62,867 nt of DNA. It comes from a virus. A program made the translations under genes and the position numbers. Under the pieces are notes generated by a model that had not been told where the DNA came from, ran no database searches, and worked only from the letters and a program-made list of their open reading frames with translations. This document shows, piece after piece, positions 1 through 62,867 of this stretch. The first letter of the stretch is position 1, and each line of letters begins with the position of its first letter. The stretch spans positions 1 to 62,867 of the IMG/VR virus record IMGVR_UViG_3300033571_011317. The stretch is one strand, 5' to 3'.

Positions 1-90
1 AGGAATGAAGTTGTTACTAGCGTAGCAAATGTAAATGACATTATAGTTATTTCAGAAATCACTGACAGCAACATTAGGATCGGTCGATGA
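1..90 (+). CDS. C-terminal end of an upstream gene (partial)
   Basis: The frame beginning at base 1 is open for 29 codons and stops with TGA at 88-90, overlapping the ATG of the next gene as ATGA. This is the same junction type used throughout the window, which supports a real gene entering from the left edge. The visible tail is polar and ends in Arg-Ile-Gly-Arg. Its function cannot be told, but the setting suggests a virion or baseplate gene. Confidence 0.6.
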   Translation, partial: RNEVVTSVANVNDIIVISEITDSNIRIGR

Positions 91-3000
91 GCAGACAAAG
101 TAAAAAACCAAATCAACAACTAGCACAAAAAGTTAGTAACTATAAATTACTGCCTAGCGTTTTAAGCACAGAACCTAACAAAAAAATGTTAGACTCTACG
201 CTGGACGTAATGACCAGTAAAGGACAGTTATTGCCTTTTAAAGAAACATATGGCTTACGATCTGCAAGTAATAGGCCAGAAGAGTTCTTAAAAGTTGAAA
301 GCAACGAGGTTCGTCGAGAGAGTCAAGCAAATAATATGCTAGTGATCTCTGATTCAAGTGACACTTACTTGGGCAAAAGTTCTTACATTGATATAGAAAA
401 TTACTTAACTATTAAAGGTTCTCCTTTAAAAGACGGAGTTATGCTTGATAAAGACATTAATGTATTAGAATTGCCAATCAATCCTGTACGTCTGACCGAT
501 TATAACTTATTTTACTGGATCGCTAACGACATGCCAGCATGCCGGATACACGCTAATCCGGGTCCAAATAATACTAACAAATATAGTATTGCTACTGAAA
601 TAGTTGGAAGACCTTTTGCTGAGATTATAGATGATTTGACAGGTCAAACATTAGAACTGCAAAATGGCATGACTGTTTATTTTACAGGAAATGTTGATGC
701 TGCATATAAGACAGAAGATGAAAACAATCCTGAGTTATATTACGTATATGGTGTAGGTGATGGTATAGCATTATTACCTGCAACTGCTATAGACAAACGA
801 ATTCCGGATAGTTGGCTCAAAAAACGTCCATGGGATAAGACCAGCGAGTTTGATGACCCACCTGCTATTAAATGGGACAGCGAAACCTGGGACGGTAGCA
901 TGATTGTTACCAGCGAGCCTGAATACATAACACAGGAAAAAACTATTCAACCTAATCATTGGCAAGTAATAGATCACTGGTATCATATTAATACTATTAA
1001 AGCTGTTGCTAAATTTTTAGGCGTAAGTCTAGAAGAATTCGTTACGGCACAAAATAAAGCTAAACGTCCTATTATTACTTTTATCAGAGGAGTAAAAATA
1101 TACAATTGGCCTAGCGCAACAAAAGCAGAGATTAAAAGTATTTTACCATATACAAAAACCGTATATCAAAGTCCAACTAGAACAACATTAAAAGATAGTT
1201 CTGGTTATACAATACAGAACAATGACCTTATTGTATTTGAAGATACACCAGGAGTACACAGAGTATCTGGCGTAGGCACTGGGATAGTATTCACGCAAAT
1301 CAACGTTACTATCAACGAGAATGACGGAGCACTTATTGTTGCTAATTCAGATTTGCGTTATCATAAAGTTATATACAAAAACAATAAATGGAGTTTAGCT
1401 CAGAATAAAACAACACCTAATCAAAACGTATTATTTGAATTCTATAAAAGCGATGGCGTTAATTTAGAAGATTTGAATGAAACTCAATTTGCTGGCGGAA
1501 CTATCTTGGGTTTCCAAAATGGTCCGACATATGATAATATACTTGCTAAAAATATCAAAGTAAGTAATATTGATTTTGATTTAATCGATGAAAATAATCC
1601 TAGTGCAGTGAGTCCTAATCAGCTAAAATTTATAACAGACGTTGACGCATCGTATTCCTATAACGATGCAATCACAGGCGAAAATATTACATTATCCGGC
1701 CCTTATGGCTATAATTTCTTTAATAGAGTAGTGCCTTTTTATCAAAATAGAAAAGGATTAAACTTTACTAAACAATCACAGGATTTACAATTTGAAAGTT
1801 TAGCTGAAGAACCGTGGTCTGGTCTAGTAAGTCCTATAGCAACGGGTTTCACTACAATACATGCGTATTACGATACCAAAAAGATTTTAAGATTTTATTT
1901 CGATGTCAATGGCTACGGATTAATAGAATTTTCGAGTAAAAAAGGATATAACTCATTTGAATCGTTTATACCATTGGTATCTGGCGGGACAGTTAGAATA
2001 GTATGTCACGACTTACCGGGTCCTGTCACATTCTTTAAGACGTCAATAGTTGACAACATTACAACTCCGGTGCTATTAGAAGCACCTTACTGTGTTAATA
2101 ACGGAATATCAAATGGTATTATAGAGTTAGACTTGTCTGATAGCATATTAATAGGATCGTCATATATCGATAACGAATTGTTTGTTACCAATACGAGACT
2201 AATGTGGACGTTTGCTACGTCTCCATATAAAACTGCAATAGTTAAGCCTGTCAATAAATGGAGATTCTTGCAAGACGTATATGCCAAAGATCAGACAAAT
2301 CCGATATTCGATGAATATGAATATGTAATATCTGATATAACATTATTAGATGGATCTTTGGATGCTAATCAACGATTGATTGCTACAGATAGCTTAGATA
2401 GCAAAATTCAATCCGGCGACAAAGTAGTAGTCAATAGTATAGTGACATGGCCAACGACTAGAACAGCCCCAATGTCCCTGACAGTTAATCCTTTAAATCA
2501 AAAGCTGTCGGAAATTAATTATTATAGCTTGTATCAACATGCCACTAGTATTAAATCTAATTCTGCAAATATTAGGGAATCGTTTGACAATGAATCGCTA
2601 TTGCAGACAACAGTACTCGGCGGTGGCACATTACTAAAGCATAACGAGCCATTGAGTAAATTTGCAATTACTTCTACTAACATGCCATTTGACTTGGGAG
2701 ATCTAATGATCCGACAAGGCAAGCACTATGACAGTTTCTTAAACAAACTAAAAGTAGAATTAGAATCGGCAATAAATTCAGTCGACGAAACTAGATATTC
2801 AAGCCATGATTTACTAACAATGGCTATTTCTGGAATCTATGTAACAACTGCTGACAATAACACATTCTGGACTCATAGTAACATGATGGGTTGGGGAGAA
2901 AAGCTAGACAACTACAGAGAAGTAGATTTTGAAATTGGTAATGATTTAACATTTAACTTAACTGGCGATTTTGAAAACATCTCTCATCGTGCTGGTAAAG

Positions 3001-6000
3001 AATATGTCTTGCATTTAACACATAATAAACGCTATCTAAAAAGAGGCGTCGATTATATATTAGTAAGCGATATAGACAAGTATACTCACGTTGAATTTTT
3101 ATCTGATGACTTAATTGGTGAGATTGTTAATATCAAACAATGGTATGGAAGATACAAAGCGCAGATACCAGCCAGCTTGGCTAAAATAGGTCTAGCGCCA
3201 GTATACCAGCCTGAAATTTATGAAGACACAACCACTCCTGGAAAATATTTTATGTATCGTCACGATGGTACTAGATATTATTTAGAAGCTGGAGTTGAAG
3301 ATTTAGGTAACAACAAGTATTATCCATTGGATACTATTGACCAGTTACTTTATGAATATGAATTAGCAGTGTGGAGCAGCATATCATACGATGTAGAAAA
3401 TAATAATTTTAGAAATTACATAGAAAGCATCCCTGGTTATTTTAGATTGCTTGAAAAAGGTCTTAACCCGGTTAGACAGATAATGTTAACTGAAGCAAAT
3501 CAGTGGCTAAATCAAAATAATTTATTTTTAATGGCCAATAATGACTACGATGCAGCCAATGGTTTCACGTACATATATAAACTAGGCACCGGCGAAGACG
3601 TTTATAGTGTAACAGGATCATGGAGATTAATTTATCAATTCCTATTTGATACAGATCGCCCGCATACACATCCGTGGGAAATGCTGGGTCATACATTAAA
3701 GCCAAGTTGGTGGGATGCAAATTATTCATGGACAGATTCTACAAAAAGAGTACAATTAGAAAAAGCATTACGTACAGGTAATGTGGGATCGCCAACTAAT
3801 AGAATAATAAATCCTAAGTTTGCCAGATGCAATGATTTAAGTATTGAACAGGAATTCCCTATTGACAGTAATGGTAATTTATTACCTCCTGACCAACTAA
3901 GTTGGTTGTGGTTATCTGCCATGGAAGCAAACGCTTCGTGGTTACCGGGAGAAGTCGGCCCATATGAAAATGTGTTCTACAATACACAATGGGGACTTGC
4001 TGCCAAGACTAAGATGTGGTATCTTCGTAATCCTGCACAATATGTTAATACAAATTGGGTACCAGGACAGACAATAGTTAACGAATGGGGTAACAAGCTT
4101 GACCGAAATACATTGTATTGGCAACAAGGTAACATTGAACATGACTATCATAGAAAAGTAGTTGCTGGAGAAACAGTTTATACTAGTGGTATAGAGAGCT
4201 TGTTCTCGGAGTTCTGTGTACTAAACAATAAAGATTATAAAGCAGAAGTCATTGACAAGTTCAATAACATCAAAGTTAAAAAAGAATTTTTATTAAATGG
4301 ATTCACTAACAAAGACAATATCCGTATTCAAAGTACCAGTGTCAATAGTCAACGTATTACGTTGTTTGTTCCTGAAGAAAGTTATGACGTTAGAACTATA
4401 AATCATTATCCCGACAAGGAAATATTCTATAGCGGTGTCAGGATTATATGGGACGGCGAATATTATTCAGTTACTGGATTTGCCACAGAGGATGGTTACA
4501 TAGCAGCTTTCGTTCCAGCTGATAACAGCAGTACTACGGCAATAACAGTGGGAGATGTTACCTTCAAACAAAAGAATACATATACCACCGAGCTGTATTA
4601 TCAAAATTATGGAGAACGTTATAAGAGTCGTCAAGACATATTTGATTTGTTAATAGGCTATGGAAAATATTTAGAAAGCATTGGATTTGTCTTTGAAGAA
4701 CCAGAAGCCGGGGACATTCGTGATTGGCAGTTAAGTGCCAAGCAATTTATATTCTGGAGTAATTCTCCTTTGGCCGCAGGTAGTTACATTGATTTGAATC
4801 CGTGTGCTGACCAATTGGTGATTAAAGGCATAGCTGGTCATCTAGACAACTTAGAAGGCACTAATGAAAATGTGGGTCAATGCGTTGATAGATACAACAA
4901 GCCTTTATTCAGTAAAGATCTATTGGTTAATCGTTTCAGCGATGGCAACACTGTTGTTATCAAAACAAAAGATGCCAACAGATCAATCTACGGCATTAAA
5001 TTAACGTTTAGTTCTTTTGAAACAGTGGTACATTTAAATTCTACTAGTGTATTCGATGATGTATATTTCTTACCTGAGCAAAGTACAACTAAGCGTAGTT
5101 TCGTAATAGGCGGCAAGAAAAGTCAAGATTGGGATGGAACTTATTATGCACCTGGTTATGTAATTACATCAAATGGTATTATCCCTAACTATGACTCTAT
5201 GGCTGAACAAGGCAGAAACTTGTTAGACATTGAAAATGTAATATTAGACCGTACCGTTAGTGAGGCCAGCAGATCTCAATTTGGATTGAATAGAAATCCA
5301 GAATTGCGTCAACTATTCCTGCAGGAAGAAAATGAAACATTATTTAAAAATGCCATTACTTATACTAAAGGCACAGTTGAAGTTTTCAACAAACTTGCAC
5401 CGTTAACGATCAAAGATGAATCACAATCAAAGCCATATGAAGAGTACATGGTTAGATTAGGTGAAATAGGCAACACAAAGAACATAGAATATTATGAATT
5501 TGAAATGCTGTCCAGCGACATCCGTCATCCATCTAAGACATCGCAAGTAGTTAAGTTCATTGACAAGGCCGAACCGACAACTAATGACAGTATTTTATAT
5601 TTTAAAAATAATAGCAAGCGTTGGGTTCACAGGCCATTTAACAAAGATTTAACATTCAATACCTATGATAGAACATACAGAGACTTGGCCACAGGTGGAC
5701 CACTATTCACCGGCGACACTGACTTATCAATAGACACTCTGGACAACCTATCGAGCCTGTACGATAATTTTGCTGAATTATGGAATATTCCTGCATATGA
5801 CGAAACTGCTAGTTACAAGCAATATGATCAAGTCAGAATAAACGGCAAGTTATACTATGCTAAGACAACAGTAAGTCCAAATACATGGTCTAATAACAAT
5901 GATAAGTTTAGTCAAATTGACGAACCGCACTTACCTAATATATTTGTAGGCAATTACTATAAACCCAATCCAGATCTAGCTAACAGCGGTATGAGCATAT

Positions 6001-8642
6001 TTAAACCGGGTACATGGCAAGTCTTGCAGACTGTGGACAGAGATCTTGGTATATTAGAAATTTGTCCAGGGCCCGATGACGCTAGTCAAGCAAGAATAAC
6101 GACAAATAAAGCACATAAGGTAAGCAAGGGCGACTATGTATTAGTTGTTAACGCAAGCCTGGGAAATTCTAGCATCAATGGTATCTGGGAAGTACAAGCA
6201 TTAGCCGAAGGACCTGCAAACGAAACGCAGTTCTTCATTGATGCTACCATTGGTTCTAATTGCTATACTGGCAAGTTATTTACATTCAAGCCTGTTAGAT
6301 TTAAAAATCATACAGATTTTAACTTAGCTACAGGACTTAACGCAGATGACTTTGGCTATGCATGGAAGAAAAAGTATAACCCATTCACAAATGCTATTGG
6401 GCAAACAGTATTGACTAAGGAAGCAACACCAAGCGGTTATAGTCCGACATGGCCAATTGCTATTATAGACGATGGATTAAATCTAAATAATAAAGAAGCC
6501 ACGTTTGACTATGGTAACTATAAAGTATATGAAGTACGCAATGGAGTATCTTCGATAGTTAAAGAAGAAAGCCGCCCAGTAGATCCTAGCGACATTGAAC
6601 ATTTAATAATATACGATTATGCAGAAAACAGAACAGTTGCAAAACTAGATTTGTTTGATCCAAAGAAGATGTATATACCAGATGTATTTAAAAATGACAT
6701 CGATGTTATCAATCGAGTAGATCCTGCAAAGTACAATAGATCAACTGATAGTTATAAATCAGTATATACCAGTTTGGGATGGCACGAAGAATTTATCGGC
6801 CGCCGTTGGTGGGATCTTAGCACAGTTCAATTCAGTGACTACGAAAGTGGTGACGAATCAACTAAGGAAAAATATTGGGGAACTACAGTTAACGGTAAAT
6901 TGCCCGATGTCTATGAATGGACAAAGAGCCCTGTACCTCCTAGCCAATGGAATAAAATGGTAGAAAAAGGATTAGTGGCCTTTGACCAAGTAGCCTCTGG
7001 CGAAGTTTATGTCGACCGCTCCCTTGACACTGATAATTATCATTGGGTGGAAGAGGAAGATTACATCAACGGCGAAACATATACTGTTTACTATTTCTGG
7101 GTTAAAAATAAAAATGTTATTGCCGAACAAAGTAAACAATCTAGAGTATATACCACTGAACAGTTAAGCAAAGTCTTATTAAATCCTAGTGCAGCCGGGA
7201 TTCCATGGTGGGCACCTATTAGCAATAATGCTATTGTACTCAAAGGAATTCAGCCATACTTGAATAATACAAGTACAGTTGTACAGATTAAGAAAAAAAT
7301 CAAAGGCAATGAAAAACACCAGCAATGGATTTTCATATCTGAAAATAACACTGTCGAAACTATTCCTGAATGGTTACATGTCAGACTGCGTGATAGTTTA
7401 AGTGCACATATATTCTATAGAAAGAGAGCAGAGTATGTACATTACAATAATAATAATACATATACTCAGGATGACCTTGTCAAGTATAATGGATACTTTT
7501 TCGTTTGTCGTTATACAACTACAGGAACATTCAATGAAGATGCTTGGCAAAAACTTCCAATACAAGGCTATAAACAGTCCGTAACTTACGGCTACCTAGA
7601 TATTGTAATTTACAATGACAATATCTATGTGTGCAAAGATACAACCACTGGAGCTTGGAATCCAAGTAAGTGGCAGGTGTTACCACCTGGAAGTTTAAGT
7701 GTAAGAGATATAGATCCTGTACGTAACACATTAGATTTCAATATAACAAAAAATGTGCCTGATATCTTCAATCTACATCCATACAGTAGATTAGGTAACT
7801 TAGTGCGCCCATATGTTCAAAGTTGGTTTGATGATACTATCGAAGCAAGACGAACATTTATTAAGAAATTAAATGAGATTATGATTAGTGTTAATATTTC
7901 CAATATTGACACCTGGGGCAATACTAGACTCAATAACGAGTTTTATGTCGTCGGTGACGAAATCATCAATGTGCCTAGATTTTGGAGCTACACTGATTAC
8001 CGAAGTGAAACATTTGACCCGACTAAAGAAATATCATTGGTGTTAGAATCAGCCGCTGATATTTACACAACTACAGTAACTTCCGGTTCGTATATCAAAG
8101 TTAATACAGGTATACGTGATTATACAATATATGAAAAGAATGTCGACGGTAGTTTTGGCCCGGTGTATAAAACAAAAGGAGCCATTGAATTCTCCAGCGA
8201 TTTATATGCTCCTTGGAGTCTAAGTTCATATGATACTGTTGGGTGGGATAAGTTGCCATGGGATTATGATCTAAACAGTGTTTATAATGCTATATTAGAT
8301 TCATTGCGCTATGAAATATTCACAGGTCAATATTCTAAATATTACAGTAAAATTGTATGTACAATGTTCCGCTATGTAATGCGTGAGCAGATTGGTGTAG
8401 ATTGGTTAGCAAAGTCTAGCACAGTGGAACCGGTTAACTTGATTAGCTCTACATTGAAAACTGATGACTACTTGCAGCGAGATCAAATCACGGTACTTAC
8501 TAATTTTTATAATACAGTAAAATCATATCGAGATAAAATTCGCGGCGGAACAGTCAATAGAACTGTGATTGAACCAGTAGAATTGGAAATCGGTGAGGAA
8601 CTGCTAATCTACGAAAATGGCCAATTAATATTAAATGCGTAG
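87..8642 (+). CDS. Giant virion structural protein with carbohydrate-binding-like repeats
   Basis: A 2851-residue protein, far larger than anything else here and typical in size of the very large tail-associated structural proteins of T4-like marine phages. There is no signal peptide or obvious membrane segment; it is rich in Asn, Tyr, Asp and Trp and looks beta-rich. Three short segments resemble CBM5/12 (ChtBD3-like) sugar-binding modules: near residues 1900-1930 (a Tyr-Asp-Gln-Val, then Gly-Lys-Leu-Tyr-Tyr pattern), 2453-2490 and 2501-2535. Each has the 'V-x-Y-N-x-x-x-Y-V-C' strand followed by 'W-x-x-L'. These suggest contact with host-surface glycans. The fold of the rest is unrecognised. 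The ATG overlaps the preceding stop. The structural role is inferred from size, composition and position beside fibre-like genes. Confidence 0.85.
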   Translation: MSRQSKKPNQQLAQKVSNYKLLPSVLSTEPNKKMLDSTLDVMTSKGQLLPFKETYGLRSASNRPEEFLKVESNEVRRESQANNMLVISDSSDTYLGKSSYIDIENYLTIKGSPLKDGVMLDKDINVLELPINPVRLTDYNLFYWIANDMPACRIHANPGPNNTNKYSIATEIVGRPFAEIIDDLTGQTLELQNGMTVYFTGNVDAAYKTEDENNPELYYVYGVGDGIALLPATAIDKRIPDSWLKKRPWDKTSEFDDPPAIKWDSETWDGSMIVTSEPEYITQEKTIQPNHWQVIDHWYHINTIKAVAKFLGVSLEEFVTAQNKAKRPIITFIRGVKIYNWPSATKAEIKSILPYTKTVYQSPTRTTLKDSSGYTIQNNDLIVFEDTPGVHRVSGVGTGIVFTQINVTINENDGALIVANSDLRYHKVIYKNNKWSLAQNKTTPNQNVLFEFYKSDGVNLEDLNETQFAGGTILGFQNGPTYDNILAKNIKVSNIDFDLIDENNPSAVSPNQLKFITDVDASYSYNDAITGENITLSGPYGYNFFNRVVPFYQNRKGLNFTKQSQDLQFESLAEEPWSGLVSPIATGFTTIHAYYDTKKILRFYFDVNGYGLIEFSSKKGYNSFESFIPLVSGGTVRIVCHDLPGPVTFFKTSIVDNITTPVLLEAPYCVNNGISNGIIELDLSDSILIGSSYIDNELFVTNTRLMWTFATSPYKTAIVKPVNKWRFLQDVYAKDQTNPIFDEYEYVISDITLLDGSLDANQRLIATDSLDSKIQSGDKVVVNSIVTWPTTRTAPMSLTVNPLNQKLSEINYYSLYQHATSIKSNSANIRESFDNESLLQTTVLGGGTLLKHNEPLSKFAITSTNMPFDLGDLMIRQGKHYDSFLNKLKVELESAINSVDETRYSSHDLLTMAISGIYVTTADNNTFWTHSNMMGWGEKLDNYREVDFEIGNDLTFNLTGDFENISHRAGKEYVLHLTHNKRYLKRGVDYILVSDIDKYTHVEFLSDDLIGEIVNIKQWYGRYKAQIPASLAKIGLAPVYQPEIYEDTTTPGKYFMYRHDGTRYYLEAGVEDLGNNKYYPLDTIDQLLYEYELAVWSSISYDVENNNFRNYIESIPGYFRLLEKGLNPVRQIMLTEANQWLNQNNLFLMANNDYDAANGFTYIYKLGTGEDVYSVTGSWRLIYQFLFDTDRPHTHPWEMLGHTLKPSWWDANYSWTDSTKRVQLEKALRTGNVGSPTNRIINPKFARCNDLSIEQEFPIDSNGNLLPPDQLSWLWLSAMEANASWLPGEVGPYENVFYNTQWGLAAKTKMWYLRNPAQYVNTNWVPGQTIVNEWGNKLDRNTLYWQQGNIEHDYHRKVVAGETVYTSGIESLFSEFCVLNNKDYKAEVIDKFNNIKVKKEFLLNGFTNKDNIRIQSTSVNSQRITLFVPEESYDVRTINHYPDKEIFYSGVRIIWDGEYYSVTGFATEDGYIAAFVPADNSSTTAITVGDVTFKQKNTYTTELYYQNYGERYKSRQDIFDLLIGYGKYLESIGFVFEEPEAGDIRDWQLSAKQFIFWSNSPLAAGSYIDLNPCADQLVIKGIAGHLDNLEGTNENVGQCVDRYNKPLFSKDLLVNRFSDGNTVVIKTKDANRSIYGIKLTFSSFETVVHLNSTSVFDDVYFLPEQSTTKRSFVIGGKKSQDWDGTYYAPGYVITSNGIIPNYDSMAEQGRNLLDIENVILDRTVSEASRSQFGLNRNPELRQLFLQEENETLFKNAITYTKGTVEVFNKLAPLTIKDESQSKPYEEYMVRLGEIGNTKNIEYYEFEMLSSDIRHPSKTSQVVKFIDKAEPTTNDSILYFKNNSKRWVHRPFNKDLTFNTYDRTYRDLATGGPLFTGDTDLSIDTLDNLSSLYDNFAELWNIPAYDETASYKQYDQVRINGKLYYAKTTVSPNTWSNNNDKFSQIDEPHLPNIFVGNYYKPNPDLANSGMSIFKPGTWQVLQTVDRDLGILEICPGPDDASQARITTNKAHKVSKGDYVLVVNASLGNSSINGIWEVQALAEGPANETQFFIDATIGSNCYTGKLFTFKPVRFKNHTDFNLATGLNADDFGYAWKKKYNPFTNAIGQTVLTKEATPSGYSPTWPIAIIDDGLNLNNKEATFDYGNYKVYEVRNGVSSIVKEESRPVDPSDIEHLIIYDYAENRTVAKLDLFDPKKMYIPDVFKNDIDVINRVDPAKYNRSTDSYKSVYTSLGWHEEFIGRRWWDLSTVQFSDYESGDESTKEKYWGTTVNGKLPDVYEWTKSPVPPSQWNKMVEKGLVAFDQVASGEVYVDRSLDTDNYHWVEEEDYINGETYTVYYFWVKNKNVIAEQSKQSRVYTTEQLSKVLLNPSAAGIPWWAPISNNAIVLKGIQPYLNNTSTVVQIKKKIKGNEKHQQWIFISENNTVETIPEWLHVRLRDSLSAHIFYRKRAEYVHYNNNNTYTQDDLVKYNGYFFVCRYTTTGTFNEDAWQKLPIQGYKQSVTYGYLDIVIYNDNIYVCKDTTTGAWNPSKWQVLPPGSLSVRDIDPVRNTLDFNITKNVPDIFNLHPYSRLGNLVRPYVQSWFDDTIEARRTFIKKLNEIMISVNISNIDTWGNTRLNNEFYVVGDEIINVPRFWSYTDYRSETFDPTKEISLVLESAADIYTTTVTSGSYIKVNTGIRDYTIYEKNVDGSFGPVYKTKGAIEFSSDLYAPWSLSSYDTVGWDKLPWDYDLNSVYNAILDSLRYEIFTGQYSKYYSKIVCTMFRYVMREQIGVDWLAKSSTVEPVNLISSTLKTDDYLQRDQITVLTNFYNTVKSYRDKIRGGTVNRTVIEPVELEIGEELLIYENGQLILNA

Positions 8643-8677
8643 TTAAATATAAGATTAAATAAATGTAAGGAAAACAT

Positions 8678-9250
8678 ATGCTGAGCCAAATAAAATTAAA
8701 CATCGAAGGATTTGTTAAGATAGTAGATCTTGCCACAGGAGATCTACTGCTGGACGTCCACAATGCTATAAATTCTGAAACAATGAGCTTGATAGTGGCT
8801 AGAATGTTACAGGGAAATAACAGTCAGTATATCTATGAATTACACATGGGCAACGGCGGCGTTGTCATTGATGAAACTGGTAGTACTACTGTTAAAGATG
8901 TAGAACAAAATTTGGAACTAGGCTTGTTGGCAGACTTGTATAATCCAATATATTACAAAGTCATTGACGATTTAGACGAGACTAACAACGATGATGTAAC
9001 ACGAAATAATATATCAATTGAGCATAGCGAAGGTTTGACTTATACTGATTTAATAGTAACTTGTACGTTAGAAGAAAATCAACCAACTGCTAATTCGGGG
9101 GAATTGATTTTCAATGAAATAGGACTAAAAAGCAAAGGTACAAGCGGTTTAAACACAGGATTCTTACTATCTCATGTGGCATTTAGCCCAGTGACAAAAT
9201 CAGCAAATCGCGTAATACAAGTAATCTATACTTTACGCATCAGAATGTAA
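8678..9250 (+). CDS. Putative virion structural protein (190 aa)
   Basis: A 190-residue acidic protein with an AAGGAA ribosome-binding site 5-6 nt before its ATG. The text reads as a small beta-rich virion component: a 'Y-E-L-H-M-G-N-G-G' strand-turn near residue 50, and a C-terminal half with 'L-I-F-N-E-I-G-L-K-S' and 'L-L-S-H-V-A-F' strands, a pattern met in fibre-attachment or baseplate proteins of T4-like phages. It lies between the giant structural protein and two fibre-like genes in the same direction. Codons 15-24 contain a strong inverted repeat (8722-8748). I do not recognise the family with certainty. Confidence 0.7.
   Translation: MLSQIKLNIEGFVKIVDLATGDLLLDVHNAINSETMSLIVARMLQGNNSQYIYELHMGNGGVVIDETGSTTVKDVEQNLELGLLADLYNPIYYKVIDDLDETNNDDVTRNNISIEHSEGLTYTDLIVTCTLEENQPTANSGELIFNEIGLKSKGTSGLNTGFLLSHVAFSPVTKSANRVIQVIYTLRIRM
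8722..8748. repeat. Inverted repeat inside the 190-aa structural gene
   Basis: Perfect 9-nt arms (AGTAGATCT at 8722-8730 and AGATCTACT at 8740-8748) flank a 9-nt loop. In mRNA this would be a strong hairpin 45-70 nt downstream of the start codon. It has no following U-run, so it is not a normal terminator. It could slow ribosomes or stabilise mRNA, or may be chance. Confidence 0.5.
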
Positions 9251-9253
9251 TTA

Positions 9254-9261
9254 GATAAATA
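9254..9261 (+). promoter_or_regulatory. Possible late promoter (one mismatch)
   Basis: GATAAATA matches the T4 late promoter TATAAATA at 7 of 8 positions. It lies in the 34-nt gap before the fibre-like gene, with the expected +1 near 9267 and the AAAGGA ribosome-binding site at about 9270-9275. One mismatch in AT-rich DNA is weak evidence. Confidence 0.3.
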
Positions 9262-9284
9262 TTATATTAAAGGAATTTCGATAG

Positions 9285-10247
9285 ATGGCATATGATGTAA
9301 CCAAAACAGACGGAACTAGATTAACTATTCTAGCAGATAGAACAGTTGACATAACTACACCTATAAAGCTTATAGGTAAGAATTACGCAGGCTATGGCGA
9401 AATTATGGCCGAAAACCTAGTTCAAATGTTAGAACATTTTTCTAGCCCAGGTAGCCTTACTACATACCAACCATTAGATTCTAAATTAGTAAATCCAATC
9501 ATTGGCCAATTGTGGTATGACAGCGTTAACGAAGTTATCAACATTTATACAGCAGGCGGCTGGAGTCCATTAGGCGGAAGAGATTTAATCGGCGGTAAGA
9601 AAACTGGTATTAAAATTGGCAACATAACAGATACAACAGGTGGTGTGCATCCTGCTATGCAGTTTGTCGTTAACAAGGTTGTAGTTGCTATTATGAGCAG
9701 CGATGCTGGCACATATACACCGGGCGGCCCCGATGCCGCGTTAGCGAATCCATTTCCAATAATAGGACAAGGTATTAACTTAAATCAAAGCGGTACAGCA
9801 GACGTAGGCGAAGAAACTTGGGGTAACTTTAAGTTGCGCGGCAGAACAGTTGAAGCAGAATTTGCGGATATGGCTGAAATTTATCGTGCCGATACTCCTT
9901 TGCTACCTGGCAACTTAGTACGTTTAGGCGGTGCCGCAGAAATTACAAAAACAGTTAGAGCATGGGATGATCAAGTATTTGGTGTTATCAGTACAGCCCC
10001 TGGCTTCTTGTTGAATAGCAGAATGAAAATGCAAGAACATGCATACCCTGTTGCACTAAAAGGTCGTGTGCCTTGTTTAGTAAAAGGACCTATTAGAGCA
10101 GGCCAGCGTATTGTCCCTAGTGACATAGATGGTGTTGGCATGGCCACAGATCATTTAAATGATACTATGGCGATAATTGGCCGAGCAATAGGGCATAAAG
10201 AAACAGAAGAAGTTGGCTTAGTTGAAGCCGCGGTGGGCGTTAAATAA
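9285..10247 (+). CDS. Putative tail or head fibre-like structural protein (320 aa)
   Basis: The start is set by an AAAGGAA ribosome-binding site. The N-terminal 80 residues (Asp-Gly-Thr, Asp-Ile-Thr-Thr-Pro, then 'G-Q-L-W-Y-D' near residue 77) resemble the N-terminal module common to virion fibre proteins of marine T4-like phages. The C-terminal third ('G-N-L-V-R-L-G', 'V-F-G-V-I-S-T-A-P-G-F', 'V-A-L-K-G-R-V-P-C') resembles the beta-rich C-terminal domain seen in many phage fibre or adhesin proteins. No catalytic motif is obvious. It shares one base with the next gene (TAATG junction), so translation is probably coupled. The exact virion location is unknown. Confidence 0.7.
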   Translation: MAYDVTKTDGTRLTILADRTVDITTPIKLIGKNYAGYGEIMAENLVQMLEHFSSPGSLTTYQPLDSKLVNPIIGQLWYDSVNEVINIYTAGGWSPLGGRDLIGGKKTGIKIGNITDTTGGVHPAMQFVVNKVVVAIMSSDAGTYTPGGPDAALANPFPIIGQGINLNQSGTADVGEETWGNFKLRGRTVEAEFADMAEIYRADTPLLPGNLVRLGGAAEITKTVRAWDDQVFGVISTAPGFLLNSRMKMQEHAYPVALKGRVPCLVKGPIRAGQRIVPSDIDGVGMATDHLNDTMAIIGRAIGHKETEEVGLVEAAVGVK

Positions 10248-11443
10248 TGACAGTAGCAGTCGGCAAAAAGATCACGGCAAATGATTATAATGCGTTGGTT
10301 AGTAGAACCAACAAAATTTTTGCTGACAATTATCCTACAAGCACTCCTACTGCAAATTTAGTTAGACGTGCATTACAAGCATATGGCTGGGGAAATACAG
10401 AAGCGAATTCAGTAAACGTTGGAACCAAAGTTAGTGCCGCATTAGTTAATCAAGTTGTTGATCGTCTTAATTTAAGTTCTGAGCACGTAGGTGGCCAATA
10501 TGAATTAGATAGAGTTATTTCTGGTCAAAAAATCACAGCCAGTATTTGGCAAGATTTGGATACAGTACTATTAGACATCGACCCTAAGAAAAATACAGCC
10601 GCAATGGGTCAGACTGCCATTGGCATATTGGGAAATATTGCACATACCAGTGGATTTTCTGGTACATTGACTTATACAGTTAACTTGGGTTTTGCTAATT
10701 ATCAAAAGGCTAGACATTATTTTAACAGCGGTAGCTCTATTAGATTAAACTTATCATCAGTCGGCGGCAATAATTTAGCAGCAAGCTGGGCCTATGTTTA
10801 CCAACGTCTGGGCACAGTTAGCTTTAACTTAGATAATACATTATCCACTACTGCTAACATTATCAGCGAAGGCAAAGGCTTCGAGGATTTAAATGGAACT
10901 GATCAATTATTATTAACAGTTAATTGCCGTAGTGGCAGCGGTGGTGGTTATGGATACGGCTATGGTTATGGATACGGCTATGGTTATGGATACGGCTATG
11001 GCAACTGTTACGACGGATACGGCTATGGCTACGGGTATGGATACGGCTATGGTTATGGATCTTATGGTTACGGCAACGGCGGCGCTGGAAGCCAGAAAAT
11101 TCGAATTTACGGTAGAATAGTTCCGGTTGGTTCAAATTACGTAGATGGCCCAGTAAGATTAGTATTGACTGTTCAATTAAGCTGTGCCAATACTTCAGCA
11201 GTTACAGGAACACATACCCTGCACGTTGAAACTAATAAAGCGATTCCAAAAACAAGCGGATCCGCATCATTTAATATTACCGGTCCTACATATTCAGGTT
11301 CGTCGTATACACCACCTGTGCCGACAGCTAGCCCAGTAGCAAGTAGTTCTAGTGTGAATGAAGGCGGCAATGTTACAGTTACAGTCAATACTACAAACAT
11401 ACCCGATGGAACAACTTTATATTGGACGTCTAACATAAGTTAA
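10247..11443 (+). CDS. Virion/adhesin protein with Gly-Tyr repeats and a half Calx-beta-like domain
   Basis: A 398-residue protein in three parts. Residues 1-120 form a helical/mixed N-terminal region. A beta-rich middle is interrupted at about 231-281 by alternating Gly-Tyr. The C-terminal Thr/Ser/Val-rich segment after about residue 350 contains the first half of a Calx-beta-like motif ('N-E-G-G-N-V-T-V-T-V' through 'L-Y-W-T'). The gene stops with TAA at 11441-11443 exactly where the domain should continue, and the missing half begins the next gene in another frame. The protein is therefore either truncated or joined to the next gene by a frameshift. Glycine-rich runs occur in receptor-binding parts of phage adhesins, so a receptor-contact role is plausible but inferred. 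Confidence 0.8.
   Translation: MTVAVGKKITANDYNALVSRTNKIFADNYPTSTPTANLVRRALQAYGWGNTEANSVNVGTKVSAALVNQVVDRLNLSSEHVGGQYELDRVISGQKITASIWQDLDTVLLDIDPKKNTAAMGQTAIGILGNIAHTSGFSGTLTYTVNLGFANYQKARHYFNSGSSIRLNLSSVGGNNLAASWAYVYQRLGTVSFNLDNTLSTTANIISEGKGFEDLNGTDQLLLTVNCRSGSGGGYGYGYGYGYGYGYGYGYGNCYDGYGYGYGYGYGYGYGSYGYGNGGAGSQKIRIYGRIVPVGSNYVDGPVRLVLTVQLSCANTSAVTGTHTLHVETNKAIPKTSGSASFNITGPTYSGSSYTPPVPTASPVASSSSVNEGGNVTVTVNTTNIPDGTTLYWTSNIS
10940..11082 (+). repeat. In-frame tandem repeat encoding alternating Gly-Tyr
   Basis: An 18-base unit (GGATACGGCTATGGTTAT) recurs in direct tandem at 10952, 10970 and partly 10988. A second block begins near 11014, after a short Asn-Cys-Tyr-Asp interruption. The phase matches the reading frame, so each unit gives three Gly-Tyr pairs. 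Such arrays can change length by slippage, giving a variable surface. Confidence 0.9.
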
Positions 11444-11451
11444 GGAAGTAC

Positions 11452-12693
11452 ATGGCAGAATCTAAAAGCGGATCTTTTATTGTTAATAACAATACTGGCA
11501 GTTTTACTGTAAATGTTGATGCAGATCAACTAACTGACGGACAAAAAACAATGTCAGTTCAAATTCGCAGAGACTCTGTTCGTGGCCAAGTTATTGGTAA
11601 TTTAAGTGCTCCTATTACAATTAATGATACATCATTTACTCCAGCAGGAACCATTGTAAGTCAAGGTTGTGTTCCCGGCACTTATACATACAGAGTAACA
11701 AAGGCAAATGGCAACGGCGGGACATACAACGAAGACACGCCAAACAGTGTGACGTGCGGGTATGTTGCTCCTGCTAATCCATCATATTCATTTACAAGAT
11801 CAGTCAATAATGCAAATGAAGGATCCAGTTTTAATATTACATTTAATACCAATCAGTCAGGTAGTTTTCCTTATACTATCACCGGAGTATCATCGGCAGA
11901 TATTGGAGGAGCGTCTCTGTCTGGTTCAGTGTCCAACGGGCAAGTTTTAACATTTAACGTTACTGCAGATACTACTACAGAAGGAACAGAAACATTTGCT
12001 ATTAGTTTGAATAACGGTCAGGCAAATACTACTGTTACAATTAATGATACTAGTATCAGTGTTACACCAAATGTAATCACACGAACAGTAAATTGGTCTC
12101 CTTCAAATGGTAGCCTAGGATTATTTATTGCTAATAGAAATTTTACAGGATGGATGGGTGATGTAACAAAATCCAATCTTCAAGTAAGTAGCTCGGAAAG
12201 AAATTCTATAGTTTATGATTCGTTAATGAGACAAAAAATAAGTGAATTGATTTCTTATGTACAAAGCCAATTCGGTGCAACTATTAGCGAATCGTCTATA
12301 GATGCAGAATTAAATGCAGGAATCGATTCTTTTAACTCTATAATAAATGATGCTCTTGGAAATAATACCAATGTAATTTATCTTCTGACAGCAACACCAA
12401 AACAAACAAATCAAACTTCTTTTACTAATGGCGGAAAAATTTATACAAGAACCACATTAAAATATAGTGCTGTCGATTTTGGTTTTGCTAATGTATTAGA
12501 TGTTAATATTAGTTCCGATGACATAACAACTGCTTTAGTAAATTCTCTTAATAACAATGGCATACCAGTTACTTCTGCCGAACGTACCCAAATAAAAAAT
12601 ATTATAATAGTTATAATGCAGTTACTAGTCAACCTTCTGAATAGTGTTAATGATCCTGTTAATCTATATGATTACACCGAACAACCTGTTTGA
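11452..12693 (+). CDS. Calx-beta-repeat adhesin part, frame-shifted continuation of the preceding gene
   Basis: A 413-residue protein. Residues 1-45 ('S-G-S-F' ... 'D-A-D-Q-L-T-D-G' ... 'I-T-I-N-D-T-S') are the second half of the Calx-beta-like domain whose first half ends the previous gene. A complete repeat follows at about 105-205, again ending 'T-I-N-D-T-S'. The C-terminal 190 residues are mixed alpha/beta and unrecognised. An AAGGAA sequence 4-5 nt before the ATG could allow separate initiation. The distance between the conserved Trp in the upstream gene and the Ser-Gly-Ser-Phe strand here is 44 nt, close to the spacing expected inside one domain but out of frame. This points to an indel, a sequencing error or recoding rather than two unrelated genes. 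Confidence 0.75.
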   Translation: MAESKSGSFIVNNNTGSFTVNVDADQLTDGQKTMSVQIRRDSVRGQVIGNLSAPITINDTSFTPAGTIVSQGCVPGTYTYRVTKANGNGGTYNEDTPNSVTCGYVAPANPSYSFTRSVNNANEGSSFNITFNTNQSGSFPYTITGVSSADIGGASLSGSVSNGQVLTFNVTADTTTEGTETFAISLNNGQANTTVTINDTSISVTPNVITRTVNWSPSNGSLGLFIANRNFTGWMGDVTKSNLQVSSSERNSIVYDSLMRQKISELISYVQSQFGATISESSIDAELNAGIDSFNSIINDALGNNTNVIYLLTATPKQTNQTSFTNGGKIYTRTTLKYSAVDFGFANVLDVNISSDDITTALVNSLNNNGIPVTSAERTQIKNIIIVIMQLLVNLLNSVNDPVNLYDYTEQPV

Positions 12694-12719
12694 ACCGTCC
12701 ACAAATTGCTGTTTTGTGA

Positions 12720-12727
12720 TATAAATA
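12720..12727 (+). promoter_or_regulatory. Late promoter (exact TATAAATA)
   Basis: An exact copy of the T4 late promoter core lies in the 50-nt gap after the adhesin gene. With the T4 geometry (TATAAATA at -13 to -6) transcription would begin near 12733, 24 nt before the ATG at 12757. It would drive the long overlapping run that follows, placing those genes in the virion-assembly expression class. Confidence 0.75.
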
Positions 12728-12756
12728 AATTAAAATAGCACATAATGGAGCTCTGG

Positions 12757-13110
12757 ATGGATGAAAAACTCAAAGCGGCTTTGGAGTTCAGTAACTATAG
12801 GTTAACACTGAACAACCAAAAGCTAAATCTCAAACAACGTATGAACACTATGTTAACTATTGGTTACATGAGTTCACTTTTTACAGCAAAACTAGAATTA
12901 CTTAATTTTGTCAAACAACTAATTGACTTAGATGTCGAGCGTTATATATTCTTAGACGACAACGAAAATCCAGTACTGGTTACTAACATCAAAGAATTCC
13001 ACGAAAAACTTTTTAGTGCATACACAGAAGCATTAAATGAATACTATGTGGAAAATGAAAAACTTAAAAAACAACGTGACACAAAAGGGTTGGTTGGTTT
13101 AAATGAGTAA
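12757..13110 (+). CDS. Small helical protein, first gene after a late promoter
   Basis: A 117-residue, mostly helical and charged protein with no recognised domain, membrane segment or signal. An ATG at 12745 is also in frame, but 12757 is preferred: GGAG at 12747-12750 sits 6 nt before it, and the upstream ATG has no ribosome-binding site. The C-terminus is Lys/Glu-rich. It overlaps the following glycosyltransferase by 8 nt, so the two are probably translationally coupled. Function unknown; it could be a chaperone or adaptor for the adjacent virion or modification genes, which is a guess. Confidence 0.75.
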   Translation: MDEKLKAALEFSNYRLTLNNQKLNLKQRMNTMLTIGYMSSLFTAKLELLNFVKQLIDLDVERYIFLDDNENPVLVTNIKEFHEKLFSAYTEALNEYYVENEKLKKQRDTKGLVGLNE

Positions 13111-13999
13111 ATTTGATTCTGGTATATTGCTTATTGCCTACAACAACGGTAAAATTGATTATGAAAAACTAGCATTAGTGGCAGCTAGATGTGTAAAACT
13201 ACACATGACGAATAATCATGTAACTCTGTTAACAGATCAACCCACGTTTGACGCATTACAATTAGAACTAACGCCAAGTCTCGCTGCTCAGACATTTGAT
13301 CATATTATCATTGACAATGTAACGCACGAACGTAATACAAGAACACATCGTGACAGTCCATGGAACGAGTTTACTACGCAATTCAACAATAAAAATAAGC
13401 ATAGTATTTTTAACAAGAGTCCTTATAATAAAACGTTAATGATAGACGTTGACTACTTGATTGGCAACGACACATTAGATGCTATATTTGATACCGACAG
13501 TGAAGTCGCTATGTACAAACATGCATTAAGTGTTCGTAATTATAAACCACGTATTTGGGAACAAAAATTACACCCAGATGGCATTGACATGTGGTGGTCA
13601 ACTGCTGTATACTGGAGAAGCGACAGCGAATTAGCCAAACTGTTCTTTGGAGTATGGGAACATGTCAAGGAAAATTACAACTACTACAAATGGTTATATA
13701 AGTTTCCTGGAGTGTTGTTTAGAACAGACTATGCAGTAAGCATAGCAGTGCATATTTTAAATGGCCATAGACAAGGCAACTTAATACATGAACTGCCCGG
13801 AAAAGTTATGCGGTTCAGTGAACAGATTGACGACATAGCAGATTTCAAAGAAATCAATGACATGTTATTAATTTGCCCAGACCCAAAAGAATTATGGAAA
13901 AATATTGCCAGTAGAGTTAAAAACGAAAATGTTCACGTAATGAATAAGATGGCTATTCTTAGACATTATGACAAAATAAAACAAATGATATATGACTGA
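13103..13999 (+). CDS. Putative GT-A-fold glycosyltransferase
   Basis: A 298-residue protein with the layout of a GT-A nucleotide-sugar transferase: an N-terminal Rossmann-like half, a Leu-Leu-Thr-Asp strand near residue 46, and a hydrophobic strand ending in the metal-binding Asp-Val-Asp at about residues 114-116. A 'W-W-S-T-A-V-Y-W-R' acceptor-side segment follows near residue 165. Enzymes of this kind transfer a sugar from a nucleotide donor using Mn/Mg. It overlaps both neighbours by 8 nt. The next gene is a diverged paralogue. The donor and acceptor are unknown; virion glycosylation is an inference from late expression. Confidence 0.75.
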   Translation: MSKFDSGILLIAYNNGKIDYEKLALVAARCVKLHMTNNHVTLLTDQPTFDALQLELTPSLAAQTFDHIIIDNVTHERNTRTHRDSPWNEFTTQFNNKNKHSIFNKSPYNKTLMIDVDYLIGNDTLDAIFDTDSEVAMYKHALSVRNYKPRIWEQKLHPDGIDMWWSTAVYWRSDSELAKLFFGVWEHVKENYNYYKWLYKFPGVLFRTDYAVSIAVHILNGHRQGNLIHELPGKVMRFSEQIDDIADFKEINDMLLICPDPKELWKNIASRVKNENVHVMNKMAILRHYDKIKQMIYD

Positions 14000-14831
14000 A
14001 GGTTATTTAATAGTTGATTGTAAAATGAAAAACTTGACACAGGTTGAACTGTTGATCAAGAGTATTAGGCTGTTTGACAAAGAACGGCCTATCAGCATCA
14101 TTGCACATGAAGACAACTTAAAAAAATATTTGCTATACATTGATCGAGAAATTTATATAGAGCCGAGTAACATCCTGTCGGCAACATATTTTCACTCATT
14201 ATTAGCAAGTCCTTATACAAAAACCATTGCGTTTAATCCTGATCAAATTTTAACTAACTTCAATATTGATGTATGGGAAAATTTAAGGGGTATGAACAGC
14301 ATTGTTATGCCAAAAACTAGATCTAGTTTTAATGGCGAGTTACTTGATTACTCATTGTACACAGAAGGATCCACTGAACAAAAAAGTTTTGGAGAGGGAT
14401 CAATTATTGATGCAATATATTTTAACAGAGATAAAGGCTGCGATTACGTATTTGGTATGGCAGTATTGATCGCGTCGCAATATAATCAAAATGAATTCAT
14501 TGATTTTTTTGCAGATAAAGAAAATAATGCAATGCCCCCATTCCCCAAATATCTATGGCCCGAATGGTTAATGTCAATGATGCATAAGATATTAGGACTT
14601 AAAATAACGAAGTTTGACTTTGTTAATTTGATTGATTTAAGTTTAAGGGAAAACAGCTATGTCAATGACCAATGGTCGAAAAAGCCATGGACAGAATTTT
14701 TGTCATACTGGGTAAACGATCAGGGCGATATAAAAATTGAAAATTATGTTCAATTGGGTTTAGTTAAATATAATACCAGTGCATGGCTAACCGCCGAAAC
14801 ATTGACTAACCTAAGAAAAAAATTTATTTAA
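13992..14831 (+). CDS. Glycosyltransferase-like paralogue lacking DxD
   Basis: A 279-residue protein that aligns by eye with the preceding gene: the same start region, and the same 'S-P-Y-x-K-T' followed by a hydrophobic strand. Where the neighbour has Asp-Val-Asp, this protein has Asn-Pro-Asp (near residue 80), so metal-dependent donor binding may be lost or altered. A Trp-rich middle ('Y-L-W-P-E-W-L') is retained. It could be a regulatory or scaffolding partner of the active transferase, or use a metal-independent mechanism. It follows with an 8-nt overlap. Confidence 0.65.
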   Translation: MTEGYLIVDCKMKNLTQVELLIKSIRLFDKERPISIIAHEDNLKKYLLYIDREIYIEPSNILSATYFHSLLASPYTKTIAFNPDQILTNFNIDVWENLRGMNSIVMPKTRSSFNGELLDYSLYTEGSTEQKSFGEGSIIDAIYFNRDKGCDYVFGMAVLIASQYNQNEFIDFFADKENNAMPPFPKYLWPEWLMSMMHKILGLKITKFDFVNLIDLSLRENSYVNDQWSKKPWTEFLSYWVNDQGDIKIENYVQLGLVKYNTSAWLTAETLTNLRKKFI

Positions 14832-15797
14832 ATGCGTAATATCAATGATGATGAATTTGACATACAAAAGACTATTCTTAAAAAGAAAAAAGTTAAGGAT
14901 AGTAAGTTTTATGTTGAGTATGACAAATTAACATATCAAGTATTAAGCGTATCGCCTTATAATGTGCCTAGCACCGACAGTCGACGCACTACATTGGAAG
15001 TTGAAGAAAATGACCTTATTAAGGAAATATTTTATAACAAATCTCCTTTGCATAAATTAAGAATAAGATATGATCATGAGTCGGGGTCAAGAATCTTATA
15101 CAAGCATCGCGAACACAGACGTTGGGAATTTGATTACGTATATGGCGAAAACGATAGCAATAATTTCATCCACTTGCATTGTGATCTAGTTAGTAAAAAA
15201 ATCAATGCTAATTTTATCTACGATAATTTTAAACAAGAATACACCAAAGAACGTACAACAGAATTTCAATTAGCAAACATGCCCGATCAGATGGAAATTT
15301 TTTGTATAGACAAAGAAGAGCCTAGCAAGTTGTATGACAAACTCACGCTAAACATCAAAGAATTATTTTCCAATCACGAGCAAATATTTTCCTGCAAATG
15401 GTTGCCCAATGAACATATAAAATTTGACAGTCTGGGTTTTTTGCATTATAATCATAATTTTAAAATCAGTATAGATAAGGAACCTTATTTCGTTCCTATT
15501 GCTTCTGCGAGTTTAAAACCTACACTAGTATATAAACAAATAGGCAACATACTGCAAATCCAAAGTATCATGAGTGAAACTCAAAATTTTAATTTGGATA
15601 AAGAAATAACGTTTTATGTTTTTAGTAGCAACGATCCTGGTCAAATTTTAGATACTTTGACTTTAAATACTCAAGAATTGGATGATTTTAAACTAGTCGA
15701 ATTAAAATTAAAATCTAAGACACCAGTTAAGATAATTTCAAATTATCACCATTTACATATCGAGGACGCAAATGTCAGTACCTATTACAAATTTTGA
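14832..15797 (+). CDS. Hypothetical beta-rich protein
   Basis: A 321-residue protein with alternating hydrophobic strands, many Tyr, Phe and Lys residues and no Cys cluster. No signal peptide, transmembrane segment or catalytic motif is visible. It begins directly after the stop of the glycosyltransferase-like gene and runs 26 nt into the next glycosyltransferase-like gene, so it belongs to the same translation unit. A sugar-binding or structural role would fit the neighbourhood, but nothing in the sequence proves it. Confidence 0.6.
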   Translation: MRNINDDEFDIQKTILKKKKVKDSKFYVEYDKLTYQVLSVSPYNVPSTDSRRTTLEVEENDLIKEIFYNKSPLHKLRIRYDHESGSRILYKHREHRRWEFDYVYGENDSNNFIHLHCDLVSKKINANFIYDNFKQEYTKERTTEFQLANMPDQMEIFCIDKEEPSKLYDKLTLNIKELFSNHEQIFSCKWLPNEHIKFDSLGFLHYNHNFKISIDKEPYFVPIASASLKPTLVYKQIGNILQIQSIMSETQNFNLDKEITFYVFSSNDPGQILDTLTLNTQELDDFKLVELKLKSKTPVKIISNYHHLHIEDANVSTYYKF

Positions 15798-16743
15798 TAT
15801 CGTATTTTTAAGCTACGATGAACCTAATGCAGATAAGAATTATGCAAACCTCTTAGAAAAAGCACCATGGGCAAAACGAGTACACGGCGTTAAAGGTTTC
15901 GATAATGCACATAAAGAAGCAGCAAGAGTAGCAGAGACTGATCGTTTTATTACTGTGGACGCAGATAATATTGTTCGCGAAGAATTCTTTAGTCTAGAAT
16001 TGGATATGAGTAAAATAGGCAAGCACGACATTGTTAGCTGGGCAGGAAAAAACGTCATGAACGGATTAGTCTATGGCAATGGTGGTATTAAGATGTGGCC
16101 TAAGCATGTAGTAGAACAAATGCGTACACATGAAAATGCAGAAGATCCAAAAGCCAAAGTTGACTTCTGTTGGGACATTTATTATTTCCAAATGAATAAT
16201 ATCTACTGCGATGTACACAACAATGCCAGCGCATATCAAGCATATAGAGCAGGCTTTAGAGAAGGTGTCAAGCTATTGCTCAATGGTGGCGTAACTGTTG
16301 ATCCTAGGCGTTTAAAAGAACAAGTGCATGAACGCAATTACAAACGTTTCCTAGTATGGAGCAGTGTTGGAGCGGATGTTGAAAATGGACTATGGGCTAT
16401 GTTTGGCACCAGACTTGGTGCATACTTGACTAACCTTGCTAAAGATAGTTTTGATTTTACAGCCTGCAGGGATTTTGATTGGCATGATAATTTCTGGAAA
16501 GAAAGTGTTCAACCTCAATTCGAGGGCGACACTGGCAGATGTAATGCCACAGGCTGGAACTATGACGCCGACAAGTTGAAAAAAGAAATTTACAAATTTG
16601 GTCAAGAACTAAGAACAAATTTAAATCTTGAGATTGCAGAATTGGACGTCAATGGTAGTCGCATGTTCAAAGAAAGTTTTATTAACCCACCTAGGTTAGG
16701 CGCTCTAGTCAAAGAGAGTCAAGTAGATAATAGCATAAATTAA
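15772..16743 (+). CDS. Putative glycosyltransferase, 'FLSYDEPNAD' family (copy 1 of 4)
   Basis: A 323-residue protein with an N-terminal 'F-L-S-Y-D-E-P-N-A-D' strand-loop, a 'G-V-K-G-F-x-x-A-H-K-E' helix and 'V-D-A-D-N' near residue 63. That is the arrangement of a GT-A nucleotide-sugar transferase with its DxD-type metal site. A conserved 'G-L-V-Y-G-N-G-G' segment near residue 100 and 'A-F/Y-R-A-G-F-R-E-G-V-K' near 158 recur in three paralogues at 33.9-36.3 kb. Its start overlaps the previous gene by 26 nt. The acceptor is unknown. Assignment is by motif and fold pattern, not by a recognised named enzyme. Confidence 0.7.
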   Translation: MSVPITNFDIVFLSYDEPNADKNYANLLEKAPWAKRVHGVKGFDNAHKEAARVAETDRFITVDADNIVREEFFSLELDMSKIGKHDIVSWAGKNVMNGLVYGNGGIKMWPKHVVEQMRTHENAEDPKAKVDFCWDIYYFQMNNIYCDVHNNASAYQAYRAGFREGVKLLLNGGVTVDPRRLKEQVHERNYKRFLVWSSVGADVENGLWAMFGTRLGAYLTNLAKDSFDFTACRDFDWHDNFWKESVQPQFEGDTGRCNATGWNYDADKLKKEIYKFGQELRTNLNLEIAELDVNGSRMFKESFINPPRLGALVKESQVDNSIN

Positions 16744-16752
16744 AGGCACAAA

Positions 16753-18330
16753 ATGAAAAAGAAACTCAGTGATATCAATTGGGATATCGGTTATGACAAT
16801 AAAGTAGCTCGCACCGGGCCAAATATTGATAAGACAAAAGAACTGTTAGATAGCACTGGGCCTGGTTTTTGCCTTGCTAAGTTTACACAAGTTACTATGC
16901 ACTTAGGCACAGGAATGACACATAGTTGTCACCACCCAGTGCCACATAAAATCCCCTTAGAAGAAATTCAAAAGAATTCGGGCGCATTGTTTAATACTAG
17001 TGTGCTTAAAAAAGCTAGAAAAGAAATGCTGGAAGGACAGCGTCCAAAGGAATGTGATTACTGCTGGCGTGTTGAAGATAACAAAAGTCCCAGTGATAGA
17101 TTCTATAAGAGTTTAGAGCCATGGGCATTGGAAAAGCATGACGAGATTCAAGCCAGCGACCCTAACAAAGACTTTTATCCAAGTTATTTAGAAGTAGACT
17201 TTAGTAACGTATGTAACTTCAAATGCGTGTACTGCGGTCCCGAGTATAGTAGTAAGTGGGTAGAAGAACTAAAACAAAACGGCCCAGTTAAGTTGTTGGA
17301 AAATACAGATCACACTGTATGGGCACAGGGCTGGCAACCTGACTTAGACAGTCTAAGTTATAAGAACAGTGAATTCAATCCTTACATTGATGCATTTTGG
17401 AAATGGTGGCCTGAAGCTTACAAACACTTACATGTATTCCGTATCACAGGCGGCGAGCCGCTGTTAAGCAAAGAAACATATAGAAGTATGGACTGGTTCA
17501 TCGACAATCCAAACCCCGATCTTGAATTTAGTATTAATACTAATATGGGTGTACCTGACAAGCTGTGGGACAAGTTTATCGAACGTGCAGAAATTCTAAG
17601 TCGTGGCAACTATATCAAGAAGCTAACTATCTTTACCAGCGTAGATGGTTGGGGTGAACGTGCGGAATATCTGCGTCCAGGACTGGACTTTGAAAAGTTC
17701 TGCAAGCGTTACGAACAAATCATGCAAATGGGTAATATTAGAATTACCACAATGGTTACGTTTAACATTCTAAGTATTTCCAGCATACAGAAATTGTTTG
17801 AATGGCAGCTCGAACTTAGAAAGAAATATAATCCTAACCCCGTTGTCGCTAACATGTGGGAAAAGGACACAGGCTTTAACTTTGCTTTCCCTGGAGAGTC
17901 ATATACAGACAGAAGTAAAAAGACTACAAGTCATCCTAGTATCAATGGTATTGATTTGCCTTACTTGCGTAATCCAACGTTCTTGGATGCACAGTGGGCC
18001 AGTAAAGATCTTATTCAAGAATATTTGCTGCCAAGTATTAACTATATGGCGGATCATACAACACAGACTAAGACTTGGAAAATGCACCATGCCTTTGAAG
18101 AGTTTGAGCTTGAAAAATTCAAACGTGTGTGTTTGAATATTGCTTATAATTCTAAAAATGATGTAGAAGGCAACAAAGACTTTACACTAAATCGTGCCAA
18201 GTTCTATGACTTTGTCAATGACTTGGATCGTCGTTATGGTACAAACTTTTTAGAAGTATATCCAGAGTACACAGAGTTTTATAATATTTGTAAAGCAATG
18301 AAACAAAAGGTAATTAACAAAGATGTCTGA
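16753..18330 (+). CDS. Radical SAM enzyme with N-terminal twitch-like Cys domain (525 aa)
   Basis: The core motif C-N-F-K-C-V-Y-C at about residues 154-161 (CxxxCxxC) binds the 4Fe-4S cluster that cleaves S-adenosylmethionine; the G-G-E-P SAM-binding motif follows near 233. Before the core lies a Cys-bearing domain (F-C near 39, S-C-H-H-P near 58, C-D-Y-C-W near 98) resembling half a SPASM domain, as in the N-terminal-twitch radical SAM family. It is the longest single-core version here because of an extended C-terminus. AAAGG 5-8 nt upstream sets the start. The next gene is a close paralogue with an 8-nt overlap. The reaction and substrate are unknown; peptide or sugar modification is inferred from the domain type. 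Confidence 0.85.
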   Translation: MKKKLSDINWDIGYDNKVARTGPNIDKTKELLDSTGPGFCLAKFTQVTMHLGTGMTHSCHHPVPHKIPLEEIQKNSGALFNTSVLKKARKEMLEGQRPKECDYCWRVEDNKSPSDRFYKSLEPWALEKHDEIQASDPNKDFYPSYLEVDFSNVCNFKCVYCGPEYSSKWVEELKQNGPVKLLENTDHTVWAQGWQPDLDSLSYKNSEFNPYIDAFWKWWPEAYKHLHVFRITGGEPLLSKETYRSMDWFIDNPNPDLEFSINTNMGVPDKLWDKFIERAEILSRGNYIKKLTIFTSVDGWGERAEYLRPGLDFEKFCKRYEQIMQMGNIRITTMVTFNILSISSIQKLFEWQLELRKKYNPNPVVANMWEKDTGFNFAFPGESYTDRSKKTTSHPSINGIDLPYLRNPTFLDAQWASKDLIQEYLLPSINYMADHTTQTKTWKMHHAFEEFELEKFKRVCLNIAYNSKNDVEGNKDFTLNRAKFYDFVNDLDRRYGTNFLEVYPEYTEFYNICKAMKQKVINKDV

Positions 18331-19768
18331 TGATCTAATTAAATGGAGAGATGAAAATCTAAATTCAATTAGTCCCAGCTTCTGTGCGGCTAAATGGTAC
18401 AACGCCAGTATCTTTTTAGGATCTGGCTATACTGGTAGCTGTCACTTACCTTTGCCGCATCCAATTGATGTCAGCGAAATTAGTTATAACCCCAGCGGCT
18501 TGCACAACACTGATCACAAAAAGCGTATGCGTAAAATGATGCTGGAAGGCAAAAAGCCAGCAGAGTGCGGCTATTGTTGGAAAGTGGAAGGCATTGGTAG
18601 AAATAATATCAGCGACCGTATTAATAAAAGTATTATATATAGCGCAGAAGATATTAAAAAAATCAAGGACATGAACTGGGCTGACGATGTTAATCTTAAA
18701 ACATTAGAGATCAGTTTTGATAGACAGTGTAACTTTGCCTGTAGCTATTGTAACGCAGGTTACAGTACAACATGGAGCTATGACATTGCCAAGAATGGCC
18801 CATATCAAAACTTCATTGCTGAAGGCGGTGGCGGGGGTGCATACCAGACTGATGGAGCGTGGAGCACAGCATATGGGCGCCATTTGGATGACAATCCCTA
18901 TGTGGAAGCGTTCTTTGAATGGTGGCCTGAATTATCTAAGAGCTTGCAAGAGCTACGTATTACTGGCGGCGAATGTACAGTTAGTCAAAACTTTTGGCGC
19001 TTTATTGATATTATAAACGAAAAGAATGAATACTTGGACATGCGCTTTGCGGTTAACAGTAATCTAGGTTCAAGCCCCAGAGCTTTGGAAAGACTAATTG
19101 AAGTAACTAAAACGCTGCCAGTTAAAGAGTTTGATTTGTTTACCAGCAACGAAAGCTTTGGCTTACATGCCGAGTATCTGCGTGATGGTATGGACTATAA
19201 AGTATGGCGCAGTAACTTAGTCAACTTCATTGAAAATGCCAAGTTTAGAAATGTCACCATCATGATGACTATATCTAATCTATGTTTGTTTAGTATAACA
19301 GAATTCATGGACGATATGTTAGAACTTAAACAAAAATATGGAAACAATAGACCTTATTTGGATCTAAACATATTGCGCTGGCCTGCATACATGAGCCCAG
19401 TTACGTTGCCCAACGATCTCAAAGATGAAGTACATTCGAAACTATCAGCATGGTATGATCTGCACAAAGATAGTCGGTATTTAGAAGCAGGTGAAAAAGC
19501 CAGCATCAAACGATTAATTGATTATTTAGAAGTTGTCCAAACAGGTCACGTATCTACTACTCACGATAAGTCTGCATTGTTCCACGACTTTAAGAGTTTC
19601 TATTCACAGTATGATGCTAGAAGAAACAAAAACATAGTTAATACATTTCCGGAAATAGCCAATTGGTACGAAAGCATAGAACTTAATAAAAATTATGAGA
19701 TAGTTAAGCTAGTAGAACAATCAGGAATAACTTTTGCCGAAACAGGGGTATATAAGGAAAATGATTGA
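18323..19768 (+). CDS. Radical SAM enzyme, N-terminal twitch type, GGEC variant
   Basis: A 481-residue paralogue of the preceding gene. The auxiliary Cys domain comes first (F-C near 21, G-S-C-H-L near 46, C-G-Y-C-W near 83), then C-N-F-A-C-S-Y-C at about 136-143. The SAM-contact motif reads G-G-E-C near 215 instead of G-G-E-P, and a run of five Gly lies near residues 170-175. Shared extended segments with the upstream gene ('F-F-E-W-W-P-E', 'L-R-I-T-G-G-E') show a recent tandem duplication. The substrate is unknown. It overlaps the SGNH hydrolase gene by 8 nt. Confidence 0.85.
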   Translation: MSDDLIKWRDENLNSISPSFCAAKWYNASIFLGSGYTGSCHLPLPHPIDVSEISYNPSGLHNTDHKKRMRKMMLEGKKPAECGYCWKVEGIGRNNISDRINKSIIYSAEDIKKIKDMNWADDVNLKTLEISFDRQCNFACSYCNAGYSTTWSYDIAKNGPYQNFIAEGGGGGAYQTDGAWSTAYGRHLDDNPYVEAFFEWWPELSKSLQELRITGGECTVSQNFWRFIDIINEKNEYLDMRFAVNSNLGSSPRALERLIEVTKTLPVKEFDLFTSNESFGLHAEYLRDGMDYKVWRSNLVNFIENAKFRNVTIMMTISNLCLFSITEFMDDMLELKQKYGNNRPYLDLNILRWPAYMSPVTLPNDLKDEVHSKLSAWYDLHKDSRYLEAGEKASIKRLIDYLEVVQTGHVSTTHDKSALFHDFKSFYSQYDARRNKNIVNTFPEIANWYESIELNKNYEIVKLVEQSGITFAETGVYKEND

Positions 19769-20426
19769 TAAAATTTATGCATACGGAGATAGCTTTACTG
19801 CTGGAGACGGTATAAAGTCCAAAGATGCATGGCCTGCTAAATTGGGAGACTTAATGAAGACCCCTGTTGTTAATAGAGGCGTGCCAGGAGGTTCTAACAA
19901 GCTTAGTATAATTAATTTGTTAAATGACTTTGCAGACATAGAGCATCCAGCCAGGGCATTGGTGGTATTTTCTTGGACTGGCATATCACGCACAGCAGTA
20001 TATTTTCCAGAAAAGAAACAATGGGAAAACATACTGCTGGGGCATGATCCATATGAAGAATATCTGAAAAAAATGAAAGATATTTGGTACGAGCATTTCT
20101 ATAGTGACTACGAAGGCCTGATGGAATATTACATGCAACAGATATTTGTAGCATCTTTTCTGGAGGCTAGAAACATACAGTATGCTTTTATAAATTCTTT
20201 TTTAGAAGGTTATATAGATAAAGAACCTTTTGAAAACCAATATAAAAATATGGTTAAGTTATTGCCAACAAAGAAATTTGTACTAGGCTACGACACATCT
20301 ATCTACGAAGTTTATTGTTTAAATAAAGGCTTGAAGTGCAGTGATGGATATCATCCCAACGAGGAAGCACACGCAGAGTTGGCAAAGAAAATAAAATTGT
20401 TTCTTAGAGATATACGATTGATATGA
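19761..20426 (+). CDS. SGNH/GDSL-type hydrolase (copy 1)
   Basis: A 221-residue protein beginning with the block I motif Y-G-D-S-F-T-A-G-D (nucleophile Ser near residue 10). Block II-type 'G-V-P-G-G-S-N' is near 44 and the catalytic D-G-Y-H near 200, giving a complete SGNH set. Such enzymes remove or transfer acyl (often acetyl) groups on sugars, or cleave esters in lipids. No signal peptide is seen, so action is cytoplasmic or virion-associated. The ATG at 19761 with AAGGAAA just upstream is chosen over a TTG nine codons earlier. It is the first of three consecutive SGNH genes. Confidence 0.8.
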   Translation: MIDKIYAYGDSFTAGDGIKSKDAWPAKLGDLMKTPVVNRGVPGGSNKLSIINLLNDFADIEHPARALVVFSWTGISRTAVYFPEKKQWENILLGHDPYEEYLKKMKDIWYEHFYSDYEGLMEYYMQQIFVASFLEARNIQYAFINSFLEGYIDKEPFENQYKNMVKLLPTKKFVLGYDTSIYEVYCLNKGLKCSDGYHPNEEAHAELAKKIKLFLRDIRLI

Positions 20427-21310
20427 TTCGACATCTAGTCACCGGAGGGTGTAGCTTTAGTACTGGTGACAATGATAATGGCTGGGTAGGAAGCCTTACA
20501 GGATTTCTGCTAGAATATAATCCCAATCTAACTACAAATCACACAGGCAGAAATAGCAGCGGACAAGAACTTATACAAAAACGTGTAATGTCTGCAATAT
20601 TATCTGCCATTGAATCGGGCATTGACAATAATGAAATCTTAGTTGCCGTTATGTGGAGCGGCACCAGCAGAAAGTCTTGGTTCATTGATAATCCTACAAT
20701 AATAGAACGCATGGTCAATGACTGGCCCAACTTCCATGGCGGAATGACACATCAGTTTTTAAATCTCACTGATGATAACATAGACGGTGATGGTGTATTT
20801 TATACCAAGAACGGATCAGAATTCAAGTACAACAAGAACGGCGGCTGGTACTTAACTGTCAATGGCAGCGACTCTACATTGGACTTTGTGCAACAACATT
20901 ATCTCTTAGATAAAGAAGTCAACGGAGTAGGCAAGACACATTCGAGTTTGGAAAATATCATTATGCTTCAAAATTTTTGTAAGCTACATAACGTAAAATT
21001 GATCAATCAATTTTTCATGAAGCACGTATATGAAGATATTATTAAACATAAAGATCACGAAATAGTAAATTATTTGTACAAACAGTTTGATCATACTCAT
21101 ACGATAACACAGGGTATGTTTGAATATTTGCACAAGTTTATTGGTGTCACTGAAGATGACGCAATATTATTATCACACGATGATAGGAAAAGTTTGCAAA
21201 ATAAATACAATCTAGAATACTTTGCACAAGACGGCTTTCACCCTAGCCAGCAAGGACACGACATATGGTGTGAAGATATATTATTCCCGTTGGTAAAGAA
21301 ATTATTATGA
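20423..21310 (+). CDS. SGNH/GDSL-type hydrolase (copy 2)
   Basis: A 295-residue protein with G-G-C-S-F-S-T-G-D near residues 8-16 (block I Ser) and a complete D-G-F-H-P-S near 272 for the Asp-His pair. 'G-R-N-S-S-G-Q' near 43 can serve as block II. The insert between about residues 90 and 180 is longer than in copy 1. ATGA overlaps tie it to both neighbouring SGNH genes. The expected activity is ester hydrolysis or acyl transfer on a glycan; the substrate is not known. Confidence 0.8.
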   Translation: MIRHLVTGGCSFSTGDNDNGWVGSLTGFLLEYNPNLTTNHTGRNSSGQELIQKRVMSAILSAIESGIDNNEILVAVMWSGTSRKSWFIDNPTIIERMVNDWPNFHGGMTHQFLNLTDDNIDGDGVFYTKNGSEFKYNKNGGWYLTVNGSDSTLDFVQQHYLLDKEVNGVGKTHSSLENIIMLQNFCKLHNVKLINQFFMKHVYEDIIKHKDHEIVNYLYKQFDHTHTITQGMFEYLHKFIGVTEDDAILLSHDDRKSLQNKYNLEYFAQDGFHPSQQGHDIWCEDILFPLVKKLL

Positions 21311-22089
21311 AAAGATTTTTTGCATTTGGTTGTAGTTATACTAGGTATGCTTATGCTACATGGGCAGACTTAATTGGTATAAATTTTGAAGAGTATTATA
21401 ATTATGGCAGAGCAGGCTGCTCTAACACTTACATAATGAACAGGATCGTTGAAGCCGATCACATATATAAATTTAATCCAGATACTGATTTTGTCATTGT
21501 GATGTTAACCGGCTTTGGTAGATTTAGTTATTTGCCACCCAATGCCAATTGGCAAACAAAGGGTGATTTATATTCGTATAATTATAACACCAACGATCCT
21601 GTTACTGTAGAATTTACAAAAAATATGTGGAGTGATGACTGGGCAGTATATCAGTCTTGGATCGCAGCCAAAGTAATTAAGCAAACACTAAAAAATGTTA
21701 AACATAATATAGTCATGGGCATAGACAATTCTGCTTACTTAGACGGCACGGCCAGCGTCAGTAATTATATGAAACCAATGGCCGACGAAATATACGCAAT
21801 GCTAGATGTTGATATTACGTTAGATAAATGGAAAGAAAAAAATCAATACACAGATAGTCCATTTTGGACAGAAGAAAATCGCAGAGATGGGCATCCGAGT
21901 ACGAATGTATATCTTAAATACATTGAAGAATTTCTCCCTAGATTTAATACAACTAAAACAAGAAAATTTGTCAACAAATGGAATATAGACTTTGATTATA
22001 CAAGTCAATATAACATGGAAATCAAATTTAACAGAGAATTTAGAGGAACATTCGATCGAGCTCACAATAACAGTTTATTAAATGGATAA
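21307..22089 (+). CDS. SGNH/GDSL-type hydrolase (copy 3)
   Basis: A 260-residue protein with F-G-C-S-Y-T at residues 7-12, 'G-R-A-G-C-S-N' near 37 and R-D-G-H-P-S near 196. The Asp-His spacing here is D-x-H, one residue shorter than the classical D-x-x-H but common in GDSL-like proteins. About 50 residues follow the catalytic His with no known motif. It overlaps the previous gene by 4 nt and the next by 8 nt. Probable esterase or acyltransferase on a sugar; the substrate is unknown. Confidence 0.75.
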   Translation: MKRFFAFGCSYTRYAYATWADLIGINFEEYYNYGRAGCSNTYIMNRIVEADHIYKFNPDTDFVIVMLTGFGRFSYLPPNANWQTKGDLYSYNYNTNDPVTVEFTKNMWSDDWAVYQSWIAAKVIKQTLKNVKHNIVMGIDNSAYLDGTASVSNYMKPMADEIYAMLDVDITLDKWKEKNQYTDSPFWTEENRRDGHPSTNVYLKYIEEFLPRFNTTKTRKFVNKWNIDFDYTSQYNMEIKFNREFRGTFDRAHNNSLLNG

Positions 22090-23512
22090 AGCAACACTAC
22101 CCTTATTATATGATTACGTATTTCCCAATTCAGTATTAGCTAATGCACTACAAACTGAATTAGGAATGGTTAATTATTTGCACAGCATGAATACAACTAC
22201 AGTACGGGATTGTGGTTTATTTGAACAGCAAGTGCATACGGGATCCGACAATGACACAACAATGTCATTCATATTAGGCAAATCATTTGGTACTTGGCCT
22301 AACACTGGCCCAGGTACACATTTAACTGCCGGGCCATGCATGGAACTTGTTGACGCCAAAGAAGAAAGTTTATATTTTGGCAAACGCAAATTCGACAAAT
22401 ACCTATATCCTATAAAGGTTAGCCCGCATATTGATCAATTTTGCGGTGCCGCATTTAATGGCACAAAAATAGCAGGTAATTTCTTTTGGAAATATATTTC
22501 CGCTGAAGCGTTAGATGATATAAGAAAAGGCCGCGCAACTATCGTATTGGACTATGCACAGGAAAACTTTGTTTCAAAGTCTACGTATGAAAATTTACAT
22601 ACGGCACTTGAATATAGCGGTATTCCAAAAAATCAAGTAATAATGGCATTTAACACCTTCAATGCTGAAGAAGTTTATAATTCTTGGTTCCCCGAAGAGG
22701 AGCAAATGTTGATAGTTAAAAGCTGGCCATTTGTCATTAGTAATACTAGTTATTTCTATATGCAGACTAGAGAAGGCAGAACTGAGCCAGAAAGATTCTT
22801 GGAGTCTAAAAAGCGTATTCGACCACATTCTTTTTTGTTTAAAATCCGCAGAGCCCGTGACCATAGAATTGCCTTAGCTTTTGCAATGAACGAAGATAAT
22901 CTATTAGACCTTGGGGATTGGAGTTGGTTAGCAAATTTCGATCCATATGATACGTTAGTAGATGAATATAATCAACGCTATGGCTTTAAATTGACAAAGG
23001 CAAAAATGGATAAGCTATTCAGTAGACTACCTAAGTCACTTAAAGATGAGCCAAACGATACATATCACAGTGTGAGTTCTTGGACAGATAATCAGGTTAA
23101 TTCGTATAACAATGCATACTTTTATATCTGCACAGAAACATACACAGAAGGTCCATACAAATCAGTAACTGAAAAGATTTGCAAACCCATTGCCAATTAT
23201 ATGCCATTTGTATTTTTATCATTTCCCGGAGCATTGCAGTTATTACGTGATATGGGTTTTAAAACATTTAACGGCTTTATTGACGAAAGTTATGATTTAG
23301 AACAAGATACTGGCAAGCGAGTGGCAATGGTCTATGAAGAAATTAAAAAGTTATGTAAAATGAATAAGAAACAACTACATAATTGGTATTGGAGAATGGA
23401 AGATATACTATTACATAACAGGGAGCATTTATTAACGTTGTATAAAACAGATACAACAACTGAAAATTTTATTAAATTCCTCGATGAAAGAATTAAAGGA
23501 ACAAGAGAATGA
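22082..23512 (+). CDS. Large glycosyltransferase-like protein (copy 1 of 3)
   Basis: A 476-residue protein related to the genes at 24678 and 26065. The diagnostic C-terminal block is 'T-E-K-I-C-K-P-I-A', then 'P-F-V-F-L', then 'L-R-D-M-G-F-K-T-F' and 'I-D-E-S-Y-D' near residues 365-405. This resembles the 'S/T-E-K ... P-x-x' nucleotide-sugar-binding end of fucosyltransferase (GT10)-like enzymes and is frequent in marine phage genomes. Its N-terminal half is unlike the other two copies. Function as a glycosyltransferase is a tentative fold-level reading. ATGA overlaps link it to the RmlC-like gene. Confidence 0.6.
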   Translation: MDKATLPLLYDYVFPNSVLANALQTELGMVNYLHSMNTTTVRDCGLFEQQVHTGSDNDTTMSFILGKSFGTWPNTGPGTHLTAGPCMELVDAKEESLYFGKRKFDKYLYPIKVSPHIDQFCGAAFNGTKIAGNFFWKYISAEALDDIRKGRATIVLDYAQENFVSKSTYENLHTALEYSGIPKNQVIMAFNTFNAEEVYNSWFPEEEQMLIVKSWPFVISNTSYFYMQTREGRTEPERFLESKKRIRPHSFLFKIRRARDHRIALAFAMNEDNLLDLGDWSWLANFDPYDTLVDEYNQRYGFKLTKAKMDKLFSRLPKSLKDEPNDTYHSVSSWTDNQVNSYNNAYFYICTETYTEGPYKSVTEKICKPIANYMPFVFLSFPGALQLLRDMGFKTFNGFIDESYDLEQDTGKRVAMVYEEIKKLCKMNKKQLHNWYWRMEDILLHNREHLLTLYKTDTTTENFIKFLDERIKGTRE

Positions 23513-24054
23513 ATTATAAATTGCCCCAATGGGATAATGTTGATATATCTTATTTGTCAAAATTTGGCACAGAAGTTCCTGTGTATAGCCCCAGTGTATA
23601 CAGAGAATATCGTGGTGAAATTTTTACAACGTTCCATAGTGAAACTCATCCAGTTGTGAAATTACTGCCCACAGACGTTAATATACATGGAAGGTTTAGT
23701 AAGTCATATCAAGGAGTATTGCGTGGCTTACACTACGACAATAAGACTTGGAAATTAGTACAAGCCTTAGTAGGCGACATATACCTTGTAGTAATGGATG
23801 TTAGAGAACACAGTGTTAACTATGGCAAATGGGAAAGCTATATAATCTCAGAAAAAACTAGAGATCAAGTCTTAGTACCACCGGGCTTTGCTAATGGACA
23901 CTTTGCACTAACAGATTGCATATTCCATTATAACTTATTTTATCAAGGCGATTACGTTGATGAAAAAGCGCAAGGAGTGATTAAGTGGAATGATAGTAGA
24001 TTTAACATAGAATGGCCTACAGATAAGCCAGTGTTGCAAGCAAGAGATAGATGA
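23509..24054 (+). CDS. rmlC: dTDP-4-dehydrorhamnose 3,5-epimerase-like protein (RmlC family)
   Basis: A 181-residue cupin with the RmlC signature: 'G-V-L-R-G-L-H-Y' (catalytic His near residue 74), 'L-V-Q-A-L-V-G-D-I-Y-L-V-V-M-D-V-R' near 83-100, 'V-P-P-G-F-A-N-G-H' near 125 and a Tyr-containing 'H-Y-N-L-F-Y' near 139-144. Length equals the family norm. RmlC enzymes epimerise C3 and C5 of dTDP-4-keto-6-deoxyglucose on the way to deoxysugars such as rhamnose. The upstream enzymes RmlA and RmlB are not in this window, so the host or another phage region must supply the substrate, or the protein acts on a different keto-sugar. Confidence 0.85.
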   Translation: MNYKLPQWDNVDISYLSKFGTEVPVYSPSVYREYRGEIFTTFHSETHPVVKLLPTDVNIHGRFSKSYQGVLRGLHYDNKTWKLVQALVGDIYLVVMDVREHSVNYGKWESYIISEKTRDQVLVPPGFANGHFALTDCIFHYNLFYQGDYVDEKAQGVIKWNDSRFNIEWPTDKPVLQARDR

Positions 24055-24063
24055 AAGATTATT

Positions 24064-24693
24064 ATGATTAAAAACATTGACAAATATGAAATTGTAAGGC
24101 CAATTGACTTGACTAAAGAAGAGTTAATAGCATTTGAAGATAAGATTGTAAACCACTGGGAAAATGCCAAAATCCGTGGCCCAGTGCACTTGTCTAACGG
24201 CAACGAAGAACAACTGATTGAAATCTTTAAAAGAATTAAAACAACTGATTGGGTATTTTCTACATGGCGCAGTCATTATCATGCACTGCTTAAAGGCATT
24301 GATCCCGCAACTATTGAACAAGATATATTAGCTGGAAAAAGTATTACTATATGTAATTTAGATAATAAATTTTATTCCAGTGCTATTGTTGGCGGTACAT
24401 TATCAATTGCATTGGGCGTTGCACAAGCAATTAAAGATAATGGCAGCGATGAAAAAGTTTGGTGTTTCATTGGTGATATGAGTTTTGAAAGCGGTATCTT
24501 TTATGAAGTGCACAAATATGCTAGAAACTTTAATTTGCCGTTGTATTTTATTGTAGAAGATAATGCAGTATCTACTAATACTCCTACTGTAGCAACATGG
24601 AATCACAAACGTGATATTCCCGAAGATGTTATATGGTATGAATATAAATCTAAATTTCCTCATTATGGAACAGGCAAATGGGTCGTATTCTAA
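24064..24693 (+). CDS. TPP-dependent E1 alpha-like subunit (ThDP-binding half)
   Basis: A 209-residue protein matching the thiamine-diphosphate-binding half of E1/transketolase enzymes: 'V-F-S-T-W-R-S-H-Y-H' near 61-70, 'A-L-G-V-A-Q-A' near 118, and the ThDP/Mg motif G-D-M-S-F (near 137) with its Asn about 28 residues on in 'E-D-N-A'. It is shorter than a full dehydrogenase E1 alpha (usually over 320 residues). The complementary beta-like half is encoded 7 kb downstream at 31676. Together they could carry out two-carbon or acyl transfer on a sugar or keto acid. Its stop lies inside the next gene (16-nt overlap). Confidence 0.75.
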   Translation: MIKNIDKYEIVRPIDLTKEELIAFEDKIVNHWENAKIRGPVHLSNGNEEQLIEIFKRIKTTDWVFSTWRSHYHALLKGIDPATIEQDILAGKSITICNLDNKFYSSAIVGGTLSIALGVAQAIKDNGSDEKVWCFIGDMSFESGIFYEVHKYARNFNLPLYFIVEDNAVSTNTPTVATWNHKRDIPEDVIWYEYKSKFPHYGTGKWVVF

Positions 24694-26087
24694 AAGCAGT
24701 ATACTCGCACATTTACTCTAATGTTCGCGGCGAAAAGGTATATTTTAGCAACGGTATACCTCAGGTTGTAATGAATCATATTGAGAAAAAATATATTCAA
24801 GGGCATGATGAATTTAATCCGCATGAATGTGTAGAGCAAGTAAAAAATAATTCAACCATTGGTTGGAATTTAATGCACAACCTAGGTAATTTTCATTACT
24901 ATTTTATAAAAAATATTGGCGAACAGCATATAATTCCAATATATGATATAGATGTCAATGACGTAGATACAACGTATATCTTTCCCATTGAAATTGCAAC
25001 CTCGATTGATTCGCTGAATGCCAAAGTAAAAGTCGACTTAGACGGTACCAGTGTTGAATATTCTATAGAAGAAATTATTGAACCTATTATTAATCATTTA
25101 AAAGCAAATAGAATCAAAATAGTTATTTGTAATATACAAGATCCTTGTCATTTTGCGCCTGGTATACGAGAATTGGAATTAGTATTACGTAAATTAGGCG
25201 TTAGTGAATCTAATTTAGTGTTTATATTTGGCAATAAGTTTTTTAATCATACCAAAGATTTTCCGGATAGTTTAACGAATTTCACTTATGGTAATCTAGC
25301 ATTACAACAGCAAGCCCGCTGTATGTTTGATTTTCCTAGACCCACATCAATGGGTTATATATCTGACATTGTCAGAGACAGCGATTTAGATATTACTAAA
25401 ATACGACCAAAAAAGTTTCTTTGTTTTAATAGGTCTATGCGTTCACACAGATATTATCTGGCTTATATGGCAATGAAGTACAGTCTTTTAGATAATAGTA
25501 TCTTTAGTTTTGTTAGTATCCCACATGACCCAAATCATATTAGACGCGATGTAGAGGATTTGTTACCTGGCCCTATTACAGACGAAGATTTTAATAATCT
25601 AATGGCCCTATTGCCCTATGAAATAGACACTAATCATTTAACTGCTAATGAAAAAAGAGGCTTTGTAACTGATAATAATAAAAAGGAATGGTATACTGAT
25701 ACGTATTTCCATATTATATCAGAAACAAGTTTCCATGGACCTATAGATAATAGTCCATTCTTCTCGGAGAAAACATATAGGCCTATTATTAACTTACAGC
25801 CATTTATAATGGTTGGCGATTTCGGATCATTACGTCAGTTAAGAAAACTAGGCTTTAAAACATTTAGCCCATTTATAGACGAGAGTTATGATCTAGAGCC
25901 CGACTATGCAACAAGAATGCAAATGATTCAAAAAGAAATATTAAAATTAAATGCACTGAGTCATAAAGAATTACACGACTTATATTATTCAATGAAAGAT
26001 ATTTTAATTTATAATAGAGACCATTTCGCATCTTTTAAAGATACTGACCCATACAAGATATCTTATGAGTTTATTCAACAATTATAA
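24678..26087 (+). CDS. Large glycosyltransferase-like protein (copy 2 of 3)
   Basis: A 469-residue paralogue of the next gene along its whole length and of the gene at 22082 in its C-terminus. Shared landmarks are an N-terminal 'V-Y-F-S-N-G-I-P' strand, 'K-K-F-L-C-F-N-R-S-M-R-S-H-R' near 250, 'F-S-E-K-T-Y-R-P-I-I' near 365 and 'L-G-F-K-T-F-S-P-F-I-D-E-S-Y-D' near 392. The basic 'N-R-x-M-x-x-H-R' loop and S-E-K motif would suit binding of a nucleotide-sugar phosphate. It overlaps the TPP-enzyme gene by 16 nt and the next copy by 23 nt. Enzyme class is inferred only. Confidence 0.6.
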   Translation: MGRILKAVYSHIYSNVRGEKVYFSNGIPQVVMNHIEKKYIQGHDEFNPHECVEQVKNNSTIGWNLMHNLGNFHYYFIKNIGEQHIIPIYDIDVNDVDTTYIFPIEIATSIDSLNAKVKVDLDGTSVEYSIEEIIEPIINHLKANRIKIVICNIQDPCHFAPGIRELELVLRKLGVSESNLVFIFGNKFFNHTKDFPDSLTNFTYGNLALQQQARCMFDFPRPTSMGYISDIVRDSDLDITKIRPKKFLCFNRSMRSHRYYLAYMAMKYSLLDNSIFSFVSIPHDPNHIRRDVEDLLPGPITDEDFNNLMALLPYEIDTNHLTANEKRGFVTDNNKKEWYTDTYFHIISETSFHGPIDNSPFFSEKTYRPIINLQPFIMVGDFGSLRQLRKLGFKTFSPFIDESYDLEPDYATRMQMIQKEILKLNALSHKELHDLYYSMKDILIYNRDHFASFKDTDPYKISYEFIQQL

Positions 26088-27510
26088 TCGAGATATAAAA
26101 TTAGTTTACAGCGGTTCTTTTGTCAATTATCAGGGCAAGGAGTTTCTTTTAAACGGCTTACCTCCGCAGGTAAATGCGTATATATTGGATAGACTTAAGG
26201 ATAACGAGTTTGCGTTTCAAAGTACGATTATCTCTGAATTACAAGCAGAAAATGAATCATCTACGTGGTTAGCACATGTAGCCCATAAAAACTTTTATAA
26301 CTATTACAAACTTCATTATGGCACTGATAATATAGTAACTGTTGACGAACTAGTATATGACGGCGACGTATATCTTTATCCCGTTGAGATTTGTTTCACT
26401 TTAAACTCAATTTACGGCAAGTATTCAATTAAATTGAATGGCACAGATTACGAGTACGAATTTATCGATACTTTAGATCCTAAGGTGTTGCTGGGATTAC
26501 AGACGGGTAATATCAAACTAGTATTGAATGTAATACACGATCCATTGGAGCATTCTGAAAACTTAGTAGAGATAGAAAAGTATTTTAATAATCACGGCAT
26601 TGCTGGAGAAAATATCATTGTCATAGGCGGTAATACCTTTGACAGTCATTACGATTTATATCCTAATAGTAAAATAAAAATAACAAATGGATATATTGTT
26701 TTAAATCAGTTAGCAGATAAATTCCAAGAATATCCCAGAGTAGGATCATTGGGATATAAATCGGATTATATTAAACCAGAAGACTTAGACCTTAATCATA
26801 TTCGCAGTAAGAAGTTTATTTGTATGAATAGGAATATGCACAGGCCGCATCGCTGGCTAAGTGCTTATATGGCGTTTAAGCATCGACTATTAAATGACAG
26901 CATTTTTAGTTTTGTAGCATTACACGATTATACCAATAAACATAGAATCTATAATGCAATATCCCATTTTACAGGGGAATCTGAGGAAGTAGAGTTAATT
27001 GTTGATGATATTGTTAACAATATTCCCATGGAAGTTGATACTGCACACTTGCCCTTAGATCAGAAACACAGCTTTAATCTTAATAACAACAATAAAGCAT
27101 TGTTTGCTGAGTCTTATATTAATATTGTAAATGAAACGTCATTTGAATTTGGTGGAGGCAAGTTTCCTTTTATCAGTGAAAAAACGTTTCATCATCCTAT
27201 AATTAATCTACAGCCATTTATAGTAATGGGTAATCCTTATACATTAAAAACATTGCGGGAGTTAGGATTTAAAACATTTAGTCCATTTATAGATGAAACA
27301 TATGATGAATGTACAGATTTTAGAAATAGATTTGAATTGATTAATGCTGAGATTTATAGGCTATCAGCGTTATCACTAAGTGAAATACATGATATATATT
27401 ATCAGCTAACAGATGTGTTAATACACAATCAAAATCATGCAAAGACGTTTGGTAAGTATAACCCATTTAATAAAACCTTTAACGATATAAGAAAGTGGTA
27501 TTTAAAATGA
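26065..27510 (+). CDS. Large glycosyltransferase-like protein (copy 3 of 3)
   Basis: A 481-residue tandem paralogue of the preceding gene: 'F-L-L-N-G-L-P' near the N-terminus, 'K-K-F-I-C-M-N-R-N-M-H-R-P-H-R' near 250, 'I-S-E-K-T-F-H-H-P-I-I' near 370 and 'L-G-F-K-T-F-S-P-F-I-D-E-T-Y-D' near 400. Retention of all blocks means the duplication has not decayed. Probable sugar transferase of unknown specificity. It ends in an ATGA overlap with the epimerase gene at 27507. Confidence 0.6.
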   Translation: MSLFNNYNRDIKLVYSGSFVNYQGKEFLLNGLPPQVNAYILDRLKDNEFAFQSTIISELQAENESSTWLAHVAHKNFYNYYKLHYGTDNIVTVDELVYDGDVYLYPVEICFTLNSIYGKYSIKLNGTDYEYEFIDTLDPKVLLGLQTGNIKLVLNVIHDPLEHSENLVEIEKYFNNHGIAGENIIVIGGNTFDSHYDLYPNSKIKITNGYIVLNQLADKFQEYPRVGSLGYKSDYIKPEDLDLNHIRSKKFICMNRNMHRPHRWLSAYMAFKHRLLNDSIFSFVALHDYTNKHRIYNAISHFTGESEEVELIVDDIVNNIPMEVDTAHLPLDQKHSFNLNNNNKALFAESYINIVNETSFEFGGGKFPFISEKTFHHPIINLQPFIVMGNPYTLKTLRELGFKTFSPFIDETYDECTDFRNRFELINAEIYRLSALSLSEIHDIYYQLTDVLIHNQNHAKTFGKYNPFNKTFNDIRKWYLK

Positions 27511-28481
27511 AATTTGAAAACAAAGTAGTATTGGTAACAGGCGCCAGTGGTTTAGTGGGTGTACCAGCAGTTGAAAAAAGCGTTCATGAAGGCGCAAGTA
27601 AAGTCTATGCTGTGGATATCAGACAAAGCCCCAAGCTAAAAGAAGTCTGCGACAAATATCCCAACGTGGTAGAATTTGTTAACTGTGATTTGACTTATTT
27701 GCATAACTGCGAAGAGTTGTTTAAAAACAAGATTAACATTGTGCTACACATTGCCGGAGTCAAAGGCAGTCCTGCTCGTAGCAGTAAACAGCCCTGCGAT
27801 TATTTGTTCCCTATGTTGATGTTTAACACTAACATGATTAAGGCAGCATTTGATGCTAAGGTAGATTGGTTTGTGTATTTGAGTAGTGTAGGCGTTTACC
27901 AGCCAGCAGAGCTAATGAACGAAGACGATGTTTGGAAAACAACACCAAGTCGCAATGATTGGTATCCAGGCTGGACCAAGCGCATGGGCGAAGCAACATT
28001 GGAATCTCTGACAGTACAGTATGGGTGGGATAATTGGACAGTAATTCGTCCAAGTAATATCTATGGTATCAATGATAACTTTGCAGAAGATGCCACAGTT
28101 ATCAGTTCTAACATTTGGAAGCTAAAGAACGTTCCGGGCAACAGCATTACATGTTGGGGCAATGGTAGTGCTCGCAGAGACTTTGTGTTTGGCGACGATG
28201 TTGCACAAGCCAGCATCGATGCAGTTACTAAAGAAGTCAAAGACATTGTTAACTTTGGCTGCGGCACAGCAGTTAGCATTAAAGAAACAATTGAAACTAT
28301 CATTGACGTATACAAAGAAATCAGTGGCGAAGAAAAACAAATCATTTGGGACGAAACAAAGACAAATGGCGACCCAGTTCGCTGTCTAAGTGCGGACAAG
28401 CAACGTAAATATGATATGTTACCTAGAACTACACTAAGAGATGGTATTAAGAAAACTATCGAAAATTACATTGGAAAATAA
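27507..28481 (+). CDS. NAD-dependent epimerase/dehydratase-like SDR (copy 1)
   Basis: A 324-residue extended SDR with the NAD-binding G-A-S-G-L-V-G at about residues 11-17, 'V-L-H-I-A-G-V-K-G' near 82, 'Y-L-S-S-V-G-V-Y' near 125, and 'V-I-R-P-S-N-I-Y-G' near 177. Such enzymes change sugar nucleotides by epimerisation, dehydration or reduction. The catalytic Y-x-x-x-K is altered: in 'W-Y-P-G-W-T-K-R-M-G-E' the residue four before Lys is Pro and Tyr is five before it. The ATG at 27507 forms an ATGA junction and is chosen over a GTG four codons earlier. It is the first of three consecutive SDR genes. Confidence 0.8.
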   Translation: MKFENKVVLVTGASGLVGVPAVEKSVHEGASKVYAVDIRQSPKLKEVCDKYPNVVEFVNCDLTYLHNCEELFKNKINIVLHIAGVKGSPARSSKQPCDYLFPMLMFNTNMIKAAFDAKVDWFVYLSSVGVYQPAELMNEDDVWKTTPSRNDWYPGWTKRMGEATLESLTVQYGWDNWTVIRPSNIYGINDNFAEDATVISSNIWKLKNVPGNSITCWGNGSARRDFVFGDDVAQASIDAVTKEVKDIVNFGCGTAVSIKETIETIIDVYKEISGEEKQIIWDETKTNGDPVRCLSADKQRKYDMLPRTTLRDGIKKTIENYIGK

Positions 28482-28482
28482 A

Positions 28483-29475
28483 ATGCAAAAAACAGACAGA
28501 ATTTTAGTTACTGGCGCCTCTGGATTTATTGGCAGTCATATTTTAAGAACCTTATTTGAAAAAGGCTATAAGAATGTACGCAGTACAACTTATAGCAGAA
28601 CCCTACGTAAAGACTTTTACGGATGGGAAACAGTAGAGAATCACCATGGCGATTTACGCACAGCAGCGTTCTGCGAAAAAGTAAGCAAAGATGTTGATGT
28701 TGTTATTCACTGTGCGGCCAACACAAGTAATGCCTTAGACACTAAGTTTAATCCATTACTACACGTAACACCAAACATTGAAATGAATACCAATTTGATG
28801 GAACAAAGCTGGCGTAATGGTGTTAAGAAGTTTATCTTCATTAGCTCTAATACAGTGTATCCTGACATGGGCAACGACTATTGCCATGAAGGTATCGATA
28901 TTAACGCAAGTCCTCTAATCCCTGTGTACAAAGCAGTGGGCGGAATGAAGCGTTACAGCGAAGCATTGTGTGACTTCTTCAGTAACCAAATTCACAATCC
29001 AATGCAATGTGTTATCATTCGTCCTAGTAATGCATTTGGTCCAAATGATAAATTTGACTATGAAAAGTGTCACGTTACTCCTGCAAGCATTCGTAAGATT
29101 GCAGATGGCTTAAATCCTATTCCTGTGTGGGGTGACGGTAATGACGTCCGCGACTTGTTGCACGTTGAAGACATGGCAGAAGGTATTGTGTTCGTTGCAG
29201 AAAATGTCAACAAGTATGATGTATATAATGTATGCTATGGCTATGGCTTTACTGTCAATGAAGTTCTACAAATGCTTAAAGAGATTGATGACAATGAAAA
29301 TCCAATCGAGTACGTTAACAACAAAGCGTTTATGATTTCAGTTAGACTATTAAGTTCTGAAAAGATCAATGCTCTAGGCTGGAAGCCAAAATATGAACTA
29401 CGTGAAGCATTGAAGAACACACTTCGCTGGTACAAAATGAACAAAGACCAATACGATCCAAATAGCAAACCATGA
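28483..29475 (+). CDS. GDP-fucose-synthase-like/epimerase SDR (copy 2)
   Basis: A 330-residue extended SDR: G-A-S-G-F-I-G near residues 10-16, 'V-I-H-C-A-A-N-T' near 70, 'F-I-S-S-N-T-V-Y-P' near 112 and 'I-I-R-P-S-N-A-F-G-P-N-D' near 172. The layout resembles WcaG/GDP-L-fucose synthase. In the active-site helix 'V-Y-K-A-V-G-G-M-K-R' the position four after Tyr is Gly; Lys residues are at +1 and +7 instead. The ATG at 28483, two bases after the previous stop, is preferred to an upstream ATG that would force a 41-nt overlap. Probable nucleotide-sugar reductase or epimerase. Confidence 0.8.
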   Translation: MQKTDRILVTGASGFIGSHILRTLFEKGYKNVRSTTYSRTLRKDFYGWETVENHHGDLRTAAFCEKVSKDVDVVIHCAANTSNALDTKFNPLLHVTPNIEMNTNLMEQSWRNGVKKFIFISSNTVYPDMGNDYCHEGIDINASPLIPVYKAVGGMKRYSEALCDFFSNQIHNPMQCVIIRPSNAFGPNDKFDYEKCHVTPASIRKIADGLNPIPVWGDGNDVRDLLHVEDMAEGIVFVAENVNKYDVYNVCYGYGFTVNEVLQMLKEIDDNENPIEYVNNKAFMISVRLLSSEKINALGWKPKYELREALKNTLRWYKMNKDQYDPNSKP

Positions 29476-30407
29476 AAATTTTAATCACAGGCGGAGCTGG
29501 TTATCTTGGCAGCACACTAGCAGAACATTTATTGTTTAAAGGACATGAGGTTACTGTATTAGATAACCTTATGTACAAGCAAACAAGTTTGCTGCATCTT
29601 TTCAAACAGCCTAAATTTCACTTCATTGCAGGCGATGTTAGGGATAAGGATTTACTTACTGAGCAAGTCGGCTTAGCTGATGTTGTTATTCCATTGGCTG
29701 CTATTGTTGGCATGCCAGCGTGTAAAGCAAATCCAGATCTGACAGTACAAGTAAACTACGAACAAATTAAAAATGTAGTTGATGTATTGCGAGATGACCA
29801 AAAGCTGATATTGCCTAATACTAACAGTCAATATGGCAGTAGTGAAGAGATTATCACAGAAGAAAGTCCGTTTAAGCCATTAAGCTTGTACGCACAGACT
29901 AAATGCGATGCCGAAGATTATGTGCTTAAAAAAGGCAATGGTGTTATTCTAAGACTTGCTACTGTATTCGGAGTAAGTCCAAGAATGAGGCAGGACTTGT
30001 TGGTCAACGATTTTGTTTACAAAGCAGTAGTAGATGGATACATGGTATTGTTTGAAGCAAACTTCAAACGCAATTACATTCACGTACAGGACATTGCTAG
30101 AACATTTGAATTCATGATTGATAATTATGACAAGTGCCGCGGCCAAGTTTATAATGTTGGTTTAAGTTCTGCTAATCTAAGTAAGTTAGAACTAGCTGAA
30201 AAGATCAAAGAACAAATTCCTGCATTGGTAATTAAGCAAGACGAATTTAAACAAGACTTCGACAAACGCAATTACATAGTTTCTAACGCTAAGTTAGAAA
30301 GTTTGGGATGGAAGCCAATGTTTGATTTGGACTATGGTATTAAGCAATTGATATCTGCGTACCAAATGACTATCCCTTTTAACAATAGAAATTTTACAAA
30401 TTTATGA
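29472..30407 (+). CDS. NAD-dependent sugar epimerase/dehydratase (copy 3, intact active site)
   Basis: A 311-residue extended SDR with all the usual signatures: G-G-A-G-Y-L-G near residues 7-13, 'V-I-P-L-A-A-I-V-G' near 75, 'N-T-N-S-Q-Y-G' near 117 and the catalytic Y-A-Q-T-K near 139-143. It ends with the substrate-domain segment 'L-G-W-K-P'. It should act on a nucleotide-linked hexose (UDP- or GDP-sugar). Unlike the two preceding SDR genes it keeps Y-x-x-x-K, so it is the best candidate for the true catalytic member of the trio. ATGA overlaps on both sides. Confidence 0.85.
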   Translation: MKILITGGAGYLGSTLAEHLLFKGHEVTVLDNLMYKQTSLLHLFKQPKFHFIAGDVRDKDLLTEQVGLADVVIPLAAIVGMPACKANPDLTVQVNYEQIKNVVDVLRDDQKLILPNTNSQYGSSEEIITEESPFKPLSLYAQTKCDAEDYVLKKGNGVILRLATVFGVSPRMRQDLLVNDFVYKAVVDGYMVLFEANFKRNYIHVQDIARTFEFMIDNYDKCRGQVYNVGLSSANLSKLELAEKIKEQIPALVIKQDEFKQDFDKRNYIVSNAKLESLGWKPMFDLDYGIKQLISAYQMTIPFNNRNFTNL

Positions 30408-30823
30408 CTGAGAGAAAATACTTGCATACACTAGGTGATTTGGTTGATCGTTTGAGCATTGTTCAACTCAAGGAAGTTTTTATTCCCGAACATAAACAAG
30501 AATACAGTGAAGAAATTGCTGCCATTGTACATGATATTCAACTAATACTAGAAGAAAAAGATGTAGTAGTTACAGCAGATGTTATCCGTGCTATTGTTGT
30601 GGTCAGTCAAATGAATTTACATATTTGGCACAATGAAAGTAATTATCGTCGTGGTATTAAAGATGGCAACAACCTAGAGCTTACACACGGCTTAAATGGT
30701 ATTCGTAATACTGCTAAGAACGTAATTCAAGAAAGTGTTGGCGGACGTAAAGACTATAAAGTAGACTGCTTGGCAGCAGACTTTAAAGACTGGGAAATTA
30801 GTTGGCCTAATAAAAATAAATGA
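30404..30823 (+). CDS. Small helical protein of the sugar cluster
   Basis: A 139-residue, mostly alpha-helical protein beginning with a 'T-L-G-D-L-V-D-R-L-S-I' pattern, which I have seen in small proteins near nucleotide-sugar and LPS genes, followed by an 'I-W-H-N-E-S-N-Y-R-R-G' helix near 75. No catalytic residues can be assigned. ATGA junctions on both sides place it between an epimerase and an SGNH hydrolase in one translated unit. Function unknown. Confidence 0.65.
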   Translation: MTERKYLHTLGDLVDRLSIVQLKEVFIPEHKQEYSEEIAAIVHDIQLILEEKDVVVTADVIRAIVVVSQMNLHIWHNESNYRRGIKDGNNLELTHGLNGIRNTAKNVIQESVGGRKDYKVDCLAADFKDWEISWPNKNK

Positions 30824-31674
30824 AAAGTCAAAGTCCCGTTACTAGGGGAATGATCTTTGCTGGATGTAGTTTTACGTGGGGGCAAGGTTTGTATTATTAT
30901 TCAAACATGCCCACACTTGTAGAACCACCAGCTAATCACTATCAAGCAGATTATGTTAAAGATACACATATCGAGTATATGAAGTCTCTGAGATTTCCAA
31001 GGCTTGTAGCAAATCATTTTAATACATATGAACTTTGCCAACCTTGGAACGGTGGAGCCAGTTACAGCATACATGATTGGTGGCAGAGATGCTTTATGAG
31101 CAAAGACAATCCCGAAAAAAACAAAGGCAATCATCCCGTGACTCCGCCTACGTTTAACTACGAAGATATAAGTCATGTTTTTTATCAATTCACTCAATGG
31201 CATAGAGCACATAGTCCAACTCGACTAGGCAAACCATATCCCTCTACTCACTCCGATATCCTAGCTAATCATGAAATTGCAAAATGGTTGATTGAAAACA
31301 ATTTAACTGTGGATCAATATATTGAGCAAGCCATAAGAAAAGAGCTGCAAGAGGTCAAAGAGTTTTTAAAAACATTTACAGACAAAGGCATTAAAGTTTA
31401 TGTAATGACTTGGCCAGCAGATCTTGTAGATTACATAGAACAAGATGATTGGCTAAGAAATAGAATGATTAAATTTGACTATAAAGGTATTCAGTATCCT
31501 AGTATGGAACATATGATGGAAACTAAAATAGATCAAAAAATAGTAAATCCCGAACTTACTATATACAGAGATACCGACGAGTTTGATGTAACTCCGCAAG
31601 ATATGCATCCTTCAAAATTATGTCATCGCGTAATAGCAGATAACATAATACAACATTTAGAAAGAGAAATTTAA
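30820..31674 (+). CDS. SGNH/GDSL-type hydrolase (copy 4)
   Basis: A 284-residue protein with block I 'A-G-C-S-F-T-W-G-Q-G' at about 14-23, a block II-like 'W-N-G-G-A-S-Y-S' near 72 and the terminal 'D-M-H-P-S' near 266 for the Asp-His pair. It is rich in Trp and His. The expected activity is ester hydrolysis or acyl transfer. It begins with an ATGA overlap and is followed after one base by the E1 beta-like gene. Confidence 0.8.
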   Translation: MKSQSPVTRGMIFAGCSFTWGQGLYYYSNMPTLVEPPANHYQADYVKDTHIEYMKSLRFPRLVANHFNTYELCQPWNGGASYSIHDWWQRCFMSKDNPEKNKGNHPVTPPTFNYEDISHVFYQFTQWHRAHSPTRLGKPYPSTHSDILANHEIAKWLIENNLTVDQYIEQAIRKELQEVKEFLKTFTDKGIKVYVMTWPADLVDYIEQDDWLRNRMIKFDYKGIQYPSMEHMMETKIDQKIVNPELTIYRDTDEFDVTPQDMHPSKLCHRVIADNIIQHLEREI

Positions 31675-31675
31675 A

Positions 31676-32218
31676 ATGACAGCACCACAAATGAGCCCAT
31701 ACAAAGATGCACTAACTGATGCAATGACGGTATTGGCAGCTAAGGACGATATACTTTTCATTGGACAACAAATTGTTTACTCGGGTAATCCAATGAGCAC
31801 TACATTGGGTAATGTGCCTAAGGATAAAATGATTGAACTTCCCGTCATGGAAGAAACACAAATGGGTATGAGTCTGGGAATGGCTATGGCTGGTAAAACT
31901 GTTGTTAGTTTTTATCCAAGATGGGATTTTGTTATCAGTGCAACTAATCAATTGGTCAATCACTTAGATAAATTCCAAGCAATGACAGGCAAACAAGCAC
32001 ATGTTTTAATACGTTTGGGTAAAGGCAGCGACAAACCTTTAGACCCCGGCCATCAACACAAAGGTAGCTATTTTGAAGAATTCAAAAGCCTATGCCCGCA
32101 CACCAAATTTTATGATTTAAAAACGCCTGCTGATATTGCTAATGCTTATAAAACAGCTACAGAAGAAAAAGGTATTCATGTATTAGTGGAGTATCCTGAG
32201 CTATATTACATTAACTAA
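31676..32218 (+). CDS. TPP-dependent E1 beta-like subunit (pyrimidine-binding half)
   Basis: A 180-residue protein matching the pyrimidine-binding domain of E1 beta/transketolase: an N-terminal 'Y-K-D-A-L-T-D-A-M' helix, then 'E-L-P-V-M-E-E' near 55-61 holding the Glu expected to activate thiamine diphosphate, and 'G-M-A-M-A-G-K-T-V-V-S-F-Y-P-R' near 69-83. The C-terminal transketolase domain is missing, making it about half the usual length. It is the natural partner of the ThDP-binding subunit at 24064. It is the last gene before a late promoter. Confidence 0.75.
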   Translation: MTAPQMSPYKDALTDAMTVLAAKDDILFIGQQIVYSGNPMSTTLGNVPKDKMIELPVMEETQMGMSLGMAMAGKTVVSFYPRWDFVISATNQLVNHLDKFQAMTGKQAHVLIRLGKGSDKPLDPGHQHKGSYFEEFKSLCPHTKFYDLKTPADIANAYKTATEEKGIHVLVEYPELYYIN

Positions 32219-32220
32219 GT

Positions 32221-32228
32221 TATAAATA
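32221..32228 (+). promoter_or_regulatory. Late promoter (exact TATAAATA)
   Basis: The second exact copy of the T4-type late promoter, two bases after the stop of the E1 beta-like gene in one of the few real gaps. T4 spacing predicts +1 at about 32234, which is the A of the next ATG. It can drive the run of genes to 60.5 kb. Confidence 0.75.
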
Positions 32229-32233
32229 TCATT

Positions 32234-32371
32234 ATGGAAAACAACGATCAACAACCACAACAACCTGTAGAAGAAGAAAAACAAAAAACACAGGAAGAGT
32301 TAGACTACGAAGAACAACTTAAAAAGCGTTTAGAAGAACTACGCAAACGAGATCCTTTTATTTACAAATGA
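32234..32371 (+). CDS. 45-aa Glu/Gln/Lys-rich protein behind a late promoter
   Basis: A very small frame encoding a charged, helical peptide: a Gln/Pro-rich start, a Glu/Lys/Leu heptad-like middle, and the end R-D-P-F-I-Y-K. Its TGA overlaps the ATG of the carbamoyltransferase as ATGA, the standard coupling junction here, which supports a real gene. There is no ribosome-binding site, and the predicted late transcript starts at or next to its ATG, so it would be leaderless. Possible roles are leader peptide or regulator. Nothing suggests a modification precursor (no Cys, Ser or Gly-rich core). Confidence 0.65.
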   Translation: MENNDQQPQQPVEEEKQKTQEELDYEEQLKKRLEELRKRDPFIYK

Positions 32372-33840
32372 ACATTTGGGGAATTAGTGCCAACAGCCAT
32401 GATGCTGCCATAAGTGTTTGGCACGATAAAGAACTACAATTTGCTGGACACAGTGAACGCTATTCGGGAATTAAAAACGATGGCGATTTATGTGAAGGCA
32501 TTATAGCAGACGCAAAAAAGTACGGAGAACCAGATTTAATTGTTTGGTATGAAAAGCCGTGGCTTAAAACCGTGCGTCAGCTATATGCTGGCCAAGGCTA
32601 TCGTGGTAAAGAAAACAACATCAAACAGTACCTATCTAAATACAATTTAGACAAGCCTGTTGTATTTGGTAAGCATCATGAAAGTCATGCAGCTGCAGGA
32701 TATTATACCAGTGGCTATAAAGATGCCACTGTTATCGTTATTGATAGCATCGGTGAATTTGAATGTCTAACAATATGGCAGGGTGAAGGCAATGACTTAA
32801 AGAAAGTTTACAGTCAAAGTTATCCCAATAGTATTGGTATATGGTTCTCTGCTATGACACAACGTTGTGGATTGAAACCCAACGAAGAAGAATACATTTT
32901 GATGGGCATGGCTGCTTATGGTGACCCCGACAAATACAAAGCAGACATCTACAATGATTTCTTTAAAACTATTCGTGCACCCGAAATCAAATTCAAACGT
33001 AATCTACATAGGGGTTGTCCAGACTGGCGCTTGGATTTAGTCAGCTTACAAGATACATATGATATCGCTGCCGCCACACAACAGATATACACAGAACTGT
33101 TACAACAGTTGAGTATGTGGGCTAATTCCAAACTACCCAGTAACAATCTTATACTAATGGGAGGCTGTGCTCTTAATTGTGTTGCTAACAGTGAGATCAC
33201 AGGAGACTGGGACAATGTGTGGATTATGCCAAATCCAGGAGATGCGGGTAGTAGTGTAGGCGCAGTGGCTGCTTACTTTGGGGAACAAGTTAAATGGCCT
33301 GGCGCTTACCTAGGCACTAACATGGGAAGGAAATATCCAGTTGACCAAACTATTGACATGCTTAAAACAAACAAGATTGTGGGCGTGGCTAGTGGCCGAG
33401 CAGAATTTGGTCCCAGGGCTTTAGGTCATCGCAGTTTATTAGCTGACCCCCGCGGACCGGAAATCAAAGACACAGTCAACGCAATCAAACGTAGACAAAA
33501 GTTCAGACCCTTTGCACCAGCAATCTTAGAAGAACATGTGCATGACTATTTCGATATGCCTAAAAATATTGATACTAGTCCGTATATGCAATTCGTTGCT
33601 CGCTGTACTCGCCCCGATGAATTCCCTGCTATTATACACAAAGACGGAACAAGTCGTGTGCAAACAGTGAGTAAAAATGATAGCCCTGGCTTCCGTAAGC
33701 TATTAGAAAATTGGTACAGTGAAACTGGCTGTCCAATGTTATTGAACACTAGCTTAAACATCAAAGGCCAGCCAATGGTCAATAATATAAAGCATGCCAA
33801 AGACTTTTATAAGAAATACAATGTGCCTGTATTATCATGA
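32368..33840 (+). CDS. Carbamoyltransferase, NodU/CmcH family
   Basis: A 490-residue protein with the N-terminal Kae1/ASKHA-like domain ('G-I-S-A-N-S-H-D-A-A' near 4-13, metal-binding 'H-H-E-S-H-A-A' near 103) and the C-terminal YrdC-like part with 'F-G-P-R-A-L-G-H-R-S' near 348 and 'Q-K-F-R-P-F-A-P-A-I' near 380. It ends with 'L-N-T-S-L-N-I-K-G-Q-P'. The family transfers a carbamoyl group from carbamoyl phosphate via carbamoyl-AMP to a sugar hydroxyl. It is shorter than bacterial NodU (commonly over 550 residues), but all landmark motifs are present. It would add carbamoyl groups to a glycan or nucleotide sugar made by this cluster. Confidence 0.9.
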   Translation: MNIWGISANSHDAAISVWHDKELQFAGHSERYSGIKNDGDLCEGIIADAKKYGEPDLIVWYEKPWLKTVRQLYAGQGYRGKENNIKQYLSKYNLDKPVVFGKHHESHAAAGYYTSGYKDATVIVIDSIGEFECLTIWQGEGNDLKKVYSQSYPNSIGIWFSAMTQRCGLKPNEEEYILMGMAAYGDPDKYKADIYNDFFKTIRAPEIKFKRNLHRGCPDWRLDLVSLQDTYDIAAATQQIYTELLQQLSMWANSKLPSNNLILMGGCALNCVANSEITGDWDNVWIMPNPGDAGSSVGAVAAYFGEQVKWPGAYLGTNMGRKYPVDQTIDMLKTNKIVGVASGRAEFGPRALGHRSLLADPRGPEIKDTVNAIKRRQKFRPFAPAILEEHVHDYFDMPKNIDTSPYMQFVARCTRPDEFPAIIHKDGTSRVQTVSKNDSPGFRKLLENWYSETGCPMLLNTSLNIKGQPMVNNIKHAKDFYKKYNVPVLS

Positions 33841-33864
33841 GTAAAAATATTAAATACTCGTATA

Positions 33865-34611
33865 ATGCTAGATGTTTTCTTTTTAAGTTATAATGAACCC
33901 TACGCTGATGAAAATTACGAACTTCTATTAGAGAAAGTTCCACATGCAAGGCGTGTAAATGGTATAAAAGGTTTTACGGCGGCACATCAAGAATGTGCCC
34001 GTCGTAGTCTTACCAATAATTTTTATGTAGTAGACAGCGATGCTATTATAGTAAGAGACTTTGAATTTTTCTTTACTCCCAGTAAGTACAATACTTGGTG
34101 GGGGATACCTGAAAGTGAATGCCTTTGTTTATGGAACAGCGTTAATCCAATAAACGATTTGACATATGGGCATGGTGGTGTTAAACTGCTACCTAAGCAC
34201 TCTTTATTGTCTAAGAATCCAGATACTGTTGACTTCACAACTGGATTTGGATTAAGTATCAAAGTATTCGATCAAATAAGCAACGTCACTAAATTTAACT
34301 ACGACGAGTTCAGTACATGGCGCAGTGCCTTTCGCGAATGTGTTAAACTTGCCACTAACTTAACTAATGAAGAATTGCGTCATAAATTAAACTATGACGA
34401 CGAAGCTATAGATCGTGTTGTAGAAGAAAGCAATCAGCGATTGAAAATTTGGACTACTAAAGGTGCAAAACGCCCTTTTGGCAAATACGCAATAGCAGGT
34501 GCAAAACAAGGGCGAGATTATGGATTGCAAAATGCAGAGAATCCAGAAGCTTTGCGTGTTATTAATGATTTAGAATGGATGAAAAATGAGTTTACTAAAT
34601 TCACTGGATAA
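33865..34611 (+). CDS. Putative glycosyltransferase, 'FLSYDEPNAD' family (copy 2)
   Basis: A 248-residue short member: 'F-F-L-S-Y-N-E-P-Y-A-D' at the N-terminus, 'G-I-K-G-F-T-A-A-H-Q-E' near 33, 'V-V-D-S-D-A' near 54 as DxD, and 'T-Y-G-H-G-G-V-K-L' near 103. It ends soon after the 'A-F-R-E-C-V-K' helix and a short C-terminal region, lacking the last roughly 80 residues of copies 1 and 3. Likely GT-A nucleotide-sugar transferase. It starts a block of three consecutive paralogues and overlaps the next by 26 nt. Confidence 0.7.
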   Translation: MLDVFFLSYNEPYADENYELLLEKVPHARRVNGIKGFTAAHQECARRSLTNNFYVVDSDAIIVRDFEFFFTPSKYNTWWGIPESECLCLWNSVNPINDLTYGHGGVKLLPKHSLLSKNPDTVDFTTGFGLSIKVFDQISNVTKFNYDEFSTWRSAFRECVKLATNLTNEELRHKLNYDDEAIDRVVEESNQRLKIWTTKGAKRPFGKYAIAGAKQGRDYGLQNAENPEALRVINDLEWMKNEFTKFTG

Positions 34612-35617
34612 TAAAATTAAAACTGCTGTTAAGAAAGAAACACAGCAAAACGCTATATTAAAATTAAAAGATATTCCTGTGGTCTTTTTAAGCTACGACG
34701 AACCAAACGCAGATGAAAACTATCAGTTTCTATTAGACCATCATCCCAACGCAGAAAAAGTATATAGAGTACATGGTGTTAAAGGCTTTGATGCAGCACA
34801 CAAAGAAGCTGGTCGAATCGCCAATGCTCCTAGATTCTTTACAGTAGATGCAGACTGTAAAATAGATAAAAGTATATGGACAAAAAGCGTAGAGCTTACT
34901 CCGGATATTGCCGAAGCTACACTAAGCTGGAGTAGTCGCAATGTCGTCAACGGCCTAGTCTATGGCAATGGCGGCGTTAAGCTGTGGTATACTAAACATG
35001 TCATGAACATGCGAAGTCATGAAGCAGCAGATCCAGAAGATGGCACAAATAATGTAGACTTTTGTTGGGATCCCGAAAACTATAAACAAATGAATAATAC
35101 CTATGGTGTCGTTCACAATAACTCTAGTGCCAAGCAAGCGTTTAGAGCAGGCTTTAGAGAAGGCATTAAAATGGGCTTGGACCAAGGCAACAAAGTCCCG
35201 TTACATGATTTTAAACATAAAATGTATCCGGCTAACTATGCTCGTTGGCTAATATGGATGACTGTTGGCCGTGACATTGAAAACGGTGCATGGGTTATAT
35301 ACGGCGCAAGACTGGCTGCATATAAGTTATACATAGAAAATTTTGACCATACTGTTATTGCAGACTATGACTGGTTTCATAAGTTCTGGGAACAACAATC
35401 GCAGATTCTCGAACACGGCGAATATTTAGAAAGTCACAATCGTAAATTGTTAACAGATCTAAGAGATGGCCTGGGTTTACCGTTGGCAGAACTAGATGCT
35501 GAACAAAGCATTTGGTTTAAACATGTTCATATTAGTCCAGGTAAAGGCTTAGGCTGGCCTGCACTGCTAAATCAAAGTGCTTTGCCATTATATGGCTTCA
35601 CATTACCTAAATACTAA
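34586..35617 (+). CDS. Putative glycosyltransferase, 'FLSYDEPNAD' family (copy 3)
   Basis: A 343-residue protein, the closest relative of the gene at 15772: after about 30 extra N-terminal residues come 'F-L-S-Y-D-E-P-N-A-D', 'G-V-K-G-F-D-A-A-H-K-E', 'V-D-A-D-C' near 90 and 'G-L-V-Y-G-N-G-G-V-K' near 123. The same long C-terminal region carries 'Y-D-W-F-H-K-F-W'. The near-identity of motifs over 18 kb implies duplication within the phage. Probable GT-A transferase of unknown donor. Confidence 0.7.
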   Translation: MSLLNSLDNKIKTAVKKETQQNAILKLKDIPVVFLSYDEPNADENYQFLLDHHPNAEKVYRVHGVKGFDAAHKEAGRIANAPRFFTVDADCKIDKSIWTKSVELTPDIAEATLSWSSRNVVNGLVYGNGGVKLWYTKHVMNMRSHEAADPEDGTNNVDFCWDPENYKQMNNTYGVVHNNSSAKQAFRAGFREGIKMGLDQGNKVPLHDFKHKMYPANYARWLIWMTVGRDIENGAWVIYGARLAAYKLYIENFDHTVIADYDWFHKFWEQQSQILEHGEYLESHNRKLLTDLRDGLGLPLAELDAEQSIWFKHVHISPGKGLGWPALLNQSALPLYGFTLPKY

Positions 35618-35618
35618 T

Positions 35619-36308
35619 ATGGAAACACCTGTATATTTTCTTTACACGGACGAAGCTAACCTCAATGAGAACTGGCAAAGACTACTCAAAGTTGCACCAT
35701 GGGCCGAAGCAGTTGCTAGCATAGGTACAATATTTGAAAGCCATAAAAACATTGCCAGTTTGTGCAACAGTGATAGATTTTATGTAGTTGACGCAGATTG
35801 CTGGATTGTAGATGGGTTTACTTTTGACAAGCAAATAGAACTCAAACCAAAATATGTAGCAGTGTTTCGCGCAAAGAATCCTATTAACGGATTGGTATAT
35901 GGACATGGTGGCATCAAGTTGTTTAGCAAAGATTGCTTTAGTGCAGAAAGATTAGATAAACCTGACATGACCACTAGTCTAGCAGACGGATATATCAAGT
36001 TAAACATATTGGCCAGCGAACATAGATTTAACTATACGCCATACAGTACTTGGCGTACAGCATTTCGGGAAGCAGTTAAATTAAGCACAGGCATTAATAA
36101 AAACAACAACGATCAAGAAAGTCTCGATAGGCTTAATATGTGGATGAATGCAGGATTAGAATCGCAGTACGGTTATTTTGCTGTACATGGTGCAAGGCAA
36201 GGCGAACAATATGCAAGATCAAAAGATGCAGACTTTACGATAGTAAATGATTTTGATTGGTTGTATAACAAATTTTGTAAATGGGTAGGATTAGATGGAA
36301 ACAGATAA
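35619..36308 (+). CDS. Putative glycosyltransferase, diverged 'FLSYDEPNAD' family (copy 4)
   Basis: A 229-residue diverged paralogue. The first motif has become 'F-L-Y-T-D-E-A-N-L-N', and the G-V-K-G-F helix is replaced by 'I-F-E-S-H-K-N'. 'V-V-D-A-D-C-W' near 52 and 'G-L-V-Y-G-H-G-G-I-K' near 89 are kept, so donor and metal binding may survive while the first loop has changed. The ATG at 35619, one base after the previous stop, is used rather than an in-frame GTG 14 codons upstream. Short C-terminus like copy 2. It overlaps the methyltransferase-like gene by 14 nt. Confidence 0.65.
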   Translation: METPVYFLYTDEANLNENWQRLLKVAPWAEAVASIGTIFESHKNIASLCNSDRFYVVDADCWIVDGFTFDKQIELKPKYVAVFRAKNPINGLVYGHGGIKLFSKDCFSAERLDKPDMTTSLADGYIKLNILASEHRFNYTPYSTWRTAFREAVKLSTGINKNNNDQESLDRLNMWMNAGLESQYGYFAVHGARQGEQYARSKDADFTIVNDFDWLYNKFCKWVGLDGNR

Positions 36309-37152
36309 AATTACATGGCTCTTTGGAATAGAAAAATATTTTCATTTCATTCAAGACGTGAGAAAAAAACAGTTTATACGAAATATTATAAATTTAAAAT
36401 ATGCAGACCAGCAATCAAAGCCATGGTCTCTTAAAAATTTAATATCCGACGATTACGACAAATATCCAGTGGCATTTAGAGAAGATCGTTTGAATTTTTA
36501 TACAAACGTTTGTTCTAAGGATGAGATTACCACACGAGATATTGTGGGTACATTACATTCTATTTGGCCAGAAGATGAATTTATTCACAAGTTATTTCAA
36601 ATCGTCGATGAAGGCTACGAAGATGTATTGCCCACTATTTTTTCCAAGAGCCAGGTTCTTAGTAAAATATGGATGGCAGAAATTTTATCTAAATTTAATC
36701 TAAACTTTAGTAACGTGTTGCTAATAGGGGGCTGGCTAACTCATCATAGCCTATACCTTAAAGACATTAATTACAATAAATTGTTTAGCATTGATCCCGA
36801 TTCTAATGTCAATGAATTAATAGCCATCATTAACCCAGATGCATACGTAGAAAATAAGCCTATCAATGAATGTTTTGACGATGATAACAATTTAACATTT
36901 TATGATAAAATTCTTGTTCCTGATCTAGTTATTAACACAAGCAGTGAACATATGGACACAGAATGGTTTAATAAACTTAAACCAGGAACAACTGTGTTCA
37001 TTGAAAATAACAGCGACCCTATTGAAGAACATATTAATTACTCCGAGACACTGCCTGACTTTTTAAGAAAGTACCCAGTGACAACTACATACTATCGCGG
37101 AGAAATTACATTTCCTAAATATAAAAGGTATGCGCTTTATGGAGTAAAATAA
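36295..37152 (+). CDS. SAM-dependent methyltransferase-like protein
   Basis: A 285-residue protein whose second half reads as a class I Rossmann methyltransferase: 'V-L-L-I-G-G-W-L-T-H-H-S' near 142 (SAM-binding motif I position), 'L-F-S-I-D-P-D' near 163 (motif II acidic residue), 'V-I-N-T-S-S-E-H-M' near 216 (motif IV) and 'L-K-P-G-T-T-V-F-I-E-N' near 230. The N-terminal half is helical and unrecognised. The glycine motif is not the classical GxGxG, so activity is unproven. It shares one base with the rSAM/SPASM gene that follows. Confidence 0.6.
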   Translation: METDKITWLFGIEKYFHFIQDVRKKQFIRNIINLKYADQQSKPWSLKNLISDDYDKYPVAFREDRLNFYTNVCSKDEITTRDIVGTLHSIWPEDEFIHKLFQIVDEGYEDVLPTIFSKSQVLSKIWMAEILSKFNLNFSNVLLIGGWLTHHSLYLKDINYNKLFSIDPDSNVNELIAIINPDAYVENKPINECFDDDNNLTFYDKILVPDLVINTSSEHMDTEWFNKLKPGTTVFIENNSDPIEEHINYSETLPDFLRKYPVTTTYYRGEITFPKYKRYALYGVK

Positions 37153-38324
37153 TGTATAACTACAGTGATATTACCACTGTGCATTTAGAAATGACAGAAG
37201 CTTGTAATGCTTCTTGTCCTATGTGCGCTAGGAATTTAAATGGTGGAGAAGTCAGCCCATTGTTGCATGGTGCCGAACTCAGTATCACTGACATTGAAAA
37301 GATATTTCCCGTAGACTTCATTAAACAACTAAACCGATTGTACATGTGTGGCAACTATGGTGATCCTGCCGTGGCATCTGATACACTCGAAGCATTTGCT
37401 TACTTTAGAGAACATAACGAAAAATTAAATCTTAGTATGCATACAAATGGCAGTATGAAAAAGCCAGAGTGGTGGGCAGAACTTGCCGGCGTAATAGGTA
37501 AAAGAGGTTATGTTATTTTTGGCGTAGACGGACTAGAGGATACTAATCACTTGTATCGCCAAGGCACTGTTTGGAAAAAGATAATGGAAAACGCACAGGC
37601 ATTTATAGATGCCGGCGGCAGAGCACGTTGGGACTATATTGTATTTGCACACAACGAACATCAAGTAGAAGAAGCAGAAGCATTGGCCGCTAAAATGGGC
37701 TTTGAAAAGTTCAATATCAAAAAGAGCAATCGTTTCTTTAGCAATACTCGTGGCGAAGTTAAGCAAGAGCATCAAGCAGGCAATCGCAAAGGATCTGCAA
37801 CGACTTTATTGGCAATGCCTAATGATCCCAAATATCATAACGCAGCTATTAAGAATTTAGAAAATATAACAAAAGGACAAAAGTCGGACCCTTATGAATT
37901 AATAACCACAGTAGAAGTTCTTAAAGAAAAAGTTGGCAGTCAAAAATTTACCACTGATCCTGAATTAAAAAAGCCCATGGAAAAGTATTGGGATACTGTG
38001 CCTATTAAATGTAAGGTTGCCGAAGAGAAAAGCATTTATGTAACAGCGGAAGGATACTTACAACCATGTTGTTGGACCGCCGGACAGATGTATGTATGGT
38101 ATTGGAAAGAACAAGGCGGCCAAATTTGGAATGCTATAAATGAAGCAGGCTTGGACTCTCTCAATTTAAAACAACATAGTCTTAAAGATGTTGTCGAAGG
38201 TAAATTTATGCAGGAGATAATTCCCAACAGTTGGAATAAACCCAGCTGTGCAGAAGGAAAGTTGGCAGTATGCGCTAAGACGTGTGGAACTAAATATGAT
38301 GCATTCAAGGAGCAATTTAAATGA
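37152..38324 (+). CDS. Radical SAM enzyme with C-terminal SPASM-like domain (390 aa)
   Basis: The core C-N-A-S-C-P-M-C lies at residues 18-25, right at the N-terminus as in classical SPASM enzymes. The SAM-contact strand reads 'Y-M-C-G-N-Y-G-D-P' near 60-68 instead of G-G-E-P. The auxiliary-cluster domain is C-terminal: C-K-V-A near 286, 'E-G-Y-L-Q-P-C-C-W' near 300-308 and a Cys pair in 'C-A-K-T-C-G' near the end. It shares 'N-Y/A-Y-G-D-P' and 'V-D-G-L-E' features with the split enzymes at 40396 and 61440, so they form one subfamily. SPASM enzymes usually modify peptides or proteins. Substrate unknown. Confidence 0.85.
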   Translation: MYNYSDITTVHLEMTEACNASCPMCARNLNGGEVSPLLHGAELSITDIEKIFPVDFIKQLNRLYMCGNYGDPAVASDTLEAFAYFREHNEKLNLSMHTNGSMKKPEWWAELAGVIGKRGYVIFGVDGLEDTNHLYRQGTVWKKIMENAQAFIDAGGRARWDYIVFAHNEHQVEEAEALAAKMGFEKFNIKKSNRFFSNTRGEVKQEHQAGNRKGSATTLLAMPNDPKYHNAAIKNLENITKGQKSDPYELITTVEVLKEKVGSQKFTTDPELKKPMEKYWDTVPIKCKVAEEKSIYVTAEGYLQPCCWTAGQMYVWYWKEQGGQIWNAINEAGLDSLNLKQHSLKDVVEGKFMQEIIPNSWNKPSCAEGKLAVCAKTCGTKYDAFKEQFK

Positions 38325-39073
38325 CACCACAAGAGTATAATAATTTTTTAAAAACAAGACGCACGTCGAAAGTTTTCAAAGATGAAAAATTAACAGCAGA
38401 ACAACGTCGTCTGCTCATTGATGCAGTTAATTATGCCCCTGCACAAAATTCTAATAGAAATTTTATACCAATCCTTGTTGAAAAACAAGAATATAAAGAG
38501 TGGCTGCAAGATAACATATTTTTTATGGTATCTAAATACAGCGAATCACTGGGCAAAGTGATGCCCAAAGAATATCAACTTGGTATATTGACAGCGCCAA
38601 CAGTGATTATATATTTGGAAGCATCAAAGAATCTTCCTATAGTAAATCATCCCAGCCATCTTGATGCAGATGGTTCCTATTTAAAAGAGCCAAAAGCCGG
38701 AGACATAGATATAAGAAATATCAATATAGGAATGAGCATGGCTTTTCTAGCACAGCAAGCGTATTTAATGGGACTAGACGTTGGTTTTAATGGCTGTACC
38801 AGAGGAGTTAGAACTGTCATGGAAACACCTGAATTGAAAGCTCATCTATATTCTATATATAATGAATATGGTATTACTAATGAAATGGCCAATAGGCATA
38901 ATTTATCTCCTGGTTATGCAGTGTGTATAGGAAAAGCAATTCCTATCGCCAATCCGATGACTAGAGTATCCAAAGCAGATTTAGAAGGATTACCGTATAA
39001 AGATGGCTATTATACAAATATTAAAAAACATCAATTGAATCCCATAGAAAATATCAGAACAATCAATGAATAA
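38321..39073 (+). CDS. Nitroreductase-family FMN oxidoreductase
   Basis: A 250-residue protein with the nitroreductase start: 'R-R-T-S-K-V-F' near 13 (FMN phosphate-binding Arg-Arg-Ser/Thr), 'A-V-N-Y-A-P-A-Q-N-S-N-R' near 37, a long helix 'M-S-M-A-F-L-A-Q-Q-A-Y-L-M-G-L-D-V-G' near 142, and a C-terminal 'A-V-C-I-G-K'. Family members reduce or dehydrogenate small molecules, including oxidation of azoline rings in peptide natural products. Its place between two rSAM genes (4- and 8-nt overlaps) suggests a redox step in the same pathway, which is inference. Confidence 0.8.
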   Translation: MTPQEYNNFLKTRRTSKVFKDEKLTAEQRRLLIDAVNYAPAQNSNRNFIPILVEKQEYKEWLQDNIFFMVSKYSESLGKVMPKEYQLGILTAPTVIIYLEASKNLPIVNHPSHLDADGSYLKEPKAGDIDIRNINIGMSMAFLAQQAYLMGLDVGFNGCTRGVRTVMETPELKAHLYSIYNEYGITNEMANRHNLSPGYAVCIGKAIPIANPMTRVSKADLEGLPYKDGYYTNIKKHQLNPIENIRTINE

Positions 39074-40403
39074 AGATTTTGACAAATATAACAAAGTACC
39101 AAAAAACTTTTGCCTGGTGCCATTTCTGCACAAGGCCATTGATGGAAATGGAGATATAAATCCCTGTTGTATTGCAGATCCGCATAAACTTGATGATGGT
39201 AAAACAGCAAATATTAACTTTATAGACTTTGATACATTTATCAAATCAAAAGAGAATAATGATTTTAAGGAATCATTTAAACGCAATGAACGGCCAGACA
39301 TATGTCACAGATGTTGGAAAGTCGATGATCACAATGGAGAAAGTCATCGCAAGCGTATAATGACTTTCTTTATGAATAAAAGCTGGGAAGGCGGCGAGAC
39401 TGAATTATATAAAAAGTTGGAAAGTTTCTTCAATGATAAAACAGATTGGCAAGACGTTGTAATTGAACTAGATAAAATTAAAGAGCCATTTGATTTAGAA
39501 ATAGAACCCGGGACGACCTGCAATTTTAAATGTCACTTTTGTGGCCCACATGCCAGCAGCAGTTGGATCAGCGATCAACGAGAATTGTATGGAACAAGCC
39601 AAGAAGAAGCTGCTCGAGCAACAAAGTTAGGGCATTGGGCACTAGATAGTGAACTATGGAACAGTGAAGTAATGTTCAATGGCAAGAAGTTTCACTTCAT
39701 GGGCGGCGAACCCATGTTGATTAACGCTCACTTTAAGTTTTTAGCCAAGCTAGCACAACGACCCGACGCTGCTCAGGTGCGTATGTCATATAATACCAAT
39801 GCCAGTACTCTACCACCAGAAGATGTTTTAAAAACTGTATATGATAAATTTTACTATACCAGGGTTGCATTCAGCATTGATGGCATAGGTGATAAGTTTC
39901 ACTATCAACGTTTCCCCGGCGACTGGGCCGAAGCAGAAGCTAATATGGCGACTTGGGTTACAAATGTTAAAAACATTGAAGCTAAAATAGATCCTGGCTG
40001 GAGTGTATTGAATATGCTGGACATGGCGGAATTGTTCCTGTGGGCAGATAAGTTTAAGCGCAAATTCAATCTAAGCGATAAGCAGTTTGACTTTGACGGT
40101 CATTATTACTTTGGTCCTCATTATTGTCCACAGAGTTTAAAGCCAGAACAAAAAGAATACTTTAAGAACAAAATGACCAGTGATTTAGAATTACTACGTA
40201 AAAGTAATCTAACTCCGCGTATGATGGAACGTGCAGAGATTGTTGTAGAAAATATGATAGCTCATATGATGGCCAAAGACTCTTGGAATCAGGAGACTGA
40301 AGACAAGCGTAAATATAGAATAATGGGGCTGGATAGAATACGTAAACAAACTCTTAAAGATTTTTTACCAGAACTAAATTCGGTTTTAAAATATTATGAT
40401 TGA
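39066..40403 (+). CDS. Radical SAM enzyme, N-terminal twitch type (445 aa)
   Basis: Domain order: auxiliary Cys domain ('F-C-L-V-P-F' near 17, 'I-N-P-C-C' near 35, 'C-H-R-C-W' near 80), then core C-N-F-K-C-H-F-C near 152-159 and G-G-E-P near 212. 'F-S-I-D-G-I-G' near 270 is the usual strand of the rSAM barrel. Complete motifs indicate an active enzyme holding one radical SAM cluster and probably an auxiliary cluster. It overlaps the nitroreductase gene and the split core gene by 8 nt each. Confidence 0.85.
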   Translation: MNKDFDKYNKVPKNFCLVPFLHKAIDGNGDINPCCIADPHKLDDGKTANINFIDFDTFIKSKENNDFKESFKRNERPDICHRCWKVDDHNGESHRKRIMTFFMNKSWEGGETELYKKLESFFNDKTDWQDVVIELDKIKEPFDLEIEPGTTCNFKCHFCGPHASSSWISDQRELYGTSQEEAARATKLGHWALDSELWNSEVMFNGKKFHFMGGEPMLINAHFKFLAKLAQRPDAAQVRMSYNTNASTLPPEDVLKTVYDKFYYTRVAFSIDGIGDKFHYQRFPGDWAEAEANMATWVTNVKNIEAKIDPGWSVLNMLDMAELFLWADKFKRKFNLSDKQFDFDGHYYFGPHYCPQSLKPEQKEYFKNKMTSDLELLRKSNLTPRMMERAEIVVENMIAHMMAKDSWNQETEDKRKYRIMGLDRIRKQTLKDFLPELNSVLKYYD

Positions 40404-41031
40404 TCCTGTAACAATAGAATTAGAAATAACCAGCAAGTGCACGCTCTATTGCCCGGATTGTGCCAGAACGAAAGATCCTGATGAAAAACTTCATAAGTGG
40501 AAATACGGGGAGGTCGATGTTTCTGCTATTGAAAAAATATTGAAAGTACCATCGCTTGAGGGCGTGGTATTTTCTGGTGCATACGGAGATCCTATTTATC
40601 ATACTAAGTTTCATGACATTATATCCCTGGTGAAGAAACACAATAAAAAAATCACTATTAATACCAATGGTAGTTATAGAAGCAAAGAATGGTGGGAACA
40701 GCTTGCGCCTATGTTTACTAAATCAGATACCTTTGTGTTTAGCATAGATGGATTACCTGAAAATAATCTATATAGAGTGAATTCGGATTGGCCTAGTATC
40801 GAAACGGGTATTAAATCAATGATTGCTAAATCTGCTGCTCGGGTACAGTGGAAATGGATAATTTTTAAATATAATGAAAATGACGTCATCGAAGGATATA
40901 AATTAAGTAAACAACTAGGCATACAACATTTTGAAATTGTTAACAGTGGCCGACAATATCCAGCTGGAATGGAACCTAGTAGAAATTTTGAAGACATCAT
41001 TTCAGAATTAAAGGAATACCAGCAAAAATGA
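40396..41031 (+). CDS. Radical SAM core subunit, split enzyme A (211 aa)
   Basis: A minimal rSAM barrel fragment: C-T-L-Y-C-P-D-C near 15-22, 'G-A-Y-G-D-P' near 59 as the SAM-contact strand, 'T-I-N-T-N-G-S' near 88 and 'F-S-I-D-G-L' near 116. It ends where a SPASM domain would normally start. The SPASM-like domain is a separate gene that begins in the ATGA overlapping its stop. A clear paralogue of the - strand gene at 61440-62108 ('W-K-W-I-x-F-K-Y-N-E-N-D' and 'E-G-Y-K-L-S-K' shared). Expected to work as a heterodimer with the next product. Confidence 0.85.
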   Translation: MIDPVTIELEITSKCTLYCPDCARTKDPDEKLHKWKYGEVDVSAIEKILKVPSLEGVVFSGAYGDPIYHTKFHDIISLVKKHNKKITINTNGSYRSKEWWEQLAPMFTKSDTFVFSIDGLPENNLYRVNSDWPSIETGIKSMIAKSAARVQWKWIIFKYNENDVIEGYKLSKQLGIQHFEIVNSGRQYPAGMEPSRNFEDIISELKEYQQK

Positions 41032-41354
41032 AATTAGATCCCGAATGCTATAAAACTAAAAATTTATTTTTTATACGGCCAAACGGCATGTATGTACCTT
41101 GTTGTTATGTTAGTACTAATCCACAGCTAGAGAACTTCCTCGGCCAAGAATTATATCAGCAATTAAATTTGACTAATTATACCTATGACGAAATAATAAA
41201 TTCGGATGCTTGGCAGAAGATTCGATCAATGATTGAATCAGAAAATCCCTTAAATATTTGCCAGACATTATGTTCTAAATCCGAGAAAAGTGATGACCGA
41301 GCAGATATGATTAACAATATTAGGGTCAATTTTATTGAAAAAGATATTAACTAA
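41028..41354 (+). CDS. Stand-alone SPASM-like subunit, split enzyme A (108 aa)
   Basis: A 108-residue protein built like the C-terminal SPASM domain of rSAM enzymes: 'F-F-I-R-P-N-G-M-Y-V-P-C-C-Y' near 14-27 and a distal C-x-x-x-C in 'I-C-Q-T-L-C-S-K' near 84. These Cys would bind an auxiliary Fe-S cluster. It has no core motif of its own and is coupled to the core gene by an ATGA junction, so it should pair with it. It matches the - strand gene at 62105-62449 in 'L-Y-Q-Q-L-N-L' and the Cys pattern. Confidence 0.8.
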   Translation: MKLDPECYKTKNLFFIRPNGMYVPCCYVSTNPQLENFLGQELYQQLNLTNYTYDEIINSDAWQKIRSMIESENPLNICQTLCSKSEKSDDRADMINNIRVNFIEKDIN

Positions 41355-41362
41355 GACAACAA

Positions 41363-41716
41363 ATGAAACTATTCAACGAACACTTTAAACTATATGCGTA
41401 TAAGAAATACGACATCAATGATCTGAGCCTCAGAGTAAATGATAATTTTGTATTGACTTATAGATTAACACATGATGAAATCAAACAAATGTTTGAAGGT
41501 GCTAGCACCAAAGAAGGTATTAATCTACATTTGAAGTGCGGCATAAAAATGTATGTGGTTATTAAGCGCAACATATCTGCTGTTCGTTTTACAATTAATA
41601 CACATGGTGGCAATTTTAATCTTAGATTTACCATAGACGAATTTGAGAAACTGATCAACGACTATAATTTTCAAATGACTAATCCTGTCAAATGGGACGA
41701 ATATGACCCAAGATAA
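41363..41716 (+). CDS. Hypothetical 117-aa protein
   Basis: A small protein with alternating strands and basic residues ('H-L-K-C-G-I-K-M-Y-V-V-I', 'F-N-L-R-F-T-I-D-E-F'). It lies 8 nt after the SPASM-like gene and overlaps the following SGNH gene by 14 nt. No motif, signal peptide or membrane segment is seen. It could be a recognition or carrier protein for the neighbouring split rSAM enzyme, but there is no direct evidence. Confidence 0.6.
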   Translation: MKLFNEHFKLYAYKKYDINDLSLRVNDNFVLTYRLTHDEIKQMFEGASTKEGINLHLKCGIKMYVVIKRNISAVRFTINTHGGNFNLRFTIDEFEKLINDYNFQMTNPVKWDEYDPR

Positions 41717-42593
41717 AAATATTATCTATGTTAATGGAGACAGCTTTACACAAGGCTGCGACGTTGAATACCATTTGCGCCCTGATTTTAAAAAAAATTT
41801 TAGCATAAATGAAATACTGTCGATGCCATTCAAACAAGCTGTAGATGATCAAAAAGCTGTTATGGCAGAACATGCTCAATGGAATAAAAATAATCCAACA
41901 GAACATAAAAAATTATTAGAATATCAAAAAGAAATGCGATGGAGTTCCAGACTAGAAAAGATATTAAATAGGCCAGTGTTTAATATATCATCGCAGGGCG
42001 GGAGTAGTATGTATGCTATTTCTTACAGAACTATTGCTGACGTTATTGCTTTAAAGAAAGCCGGATATAACATAACAGATATCATCATTCAAATCACTAG
42101 TGCCGGCCGATTTAGTTTTTTTAAAAATACCCTGGATTTTGAAGAACCAATATACGATCAACAAAAAACAATGATTAAAAAATACAATATGGTATCCTTT
42201 ACAGTAGGCACAAGTGTTAAAGAATACCAGCGTATGATAGAAGGCATTGTCATGAATGAAACATTCGAATACAGTGAATATAGATTATTGCATGACTTGT
42301 TAATGTTCAAACATGCACTAATTTCTTTGACCGGAGCAAGGGTTATTTTTGTAGACAGTGTATTCTTTAAGAAAACTGTGGGACATAAATTATTTACATT
42401 TGATAACTGCGAATTGCCAGAAGATAACCATGTCTTAGAATTTAAAAAGCAGTTAGATGACGAAATTGAATTAAATATGATGGAGTGCGTAGACCCAGAT
42501 GAGCCCGATACTATGACTACTGGACTGCATTTCACAGCCAAAGTGCATGATATATTTGCCAAAAAAATAGCAGAAAGATATTTCAATGAATGA
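41703..42593 (+). CDS. SGNH/GDSL-like protein (copy 5), altered catalytic Asp
   Basis: A 296-residue protein with block I 'V-N-G-D-S-F-T-Q-G' near 10-18 and block II-like 'S-S-Q-G-G-S-S' near 97. The C-terminal catalytic block reads 'T-T-G-L-H-F' near 276, so the expected Asp of D-x-x-H is Thr. It may still be active as a Ser-His dyad or may have become binding-only. The adjacent gene is a tandem paralogue with the same kind of change. It ends Y-F-N-E, an outcome of the 8-nt overlap with the next ATG. Confidence 0.75.
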   Translation: MTQDKNIIYVNGDSFTQGCDVEYHLRPDFKKNFSINEILSMPFKQAVDDQKAVMAEHAQWNKNNPTEHKKLLEYQKEMRWSSRLEKILNRPVFNISSQGGSSMYAISYRTIADVIALKKAGYNITDIIIQITSAGRFSFFKNTLDFEEPIYDQQKTMIKKYNMVSFTVGTSVKEYQRMIEGIVMNETFEYSEYRLLHDLLMFKHALISLTGARVIFVDSVFFKKTVGHKLFTFDNCELPEDNHVLEFKKQLDDEIELNMMECVDPDEPDTMTTGLHFTAKVHDIFAKKIAERYFNE

Positions 42594-43530
42594 CGTAATA
42601 TATGTCAATGGCTGTAGTTTTACGACTGGAATAGATATAGGTGACTATTTACTACCTGGCTATCCCAATGAACTAAGCGTCGACGATTATATAACGTTAA
42701 CTGATTCAGAATTATATTCCGAACATATGATCGCATATAATCAATGGCGTGATGAACAATATGAAAAAATGGTACCAAATAACCCAGGCCTTGACTATGC
42801 AGGTTTATCTAATCGAAGTATGCGAGAAGTTAGATACAGTTCTAAATTAGAAAACCTGACAGGTATACAGGTAATCAACAAATCGGCACCCGGCAGCGAT
42901 AATCATAGCATTTACCTGAGAACATGTAATGACATTTATAATTTAAAGAAACAGGGTTATAACGTTAAGAAAATTATATTTCAGTTCACATGCAGAACAC
43001 GTTATTCATACATAAAAGAAATTAGCGATGATATAGAATCAACTCAGTTAAATTATAATAAGTTAGATGATGAGTTTTTTTGTAGGTCATTGAATCACGC
43101 AGGTATGAAACATAAACCATATACAGATGCAGAAAGATATTTTTTAGAAAAAGATACATTGTCTGTACTTGAAATGGACATGAAACTGAAAACAAGATGG
43201 CTTAACTATTTTAGTAAACTTAAAATGTATAAAGATGCAATATATGGAGAGACTGGCATTGAACCGATTATGGTAGATTCTATTTTCACTGAAGTAGAAC
43301 TGGAACGGGCTAAAATGCATAATTCTAAAAATGTTTTTGATTTTTTATACAATCCTGATCCGGATACTTACGTTGGGAGGACAATTATGTCGTTATTTCC
43401 CCGGGGTATTGATTCTATGGCAAAAATGATAAACAAAGATGAGAAATCACTTACATCCGGCCTGCATTTTAATAAAGAAGTCCATGAGCGTTTTGCAACA
43501 CATTTAGCGGAGAAATATTTTAATGAATAA
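42586..43530 (+). CDS. SGNH/GDSL-like protein (copy 6), altered catalytic Asp
   Basis: A 314-residue tandem paralogue of the previous gene: 'V-N-G-C-S-F-T-T-G' near 6-14, 'A-P-G-S-D-N' near 105 and 'T-S-G-L-H-F' near 296. Ser occupies the place of the catalytic Asp. Both copies share an inserted helical region between blocks I and II ('R-E-V-R-Y-S-S-K-L' here). The shared Asp loss suggests a subfamily trait rather than decay. 8-nt overlaps on both sides. Confidence 0.75.
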   Translation: MNDVIYVNGCSFTTGIDIGDYLLPGYPNELSVDDYITLTDSELYSEHMIAYNQWRDEQYEKMVPNNPGLDYAGLSNRSMREVRYSSKLENLTGIQVINKSAPGSDNHSIYLRTCNDIYNLKKQGYNVKKIIFQFTCRTRYSYIKEISDDIESTQLNYNKLDDEFFCRSLNHAGMKHKPYTDAERYFLEKDTLSVLEMDMKLKTRWLNYFSKLKMYKDAIYGETGIEPIMVDSIFTEVELERAKMHNSKNVFDFLYNPDPDTYVGRTIMSLFPRGIDSMAKMINKDEKSLTSGLHFNKEVHERFATHLAEKYFNE

Positions 43531-44791
43531 ATCATTCTGCGTTATACCCTGGGTACAAATGGCAGCAAAGCCTATAGGCACTGCCAGAGTTTGTTGCCTG
43601 ATGACTAATAGCAAAGATAGTCAACAAGGCACTATTAGAGATGACAATGGCCGACCTTATAACTTGGGCCGAGATGATTTTGACATTATTAAAAATGGAG
43701 ACAAGGCCAGAGAAATAAGATTAGCCATGCTAAATGGCGAACGTCATAGTGATTGCAATACATGTTGGGTCAAGGAAGACATGGGCGCAAGCAGCAGACG
43801 AACAGTCAGTAATAAGATGTATACTGGCGAATTTGATGAAGAGATCGCCAGACAACACACCGATGCAGAAGGTAATACAGACTGGCAACCAAGTTACTGG
43901 GATTTACGTTTTGGTAATTTGTGTAATCTAAAATGCGTAATGTGTCATCCTGCCAGCAGCAGTCAATGGTACGAAGATTATGTGTTAATTAACGGCACAA
44001 CCAAATTCACTGACAGTGGTACAAAAATTAACTTAAAAGACGTCAATGGCAGATACAAGGATGCCGGTGAATATGACTGGTGGGATAATCCAGAGTTTTG
44101 GGCCAGACTAGAAGCAAAGATACCCTATTTGAAACAAGTATATCTTGTCGGTGGCGAGCCTATGCTCATTGAACCGCATTACGATTTTTTACAAAAAGTC
44201 ATTGACAGCGGCCGAGCCCATGAAGTCACTTTGGAATATGACACAAACTTGACGGCTATACATAAAAGAGCATTGGATTTGTGGAAACATTTTAAAAAAG
44301 TTTGGCTACGTATTAGTATAGATGATTTCGGTGATCAGTTTGAATATATTCGCTATCCGGCTAGATGGCAACAGATAAGTAAGAACGTAGAAACACTTAG
44401 TAAAGAAATGTCTAATATTAAAATGGACTTCACTGTAACATGGCAAGTTTTAAGCGCCTATACGACGCCAAATTTGTTAGACTACTTTGAACAATTTAAT
44501 AAGCACAATTCCAGTGTCAGAATATTAAGCAGCCCTGATTATTTTGATGTTGCTATATTGCCTAAAGAAGTAAAGCTGGACATATTACAGGTTTACAATA
44601 CTTGGGCCGACACAGATAAAAAGAAAAAACAAGTGGCACATCTAGTAAACTATTTGGAAACAAATATAGATGGTGATGCAGCTAAAGTGGACAAATGTGT
44701 CGAAATACTGACAAAACTGGATTCTATTAGAAACACCGACTGGAAGACTACCTTCCCGCAATTATATGAAAAACTAAAAAATGAACGATAA
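43523..44791 (+). CDS. Radical SAM enzyme, N-terminal twitch type (422 aa)
   Basis: The protein starts almost at the auxiliary domain: 'F-C-V-I-P-W' at 5-10, 'A-R-V-C-C-L' near 21-26 and 'C-N-T-C-W' near 76. The core C-N-L-K-C-V-M-C is near 133-140 and 'V-G-G-E-P-M' near 209. 'L-R-I-S-I-D-D-F-G' near 270 marks the barrel. All key residues are present, so it should be catalytic. First of four consecutive rSAM genes (43.5-50.1 kb), linked by overlaps of 11, 8 and 8 nt. Substrate unknown. Confidence 0.87.
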   Translation: MNKSFCVIPWVQMAAKPIGTARVCCLMTNSKDSQQGTIRDDNGRPYNLGRDDFDIIKNGDKAREIRLAMLNGERHSDCNTCWVKEDMGASSRRTVSNKMYTGEFDEEIARQHTDAEGNTDWQPSYWDLRFGNLCNLKCVMCHPASSSQWYEDYVLINGTTKFTDSGTKINLKDVNGRYKDAGEYDWWDNPEFWARLEAKIPYLKQVYLVGGEPMLIEPHYDFLQKVIDSGRAHEVTLEYDTNLTAIHKRALDLWKHFKKVWLRISIDDFGDQFEYIRYPARWQQISKNVETLSKEMSNIKMDFTVTWQVLSAYTTPNLLDYFEQFNKHNSSVRILSSPDYFDVAILPKEVKLDILQVYNTWADTDKKKKQVAHLVNYLETNIDGDAAKVDKCVEILTKLDSIRNTDWKTTFPQLYEKLKNER

Positions 44792-46268
44792 AGTTATACT
44801 CGACGAAAACGGCAAAGACATTAGTCAACAGTTTATTAATAAGCACAAAGACTATAACCTTAAAACCAAGCATTATTTTAATGTTAGTAAAACATGGTGT
44901 ATATTACCATGGATCCACCTGAGCACTCGTCCGGATGGCCAAATGCGTGTTTGTTGTACAGCCAATGCCAGTAGTGTAGGTGCAACCAATGACAAGATAC
45001 ATGGTGGCAATATTGGAATTTTAAAAGACGAAGAAGGCCGGCCCAATAACTTAAACGTTGCAGACTTCGAGTCAAGCTGGAATAGTACATATATGAAAAA
45101 TGTACGTAAACAAATGATGGCGGGAGAAAAGCCTTCTAGTTGTTTAAAATGCTACAAAGAAGAAGCAGCCGGCCATAGAAGTAAACGACAGTGGGAAACT
45201 GAATACTGGAGTAAACGTGTCAGTATCGACGAATTAATTCAAGAAACAAATGAAGATGGCAGTATCCCTCCTAAATTAAGATACATTGATCTGCGTTTTG
45301 GTACAAAATGTCAACTTGCTTGTATCATGTGCAGTCCCCATGACAGCAGCGGTTGGATCAAAGACTGGCAAGCAGTCTACCCTAAGATTGAAAATGATAA
45401 AGTAAAAGAAATTTGGAACTGGGAAAATAAAGGCAGCACCAATGGTAGTAGTTATAATTGGCATAAGAACAATCCTGTGTTCTGGGAGCAATTCTATCAA
45501 CAGATCCCGCATATGAAACAATTATACTTTGCCGGCGGCGAAGCATTGATCATTGAAGAACACTATGATATATTGGAAGAATGTATACGTCAAGGTGTTG
45601 CTAAAGACATGGAAATACGTTATAATAGTAATGGCATAGAGTGGAGAGAAGATTTATTTGAACTATGGAGCCACTTCAAACTTGTTCGTTTCCATTATAG
45701 CGTAGATGCATTTGGTAAGCATAACGAATATATTCGTTATCCCAGCGATTGGAAACGCACAGAAGAAGTCTTTCATATACTAGACACACAGACAACTGAT
45801 AACGTAGAAGTTACAGTGGCCTGTGCAGTTAATGCATTGAACATTTATTACCTGCCAGAATTCATTAAATGGAAAATGACACAAAACTTTAAAAAGATTA
45901 ATATGTGGCCTTTAGGTGCTGGTGGTATCAACTTCCACTTTGTATACTGGCCTGCTTTCTTAAATGTCAAAGTTTTGCCTAAGAAGTTTAAAGATGAAGT
46001 TGCTCGTAAAATTGAAGAAGAATTAATCCCATGGTGGACTGATAATTACATGAACGGAGTTCGTCCAGGCGAAGAAGTAAGTCGGGATGTATTCATTATG
46101 AATGATTATGGCATCAAACGTTTGCGTGGATTGATTAGATTTATGCAAAGCGAAGACTGGAGTGTACGTCTGCCTGAGATGAAAGATTATTTAGAAAAAA
46201 TCGATGCACACAGGGGTACAAGTTTTTATGAAACATTTCCTGAAATGAAAGATATATTCAATGAGTAA
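44781..46268 (+). CDS. Radical SAM enzyme, N-terminal twitch type, GGEA variant (495 aa)
   Basis: About 35 polar residues precede the auxiliary domain ('W-C-I-L-P-W' near 38, 'M-R-V-C-C-T' near 56, 'C-L-K-C-Y' near 121). The core is C-Q-L-A-C-I-M-C near 177-184 and the SAM-contact motif is G-G-E-A near 252 rather than G-G-E-P. A longer segment between the Cys-Cys and C-x-x-C parts is visible. The C-terminal region has many Trp residues. It is likely active with a modified SAM pocket. Overlaps are 11 nt upstream and 8 nt downstream. Confidence 0.87.
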   Translation: MNDKVILDENGKDISQQFINKHKDYNLKTKHYFNVSKTWCILPWIHLSTRPDGQMRVCCTANASSVGATNDKIHGGNIGILKDEEGRPNNLNVADFESSWNSTYMKNVRKQMMAGEKPSSCLKCYKEEAAGHRSKRQWETEYWSKRVSIDELIQETNEDGSIPPKLRYIDLRFGTKCQLACIMCSPHDSSGWIKDWQAVYPKIENDKVKEIWNWENKGSTNGSSYNWHKNNPVFWEQFYQQIPHMKQLYFAGGEALIIEEHYDILEECIRQGVAKDMEIRYNSNGIEWREDLFELWSHFKLVRFHYSVDAFGKHNEYIRYPSDWKRTEEVFHILDTQTTDNVEVTVACAVNALNIYYLPEFIKWKMTQNFKKINMWPLGAGGINFHFVYWPAFLNVKVLPKKFKDEVARKIEEELIPWWTDNYMNGVRPGEEVSRDVFIMNDYGIKRLRGLIRFMQSEDWSVRLPEMKDYLEKIDAHRGTSFYETFPEMKDIFNE

Positions 46269-47547
46269 TTCCAGATCAGTTACTATAACTGACGCAGAAA
46301 AAAATAAAATATTCGATTGGTTAAGCACAAATAATTTTTGTGTAATGCCTTTTCACCACGTTGCTATAGAATCTAATGGTGACGTGAGGCCCTGTTGTCT
46401 AGGCGACCCATTAAAAAATGATGATGGTACGACATTTAATTCAAACGGCCGGCCTATTATTGACATTATAAATCATCCAACACATATTAAATTTAGACAG
46501 TCCTTTCTGAACAATGAACAACACCCTTCTTGCAAGCCATGCTGGGGAGATTATCACAATGACAAATTCAGTGGTAGATATGTATATTCTTCATCGTTAA
46601 AAGTATACCACGAAGTAAAGAAAATTATAGAAGGCGCTGCCCCCAGTCAAAAATTAGTATGGCTGGAAATAAAAGCAGGAAATAGATGTAATCTTGCCTG
46701 CAGAATTTGCGGTTTATGGAATAGTGCAAAGTGGCTTAAAGAATCCTATGAGCTGCAAAAAACTACACGAGAGTCTTATCCTGATTTCAAACAGAGTCCA
46801 GAGTTCGCTTATAATCAACAAGCCAAGTGGATAGACAATGTAGACTTTTGGAAAAATATAGATGGCTTTGATGATATAAAGATAATACATCTTATGGGCG
46901 GTGAGCCACTGATGATAGAAGAGCACTATGAAATGCTTAAGGCCTTAGATGAAAAGTTCGATGCTAGCAAGATTATTATTTGGTATAATACCAATGGCAC
47001 AATAATTCCTACTCCGGAACAAGAAGAGTTGCTGTCTAGATTTAAAAAGATATTCTGGAGTGTAAGCATCGACGATTTTGGCGATAAGTTTAACTACCAG
47101 CGTAGCGGCGCAAACTGGGCAGATGTTAAAGAAAAATTGCCATATTTCTTCTCTAAACACAACTATGAATCATTGATTGATGCTACAATAAGCATATACA
47201 ACATTGCGACTATTCATGAATTTGTCAAAGAGTTAGCATCAATTGGATTGGAAAAATATTTTAGTCCTCATTATGTAACCACTCCTGCAGGATATTCTAA
47301 TGTCAGAACCCTGCATATATCCGTCAAAGAACAGATAAAGCAAATTTTATTAAACAACAGATCAACTATTGATAATAATTTCAAAATGCAAGTTGATAAT
47401 ATTATTAACTTTATGATGTTTATCGACGACTGGAGCGAAAGCATAGACGAAAGACGCAAAAACACGATTATGTTCGTTGATGGAAAAAGAAATGAAAGTT
47501 TTGTTAAAACATTCCCAGAGATGGCGAGGCTATTAAATTATGAGTGA
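46261..47547 (+). CDS. Radical SAM enzyme, N-terminal twitch type (428 aa)
   Basis: Auxiliary domain 'F-C-V-M-P-F' near 26, 'V-R-P-C-C-L-G' near 42 and 'C-K-P-C-W' near 91; core C-N-L-A-C-R-I-C near 143-150; G-G-E-P near 213; 'W-S-V-S-I-D-D-F-G' near 265. The overall plan is the same as the gene at 39066, with 'N-G-D-V/I' before the Cys-Cys in both. Complete motif set, so probably catalytic. Overlaps its neighbours by 8 nt. Confidence 0.87.
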   Translation: MSNSRSVTITDAEKNKIFDWLSTNNFCVMPFHHVAIESNGDVRPCCLGDPLKNDDGTTFNSNGRPIIDIINHPTHIKFRQSFLNNEQHPSCKPCWGDYHNDKFSGRYVYSSSLKVYHEVKKIIEGAAPSQKLVWLEIKAGNRCNLACRICGLWNSAKWLKESYELQKTTRESYPDFKQSPEFAYNQQAKWIDNVDFWKNIDGFDDIKIIHLMGGEPLMIEEHYEMLKALDEKFDASKIIIWYNTNGTIIPTPEQEELLSRFKKIFWSVSIDDFGDKFNYQRSGANWADVKEKLPYFFSKHNYESLIDATISIYNIATIHEFVKELASIGLEKYFSPHYVTTPAGYSNVRTLHISVKEQIKQILLNNRSTIDNNFKMQVDNIINFMMFIDDWSESIDERRKNTIMFVDGKRNESFVKTFPEMARLLNYE

Positions 47548-50089
47548 ACAAGGCGATAAAAATAAACAACTAAGCCCTACTATATGTATGCTACCTGTTA
47601 GTAGCATTGCGATACATGCCACTGGTAAAATGGTTCGTTGCCACATGAGCGAAACAGAAATGGGAGATGTTAATAATGGTTCTATTATCAAACAGTGGGA
47701 CAATCAGGCATTCCAGGACCTGAGAAAAGCTCAACGTGCGGGAGAATGGACACATGGTTGTCAGAATTGTCAAAGTAAAGAATCTAGAAATGTAACCAGT
47801 AAACGTACTCATTGGCAAAACTTAGATGTAATTGATGATCGCTGGGCTGACATTGATTGGGATAATAATTTAACAGGCAACAAACTAGTTCACTTAGATA
47901 TTGCATTCAATAACTTGTGCAACTTCAAATGCAGGATGTGTAGTAGTGCATATAGCAATGCATGGATTGGCGACGAGGAAAAACTTAAAAAACGTGGCTT
48001 TGCAGCTGGCGGCGCTGGAAGTCCTTATGTTAGAACCAGTTCTATGTTTGATAGAACAAAACACACATTGTCCACAGAGCAATTACAAGAATTAGTAGAC
48101 AATGGCAAGGACTTGCGTAGAGTAGAGATACTTGGCGGAGAACCATTCCTTGTTCCTCAATTCATGGAATTTTTAGGCATGCTACGAGCAGCTGGCCTAG
48201 ATAGACAAATTGAATTAATGATCACTACCAATGGTAGCGTCATTACAGAAGAACATTTAGAAGCCCTTGAAGGTTTTAAGTATGTAAACATCAACCTTAG
48301 TTTAGATGCTACTGGCGACTTGTTTAGTTACATTAGAAGTGCCGGCATCATTGATTGGCAAGGCATTACTAAAAAAGCCGAATTGATCAGAGACTGGTGC
48401 GACAAGCCGAGAACCGGCGTTTATAAAATGAACATGAATGGAACATTCATGTCTATTAACGCACTGAATATCAAAGACTTTATTGAGTGGATAATTAAAT
48501 TTTATGGATGGGATAAACAACGTCCGGTAAACACTAGCAAGAACAGACATAGTCTAGAACATAGAATTTTAGTTGGTCCCAAAACTATGCACGTTCAGTG
48601 GTTAGATCAAACAACATTAAAAAAATGTTTGGAACAAATCAATTATCTATTCGACACTTATGATTTCTTCAGGGAAGTCAACGGAGTTATGCCTATTACT
48701 GAGCATAGATATCTTAAAGACATTAAAAAGCTAGTTGAAGGATTAATAGAAAAACCCGTAAGTATAGTCGGAGATGCCAAACAAGGCCCTAAGGAGTTTG
48801 TAAAGTACACTGTAGAACTTGATGACATAAGAGGAGTAACTCTTAAACAAGTTGCTCCTGAAATATATCAAAGTTTCAAACCTTTTTTCGATGAATATAC
48901 AGTAAGTAAACAGGATAACTTCTGTTATATGCCGTGGCACGGTCTTGCAGTGACTGCTAACGGGAATATCAAACCTTGCTGCCAGTGGCACGGTTCCATT
49001 GGCTCTGCTTCTAAAGATAGCATAGTAAGTCAATATATTGAAAGCCCAAAAATTATAGAGCTACGCGAATCCTTTTTAAGAAATGAAAGACCGGCTGGCT
49101 GTAGTAGCTGTTGGGAAAGAGAAAACCAAATAGGAAAAAGCAGAAGGATTTGGTTCAAGGAAAAATTCGAAGAGTTTCTTCCTGTAAATAAGGATTACAC
49201 GCTTCCAGTAACTAAGAAAAATTTAGGCTGGACACAAATGGATATAAATTTAAGTAACGTATGCAATTTAAAATGCCGTATGTGTGGTTCCTGGGCCAGC
49301 AATCAATGGTTCGAAGAAGATGTTGCATTGTCTAAGATTAATCCTGCTTTTAAGAAAGAGAATAATCCAGAAAGACAAAAGATAGTTCAACACGAACTAA
49401 ATGATCTAATCGAATTATTACCACATACTACCAAATTACGTAGAATAGACTTCAAAGGCGGTGAGCCAATGTTGGCTAAAAACCATGTAGAATTTTTAGA
49501 AGAATTAATTAGACAGGGTAGAAATAGATATGTAACATTACAGTATACAACAAATGGAACGGTAGTCAATCCGAAAATTCTTTCAACATTACAAAAATTT
49601 AATAAAGTTCGTATGATGTTTAGTATAGAAGGCACGGGAAATTTATATAGTTATATACGTGGAGGAAAATATACAATAGAACAGTTAGAAGAAACTATGG
49701 CTATGTATAATGAACTACCAGGCATACAAATCGGATTTAATGTTACTATACAAGGTTATAATTTATTAAACCTTAGAGAGCTATACAATCAACTTGCAGA
49801 GTGGAGTAAAAAATATAAAAACGTCAGTAATGTTGATGCTTTTACTACTATTTGTAATGATCCAATGTATCTAAGTCCAATGGTATTACCTCCTGCACTA
49901 AGGACACAAGCTGTTAATCAATTACATGGAATACCAGATTTTGCGGTATTAATTCGCAGCCTTGAATCTAATAGAATTCATGAAACGCATTGGAATACTT
50001 TCAAACACTTTACTGACGAAGTTGATAAGTTGCGTGGCGAAAGCATATTGGATGTAGTTCCAGAATTCAAGGGCTACTGGAATGAATAA
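47540..50089 (+). CDS. Tandem double radical SAM enzyme (849 aa)
   Basis: Two complete units in one chain. Unit 1 (residues 1-445): 'I-C-M-L-P-V' near 15, R-C-H-M in place of Cys-Cys near 34, 'C-Q-N-C-Q' near 73, core C-N-F-K-C-R-M-C near 127 and G-G-E-P near 199. Unit 2 (about 455-849): 'F-C-Y-M-P-W' near 460, 'P-C-C-Q-W' near 479, 'C-S-S-C-W' near 520, core C-N-L-K-C-R-M-C near 574 and G-G-E-P near 640. Unit 1 resembles the stand-alone gene at 55696, while unit 2 is of the canonical Cys-Cys type, so the gene looks like a fusion of two different paralogues. It could make two sequential modifications. Confidence 0.9.
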   Translation: MSEQGDKNKQLSPTICMLPVSSIAIHATGKMVRCHMSETEMGDVNNGSIIKQWDNQAFQDLRKAQRAGEWTHGCQNCQSKESRNVTSKRTHWQNLDVIDDRWADIDWDNNLTGNKLVHLDIAFNNLCNFKCRMCSSAYSNAWIGDEEKLKKRGFAAGGAGSPYVRTSSMFDRTKHTLSTEQLQELVDNGKDLRRVEILGGEPFLVPQFMEFLGMLRAAGLDRQIELMITTNGSVITEEHLEALEGFKYVNINLSLDATGDLFSYIRSAGIIDWQGITKKAELIRDWCDKPRTGVYKMNMNGTFMSINALNIKDFIEWIIKFYGWDKQRPVNTSKNRHSLEHRILVGPKTMHVQWLDQTTLKKCLEQINYLFDTYDFFREVNGVMPITEHRYLKDIKKLVEGLIEKPVSIVGDAKQGPKEFVKYTVELDDIRGVTLKQVAPEIYQSFKPFFDEYTVSKQDNFCYMPWHGLAVTANGNIKPCCQWHGSIGSASKDSIVSQYIESPKIIELRESFLRNERPAGCSSCWERENQIGKSRRIWFKEKFEEFLPVNKDYTLPVTKKNLGWTQMDINLSNVCNLKCRMCGSWASNQWFEEDVALSKINPAFKKENNPERQKIVQHELNDLIELLPHTTKLRRIDFKGGEPMLAKNHVEFLEELIRQGRNRYVTLQYTTNGTVVNPKILSTLQKFNKVRMMFSIEGTGNLYSYIRGGKYTIEQLEETMAMYNELPGIQIGFNVTIQGYNLLNLRELYNQLAEWSKKYKNVSNVDAFTTICNDPMYLSPMVLPPALRTQAVNQLHGIPDFAVLIRSLESNRIHETHWNTFKHFTDEVDKLRGESILDVVPEFKGYWNE

Positions 50090-50783
50090 ACTTGTAGCAG
50101 TAGAAGATAACTATGCGCCCAAAGATAAATGGCTACGCATAGAATGGAATCTAGGCAGGCGCTGCAACTATGATTGTAGCTATTGCGGCAGTGATATTCA
50201 TGATAGAGAAAGTGCACATCTAAGTCTAGATGTCATCGAGAAAACAGTAAAACAGATTGCAGATGTTGCTAGATCACAGGGCAAGGAATGCAGGATAAGC
50301 CTAACGGGTGGTGAACCATTTGTGCACCCAAAGATCATTGATATCCTTAAAATAATCAAAGACAACGGTATTAATAAAATTAGCGTGACAACCAATGGCA
50401 GTGTGCCTCTTAAAAAATACATAGAGAGTCTGCCATATATTAACTATTATATATTCAGTTATCATTTTGAATTTGCATATCATGATAAAATTATTAACAC
50501 TATCGTGGAGTTAAATAAACTTGTTAAAGAACGTAAGAATCAAAATCTGCACACACATTTGATGTATCTTCCAGGTAAAATGGCAGAGGCCAATGAAATC
50601 ATTGACATCATGAATGAAAATGATGTACACTGGGTGATAAGAAGAATCAGACCTAGATTAGATCCCGAAACAAAAACTTGGGCAGTGCCAGGATTGAGTG
50701 GATTGAAAACATCGCATGGCAAATGCAAAGACGATTACTACACTCAAGAAGAACTTGATTTTATGTTAAACAAGAAAAAATGA
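50082..50783 (+). CDS. Radical SAM core subunit, split enzyme B (233 aa)
   Basis: A short rSAM enzyme: C-N-Y-D-C-S-Y-C near 28-35, 'L-T-G-G-E-P-F' near 74, 'V-T-T-N-G-S' near 105 and 'F-S-Y-H-F-E' near 126. It stops before the auxiliary domain, which is encoded by the next gene in an ATGA overlap. The fused relatives at 56873 and 58772 carry the same core type ('W-x-x-x-R-x-C-N-Y-x-C', then 'F-S-Y-H') and the same kind of auxiliary domain in one chain. Probable heterodimer with the next product. Confidence 0.85.
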   Translation: MNKLVAVEDNYAPKDKWLRIEWNLGRRCNYDCSYCGSDIHDRESAHLSLDVIEKTVKQIADVARSQGKECRISLTGGEPFVHPKIIDILKIIKDNGINKISVTTNGSVPLKKYIESLPYINYYIFSYHFEFAYHDKIINTIVELNKLVKERKNQNLHTHLMYLPGKMAEANEIIDIMNENDVHWVIRRIRPRLDPETKTWAVPGLSGLKTSHGKCKDDYYTQEELDFMLNKKK

Positions 50784-51118
50784 CAAGCAAAGTAACTAAT
50801 TGGGCAAATATAGTGGTGCATTATGAAGATGGTACCAGCGAAGAAAGCAATGTCAATGATTTGCTGGCCAATGAAACTAACAAGTTCAAAGGTTGGATGT
50901 GTTGGGCCGGCGTTCAAAATTTAACCATAGATAATGATGGCAATGTATGGCGTGCTATATGCAAAGTAGGCGGCAAGTTAGGAGATATACACACTGGATT
51001 TTCTGTGCCCACGGACCCTATTATTTGCACTAAAGAAAATTGCACTTGCGCCGCGGACATACAACTAAGTAAAGCAGAATTAAATAATATTAAGAAATTA
51101 AGGATTGGCAATGAGTAA
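50780..51118 (+). CDS. Stand-alone auxiliary (SPASM-like) subunit, split enzyme B (112 aa)
   Basis: A 112-residue Cys-rich domain: 'F-K-G-W-M-C-W-A-G-V' near 37-46, 'D-N-D-G-N-V-W-R-A-I-C' near 52-62 and 'I-C-T-K-E-N-C-T-C-A-A-D' near 84-95. The same order of Cys landmarks occurs at the C-terminus of the fused enzymes at 56873 and 58772. It should bind an auxiliary Fe-S cluster and complete the core encoded just upstream. It differs from the Cys-Cys SPASM type of split enzyme A, so the two splits arose separately. Confidence 0.8.
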   Translation: MTSKVTNWANIVVHYEDGTSEESNVNDLLANETNKFKGWMCWAGVQNLTIDNDGNVWRAICKVGGKLGDIHTGFSVPTDPIICTKENCTCAADIQLSKAELNNIKKLRIGNE

Positions 51119-52415
51119 CGAGGGATTAGGTAAAAAGCACCTGAAAAATTATAAACCCAGTGAGCTATTTAAAGAGAAGTACGGCTTTACTGTAGACGAT
51201 AAAACATTTTGTATAATGCCGTTTATACATACAAGTACAACAACAAATGGCGACTTCAGATTGTGCTGTAGAAGTACCAAGGTGTGGGATATCAAAAATA
51301 TTCCATTGCGTGATTTATGGAATCATAGAAAATATAAAACAGTCAGAAATAATCTAGCAACAGGAGTTAGAGATACACACTGCAACGCTTGTTGGAAAAT
51401 GGAAGACAAAGGTATCACCAGTCTTAGACAGAGTCAGAATTACGAACGTACAGAACAATATGCCCATATAGTTGATGAATGGAATCGCACAGAACTAGTG
51501 CCTTGGAGTATTCCCATTGTTGAGTTTAAATTAAGCAATCTCTGCAATTTAAAATGTAGAATGTGCTGGCCCAAGGATAGTACGCCGTGGCTAAAAGATT
51601 GGGACGATGTTAAAGAAATATATGAACCTGGCGAACAAGAATACATCAATGGTATCATTGACAGTAACGACATGCGTCGAAAACCAATATTAAACTTATA
51701 CGAAACACACAATAAGTTTGTACGCGATTTATATGAGATAATCGATGAAATTAAGGAATTTGAATTTGCCGGCGGCGAACCATTGATGGATCCTTTGCAT
51801 TATAATATGTTGGATCGCATCAAAGATCCCAGTGATGTTATTCTGAAGTATAGCACAAACTTAACCGACTTAGAAGCAAAGAAAGGCCGTAACGTATTAG
51901 ATCTATGGAAGAAGTTTAAAGCAATACGCTTAACAATCAGTATAGATGGTTACGATGAACTTAACGCATACATTAGGCACGGGTCTGTATGGGAAGATAT
52001 AAAAGAAAACATAAAACAAACCAAAGAATCTTTGGGTGACAAATTAGATTATATAAAGGCAAGTACTTGTATATCTGCGCTTAACATAGAATATCTAGTT
52101 GAAACATTTGATGCTATAGATCGTGATTTTGATATTATGTGGCATACCAGTCGTTTGCAGTGGCCTAGTTTTTTACACGCCAACGTACTACCAGTCGAAA
52201 GATTAGAAGCAGCAAAAGCAAAACTAGTTGCAAGATTAGGAGTAATGGAAGAAACTACTATACGAGAAATCAATAACAAACGCCATATTATGGATGCAAT
52301 CAATTGGATAGACGAATGCATTTCTACTAATAAATATGATGTTAATTTCGAAAAGTTTCAAAAGTTTAATGATACACTGGATGCGAAAAGAAAAGAAAAG
52401 TTTATAGGAACATAA
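51111..52415 (+). CDS. Radical SAM enzyme, N-terminal twitch type (434 aa)
   Basis: Auxiliary domain 'F-C-I-M-P-F' near 34, 'F-R-L-C-C-R' near 50 and 'C-N-A-C-W' near 91; core C-N-L-K-C-R-M-C near 144-151; 'A-G-G-E-P-L' near 219; 'L-T-I-S-I-D-G-Y' near 280. All motifs intact. The ATG at 51111 (AAGGA upstream, 8-nt overlap) is preferred over a TTG two codons earlier. Followed after 3 nt by a GT/methyltransferase-like gene. Substrate unknown. Confidence 0.87.
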   Translation: MSNEGLGKKHLKNYKPSELFKEKYGFTVDDKTFCIMPFIHTSTTTNGDFRLCCRSTKVWDIKNIPLRDLWNHRKYKTVRNNLATGVRDTHCNACWKMEDKGITSLRQSQNYERTEQYAHIVDEWNRTELVPWSIPIVEFKLSNLCNLKCRMCWPKDSTPWLKDWDDVKEIYEPGEQEYINGIIDSNDMRRKPILNLYETHNKFVRDLYEIIDEIKEFEFAGGEPLMDPLHYNMLDRIKDPSDVILKYSTNLTDLEAKKGRNVLDLWKKFKAIRLTISIDGYDELNAYIRHGSVWEDIKENIKQTKESLGDKLDYIKASTCISALNIEYLVETFDAIDRDFDIMWHTSRLQWPSFLHANVLPVERLEAAKAKLVARLGVMEETTIREINNKRHIMDAINWIDECISTNKYDVNFEKFQKFNDTLDAKRKEKFIGT

Positions 52416-52418
52416 TTA

Positions 52419-53819
52419 ATGGCTTATTATGATTACAAATATTTGACTAATATTGGTTTTGGTATTGCTTGGCTAGATATCACTGACAAGATCAAAGACA
52501 CTACGGCGCTAGCAATGTCTAAAAATATAACAGAGTACTGGGTGCAAGAAAATGAAAATTTTTATTTGAAAACAACCTGCAACAAAAATGTCAATGATAT
52601 ACTGAATTGGGCAGACACTGCTGGATTAAAATATCTAATGGTGGCGGCAATTGGAACTAATCTTAGTAAACGTAATAATCTACATCATGAACTCCCTGCG
52701 TTTATAGAAAAGAATCCAGACTTTGCTGTAGCTGGTCACATCCTTGATAAAGGCGATAAATTTTATGAACTACATCACCAATGTTTTATAATTAATATGG
52801 ATTGGTGGCGCAACAATGGCAGACCTGACATGGGCAAAGAAGAATTCAACGTTGCTTGGACCACAAATAAGCCTATACGCAGTGAAGAAAATTGGCATGA
52901 TCATTATACTCCACATTGGATAGCCCCCGGAGTCGAGACAATGAATTATACGGGCAGGCGTTTTGGCTGGAACATAATCAATGCAGCGTTACTGTCAAAT
53001 GCAAAGGTAATAAGTTTTGATGAAAAAATTCGGGAAAGTAAGTATTACATATATCCCGAAGTGACTGGAGAATTTCACTCTAAGATTTCAGACATACTAG
53101 AAAGTCTGCAGGGTCATGGGCATTTCGCTGCTAACACTGAAACTCCGCCTGATAAATTGTTAGATACAGATATACAAGGAGTTATTTGTACTGCTGGCGG
53201 AATTACTCCGTTATTAACTGCTTATACTGCGGGCCTAAAGCCCGGGGGAAAACTAACTGTTTTTGATTTTAGTCCACTGTCATTGGCTATACAAAGACGC
53301 TTGCGAGAAATCAATTGCGATTATAAGGATTTCAAAACAACTTTTAATAGTTTGTTTGATGAATTGAAACTTCATCCAATGGTCAAAGCTGATAGAAATT
53401 TGGACAGGATGCAACAGATTATAAATGAAATGATGCCTCAAGGCTTGGAAGATTTTATTATAAATGTATGGCCACATTTGGATATTTTATATGTGTCTTG
53501 TAATTTGTTTGATGTGCATCAAGTTAAGAATAGACTTGCTTCCAGACACAAGGACGAAAAAACATATATACATTTAACTAATATATTACACTATCAAAAC
53601 ACTGCATGGTTATTCAGTGCAACATCTAGATATAGACTAGAGCGAGATATACTCGATATATTTGCCGCTTTTGGTATGGATACATTTCAATTATATCAGA
53701 ACAGACCCGGTCACAGAGTAAATTGGAGAAACGAAACTCCCAGACAGATCTATGCCAATCCGGATAAATTTCTATACAGAGTCAAAGAATTAGGAATCTT
53801 GCCATGGATAACCGAGTAA
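52419..53819 (+). CDS. Two-domain protein: glycosyltransferase-like N-term, methyltransferase-like C-term
   Basis: A 466-residue protein. The N-terminal half has 'Y-L-M-V-A-A-I-G-T' near 71 and 'H-H-Q-C-F-I-I-N-M-D-W-W' near 125, followed by 'G-R-P-D-M-G', a pattern of GT-A-like phage proteins that lack a clear DxD. The C-terminal half has a Rossmann-like 'C-T-A-G-G-I-T-P-L-L-T-A' near 253, 'L-K-P-G-G-K-L-T-V-F-D-F-S' near 273 and 'L-Y-V-S-C-N-L-F-D' near 362, compatible with a SAM methyltransferase. The fusion would combine transfer and methylation. Both assignments rest on short motifs. It overlaps the beta-hydroxylase gene by 16 nt. Confidence 0.55.
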   Translation: MAYYDYKYLTNIGFGIAWLDITDKIKDTTALAMSKNITEYWVQENENFYLKTTCNKNVNDILNWADTAGLKYLMVAAIGTNLSKRNNLHHELPAFIEKNPDFAVAGHILDKGDKFYELHHQCFIINMDWWRNNGRPDMGKEEFNVAWTTNKPIRSEENWHDHYTPHWIAPGVETMNYTGRRFGWNIINAALLSNAKVISFDEKIRESKYYIYPEVTGEFHSKISDILESLQGHGHFAANTETPPDKLLDTDIQGVICTAGGITPLLTAYTAGLKPGGKLTVFDFSPLSLAIQRRLREINCDYKDFKTTFNSLFDELKLHPMVKADRNLDRMQQIINEMMPQGLEDFIINVWPHLDILYVSCNLFDVHQVKNRLASRHKDEKTYIHLTNILHYQNTAWLFSATSRYRLERDILDIFAAFGMDTFQLYQNRPGHRVNWRNETPRQIYANPDKFLYRVKELGILPWITE

Positions 53820-54544
53820 ACAATTTTTTTGATCAGTGGAAAGATTTTTCTCATTATAGTTCATTAAATACTCGTCCCGAGAAGTTTTCTGCATGGAGAA
53901 CAGATAAGCAAGTCATGAAAGATTACTTTAACTGGATAGAAAAAGAAAGCAACTGTCCAAGTCTTAAATTAGATTTACCATTGCCACAGAAAGAAATGGA
54001 AGCAGAAGCTCTTGCTTTGATGGATGAGTTTGTCAAACACCGAGGCGAGGAACATCCCGGCTGGCATAGTCTAGTACTACATGGCTATAATAAACACACC
54101 ACAGACGATTGGCGTAGCAAAGCATATGACTTCACAGAACAACCAGAATATACCTGGACAGAAATTGCAGATGTTTGTCCTGTTACTGTAAATTGGTTAA
54201 AAAATACTTGGAACTTTACACGCTTTGACAGAGTTCGATTTATGCTATTAATGCCCGGTGGCTATATTAAGCAGCATGCCGATTATGAAGTTCGTAAAAT
54301 GGCAGCATATAATGTTGCTATTAACAATCCCGATGGCGTTGAATTTGTCATGGAAGATGCTGGATTGATTCCCTGGAAGGCAGGAGATGCAAGAGCCATT
54401 GATATAGGAAGGCAGCACAGTGTAAGACATCTGGGAACAGAACCACGTATACATATGATTATACATGGTGCTCCTGGAGAAAAACATGCAGAGACCATGT
54501 GTAGAAGTTACGATCTTTTATTAGAAGAATTAAATGCAAAGTAA
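53804..54544 (+). CDS. Aspartyl/asparaginyl beta-hydroxylase-like Fe(II)/2-oxoglutarate dioxygenase
   Basis: A 246-residue protein with the AspH-type cupin core: 'F-M-L-L-M-P-G-G-Y-I-K-Q-H-A-D-Y' near 145-160 supplies the iron-binding H-x-D, and 'G-R-Q-H-S-V-R-H-L-G' near 202-211 supplies the distal His. An Arg in 'E-P-R-I-H-M-I-I-H-G' near 215 is suited to 2-oxoglutarate. AspH enzymes hydroxylate Asp or Asn side chains in proteins. The N-terminal 90 residues are family-specific. Being coupled to the next rSAM gene by an 11-nt overlap, it is the clearest hint that the cluster modifies protein or peptide targets. Acting on a small molecule remains possible. Confidence 0.8.
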   Translation: MDNRVNNFFDQWKDFSHYSSLNTRPEKFSAWRTDKQVMKDYFNWIEKESNCPSLKLDLPLPQKEMEAEALALMDEFVKHRGEEHPGWHSLVLHGYNKHTTDDWRSKAYDFTEQPEYTWTEIADVCPVTVNWLKNTWNFTRFDRVRFMLLMPGGYIKQHADYEVRKMAAYNVAINNPDGVEFVMEDAGLIPWKAGDARAIDIGRQHSVRHLGTEPRIHMIIHGAPGEKHAETMCRSYDLLLEELNAK

Positions 54545-55706
54545 AACATTTTGTATCCTGCCATGGATGCACCTTGCCACTAATGCCAGTGGTAATCTTA
54601 GGGTCTGCTGTAATAGTACTCCGGGCAAAAATTTTATTTTGAGAAACGGCACTAATCGACCATATAAGATAACAGATGCTGACATGCAGGATTTCTGGCA
54701 TAGCAACACTATGAAGAACATCAGGCATGAATTGTTAAATGATCAACGACCCGCGATGTGTGAACGCTGCTTTAGAGAAGAGGATAGCGGTGTTCGCAGT
54801 GCTCGCCAAGCTTGGAACGAAAAATACATGTTTGACTATGAGGCTGTGGTAACACCCGAATTAAACGTGCAGTATATAGATATACGTTTAGGTAACCTGT
54901 GCAACTTGAAATGCCGTATGTGCAATCCATATGCCAGTAACCAATGGGTTGACGAGTGGCATCTAGTTGAACAGCAGCTAACTGATACTGAAGTTAAAAG
55001 ACTGAGTAGTATGAACTGGCCCAACGACGATGCAGTTGCGGTTAATTTGTTGAAGCTCGCTAACACTATAGATGAGATTTATCTAACAGGCGGAGAACCT
55101 ACACTTGCTCTCAGTCAGTATAAGTTATTTGATAAGTTGATCGAATTAGATCTTGCTAAAAACATCACCTTAAAGTATAATACAAACTGCACAAACCTTC
55201 CTAAAAAGCTAGTGGACTATTGGCAGCACTTTAAAAAGATAAAAATAAATGCCAGTGTGGATGCATATGGCGACCTTAACAGGTATATCAGATATCCCAC
55301 AGGCTGGAATCTTGTTGAAAAGAATCTAGCTAAATTTGTGGAAATGAGCGCACAGGGTAAAATAGATCTGCAGGTACACTGTACTGTCCAAATGTATAAT
55401 ATCTTGCAGCTAGATAAGTTATTTGACTATTTAGAGTCCATGGATGTAAAAGACATACATCTTAACATTTTGGATCATCCGGATTATCTAAACGTTAGGG
55501 TATTACCGGCTAATTTAAAAAAGTTAGCGGCAGAAAGACTCCAACCATATCTGCATATAAAACGTGCCCAGTCTCTAATTGATTATATGAACGCAGAGGA
55601 TTGGAATCATATGTGGGGAGATTTTGTAAAGTATACAGATTCATTGGACCAGAGTCGCGAAGAAAACTTATCAGAATTAGTACCTGAATTAACCAATGGC
55701 AGATAA
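54534..55706 (+). CDS. Radical SAM enzyme, N-terminal twitch type (390 aa)
   Basis: A compact member: 'F-C-I-L-P-W' at 5-10, 'L-R-V-C-C-N' near 22, 'C-E-R-C-F' near 76, core C-N-L-K-C-R-M-C near 123-130, 'T-G-G-E-P-T' near 185 and 'I-N-A-S-V-D-A-Y-G' near 239. It begins in the last codons of the beta-hydroxylase gene (11-nt overlap) and overlaps the next rSAM gene by 11 nt. Complete motifs predict catalysis. It may act on the same target as the hydroxylase. Confidence 0.87.
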   Translation: MQSKTFCILPWMHLATNASGNLRVCCNSTPGKNFILRNGTNRPYKITDADMQDFWHSNTMKNIRHELLNDQRPAMCERCFREEDSGVRSARQAWNEKYMFDYEAVVTPELNVQYIDIRLGNLCNLKCRMCNPYASNQWVDEWHLVEQQLTDTEVKRLSSMNWPNDDAVAVNLLKLANTIDEIYLTGGEPTLALSQYKLFDKLIELDLAKNITLKYNTNCTNLPKKLVDYWQHFKKIKINASVDAYGDLNRYIRYPTGWNLVEKNLAKFVEMSAQGKIDLQVHCTVQMYNILQLDKLFDYLESMDVKDIHLNILDHPDYLNVRVLPANLKKLAAERLQPYLHIKRAQSLIDYMNAEDWNHMWGDFVKYTDSLDQSREENLSELVPELTNGR

Positions 55707-56892
55707 AGTTTGTTTGATTCCGTTCGTTAGTATAGCAACTCATCCCGCAGGCTTTGTAAGTAGGTGTATGATGAGTTCTGCACCTATGGGCTCAATGACT
55801 GAGGAAAATGTTTGGGACAATAGCAACTTCGCACAGTTACGTTCTGACATGGTAAACGATAAATGGAATTTACCTGGTTGCAATACTTGTCATGGCAGAG
55901 AAGCACAGGGTCTTGTAAGTCAACGCATCAATTGGAAAACCAATGAGAGATGGTGGAACGCTGACCTCTGGGATACCAAGGATTTTAAACAGAGTATAAC
56001 AGGCAATAAAATTTATCACTTGTTCTTAAACACTAGCAATCTATGCAATTTTAAATGCAGGATGTGCAACAGCATGTACAGTAACAGTTGGATAAACGAC
56101 GACCAGCTGCTCAGAGATAATGGCTTTGATAGAAGCGACTATGTTGATTACACTAAAAATAAAAATGACCTAATGTCATTTGTCACAAAACTATTGCCCA
56201 GACTCGGTGAACTCAGAATGATAACGGTCACAGGCGGTGAACCGTTTATAAACAATGATCTATTAGATGTGTTTGATCTTCTATCAGAAGCAGGCATACT
56301 GCAAAATGTGCGACTAAGCATAACAACAAATGGCAGTCTACTAACAGAACAGCATCTGTTGCGGTTGCGTAATGCAAAATCTGTAAACATCAATATAAGC
56401 ATAGATGGCACAGGTAAGCTGTTTGAATATATGCGTAGCGTGGAACAATGCTCATGGGAAACTATCACAGGTAAGATTGATATGCTGTGTCAATACCGCA
56501 ACGAGTATAAAAACTTTTTATTCAGCCCAAACTCAAGTTATCAACTATACAATATGCTGAATGTCCGAGACTTTTATGAATGGGCAGAGCCTTTGATTAA
56601 TCGTCCTGCAGAATGGATAGAGTATAGACTGCTTACTCATCCAGAATATCTACATGTTGCTATTGCCCCAGAGAGTATCAAGCAGGCAGCACTAGAGCAG
56701 TTAGACTATGTGGAAAATAAGTATAATACTGCTAACAAATTTTTCCTTGATAACATGAGAAAAAATTTAATGATGACCAAGCCACAGAGTCACTGGCAAG
56801 ACTTTAAAAAATTTACATCTGTGCTAGATAAAAAACGCAACCAAAACCTCAGTGAGGTATGTCCTGAACTATATGAAAACTTTGACCTTTGA
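55696..56892 (+). CDS. Radical SAM enzyme, N-terminal twitch type with altered Cys pair (398 aa)
   Basis: Auxiliary domain 'V-C-L-I-P-F' at 4-9, then R-C-M-M where relatives have Cys-Cys (near 23), and 'C-N-T-C-H' near 62. Core C-N-F-K-C-R-M-C near 116-123, 'T-G-G-E-P-F' near 178 and 'I-S-I-D-G-T-G' near 236. It pairs with unit 1 of the 849-residue double enzyme ('R-C-x-M-S' and 'N-L-C-N-F-K-C-R-M-C-x-S-x-Y-S-N' in both). The loss of one Cys suggests a different auxiliary-cluster ligation. It overlaps the following rSAM gene by 20 nt. Confidence 0.87.
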   Translation: MADKVCLIPFVSIATHPAGFVSRCMMSSAPMGSMTEENVWDNSNFAQLRSDMVNDKWNLPGCNTCHGREAQGLVSQRINWKTNERWWNADLWDTKDFKQSITGNKIYHLFLNTSNLCNFKCRMCNSMYSNSWINDDQLLRDNGFDRSDYVDYTKNKNDLMSFVTKLLPRLGELRMITVTGGEPFINNDLLDVFDLLSEAGILQNVRLSITTNGSLLTEQHLLRLRNAKSVNINISIDGTGKLFEYMRSVEQCSWETITGKIDMLCQYRNEYKNFLFSPNSSYQLYNMLNVRDFYEWAEPLINRPAEWIEYRLLTHPEYLHVAIAPESIKQAALEQLDYVENKYNTANKFFLDNMRKNLMMTKPQSHWQDFKKFTSVLDKKRNQNLSEVCPELYENFDL

Positions 56893-57829
56893 TCGCATAA
56901 ATTCTGATCCAGACTGGGTTATTATAGACTGGACTATGACCAATGTTTGCAACTATGCCTGCGAATACTGCCCAAGTATAACGCACGATGGTAGTTTTGG
57001 TTGGCCCACTCTGGAGAGTGTAGATTATACAACTAAGGTTCTTCAAGCTCACTACGGAAAAAATAGAAGGCTGGAATATACATTACTAGGTGGTGAGTTA
57101 GCCATATGGAAAAAACTTCCAGACGCAATTGATATTATTAAGAAAAATAGCCCAGACAGTCATATTAAGTTCATCACCAACGGTATTATGCCAGAGGATT
57201 ACTGGAGAAGAATCGGCAGTAAGATAACATCAGCAGTGTTTAGCTATCATCCCACACAGGTAAAAAGTGTAGAGAAGTTTGTGGAAAGTATCAATGCCCT
57301 GGATAATGAATACAAGACTATTTTAGTGTTGGCATGGCCTGCATGTTGGGAACAGGTAATCGCAGCCAGGAAATATATAATAGAAAATGTCAGAGAATTC
57401 ACTAGCCTTGAATTAAAGCTAGTTGATAATAGATATGAAACTATTGCTGACAGTAAAGTAGTTTATACACAAGAGCAAATGGATTTTATACAAGAAAATA
57501 GAAAAGTATCTAAATCTAAAAAGAGCATATACAAGCCAAGTTTCACTTATATAAACAATCAACGTTTGCAAGAAGTAACGGGACAGATTTTAGTTGATGG
57601 GCAAAACAAGTTTAAAGATTGGAGTTGTGGCATAGGTGTTGATAAAATAACATTGGATGCCAATGGTACAATAAGACGTGGCAGTGGCTGTATGATTGGA
57701 ACTGATGAAAATTTTGGAAATTGGAAAGAATCAAACATAATGAATTTACCAGTGTCGGGAGTAATCTGCCCTTATAATACCTGCTGGTGTATGCCAGATC
57801 TAATGGCAACAAAAAGTAAATACGTATAA
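56873..57829 (+). CDS. Radical SAM enzyme with C-terminal auxiliary domain (318 aa)
   Basis: Core C-N-Y-A-C-E-Y-C near 26-33, 'L-G-G-E-L-A' near 75 (Leu in place of Pro after G-G-E), 'F-I-T-N-G' near 101 and 'F-S-Y-H-P' near 124. The C-terminal auxiliary domain has 'F-K-D-W-S-C-G-I-G-V' near 247, 'D-A-N-G-T-I-R-R-G-S-G-C' near 262 and 'I-C-P-Y-N-T-C-W-C-M-P-D' near 300. It is the fused equivalent of the split pair at 50082/50780. The ATG at 56873 is chosen; a GTG seven codons upstream has no useful ribosome-binding site. It shares one base with the next gene. Confidence 0.83.
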   Translation: MKTLTFDRINSDPDWVIIDWTMTNVCNYACEYCPSITHDGSFGWPTLESVDYTTKVLQAHYGKNRRLEYTLLGGELAIWKKLPDAIDIIKKNSPDSHIKFITNGIMPEDYWRRIGSKITSAVFSYHPTQVKSVEKFVESINALDNEYKTILVLAWPACWEQVIAARKYIIENVREFTSLELKLVDNRYETIADSKVVYTQEQMDFIQENRKVSKSKKSIYKPSFTYINNQRLQEVTGQILVDGQNKFKDWSCGIGVDKITLDANGTIRRGSGCMIGTDENFGNWKESNIMNLPVSGVICPYNTCWCMPDLMATKSKYV

Positions 57830-58059
57830 TGAATATACAAGAACTTCCATTACGTAGATTACAATTAGAAGCGGCCAGAGTTATTAGTACTATGCCAGCT
57901 ACAAACGATAACATCTATATTTTTAATAAAGAAAGTAGACACAATAGTCAAGGGTGGTATGTGGCTGCTATAGAATGGTATGTTAAACAATATGGTGGCC
58001 TACCCAGCGAAGTGGGCCCTGGTAAAGATGTTCAGTTTGTATATGAGCAAGACAAATGA
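57829..58059 (+). CDS. Hypothetical 76-aa protein
   Basis: A small protein with an amphipathic N-terminal helix ('L-P-L-R-R-L-Q-L-E-A') and an aromatic segment 'G-W-Y-V-A-A-I-E-W-Y' near 43. It shares one base with the upstream rSAM gene and an ATGA with the SGNH gene, so it is almost surely translated. It has no Cys and no leader/core look. A partner or recognition protein is possible; function unknown. Confidence 0.65.
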   Translation: MNIQELPLRRLQLEAARVISTMPATNDNIYIFNKESRHNSQGWYVAAIEWYVKQYGGLPSEVGPGKDVQFVYEQDK

Positions 58060-58775
58060 AAATTGGAATTTTTGGAGACAGTTTTGGTGAAGAACATAAG
58101 AAAAATCCATCAATGTCATGGTGGGAATATGTTTCGCAATACCATAGTGTAACTAACTTTTCAGTGGGTGGCTCTGATCTATACTATTCTATTAAACAGC
58201 TAGGAAAACATCAATTTGAATTTGATAAAATTATTTGGTTTGTTACTAACGAAAATCGAATTCAAATCATGTTAGACGACATATTTGATGATAAAATACA
58301 TAGGTTTATAACTACTACAGAACATGCGGCAACTTATTTGGAATATTATAGCAAATCAAATAATGTAAATTCTAAGTTTGCTATAGATGCTTTAACCTCG
58401 GCAATGTCATACTTTAATTACATTTGTGATATAGATAAAAATTCTTATATTGCTAGACTAATGATACAGGATGTAATACAAGCCAATAAAAATAAAATAC
58501 TAGCTATACCATGTTTTGAATCGGCCTGCAATATTTTAAATTTACAAACAAGCTTGTCTGAAATAGCTTATCAAGAAACAATAGCTATGGGCAAAGATCT
58601 AAGTATAACATTAACCGGCGATACTACTGATATTAGAAATAATCATATAACCAGTGAAAATAATAAAATTTTAGGTGAAAAAATTTTAGATTGGATAAAT
58701 GGTGGAACATTTGGATTAAATGAAAAAGATTTTGTGATACCAAGTATTGAAGAAAATAAGAAATATTTTATATGA
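58056..58775 (+). CDS. SGNH/GDSL-like protein (copy 7)
   Basis: A 239-residue protein with block I 'I-F-G-D-S-F-G-E-E' at 5-13, 'S-V-G-G-S-D' near 37 and 'V-T-N-E-N-R' near 64 (block III Asn). The C-terminal block is degenerate: 'D-I-R-N-N-H-I-T' near 190 puts Asn-Asn, not Asp-x, before His. It may be an active hydrolase with a changed acid residue or a binding protein. ATGA overlaps on both sides tie it to an rSAM gene downstream. Confidence 0.7.
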   Translation: MKIGIFGDSFGEEHKKNPSMSWWEYVSQYHSVTNFSVGGSDLYYSIKQLGKHQFEFDKIIWFVTNENRIQIMLDDIFDDKIHRFITTTEHAATYLEYYSKSNNVNSKFAIDALTSAMSYFNYICDIDKNSYIARLMIQDVIQANKNKILAIPCFESACNILNLQTSLSEIAYQETIAMGKDLSITLTGDTTDIRNNHITSENNKILGEKILDWINGGTFGLNEKDFVIPSIEENKKYFI

Positions 58776-59968
58776 GTGATTTAAAAACAAGCGAATATGA
58801 CTTTACTAAGATTCCTTATAAGGACCTAGTAAGAGTCGGCCAACGAACTATGTTATATCGAGACATGTTTACAGTGTCGTGGTTATTAGGTCGTTACTGT
58901 AACTATCGCTGTAGCTATTGCTGGCCCTATGCTCGTAGTGATACTAAAGATCACCGCCCTACTCCTTTGATGTTGAAAACAGTAGATGAGATTAAACGCC
59001 AAGCACGCGAACGTGGCTTTAACAGTTTCCACTTCAGTCTAAGTGGCGGCGAGCCAACATTCCATCCTGCTTACATAGATATTCTTAACCATTTGAACAC
59101 GGATGCCGGTAATACAAATTATACCAGCGTACACATGACTAGTAATATGAGTCGTCCTATTAAATGGTTTGAAGAAAAGTATGTACCCGCAGTTCGTAAT
59201 TTCCATCGTGCTAGTATTACTGCCAGTTGCCATTTGGAACACGTTGACACTGATAAGAAAGTAGAGGAGTTTGCTGACAAGTTAGTACTATGTCAGGAAT
59301 ATGATACGCAGATAACAGTCAATCAAGTTATGGTACCCGAACAGTTTTACAAGATATATGATCTGGCATTATACTTTCATGGTCGTGGTATTAACGTTAC
59401 ACTCAAGCCTCAAAGTGATCCAACTGCTAGTCGTGTAGTGGACGGATACACTGATGATATGTTGGAAAAGTTACACAATGGTATGCCACAACGTGCATTC
59501 ACTGAAGTAAAAGCCAGCAAAGCAGGATTAGTTGAAAGACCTAAGCCCACGTTTAAAATCGACGATGCTAGAACAATGCAAAAGCAAACTTACGGTCAAG
59601 GTATACCACAGCACTTCCAAATTGAATTTATGGACAAAGATGGTAATCCATGGTTTATGGATCAAGCTGAACGTTTCAATGCTTTTAACTTCAACAACTT
59701 TAACAAATGGGAGTGTAGCAGTGGCTACCGTAGTATTATTATTCGTGAACCAGATGGCACTGTAAAACGCAGTTACAGTTGTAGCGAAGTTCCATTGGGA
59801 CATATTGAAACAGGCTTTAAGCTATATGACAAGCCAATGCCTTGTGGCGGAACAAGTTGCGTAAGCAGTGCAGATAGCAAAATACCTAAACGAGCACCAG
59901 GTACTAAGTTGCCATTATTTCCAGGAGATAAAACATATGAAGAAGATATTAATAGCGGGCAACAGTAA
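58772..59968 (+). CDS. Radical SAM enzyme with C-terminal auxiliary domain (398 aa)
   Basis: Core C-N-Y-R-C-S-Y-C near 43-50, 'L-S-G-G-E-P-T' near 90, 'M-T-S-N-M-S' near 117, and 'I-T-A-S-C-H-L-E-H' near 149. The C-terminal domain has 'W-E-C-S-S-G-Y' near 312, 'D-G-T-V-K-R-S-Y-S-C' near 328 and a final 'P-C-G-G-T-S-C-V-S' near 359. The same family as split enzyme B and the gene at 56873, with a longer linker. Its end overlaps the following SDR-like gene by 32 nt. Probably catalytic; substrate unknown. Confidence 0.85.
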   Translation: MSDLKTSEYDFTKIPYKDLVRVGQRTMLYRDMFTVSWLLGRYCNYRCSYCWPYARSDTKDHRPTPLMLKTVDEIKRQARERGFNSFHFSLSGGEPTFHPAYIDILNHLNTDAGNTNYTSVHMTSNMSRPIKWFEEKYVPAVRNFHRASITASCHLEHVDTDKKVEEFADKLVLCQEYDTQITVNQVMVPEQFYKIYDLALYFHGRGINVTLKPQSDPTASRVVDGYTDDMLEKLHNGMPQRAFTEVKASKAGLVERPKPTFKIDDARTMQKQTYGQGIPQHFQIEFMDKDGNPWFMDQAERFNAFNFNNFNKWECSSGYRSIIIREPDGTVKRSYSCSEVPLGHIETGFKLYDKPMPCGGTSCVSSADSKIPKRAPGTKLPLFPGDKTYEEDINSGQQ

Positions 59969-60491
59969 TTATGGTCTAGCCGAAGGATTAAAAGAATCTT
60001 TAGCAGAACATGATGTTACATTTATAAGCAGAAGCTGTGGTTATGATTTGACCAAAGCCGAGCAACAACAACGATTTGCTGATATGTCAGTTGATTATGA
60101 TGTTATTATTTTATGTAGCGCACTATGGAAATTTAATCAAACTTTATTGCTTGAGGCAACTTATAAGAAATTAAAATCAGTTGGGAAGAAGACATATATC
60201 ATTGCTATCGGTAGCACAACTGATAGAGTAATGAAAGCCACAGATTGGTTATACAATGCTGAAAAGAAAGCATTGCGTGACTACTGTAATAGTCTGGGAT
60301 TAAATGGTGTTTGGAATGAAGGACCAAGAGTGAGCTATATTAGCTTTGGTACTTTAAGTAATATGCAAGCAAAACATCCTGGACGTAAAACAATTACAAT
60401 CCAGGATGCTGCTAATTATATTAAATGGTTAACAGAACAACCTGCTTATCTGCACGTAAATGAGATAAGCATCGATCCTTTACAAACCTAA
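59937..60491 (+). CDS. Small SDR-like NAD(P)-binding protein (184 aa)
   Basis: An N-terminal Rossmann strand-turn 'I-L-I-A-G-N-S-N-Y-G-L-A' at 4-15 matches the classical SDR cofactor loop in position, but with Asn/Ser in place of two Gly. 'V-I-I-L-C-S-A-L-W' near 57 and 'A-I-G-S-T-T' near 92 follow. The 'Y-N-A-E-K-K-A' helix near 106 would supply Y-x-x-x-K. It is shorter than typical SDR proteins (about 250 residues). AGGAG before the ATG at 59937 decides the start over an earlier GTG. Last + strand gene; its stop overlaps the end of thyX by 12 nt. Confidence 0.65.
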   Translation: MKKILIAGNSNYGLAEGLKESLAEHDVTFISRSCGYDLTKAEQQQRFADMSVDYDVIILCSALWKFNQTLLLEATYKKLKSVGKKTYIIAIGSTTDRVMKATDWLYNAEKKALRDYCNSLGLNGVWNEGPRVSYISFGTLSNMQAKHPGRKTITIQDAANYIKWLTEQPAYLHVNEISIDPLQT

Positions 60492-61364
60492 CTTAGCTTT
60501 GAACTCTTTAAGTTCACGAATGCCAAGCCCTGCGTCCTGGCCCAAGGCTTTTTCGTCTTTGCCGTATTTCTCAACTAAGGTAATCCATTTCTCATAACTT
60601 ATTAAATTCTTTAATAAGTCAAATTCTCCTGCACTAAACTTAACTGTATTAACAGCATAGTCTTCAAAGGCCTGACAGGCTTCTGGAAATAACGGCTTAA
60701 CCAAGTTATACATAGCACCGGCAAACTCACGGATCTCCCATTGTGCGTGTGGATCCATACGCAGTCGAGCCATGTGTAGAAAGTTCTTCAAGTTAGCTTT
60801 CCAATACAATTCTGTATATCCGCCTACTGGAAGCACACTTCTAGCCAACTCACGTGCAAGCCCATCATCATCTTTGCCTAGCAAACTAGTATATTCCTTA
60901 TAAGCATTAAAGAAGCTACGTTGGAAGGCATGTTGCACACCGCGCTTTTCTTCAAAGCCCCACTCTGCTTCTTCACGCCCTTGCTTGTTAGATGTGCTTT
61001 GCTTTTGGATTTGTTCTAGTTCGGGAATATAAAACTCATCCGTAAGCACACTATAACGAGCACTGTATTCGTTCATGCTAGCAGTACGATGTCGTACCAA
61101 TTGTCGCATAACGAAGATAGGCAGCTTGATGTGGAACTTTACTTCGCACATTTCAAATGGCGTTGTATGCTCATGACGCATTAGGTAACGGATTAAGTTA
61201 CGGTCATCTTGAACTTGTTTTGTGCCAGCACCGTAGCTAACACGAGCAGCCTGAACAATAGCCGAATCACTGCCCATATGGTCTACTAGACCAACAAAAC
61301 CATGATCCAATACAGGAACATAGTTTTTATCTTGTTTGAAATTAATATCAGTTTTTAGTGTCAT
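60480..61364 (-). CDS. thyX: Flavin-dependent thymidylate synthase
   Basis: A 294-residue ThyX with the signature R-H-R-T-A-S at residues 91-96, followed by 'M-N-E-Y-S-A-R-Y-S'. Other family blocks are 'A-A-R-V-S-Y-G' near 39 and 'H-E-H-T-T-P-F-E' near 64. The enzyme makes dTMP from dUMP using methylenetetrahydrofolate, FAD and NADPH, and supplies thymidine for phage DNA. It is longer than many bacterial ThyX proteins because of a C-terminal Lys/Glu-rich region. A consensus sigma70 promoter lies immediately upstream, with predicted +1 at the ATG, so expression is probably early and the mRNA leaderless. It converges on, and overlaps by 12 nt, the last + strand gene. Confidence 0.95.
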   Translation of the reverse strand: MTLKTDINFKQDKNYVPVLDHGFVGLVDHMGSDSAIVQAARVSYGAGTKQVQDDRNLIRYLMRHEHTTPFEMCEVKFHIKLPIFVMRQLVRHRTASMNEYSARYSVLTDEFYIPELEQIQKQSTSNKQGREEAEWGFEEKRGVQHAFQRSFFNAYKEYTSLLGKDDDGLARELARSVLPVGGYTELYWKANLKNFLHMARLRMDPHAQWEIREFAGAMYNLVKPLFPEACQAFEDYAVNTVKFSAGEFDLLKNLISYEKWITLVEKYGKDEKALGQDAGLGIRELKEFKAKLGL

Positions 61365-61370
61365 ATTATG

Positions 61371-61399
61371 ATTATAGTTGTTTTAGTATACCTTGTCAA
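61371..61399 (-). promoter_or_regulatory. Consensus sigma70 promoter of thyX
   Basis: On the - strand TTGACA (61399-61394) and TATAAT (61376-61371) are both perfect and 17 nt apart, the ideal bacterial spacing. The predicted +1 falls at 61364, the A of the thyX ATG. It would be read by host RNA polymerase, as for T4-type early genes, in contrast to the TATAAATA late promoters of the + strand. The -35 box overlaps one arm of the inverted repeat at 61396-61417. Confidence 0.85.
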
Positions 61400-61417
61400 G
61401 ATCATTGAGCATCTTGA
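61396..61417. repeat. Inverted repeat overlapping the thyX -35 box, possible operator
   Basis: Seven-nt perfect arms (TCAAGAT at 61396-61402 and ATCTTGA at 61411-61417) surround 8 nt. One arm includes four bases of the -35 TTGACA. A dimeric repressor bound here would block the promoter. No U-run follows on the - strand, so a terminator is unlikely. Confidence 0.45.
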
Positions 61418-61439
61418 TGAAATTTTCTTTATTGTTTTT

Positions 61440-62108
61440 CTAATGAACGGTGTACATTTTTTGTGAGTCTTTGTAGTCTTGTATTTCTAATATCAGATCT
61501 GATAGTTTTTTTGTTGGCGCATACCCCGGTGGCATCCTAGTACTATCTACCAATCTGAAATAATGTATCCCTAGTTTTTTAGAAAGTTTGTATCCTTCGA
61601 CTATATCGTTTTCGTTGTATTTAAAAACAATCCATTTCCAGAACAAAAGACATTTAGCCTCTTTCCCCATGACGTCCATGGCAGTATAAATGCTTTGCCA
61701 ATCGGCATTTTTTCTGTATAAGTGATTGTTGTGCTCCAAGCCGTCTACGCTGAAATTTAATACATCATTTGGTTTAAGTAACTGCGCTAATTCTTGCCAC
61801 CACTCTTTTTTTCTTAGATTTGCGCAGGTTTCTATATGTAAACCTTTATCATATTTGTGACATATTTTTATGATATCAAACAGCTTACTATGATATATTG
61901 GATCACCATATCCACCGCAAAAAATAATTCTTTTTGCAGGGGTAACGGATATAATTCTTTCTATCGCCTCAACACTGATTTCTCCAAAGTTCCAATTATC
62001 TTTGTCCGGGTCAGTGACTCTGGTACACTCACTGCAACTCAATGTGCATTTGGAAGTAAGTTCTATTTCCAACATATCGGGATCATTTAAGTATGACACT
62101 GATGTCAT
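61440..62108 (-). CDS. Radical SAM core subunit, split enzyme C (222 aa)
   Basis: Core C-T-L-S-C-S-E-C near 20-27, 'C-G-G-Y-G-D-P' near 64-70 as SAM-contact strand, and 'F-S-V-D-G-L-E' near 119. Clear paralogue of the + strand core at 40396, but here the SPASM-like subunit is encoded upstream, ending in an ATGA overlap with this ATG. Despite the strand change, the pair has kept both parts. Located next to thyX, so it may be expressed earlier than the + strand cluster. Expected partner: the product of 62105-62449. Confidence 0.85.
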   Translation of the reverse strand: MTSVSYLNDPDMLEIELTSKCTLSCSECTRVTDPDKDNWNFGEISVEAIERIISVTPAKRIIFCGGYGDPIYHSKLFDIIKICHKYDKGLHIETCANLRKKEWWQELAQLLKPNDVLNFSVDGLEHNNHLYRKNADWQSIYTAMDVMGKEAKCLLFWKWIVFKYNENDIVEGYKLSKKLGIHYFRLVDSTRMPPGYAPTKKLSDLILEIQDYKDSQKMYTVH

Positions 62109-62449
62109 AGTAATACCTCATTAGTTAAACCATTGTAAGCTAACTCACCACCTGTTGTGTCTGTATGATCTAGTCTCGATTTTCCAGGTAATGACTTCGA
62201 ACAGGTGTTTTTACAAATTGTAAAAGGTTCGTTGGATGATATTTTCTCAATAATTAATCTGGTGGCATCTGAATTTTTAATTTCTTCTAGGCCAAAACTA
62301 TTTAAATTTAATTGTTGATATAAATTCGGACCTAAAAAGATCCGAATTTCGGGATTGGTACTAGCCCAACAACAAGGAAGATATGTGCCATCAGCTTTTA
62401 TAAAAGGTGCTGTAGTATTGTTAAAACAAGAAGGATCTAAAATATCCAT
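62105..62449 (-). CDS. Stand-alone SPASM-like subunit, split enzyme C (114 aa)
   Basis: A 114-residue protein with 'F-I-K-A-D-G-T-Y-L-P-C-C-W' near 16-28, 'L-Y-Q-Q-L-N-L' near 43, and a distal 'I-C-K-N-T-C-S-K' near 79. This matches the + strand SPASM-like protein at 41028 in order and spacing. It has a longer C-terminal tail, rich in Thr, Gly and Asp, than its paralogue. It should bind an auxiliary Fe-S cluster and join the core encoded just downstream. Translation starts 2 nt after a hairpin whose loop and 3' arm hold the GAAAGG ribosome-binding site. Confidence 0.8.
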   Translation of the reverse strand: MDILDPSCFNNTTAPFIKADGTYLPCCWASTNPEIRIFLGPNLYQQLNLNSFGLEEIKNSDATRLIIEKISSNEPFTICKNTCSKSLPGKSRLDHTDTTGGELAYNGLTNEVLL

Positions 62450-62451
62450 AT

Positions 62452-62473
62452 GTATAAGCCTTTCGGTTTATAC
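62452..62473 (-). promoter_or_regulatory. Leader hairpin holding the ribosome-binding site
   Basis: On the - strand, nearly perfect 9-nt arms (GTATAAACC and GGCTTATAC, one A-C mismatch) enclose a GAAA tetraloop. The GAAAGG ribosome-binding site spans the loop and the first bases of the 3' arm, 9 nt from the ATG at 62449. A TATAAT at 62488-62483 with no good -35 lies just upstream and would start RNA close to the hairpin. It could modulate translation of the split SPASM/rSAM pair. Confidence 0.4.
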
Positions 62474-62503
62474 ATATTTAGTATTATAGTACTTTAGTGA
62501 TTA

Positions 62504-62803
62504 TTACTCGCCAAATTGGCTTGTTAATAAAGTTTTCACATATTGAATAACCTTGCCTTTAATCTTAGCACTATCGATAAAAACTTCGATGTCCTGTACA
62601 CTTTCCCTCAAATGTTCAAGCCCCTGTGCCTTCAAAACTTCACGAGCATCTTTCATGCCCGACAGTTCTTCTTGACTAAATTCTAAAGTATTCCCGTCAT
62701 TCAATTTTAGTTGAATGTGTGTGATGTATTCTATTGGAACTTCTTCCATGACCACATCTTTAAGGATCTCTTCAAAACTTCGATCCTTTCGCCTAATTGC
62801 CAT
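62504..62803 (-). CDS. Hypothetical 99-aa protein
   Basis: A small charged protein: basic start (Arg-Arg-Lys), 'V-P-I-E-Y-I-T-H-I-Q-L-K-L-N-D-G' near 22-37, and a C-terminal helix 'I-K-G-K-V-I-Q-Y-V-K-T-L-L'. The pattern resembles small conserved proteins of T4-like marine phages, but I cannot name it. AAGGA 9 nt before the ATG supports the start. It is read in the same direction as the split rSAM pair and thyX. Confidence 0.7.
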   Translation of the reverse strand: MAIRRKDRSFEEILKDVVMEEVPIEYITHIQLKLNDGNTLEFSQEELSGMKDAREVLKAQGLEHLRESVQDIEVFIDSAKIKGKVIQYVKTLLTSQFGE

Positions 62804-62819
62804 GTCGTGGGTTCCTTAA

Positions 62820-62867
62820 TTACTTTTTTTTAGTATATTTTCTTTTAACTTTAACCTCTGGTTCTGC
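62820..62867 (-). CDS. C-terminal end of a gene entering from the right edge (partial)
   Basis: One - strand frame from base 62867 is open for 15 codons and ends with TAA at 62820, giving the Lys-rich tail K-R-K-Y-T-K-K-K. This type of tail is common in DNA- or RNA-binding phage proteins. A second frame is also open here, so the assignment is weak. The next gene starts 16 nt further on. Confidence 0.4.
   Translation of the reverse strand, partial: AEPEVKVKRKYTKKK

Follow-up and report, generated by a model that had tools for sequence, protein, structure and literature searches.

Results

The window (the whole 62,867-base stretch of viral DNA analyzed here) carries a tightly packed island of 16 radical SAM (rSAM) genes with intact cores and three separate Cys-rich (SPASM-type) partner genes. 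The following genes make up the left flank and the fibre side.

g01, 87..8642, + strand: giant virion structural protein of jumbo-phage type, left flank (PHROG 10938, E 1.6e-183)
g04, 10247..11443, + strand: putative fibre-like protein (aligned with orthologues, one on a Bdellovibrionota contig)
g06, 12745..13110, + strand: small conserved protein, fibre side (37% identical homologue in locus L141, beside a fibre-like gene)
g07 and g08, 13103..14831, + strand: homologues in L141, where those of g07 adjoin the fibre-like gene

A tblastn search with g01 gave matches in 57 phage records, including SCTP-2, Atu_ph07, PA5oct and 121Q. The gene g03 has a single weak PHROG tail-fibre match, g04 matches neither Pfam nor PHROG, and g07 and g08 have no Pfam match. 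Transferase-like and sugar-related genes come next on the same strand.

g10, 15772..16743, + strand: long GT-A-fold transferase-like protein (member of alignments A5 and A7; fold modelled on g29)
g13, 19734..20426, + strand: GDSL/SGNH hydrolase-like (PF00657, 27.5 bits, above cut-off)
g17, 23509..24054, + strand: dTDP-4-dehydrorhamnose 3,5-epimerase (PF00908, E 6.8e-32)
g18, 24064..24693, + strand: TPP enzyme half, E1 (PF00676, E 4.9e-15)
g21, g22 and g23, 27495..30407, + strand: three NAD-dependent epimerase/dehydratase-type proteins (PF01370, E <= 8e-35 each)
g26, 31676..32218, + strand: second TPP enzyme half, transketolase pyrimidine-binding (PF02779, E 3.2e-9)
g27, 32368..33840, + strand: NodU/Nol-type carbamoyltransferase (PF16861, PF02543; PHROG 1601)
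g28, g29 and g30, 33865..36308, + strand: core GT-A-fold transferase-like proteins (alignments A5 and A7; g29 model)
g31, 36295..37152, + strand: methyltransferase-like, core-associated (alignment A6; label read from the sequence)

The initial annotation spoke of SGNH hydrolases and glycosyltransferases. g13 passes Pfam as such a hydrolase, with no other among the 58 open reading frames (ORFs) scanned. For the second class what stands is a predicted fold: g28 to g30 have no Pfam match (nor does g31), and g10 and g28 to g30 are assigned the GT-A, or nucleotide-diphospho-sugar-transferase, fold as a statement of fold only, with one member (g29) modelled. The g29 model (pLDDT 85) has its best GT-A structural match at Z 11.1 (rmsd 3.0 over 142 residues), and the family has a DxD-type acidic pair (D88 in at least 90% and D90 in 44 of 44 sequences). 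The GT-A fold also covers nucleotidyltransferases.

Of the 58 ORFs extracted from the window, 16 contain the CxxxCxxC motif, in 17 copies altogether; when the residues of each ORF were shuffled 500 times, the count averaged 0.07 and never exceeded 2. All 16 genes match PF04055 (E <= 3.5e-6); 14 reach its gathering score of 29.5 bits, and g12 (27.7 bits) and g41 (29.0 bits) fall slightly below it. Motif and profile together class these 16 genes as members of the rSAM superfamily, so that the 16 genes and 17 cores first proposed are borne out. The genes placed at the proposed core coordinates exist, but those positions are gene starts rather than cores (for the gene that starts at 16753, the core spans 17212-17235), and the longest ORFs give two earlier starts, at 51105 (TTG) and 56852 (GTG). 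Five rSAM genes and one partner gene lie outside a replaceable centre.

g11, 16753..18330, + strand: N-terminal-twitch rSAM (NF033640, 305 bits)
g12, 18323..19768, + strand: N-terminal-twitch rSAM (NF033640, 283 bits)
g32, 37152..38324, + strand: core rSAM-SPASM (PF04055, 38.7 bits; SPASM, 19.5 bits, slightly below cut-off)
g53, 58772..59968, + strand: core rSAM (PF04055, 48.9 bits)
g56, 61440..62108, - strand: short rSAM, partner g57 (PF04055, 39.8 bits)
g57, 62105..62449, - strand: stand-alone SPASM domain (PF13186, 22.0 bits, cut-off 21.5)

The centre itself, delimited by nucleotide and protein comparison with relatives, contains the others.

Replaceable centre, g33 to g51, 38321..57829, + strand: 11 rSAM genes with 12 cores
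g33, 38321..39073, + strand: nitroreductase-like (PF00881, E 5.8e-7)
g34, 39066..40403, + strand: N-terminal-twitch rSAM (NF033640, 257 bits)
g35, 40396..41031, + strand: short rSAM, partner g36 (PF04055, 39.6 bits)
g36, 41028..41354, + strand: stand-alone SPASM domain (PF13186, 33.6 bits; overlaps g35 by 4 bases)
g40, 43523..44791, + strand: N-terminal-twitch rSAM (NF033640, 376 bits)
g41, 44781..46268, + strand: core N-terminal-twitch rSAM (NF033640, 427 bits; model pLDDT 85)
g42, 46261..47547, + strand: N-terminal-twitch rSAM (NF033640, 273 bits)
g43, 47540..50089, + strand: tandem fusion of two N-terminal-twitch rSAM units (two NF033640 domains above cut-off)
g44, 50082..50783, + strand: short rSAM, partner g45 (PF04055, 55.5 bits)
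g45, 50780..51118, + strand: Cys-rich partner of g44 (C-terminal part of NF038073, weak, 19.4 bits; 4-base overlap with g44)
g46, 51105..52415, + strand: N-terminal-twitch rSAM (NF033640, 309 bits)
g48, 53804..54544, + strand: Asp/Asn hydroxylase-type (PF05118, E 4.6e-11)
g49, 54534..55706, + strand: N-terminal-twitch rSAM (NF033640, 384 bits)
g50, 55696..56892, + strand: N-terminal-twitch rSAM (NF033640, 253 bits)
g51, 56852..57829, + strand: rSAM with Cys-rich C-terminal part (PF04055, 35.4 bits)

Both accessory families named at the outset are present. Ten genes with 11 cores exceed the curated NF033640 cut-off of 170 bits; the other six rSAM genes of the window lie outside this family, whose model names no reaction. 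Cysteines C40, C58, C121 and C124, of the N-terminal, auxiliary-cluster type, are invariant in 35 aligned NF033640-type members (nine from the window), and both halves of g43 have the N-terminal and core cysteines. For SPASM (PF13186), g36 and g57 are above the cut-off, with g32 slightly short of it. The three Cys-rich partner genes, at 41028, 50780 and 62105 (- strand), are missing from the initial annotation and adjoin short rSAM genes; Pfam recognizes SPASM in those at 41028 and 62105, and the one at 50780 has a weak NCBIfam match and none in Pfam. A script found GGE downstream of 15 of the 17 cores; we count 14 in the usual place, because the g32 match sits immediately behind the core. A GxYGDP-type variant, read from the sequences, is common to g32, g35 and g56.

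Orthologues are under purifying selection where this is measurable, in agreement with the original view that the motifs are intact and maintained rather than decaying. "Family expansion," the term used for the battery, is misleading: the N-terminal-twitch paralogues of the window reach best mutual identities of just 27-36%, the battery combines rSAMs of several kinds, and the centre is mobile as a cassette. In relatives G009 and G010 this 19.5-kb centre is swapped from gene edge to gene edge between similar flanks, with nucleotide similarity ending at 38322 (G009) and 38324 (G010) and returning at 57824/57860. The same centre recurs in a third, more distant relative.

The window is not a lone assembly, since bases 7891-70757 of a 172,208-base IMG/VR record are 100% identical to it over all 62,867 bases and relatives keep the arrangement, although the records are not necessarily independent samples. 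Relatives hold 3-21 rSAM matches each (39 records searched of the 69 that g41 picked out, and 13 of the 80 for g53) rather than the one or two expected of an artefact. Among 15 large relatives, the A-type Fe-S carrier family PF01521 was found in seven, three of them near-copies of one another, and the SAM synthetase family PF02773 in six, as would suit phages that need much SAM and many Fe-S clusters; the 172-kb record, itself a fragment, matched neither.

Three rSAM genes are nearly constant. From 80 virus records picked by g53, 25 were chosen, mostly by size; 22 of these have an orthologue of g41 and 20 one of g32, and the full triad of g32, g41 and g53 is present in 20 and absent from the other five. 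Transferase-like homologues accompany the triad in 20 of 20 records and occur in one of the five others (Fisher 0.0004; 0.0006 after two near-duplicates were dropped). The triad is also found in 8 of 11 Bdellovibrionota loci picked by g41 with full flanks, and 10 of the 11 have a core gene of GT- or MT-like type. GT2 glycosyltransferase genes lie near the core in loci L119 and L123, and on a Bdellovibrionales contig a fibre-like gene, transferase-like genes and rSAM genes stand together, adjoining pheT. A fibre-like gene occurs in just one Bdellovibrionota locus, which nearly reaches its contig end. The conserved core consists of g32, g41 and g53, which both viruses and Bdellovibrionota contigs carry together with transferase-like proteins of GT-A fold. 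For g53, 20 viral and bacterial relatives are 53-91% identical, and at least 596 confirmed matches in IMG/VR set against none in 50,697 phage records point to a widespread viral trait seemingly absent from cultured phages.

Discussion

Phages with many rSAM genes are already known, and the initial remark that single rSAM genes occur in phages understates this precedent. The account of the Campylobacter phages CP220 and CPt10 gives them 11 and 12 rSAM proteins, with a block of five rSAM genes that differs between the two and is thought to have been acquired en masse (PMC2853527); our scan also found 11 in CP220. As in the window versus G009 and G010, an rSAM block is replaced between similar phages, and genes with nucleotide-diphospho-sugar-transferase domains lie near the CP220 module. 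However, the rSAMs of the 24.5-kb stretch compared are just 21-33% identical to ours, and the CP220 module has an annotated amidinotransferase, a family (PF02274) without a match at E 0.01 in the 58 window ORFs. The same account proposes that the rSAMs improve host metabolism at low oxygen (PMC2853527). We think such a role very unlikely for this island, whose constant partners are transferase-like proteins rather than a metabolic pathway and whose replacement as a gene-edge cassette beside fibre-side genes would be unexpected of metabolic genes.

The T4-like marine genome TARA_ERS488813_N000010 (183 kb) is described with 12 rSAM genes and an A-type Fe-S carrier (PMC5332604); relatives of the window are set apart from that description by up to 21 PF04055 matches and, in some, a SAM synthetase. 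The pelagimyophage host recognition cluster, which in a T4-like phage sits between VrlC and the neck gene gp14, is described as a hypervariable island that combines tail fibres and glycosyltransferases with cassettes of rSAM genes (PMC7029224). The window, a candidate for the same kind of island, is hypervariable and encodes predicted GT-A-fold proteins, with g04 as its putative fibre. In Pelagibacter phage Mosig EXVC030M, genes for a carbamoyltransferase (30% identity with g27), a nitroreductase and an Asp_Arg_Hydrox protein lie close to a tail-fibre gene, and two proteins of 211 and 112 aa form a pair resembling g35/g36. It differs in having many fewer rSAMs: one passes E 1e-5, and three proteins are annotated as MoaA-like in the stretch examined. 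Neither Mosig EXVC030M nor CP220 has a match to g53. Within the searches made, three things appear to be new: the conserved core of rSAMs and transferases, its wide occurrence among uncultured viruses, and its copies in Bdellovibrionota.

A dedicated modification pathway, as first suggested, is the best reading of the intact motifs, the purifying selection and the neighboring GT-A-fold, epimerase, carbamoyltransferase and fibre-side genes. Our leading explanation, held with a little less than even confidence, is a jumbo-phage locus for building and tailoring a glycan beside fibre-side genes, with a variable glycan-like decoration predicted on fibres or envelope. The dTDP-sugar epimerase, the three NAD epimerases and the TPP enzyme halves would supply sugars, and the transferase pair would join them to an acceptor, most likely the neighboring fibre protein and otherwise an envelope glycan. 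The core rSAMs would perform C-H chemistry needed by every member: they may epimerize, dehydrogenate, deoxygenate or decarboxylate a sugar, or else form the linkage. Variable outer modifications may come from the cassette rSAMs, the carbamoyltransferase and the hydroxylase, so that exchange of the centre would alter the exposed chemistry around a constant assembly core, much as O-antigen loci change serotype.

The N-terminal twitch domain matches the C-terminal auxiliary domain of BtrN, with the domain order reversed; the BtrN substrate is an aminocyclitol. The best fold score (Z 11.9) belongs to BlsE, a cytosylglucuronate decarboxylase, tied with peptide enzymes, and the structural matches point to enzymes of sugars and of peptides alike. 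SPASM and twitch rSAMs are often peptide maturases, SkfB, SuiB and a sactipeptide thioether enzyme are among the PDB matches, and PapB and YhhB are among the NCBIfam matches below cut-off. The rSAMs might therefore modify protein or peptide directly, as RiPP maturases do, for example by cross-linking or epimerizing residues of the Gly-Tyr repeats seen in g04 of the window, G002, G009 and G010, with the transferases secondary. We judge this unlikely: NF033640 alone reaches its cut-off among the NCBIfam matches listed, at most 25 for each protein, the genes from g10 to g53 mostly overlap or abut, with few and small gaps that leave little room for precursor genes, and the g04 orthologues of G005 and G007 lack the repeats even though both relatives have rSAM batteries.

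Location bears on where a glycan would be displayed. Remodeling of the host cell surface during infection, such as an O-antigen-like change excluding other phages, would place it on the cell rather than the virion. Sugar clusters of jumbo cyanophages have been so interpreted (PMC7824862), the glycosyltransferases of the pelagimyophage cluster are termed LPS-related (PMC7029224), and the GT2 genes of two Bdellovibrionota loci agree. That the island adjoins genes of the virion and of the fibre side, all read from one strand, favors the virion, as does the fibre-like gene accompanying the module in L141. Pfam scans of the 58 ORFs found no flippase or polymerase family, a function that those of the host could serve, and we regard remodeling of the cell as unlikely. 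Hypermodification of nucleotides or DNA seems to us extremely improbable. Phages include carriers of QueE-like rSAMs, to one of which g53 has a weak PHROG match, and the same scans found no QueC, QueD or other deazaguanine family.

Among many variable rSAMs, three are nearly constant and accompany transferase-like proteins, which makes them open to study as a single pathway with some five components. Bdellovibrionota is a phylum with many predators, and the presence of the core there and in phages suggests a shared, still putative surface chemistry. A bolder proposal, which we consider unlikely, is that the three core rSAMs work with the transferase pair as a system not described before, making on adhesive fibres one specific sugar, or bond of sugar to protein, of an unusual kind, with which jumbo phages and Bdellovibrionota alike build or diversify prey-contact fibres, swapped rSAM cassettes being fibre "serotypes." The conserved core offers a handle on rSAM-rich phage islands. 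Should that core make a glycan of the fibre or of the surface, the swapping of cassettes would account for the diversity of contact chemistry in these phages, and the Bdellovibrionota copies would link recognition by phages with recognition by predators.

Radical SAM genes of the window

The window is a linear IMG/VR virus record of 62,867 bases that opens with a single very large virion gene:

g01, 87-8642, 2,851-aa virion structural protein of a jumbo-phage family (PHROG 10938; tblastn)

The g01 family was seen by tblastn in 57 phage records, including those of the jumbo phages SCTP-2, Atu_ph07, PA5oct and 121Q. Residues 1903-1938 of g01 match the carbohydrate-binding module CBM_5_12 at 20.8 bits, below the cut-off of 26.2. 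All 53 retained ORFs from g02 to g54 (8.7-60.5 kb) read in the + direction. Beginning with g10, most adjacent ones overlap or are almost contiguous, the widest gaps being 226 bases after g51 and 149 bases after g26. The right edge of the island carries a gene on the opposite strand:

ThyX, 60480-61364, - strand, thymidylate synthase (PF02511)

The initial annotation had counted sixteen radical SAM (rSAM) genes with 17 cores, and profile searches bear this count out. Seventeen CxxxCxxC motifs fall in 16 of the 58 extracted ORFs (shuffled mean, 0.07), and all 16 match PF04055, 14 of them above the gathering score. The N-terminal-twitch family NF033640 accounts for ten of the genes and 11 domains, g43 being two such units fused. 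The best identity between members of this family inside the window is only 27-36%, which rules out a simple tandem duplication. The remaining six genes fall outside this family: g32, g51 and g53 have a Cys-rich C-terminal part of their own, and the short rSAM genes g35, g44 and g56 are each adjoined by a separate Cys-rich gene. Two of these partner genes, g36 and g57, have a Pfam SPASM match, which is absent in the third, g45. The split pairs lie at 40396-41354, 50082-51118 and 61440-62449, and comparable proteins are fused in g32, g51 and g53. Mosig has a split pair that resembles those of the window.

The battery does not stem from a lone assembly, as a 172,208-base IMG/VR record, possibly not an independent sampling, is 100% identical across the entire window. 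Records of other IMG datasets in which g41 is 90-97% identical also hold batteries; one of these has 13 PF04055 matches in 46 kb (G018). In the related record G002, gene order is nearly all kept except at g13-g26. An alignment of 35 N-terminal-twitch proteins of several phages shows no variation in four cysteines of the N-terminal part, in the three cysteines of the core or in a GGE motif. The earlier view that these genes are maintained and not decaying agrees with dN/dS ratios of 0.017-0.17 for rSAM orthologues at unsaturated synonymous sites, which are indicative only, since many pairs were synonymously saturated and gave no ratio. The separate partner genes gave 0.142 (g36), 0.014 (g45) and 0.342 (g57), and some non-rSAM genes reached 0.46.

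Batteries in related records

The number of PF04055 matches per record was 8-20 in 15 large relatives picked with g41 (E <= 0.001), 3-16 in 24 smaller ones (E <= 1e-5) and 5-21 in 13 relatives picked with g53. The first two sets, 39 records taken out of 69 picked with g41, include the window's own phage (G001). Controls searched in the same way as the 13 g53-picked records gave 11 matches in Campylobacter phage CP220, equal to the number in a published passage on that phage, 5 in Vibrio phage K566, 1 in Mosig and 0 in SCTP-2. The rSAM gene g53 is present in at least 596 confirmed stretches of IMG/VR; a tblastn search with g53 (E 1e-5) gave zero matches in 50,697 phage records, a set from which records very near the window were possibly excluded. 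Two long rSAM ORFs (L112:14016-15938 and L113:2325-4532 (G014)) have their cores at residues 203 and 279, positions that we take to resemble those of B12-binding rSAM enzymes, a candidate reading. Seven of the 15 large relatives, including three near-copies of one phage, encode an A-type Fe-S carrier (PF01521), and six encode a SAM synthetase (PF02773; G002, G007 and G009-G012). Neither family has a match in the incomplete 172-kb record of the phage to which the window belongs. A passage of PMC5332604 describes a T4-like marine genome with 12 rSAM genes and an A-type carrier.

A centre that behaves as an exchanged cassette

Between the window and the related record G009, 77-85% of bases are alike up to 38,322, 2 bases before the end of g32, apart from a gap at g05; with a second relative, G010, similarity continues to 38,324. 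It restarts as a short patch at 57,824 (G009) or 57,860 (G010), at or just past the end of g51, and returns in full at g53 (58,772). Neither G009 nor G010 has a nucleotide match to g56 or g57. The window has one additional gene between the patch and g53; its flanking sides adjoin directly in G009, G010 and G002:

g52, 58056-58775, + strand, extra gene between the patch and g53

Within the centre (g33-g51), G009 has 9 and G010 has 10 motif-bearing ORFs, and the window has 11 rSAM genes. Only g41 is plainly the same gene in all three, at 67-69% identity; for g47, g48 and g51 the reciprocal counterparts are distant (26-36% identity). G002 presents the reverse picture: its g01-g04 virion proteins are just 54-60% identical to those of the window, yet almost all of the centre is present at 47-97% identity, without an orthologue of g34, and g13-g26 are missing across all of its 235,561 bases. 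The contrast in DNA is milder, at 76% over most of the centre versus 64-73% across the virion genes and g27-g32. Given its replacement between similar flanks in G009 and G010, together with the pattern in G002, the centre behaves as a cassette swapped between lineages. Passages of two papers describe the like: a comparable exchange of the five-rSAM block of CP220 and CPt10 (PMC2853527), and exchange of rSAM cassettes in the host recognition cluster of pelagimyophages (PMC7029224).

A constant core in viruses and Bdellovibrionota

Three rSAM genes, g32, g41 and g53, are reciprocal best matches in seven of seven relatives. As all seven had been chosen by g41, the core was counted in whole-record searches of 25 records, hand-picked, mostly by size, from 80 that were selected with g53. 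With orthologue cut-offs set at visible score gaps (g41, at least 738 bits, next 369; g32, at least 519, next 345), g41 has an orthologue in 22 of the 25 records, g32 in 20, and the full triad is present in 20. The samples hold near-duplicates (G003/G013/G014, G344/G353, G338/G355 and perhaps others). Homologues of the transferase-like genes g10 and g28-g30 accompany the triad in 20 of 20 records versus 1 of 5 others (Fisher, 0.0004; 0.0006 minus two near-duplicates), and 17 of the 20 have two such matches, usually a long and a short one.

The structure predicted for g29 (pLDDT 85) has a GT-A-type nucleotide-diphospho-sugar-transferase fold. Its best 50 structural matches (top Z 11.1, rmsd 3.0 over 142 residues) comprise glycosyltransferases, nucleotidyltransferases, which share the GT-A-type fold, and a few functionally uncharacterised proteins. 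Among 44 sequences of the family, D90 is present in all and D88 in at least 90%. Neither the predicted fold nor the motif is proof of activity. Profile searches of this family and of the g31 (MT-like) family against the PDB gave no match, and those of g32 and g53 gave weak matches to general rSAM enzymes only.

A scan of bacterial and archaeal genomes for g41 orthologues yielded 57 loci, most of the best ones in metagenome-assembled genomes (MAGs) of Bdellovibrionota. Eleven Bdellovibrionota loci have full flanks; in the fetched stretch, g32, g41 and g53 occur together in 8 of them, and a GT-like or MT-like core gene in 10. On the 493-kb contig of L120, two transferase-like genes and the three core rSAM genes make up the recognisable set, beside MoxR, DUF58, S49-peptidase and secretion-ATPase-type genes; in L119 and L123, GT2 glycosyltransferase genes lie close to the core. 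Five loci (L118, L128, L131, L138 and L139) are possibly misbinned phage contigs and were left out of the bacterial evidence; the L128 contig has 46,940 bases, the same as one IMG/VR record.

We found g53 in 17 of 290 genomes drawn from Bdellovibrionota, most of the 17 known beforehand (once in 15 genomes, as two partial matches in 2), so it is accessory in this group. In a g53 tree (quick method, midpoint root, no bootstrap; 139 profile hits minus identical rows and rows below 330 aa), 16 Bdellovibrionota rows are split from 88 viral rows and two MAG rows (L131 and L139) with an SH-aLRT of 99. This split speaks against recent transfer among the sampled members, and a recent capture of g53 from these bacteria is not supported.

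At L141, on a Bdellovibrionales contig (G054:C21, 127-139.9 kb), g41, a GT-like gene and g53 lie beside pheT, followed by relatives of the fibre-like gene g04, of g06, g07 (twice) and g10, and then by more rSAM genes and a split pair of the g44/g45 type. Thirteen of the 150 ORFs of this contig match the phage set, 12 of them inside the island, which extends almost to the contig end. The island may be a fibre island of the bacterium or a piece of an integrated phage. The g04 and g06 profiles identified no other locus of this kind among the bacterial loci compared, the sole further hit outside that genome being L144, on a possibly phage contig.

Substrate and acceptor

The three rSAM enzymes and transferase-like proteins, together with the sugar enzymes, the carbamoyltransferase, a BtrN-like domain and the bacterial GT2 neighbours, favour a glycan pathway. 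Such a pathway would include the sugar enzymes g17 and g21-g23, the TPP halves g18 and g26, and the NodU-type carbamoyltransferase g27. It is possible that the rSAM enzymes instead modify peptide directly. Structural matches of the g41 model include both sugar enzymes and peptide maturases, with Z of 11.8-11.9 alike for BlsE, a sactipeptide thioether enzyme, DesII and anSME, so the folds do not separate the two substrates. A candidate peptide is encoded beside the virion genes:

g04, 10247-11443, + strand, fibre-like protein with long Gly-Tyr repeats (GYGYGY...)

The repeats are present in the window, G002, G009 and G010 but absent from the g04 orthologues of G005 and G007. For the favoured glycan pathway, the virion is the more likely acceptor, given the strand of the genes, their place next to virion and fibre-side genes, and the presence of a fibre-like gene with the module in L141. 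The host envelope is nearly as likely an acceptor, and a passage of PMC7824862 argues for it in the case of jumbo cyanophage sugar clusters.

Published work already describes phages that carry many rSAM genes, the exchange of rSAM modules, and hypervariable islands of fibre and glycosyltransferase genes. In searches of the open-licence PMC literature we recognised no account of the core of g32, g41, g53 and transferases, of its spread in uncultured viruses or of its Bdellovibrionota copies. The system is therefore of a known kind, and its conserved rSAM-transferase core, with its viral spread and bacterial copies, is apparently new. Bdellovibrio recognises prey via proteins like phage tail fibres, according to a passage of PMC10769870, which makes it attractive to think that phages and Bdellovibrionota may have a fibre chemistry in common.
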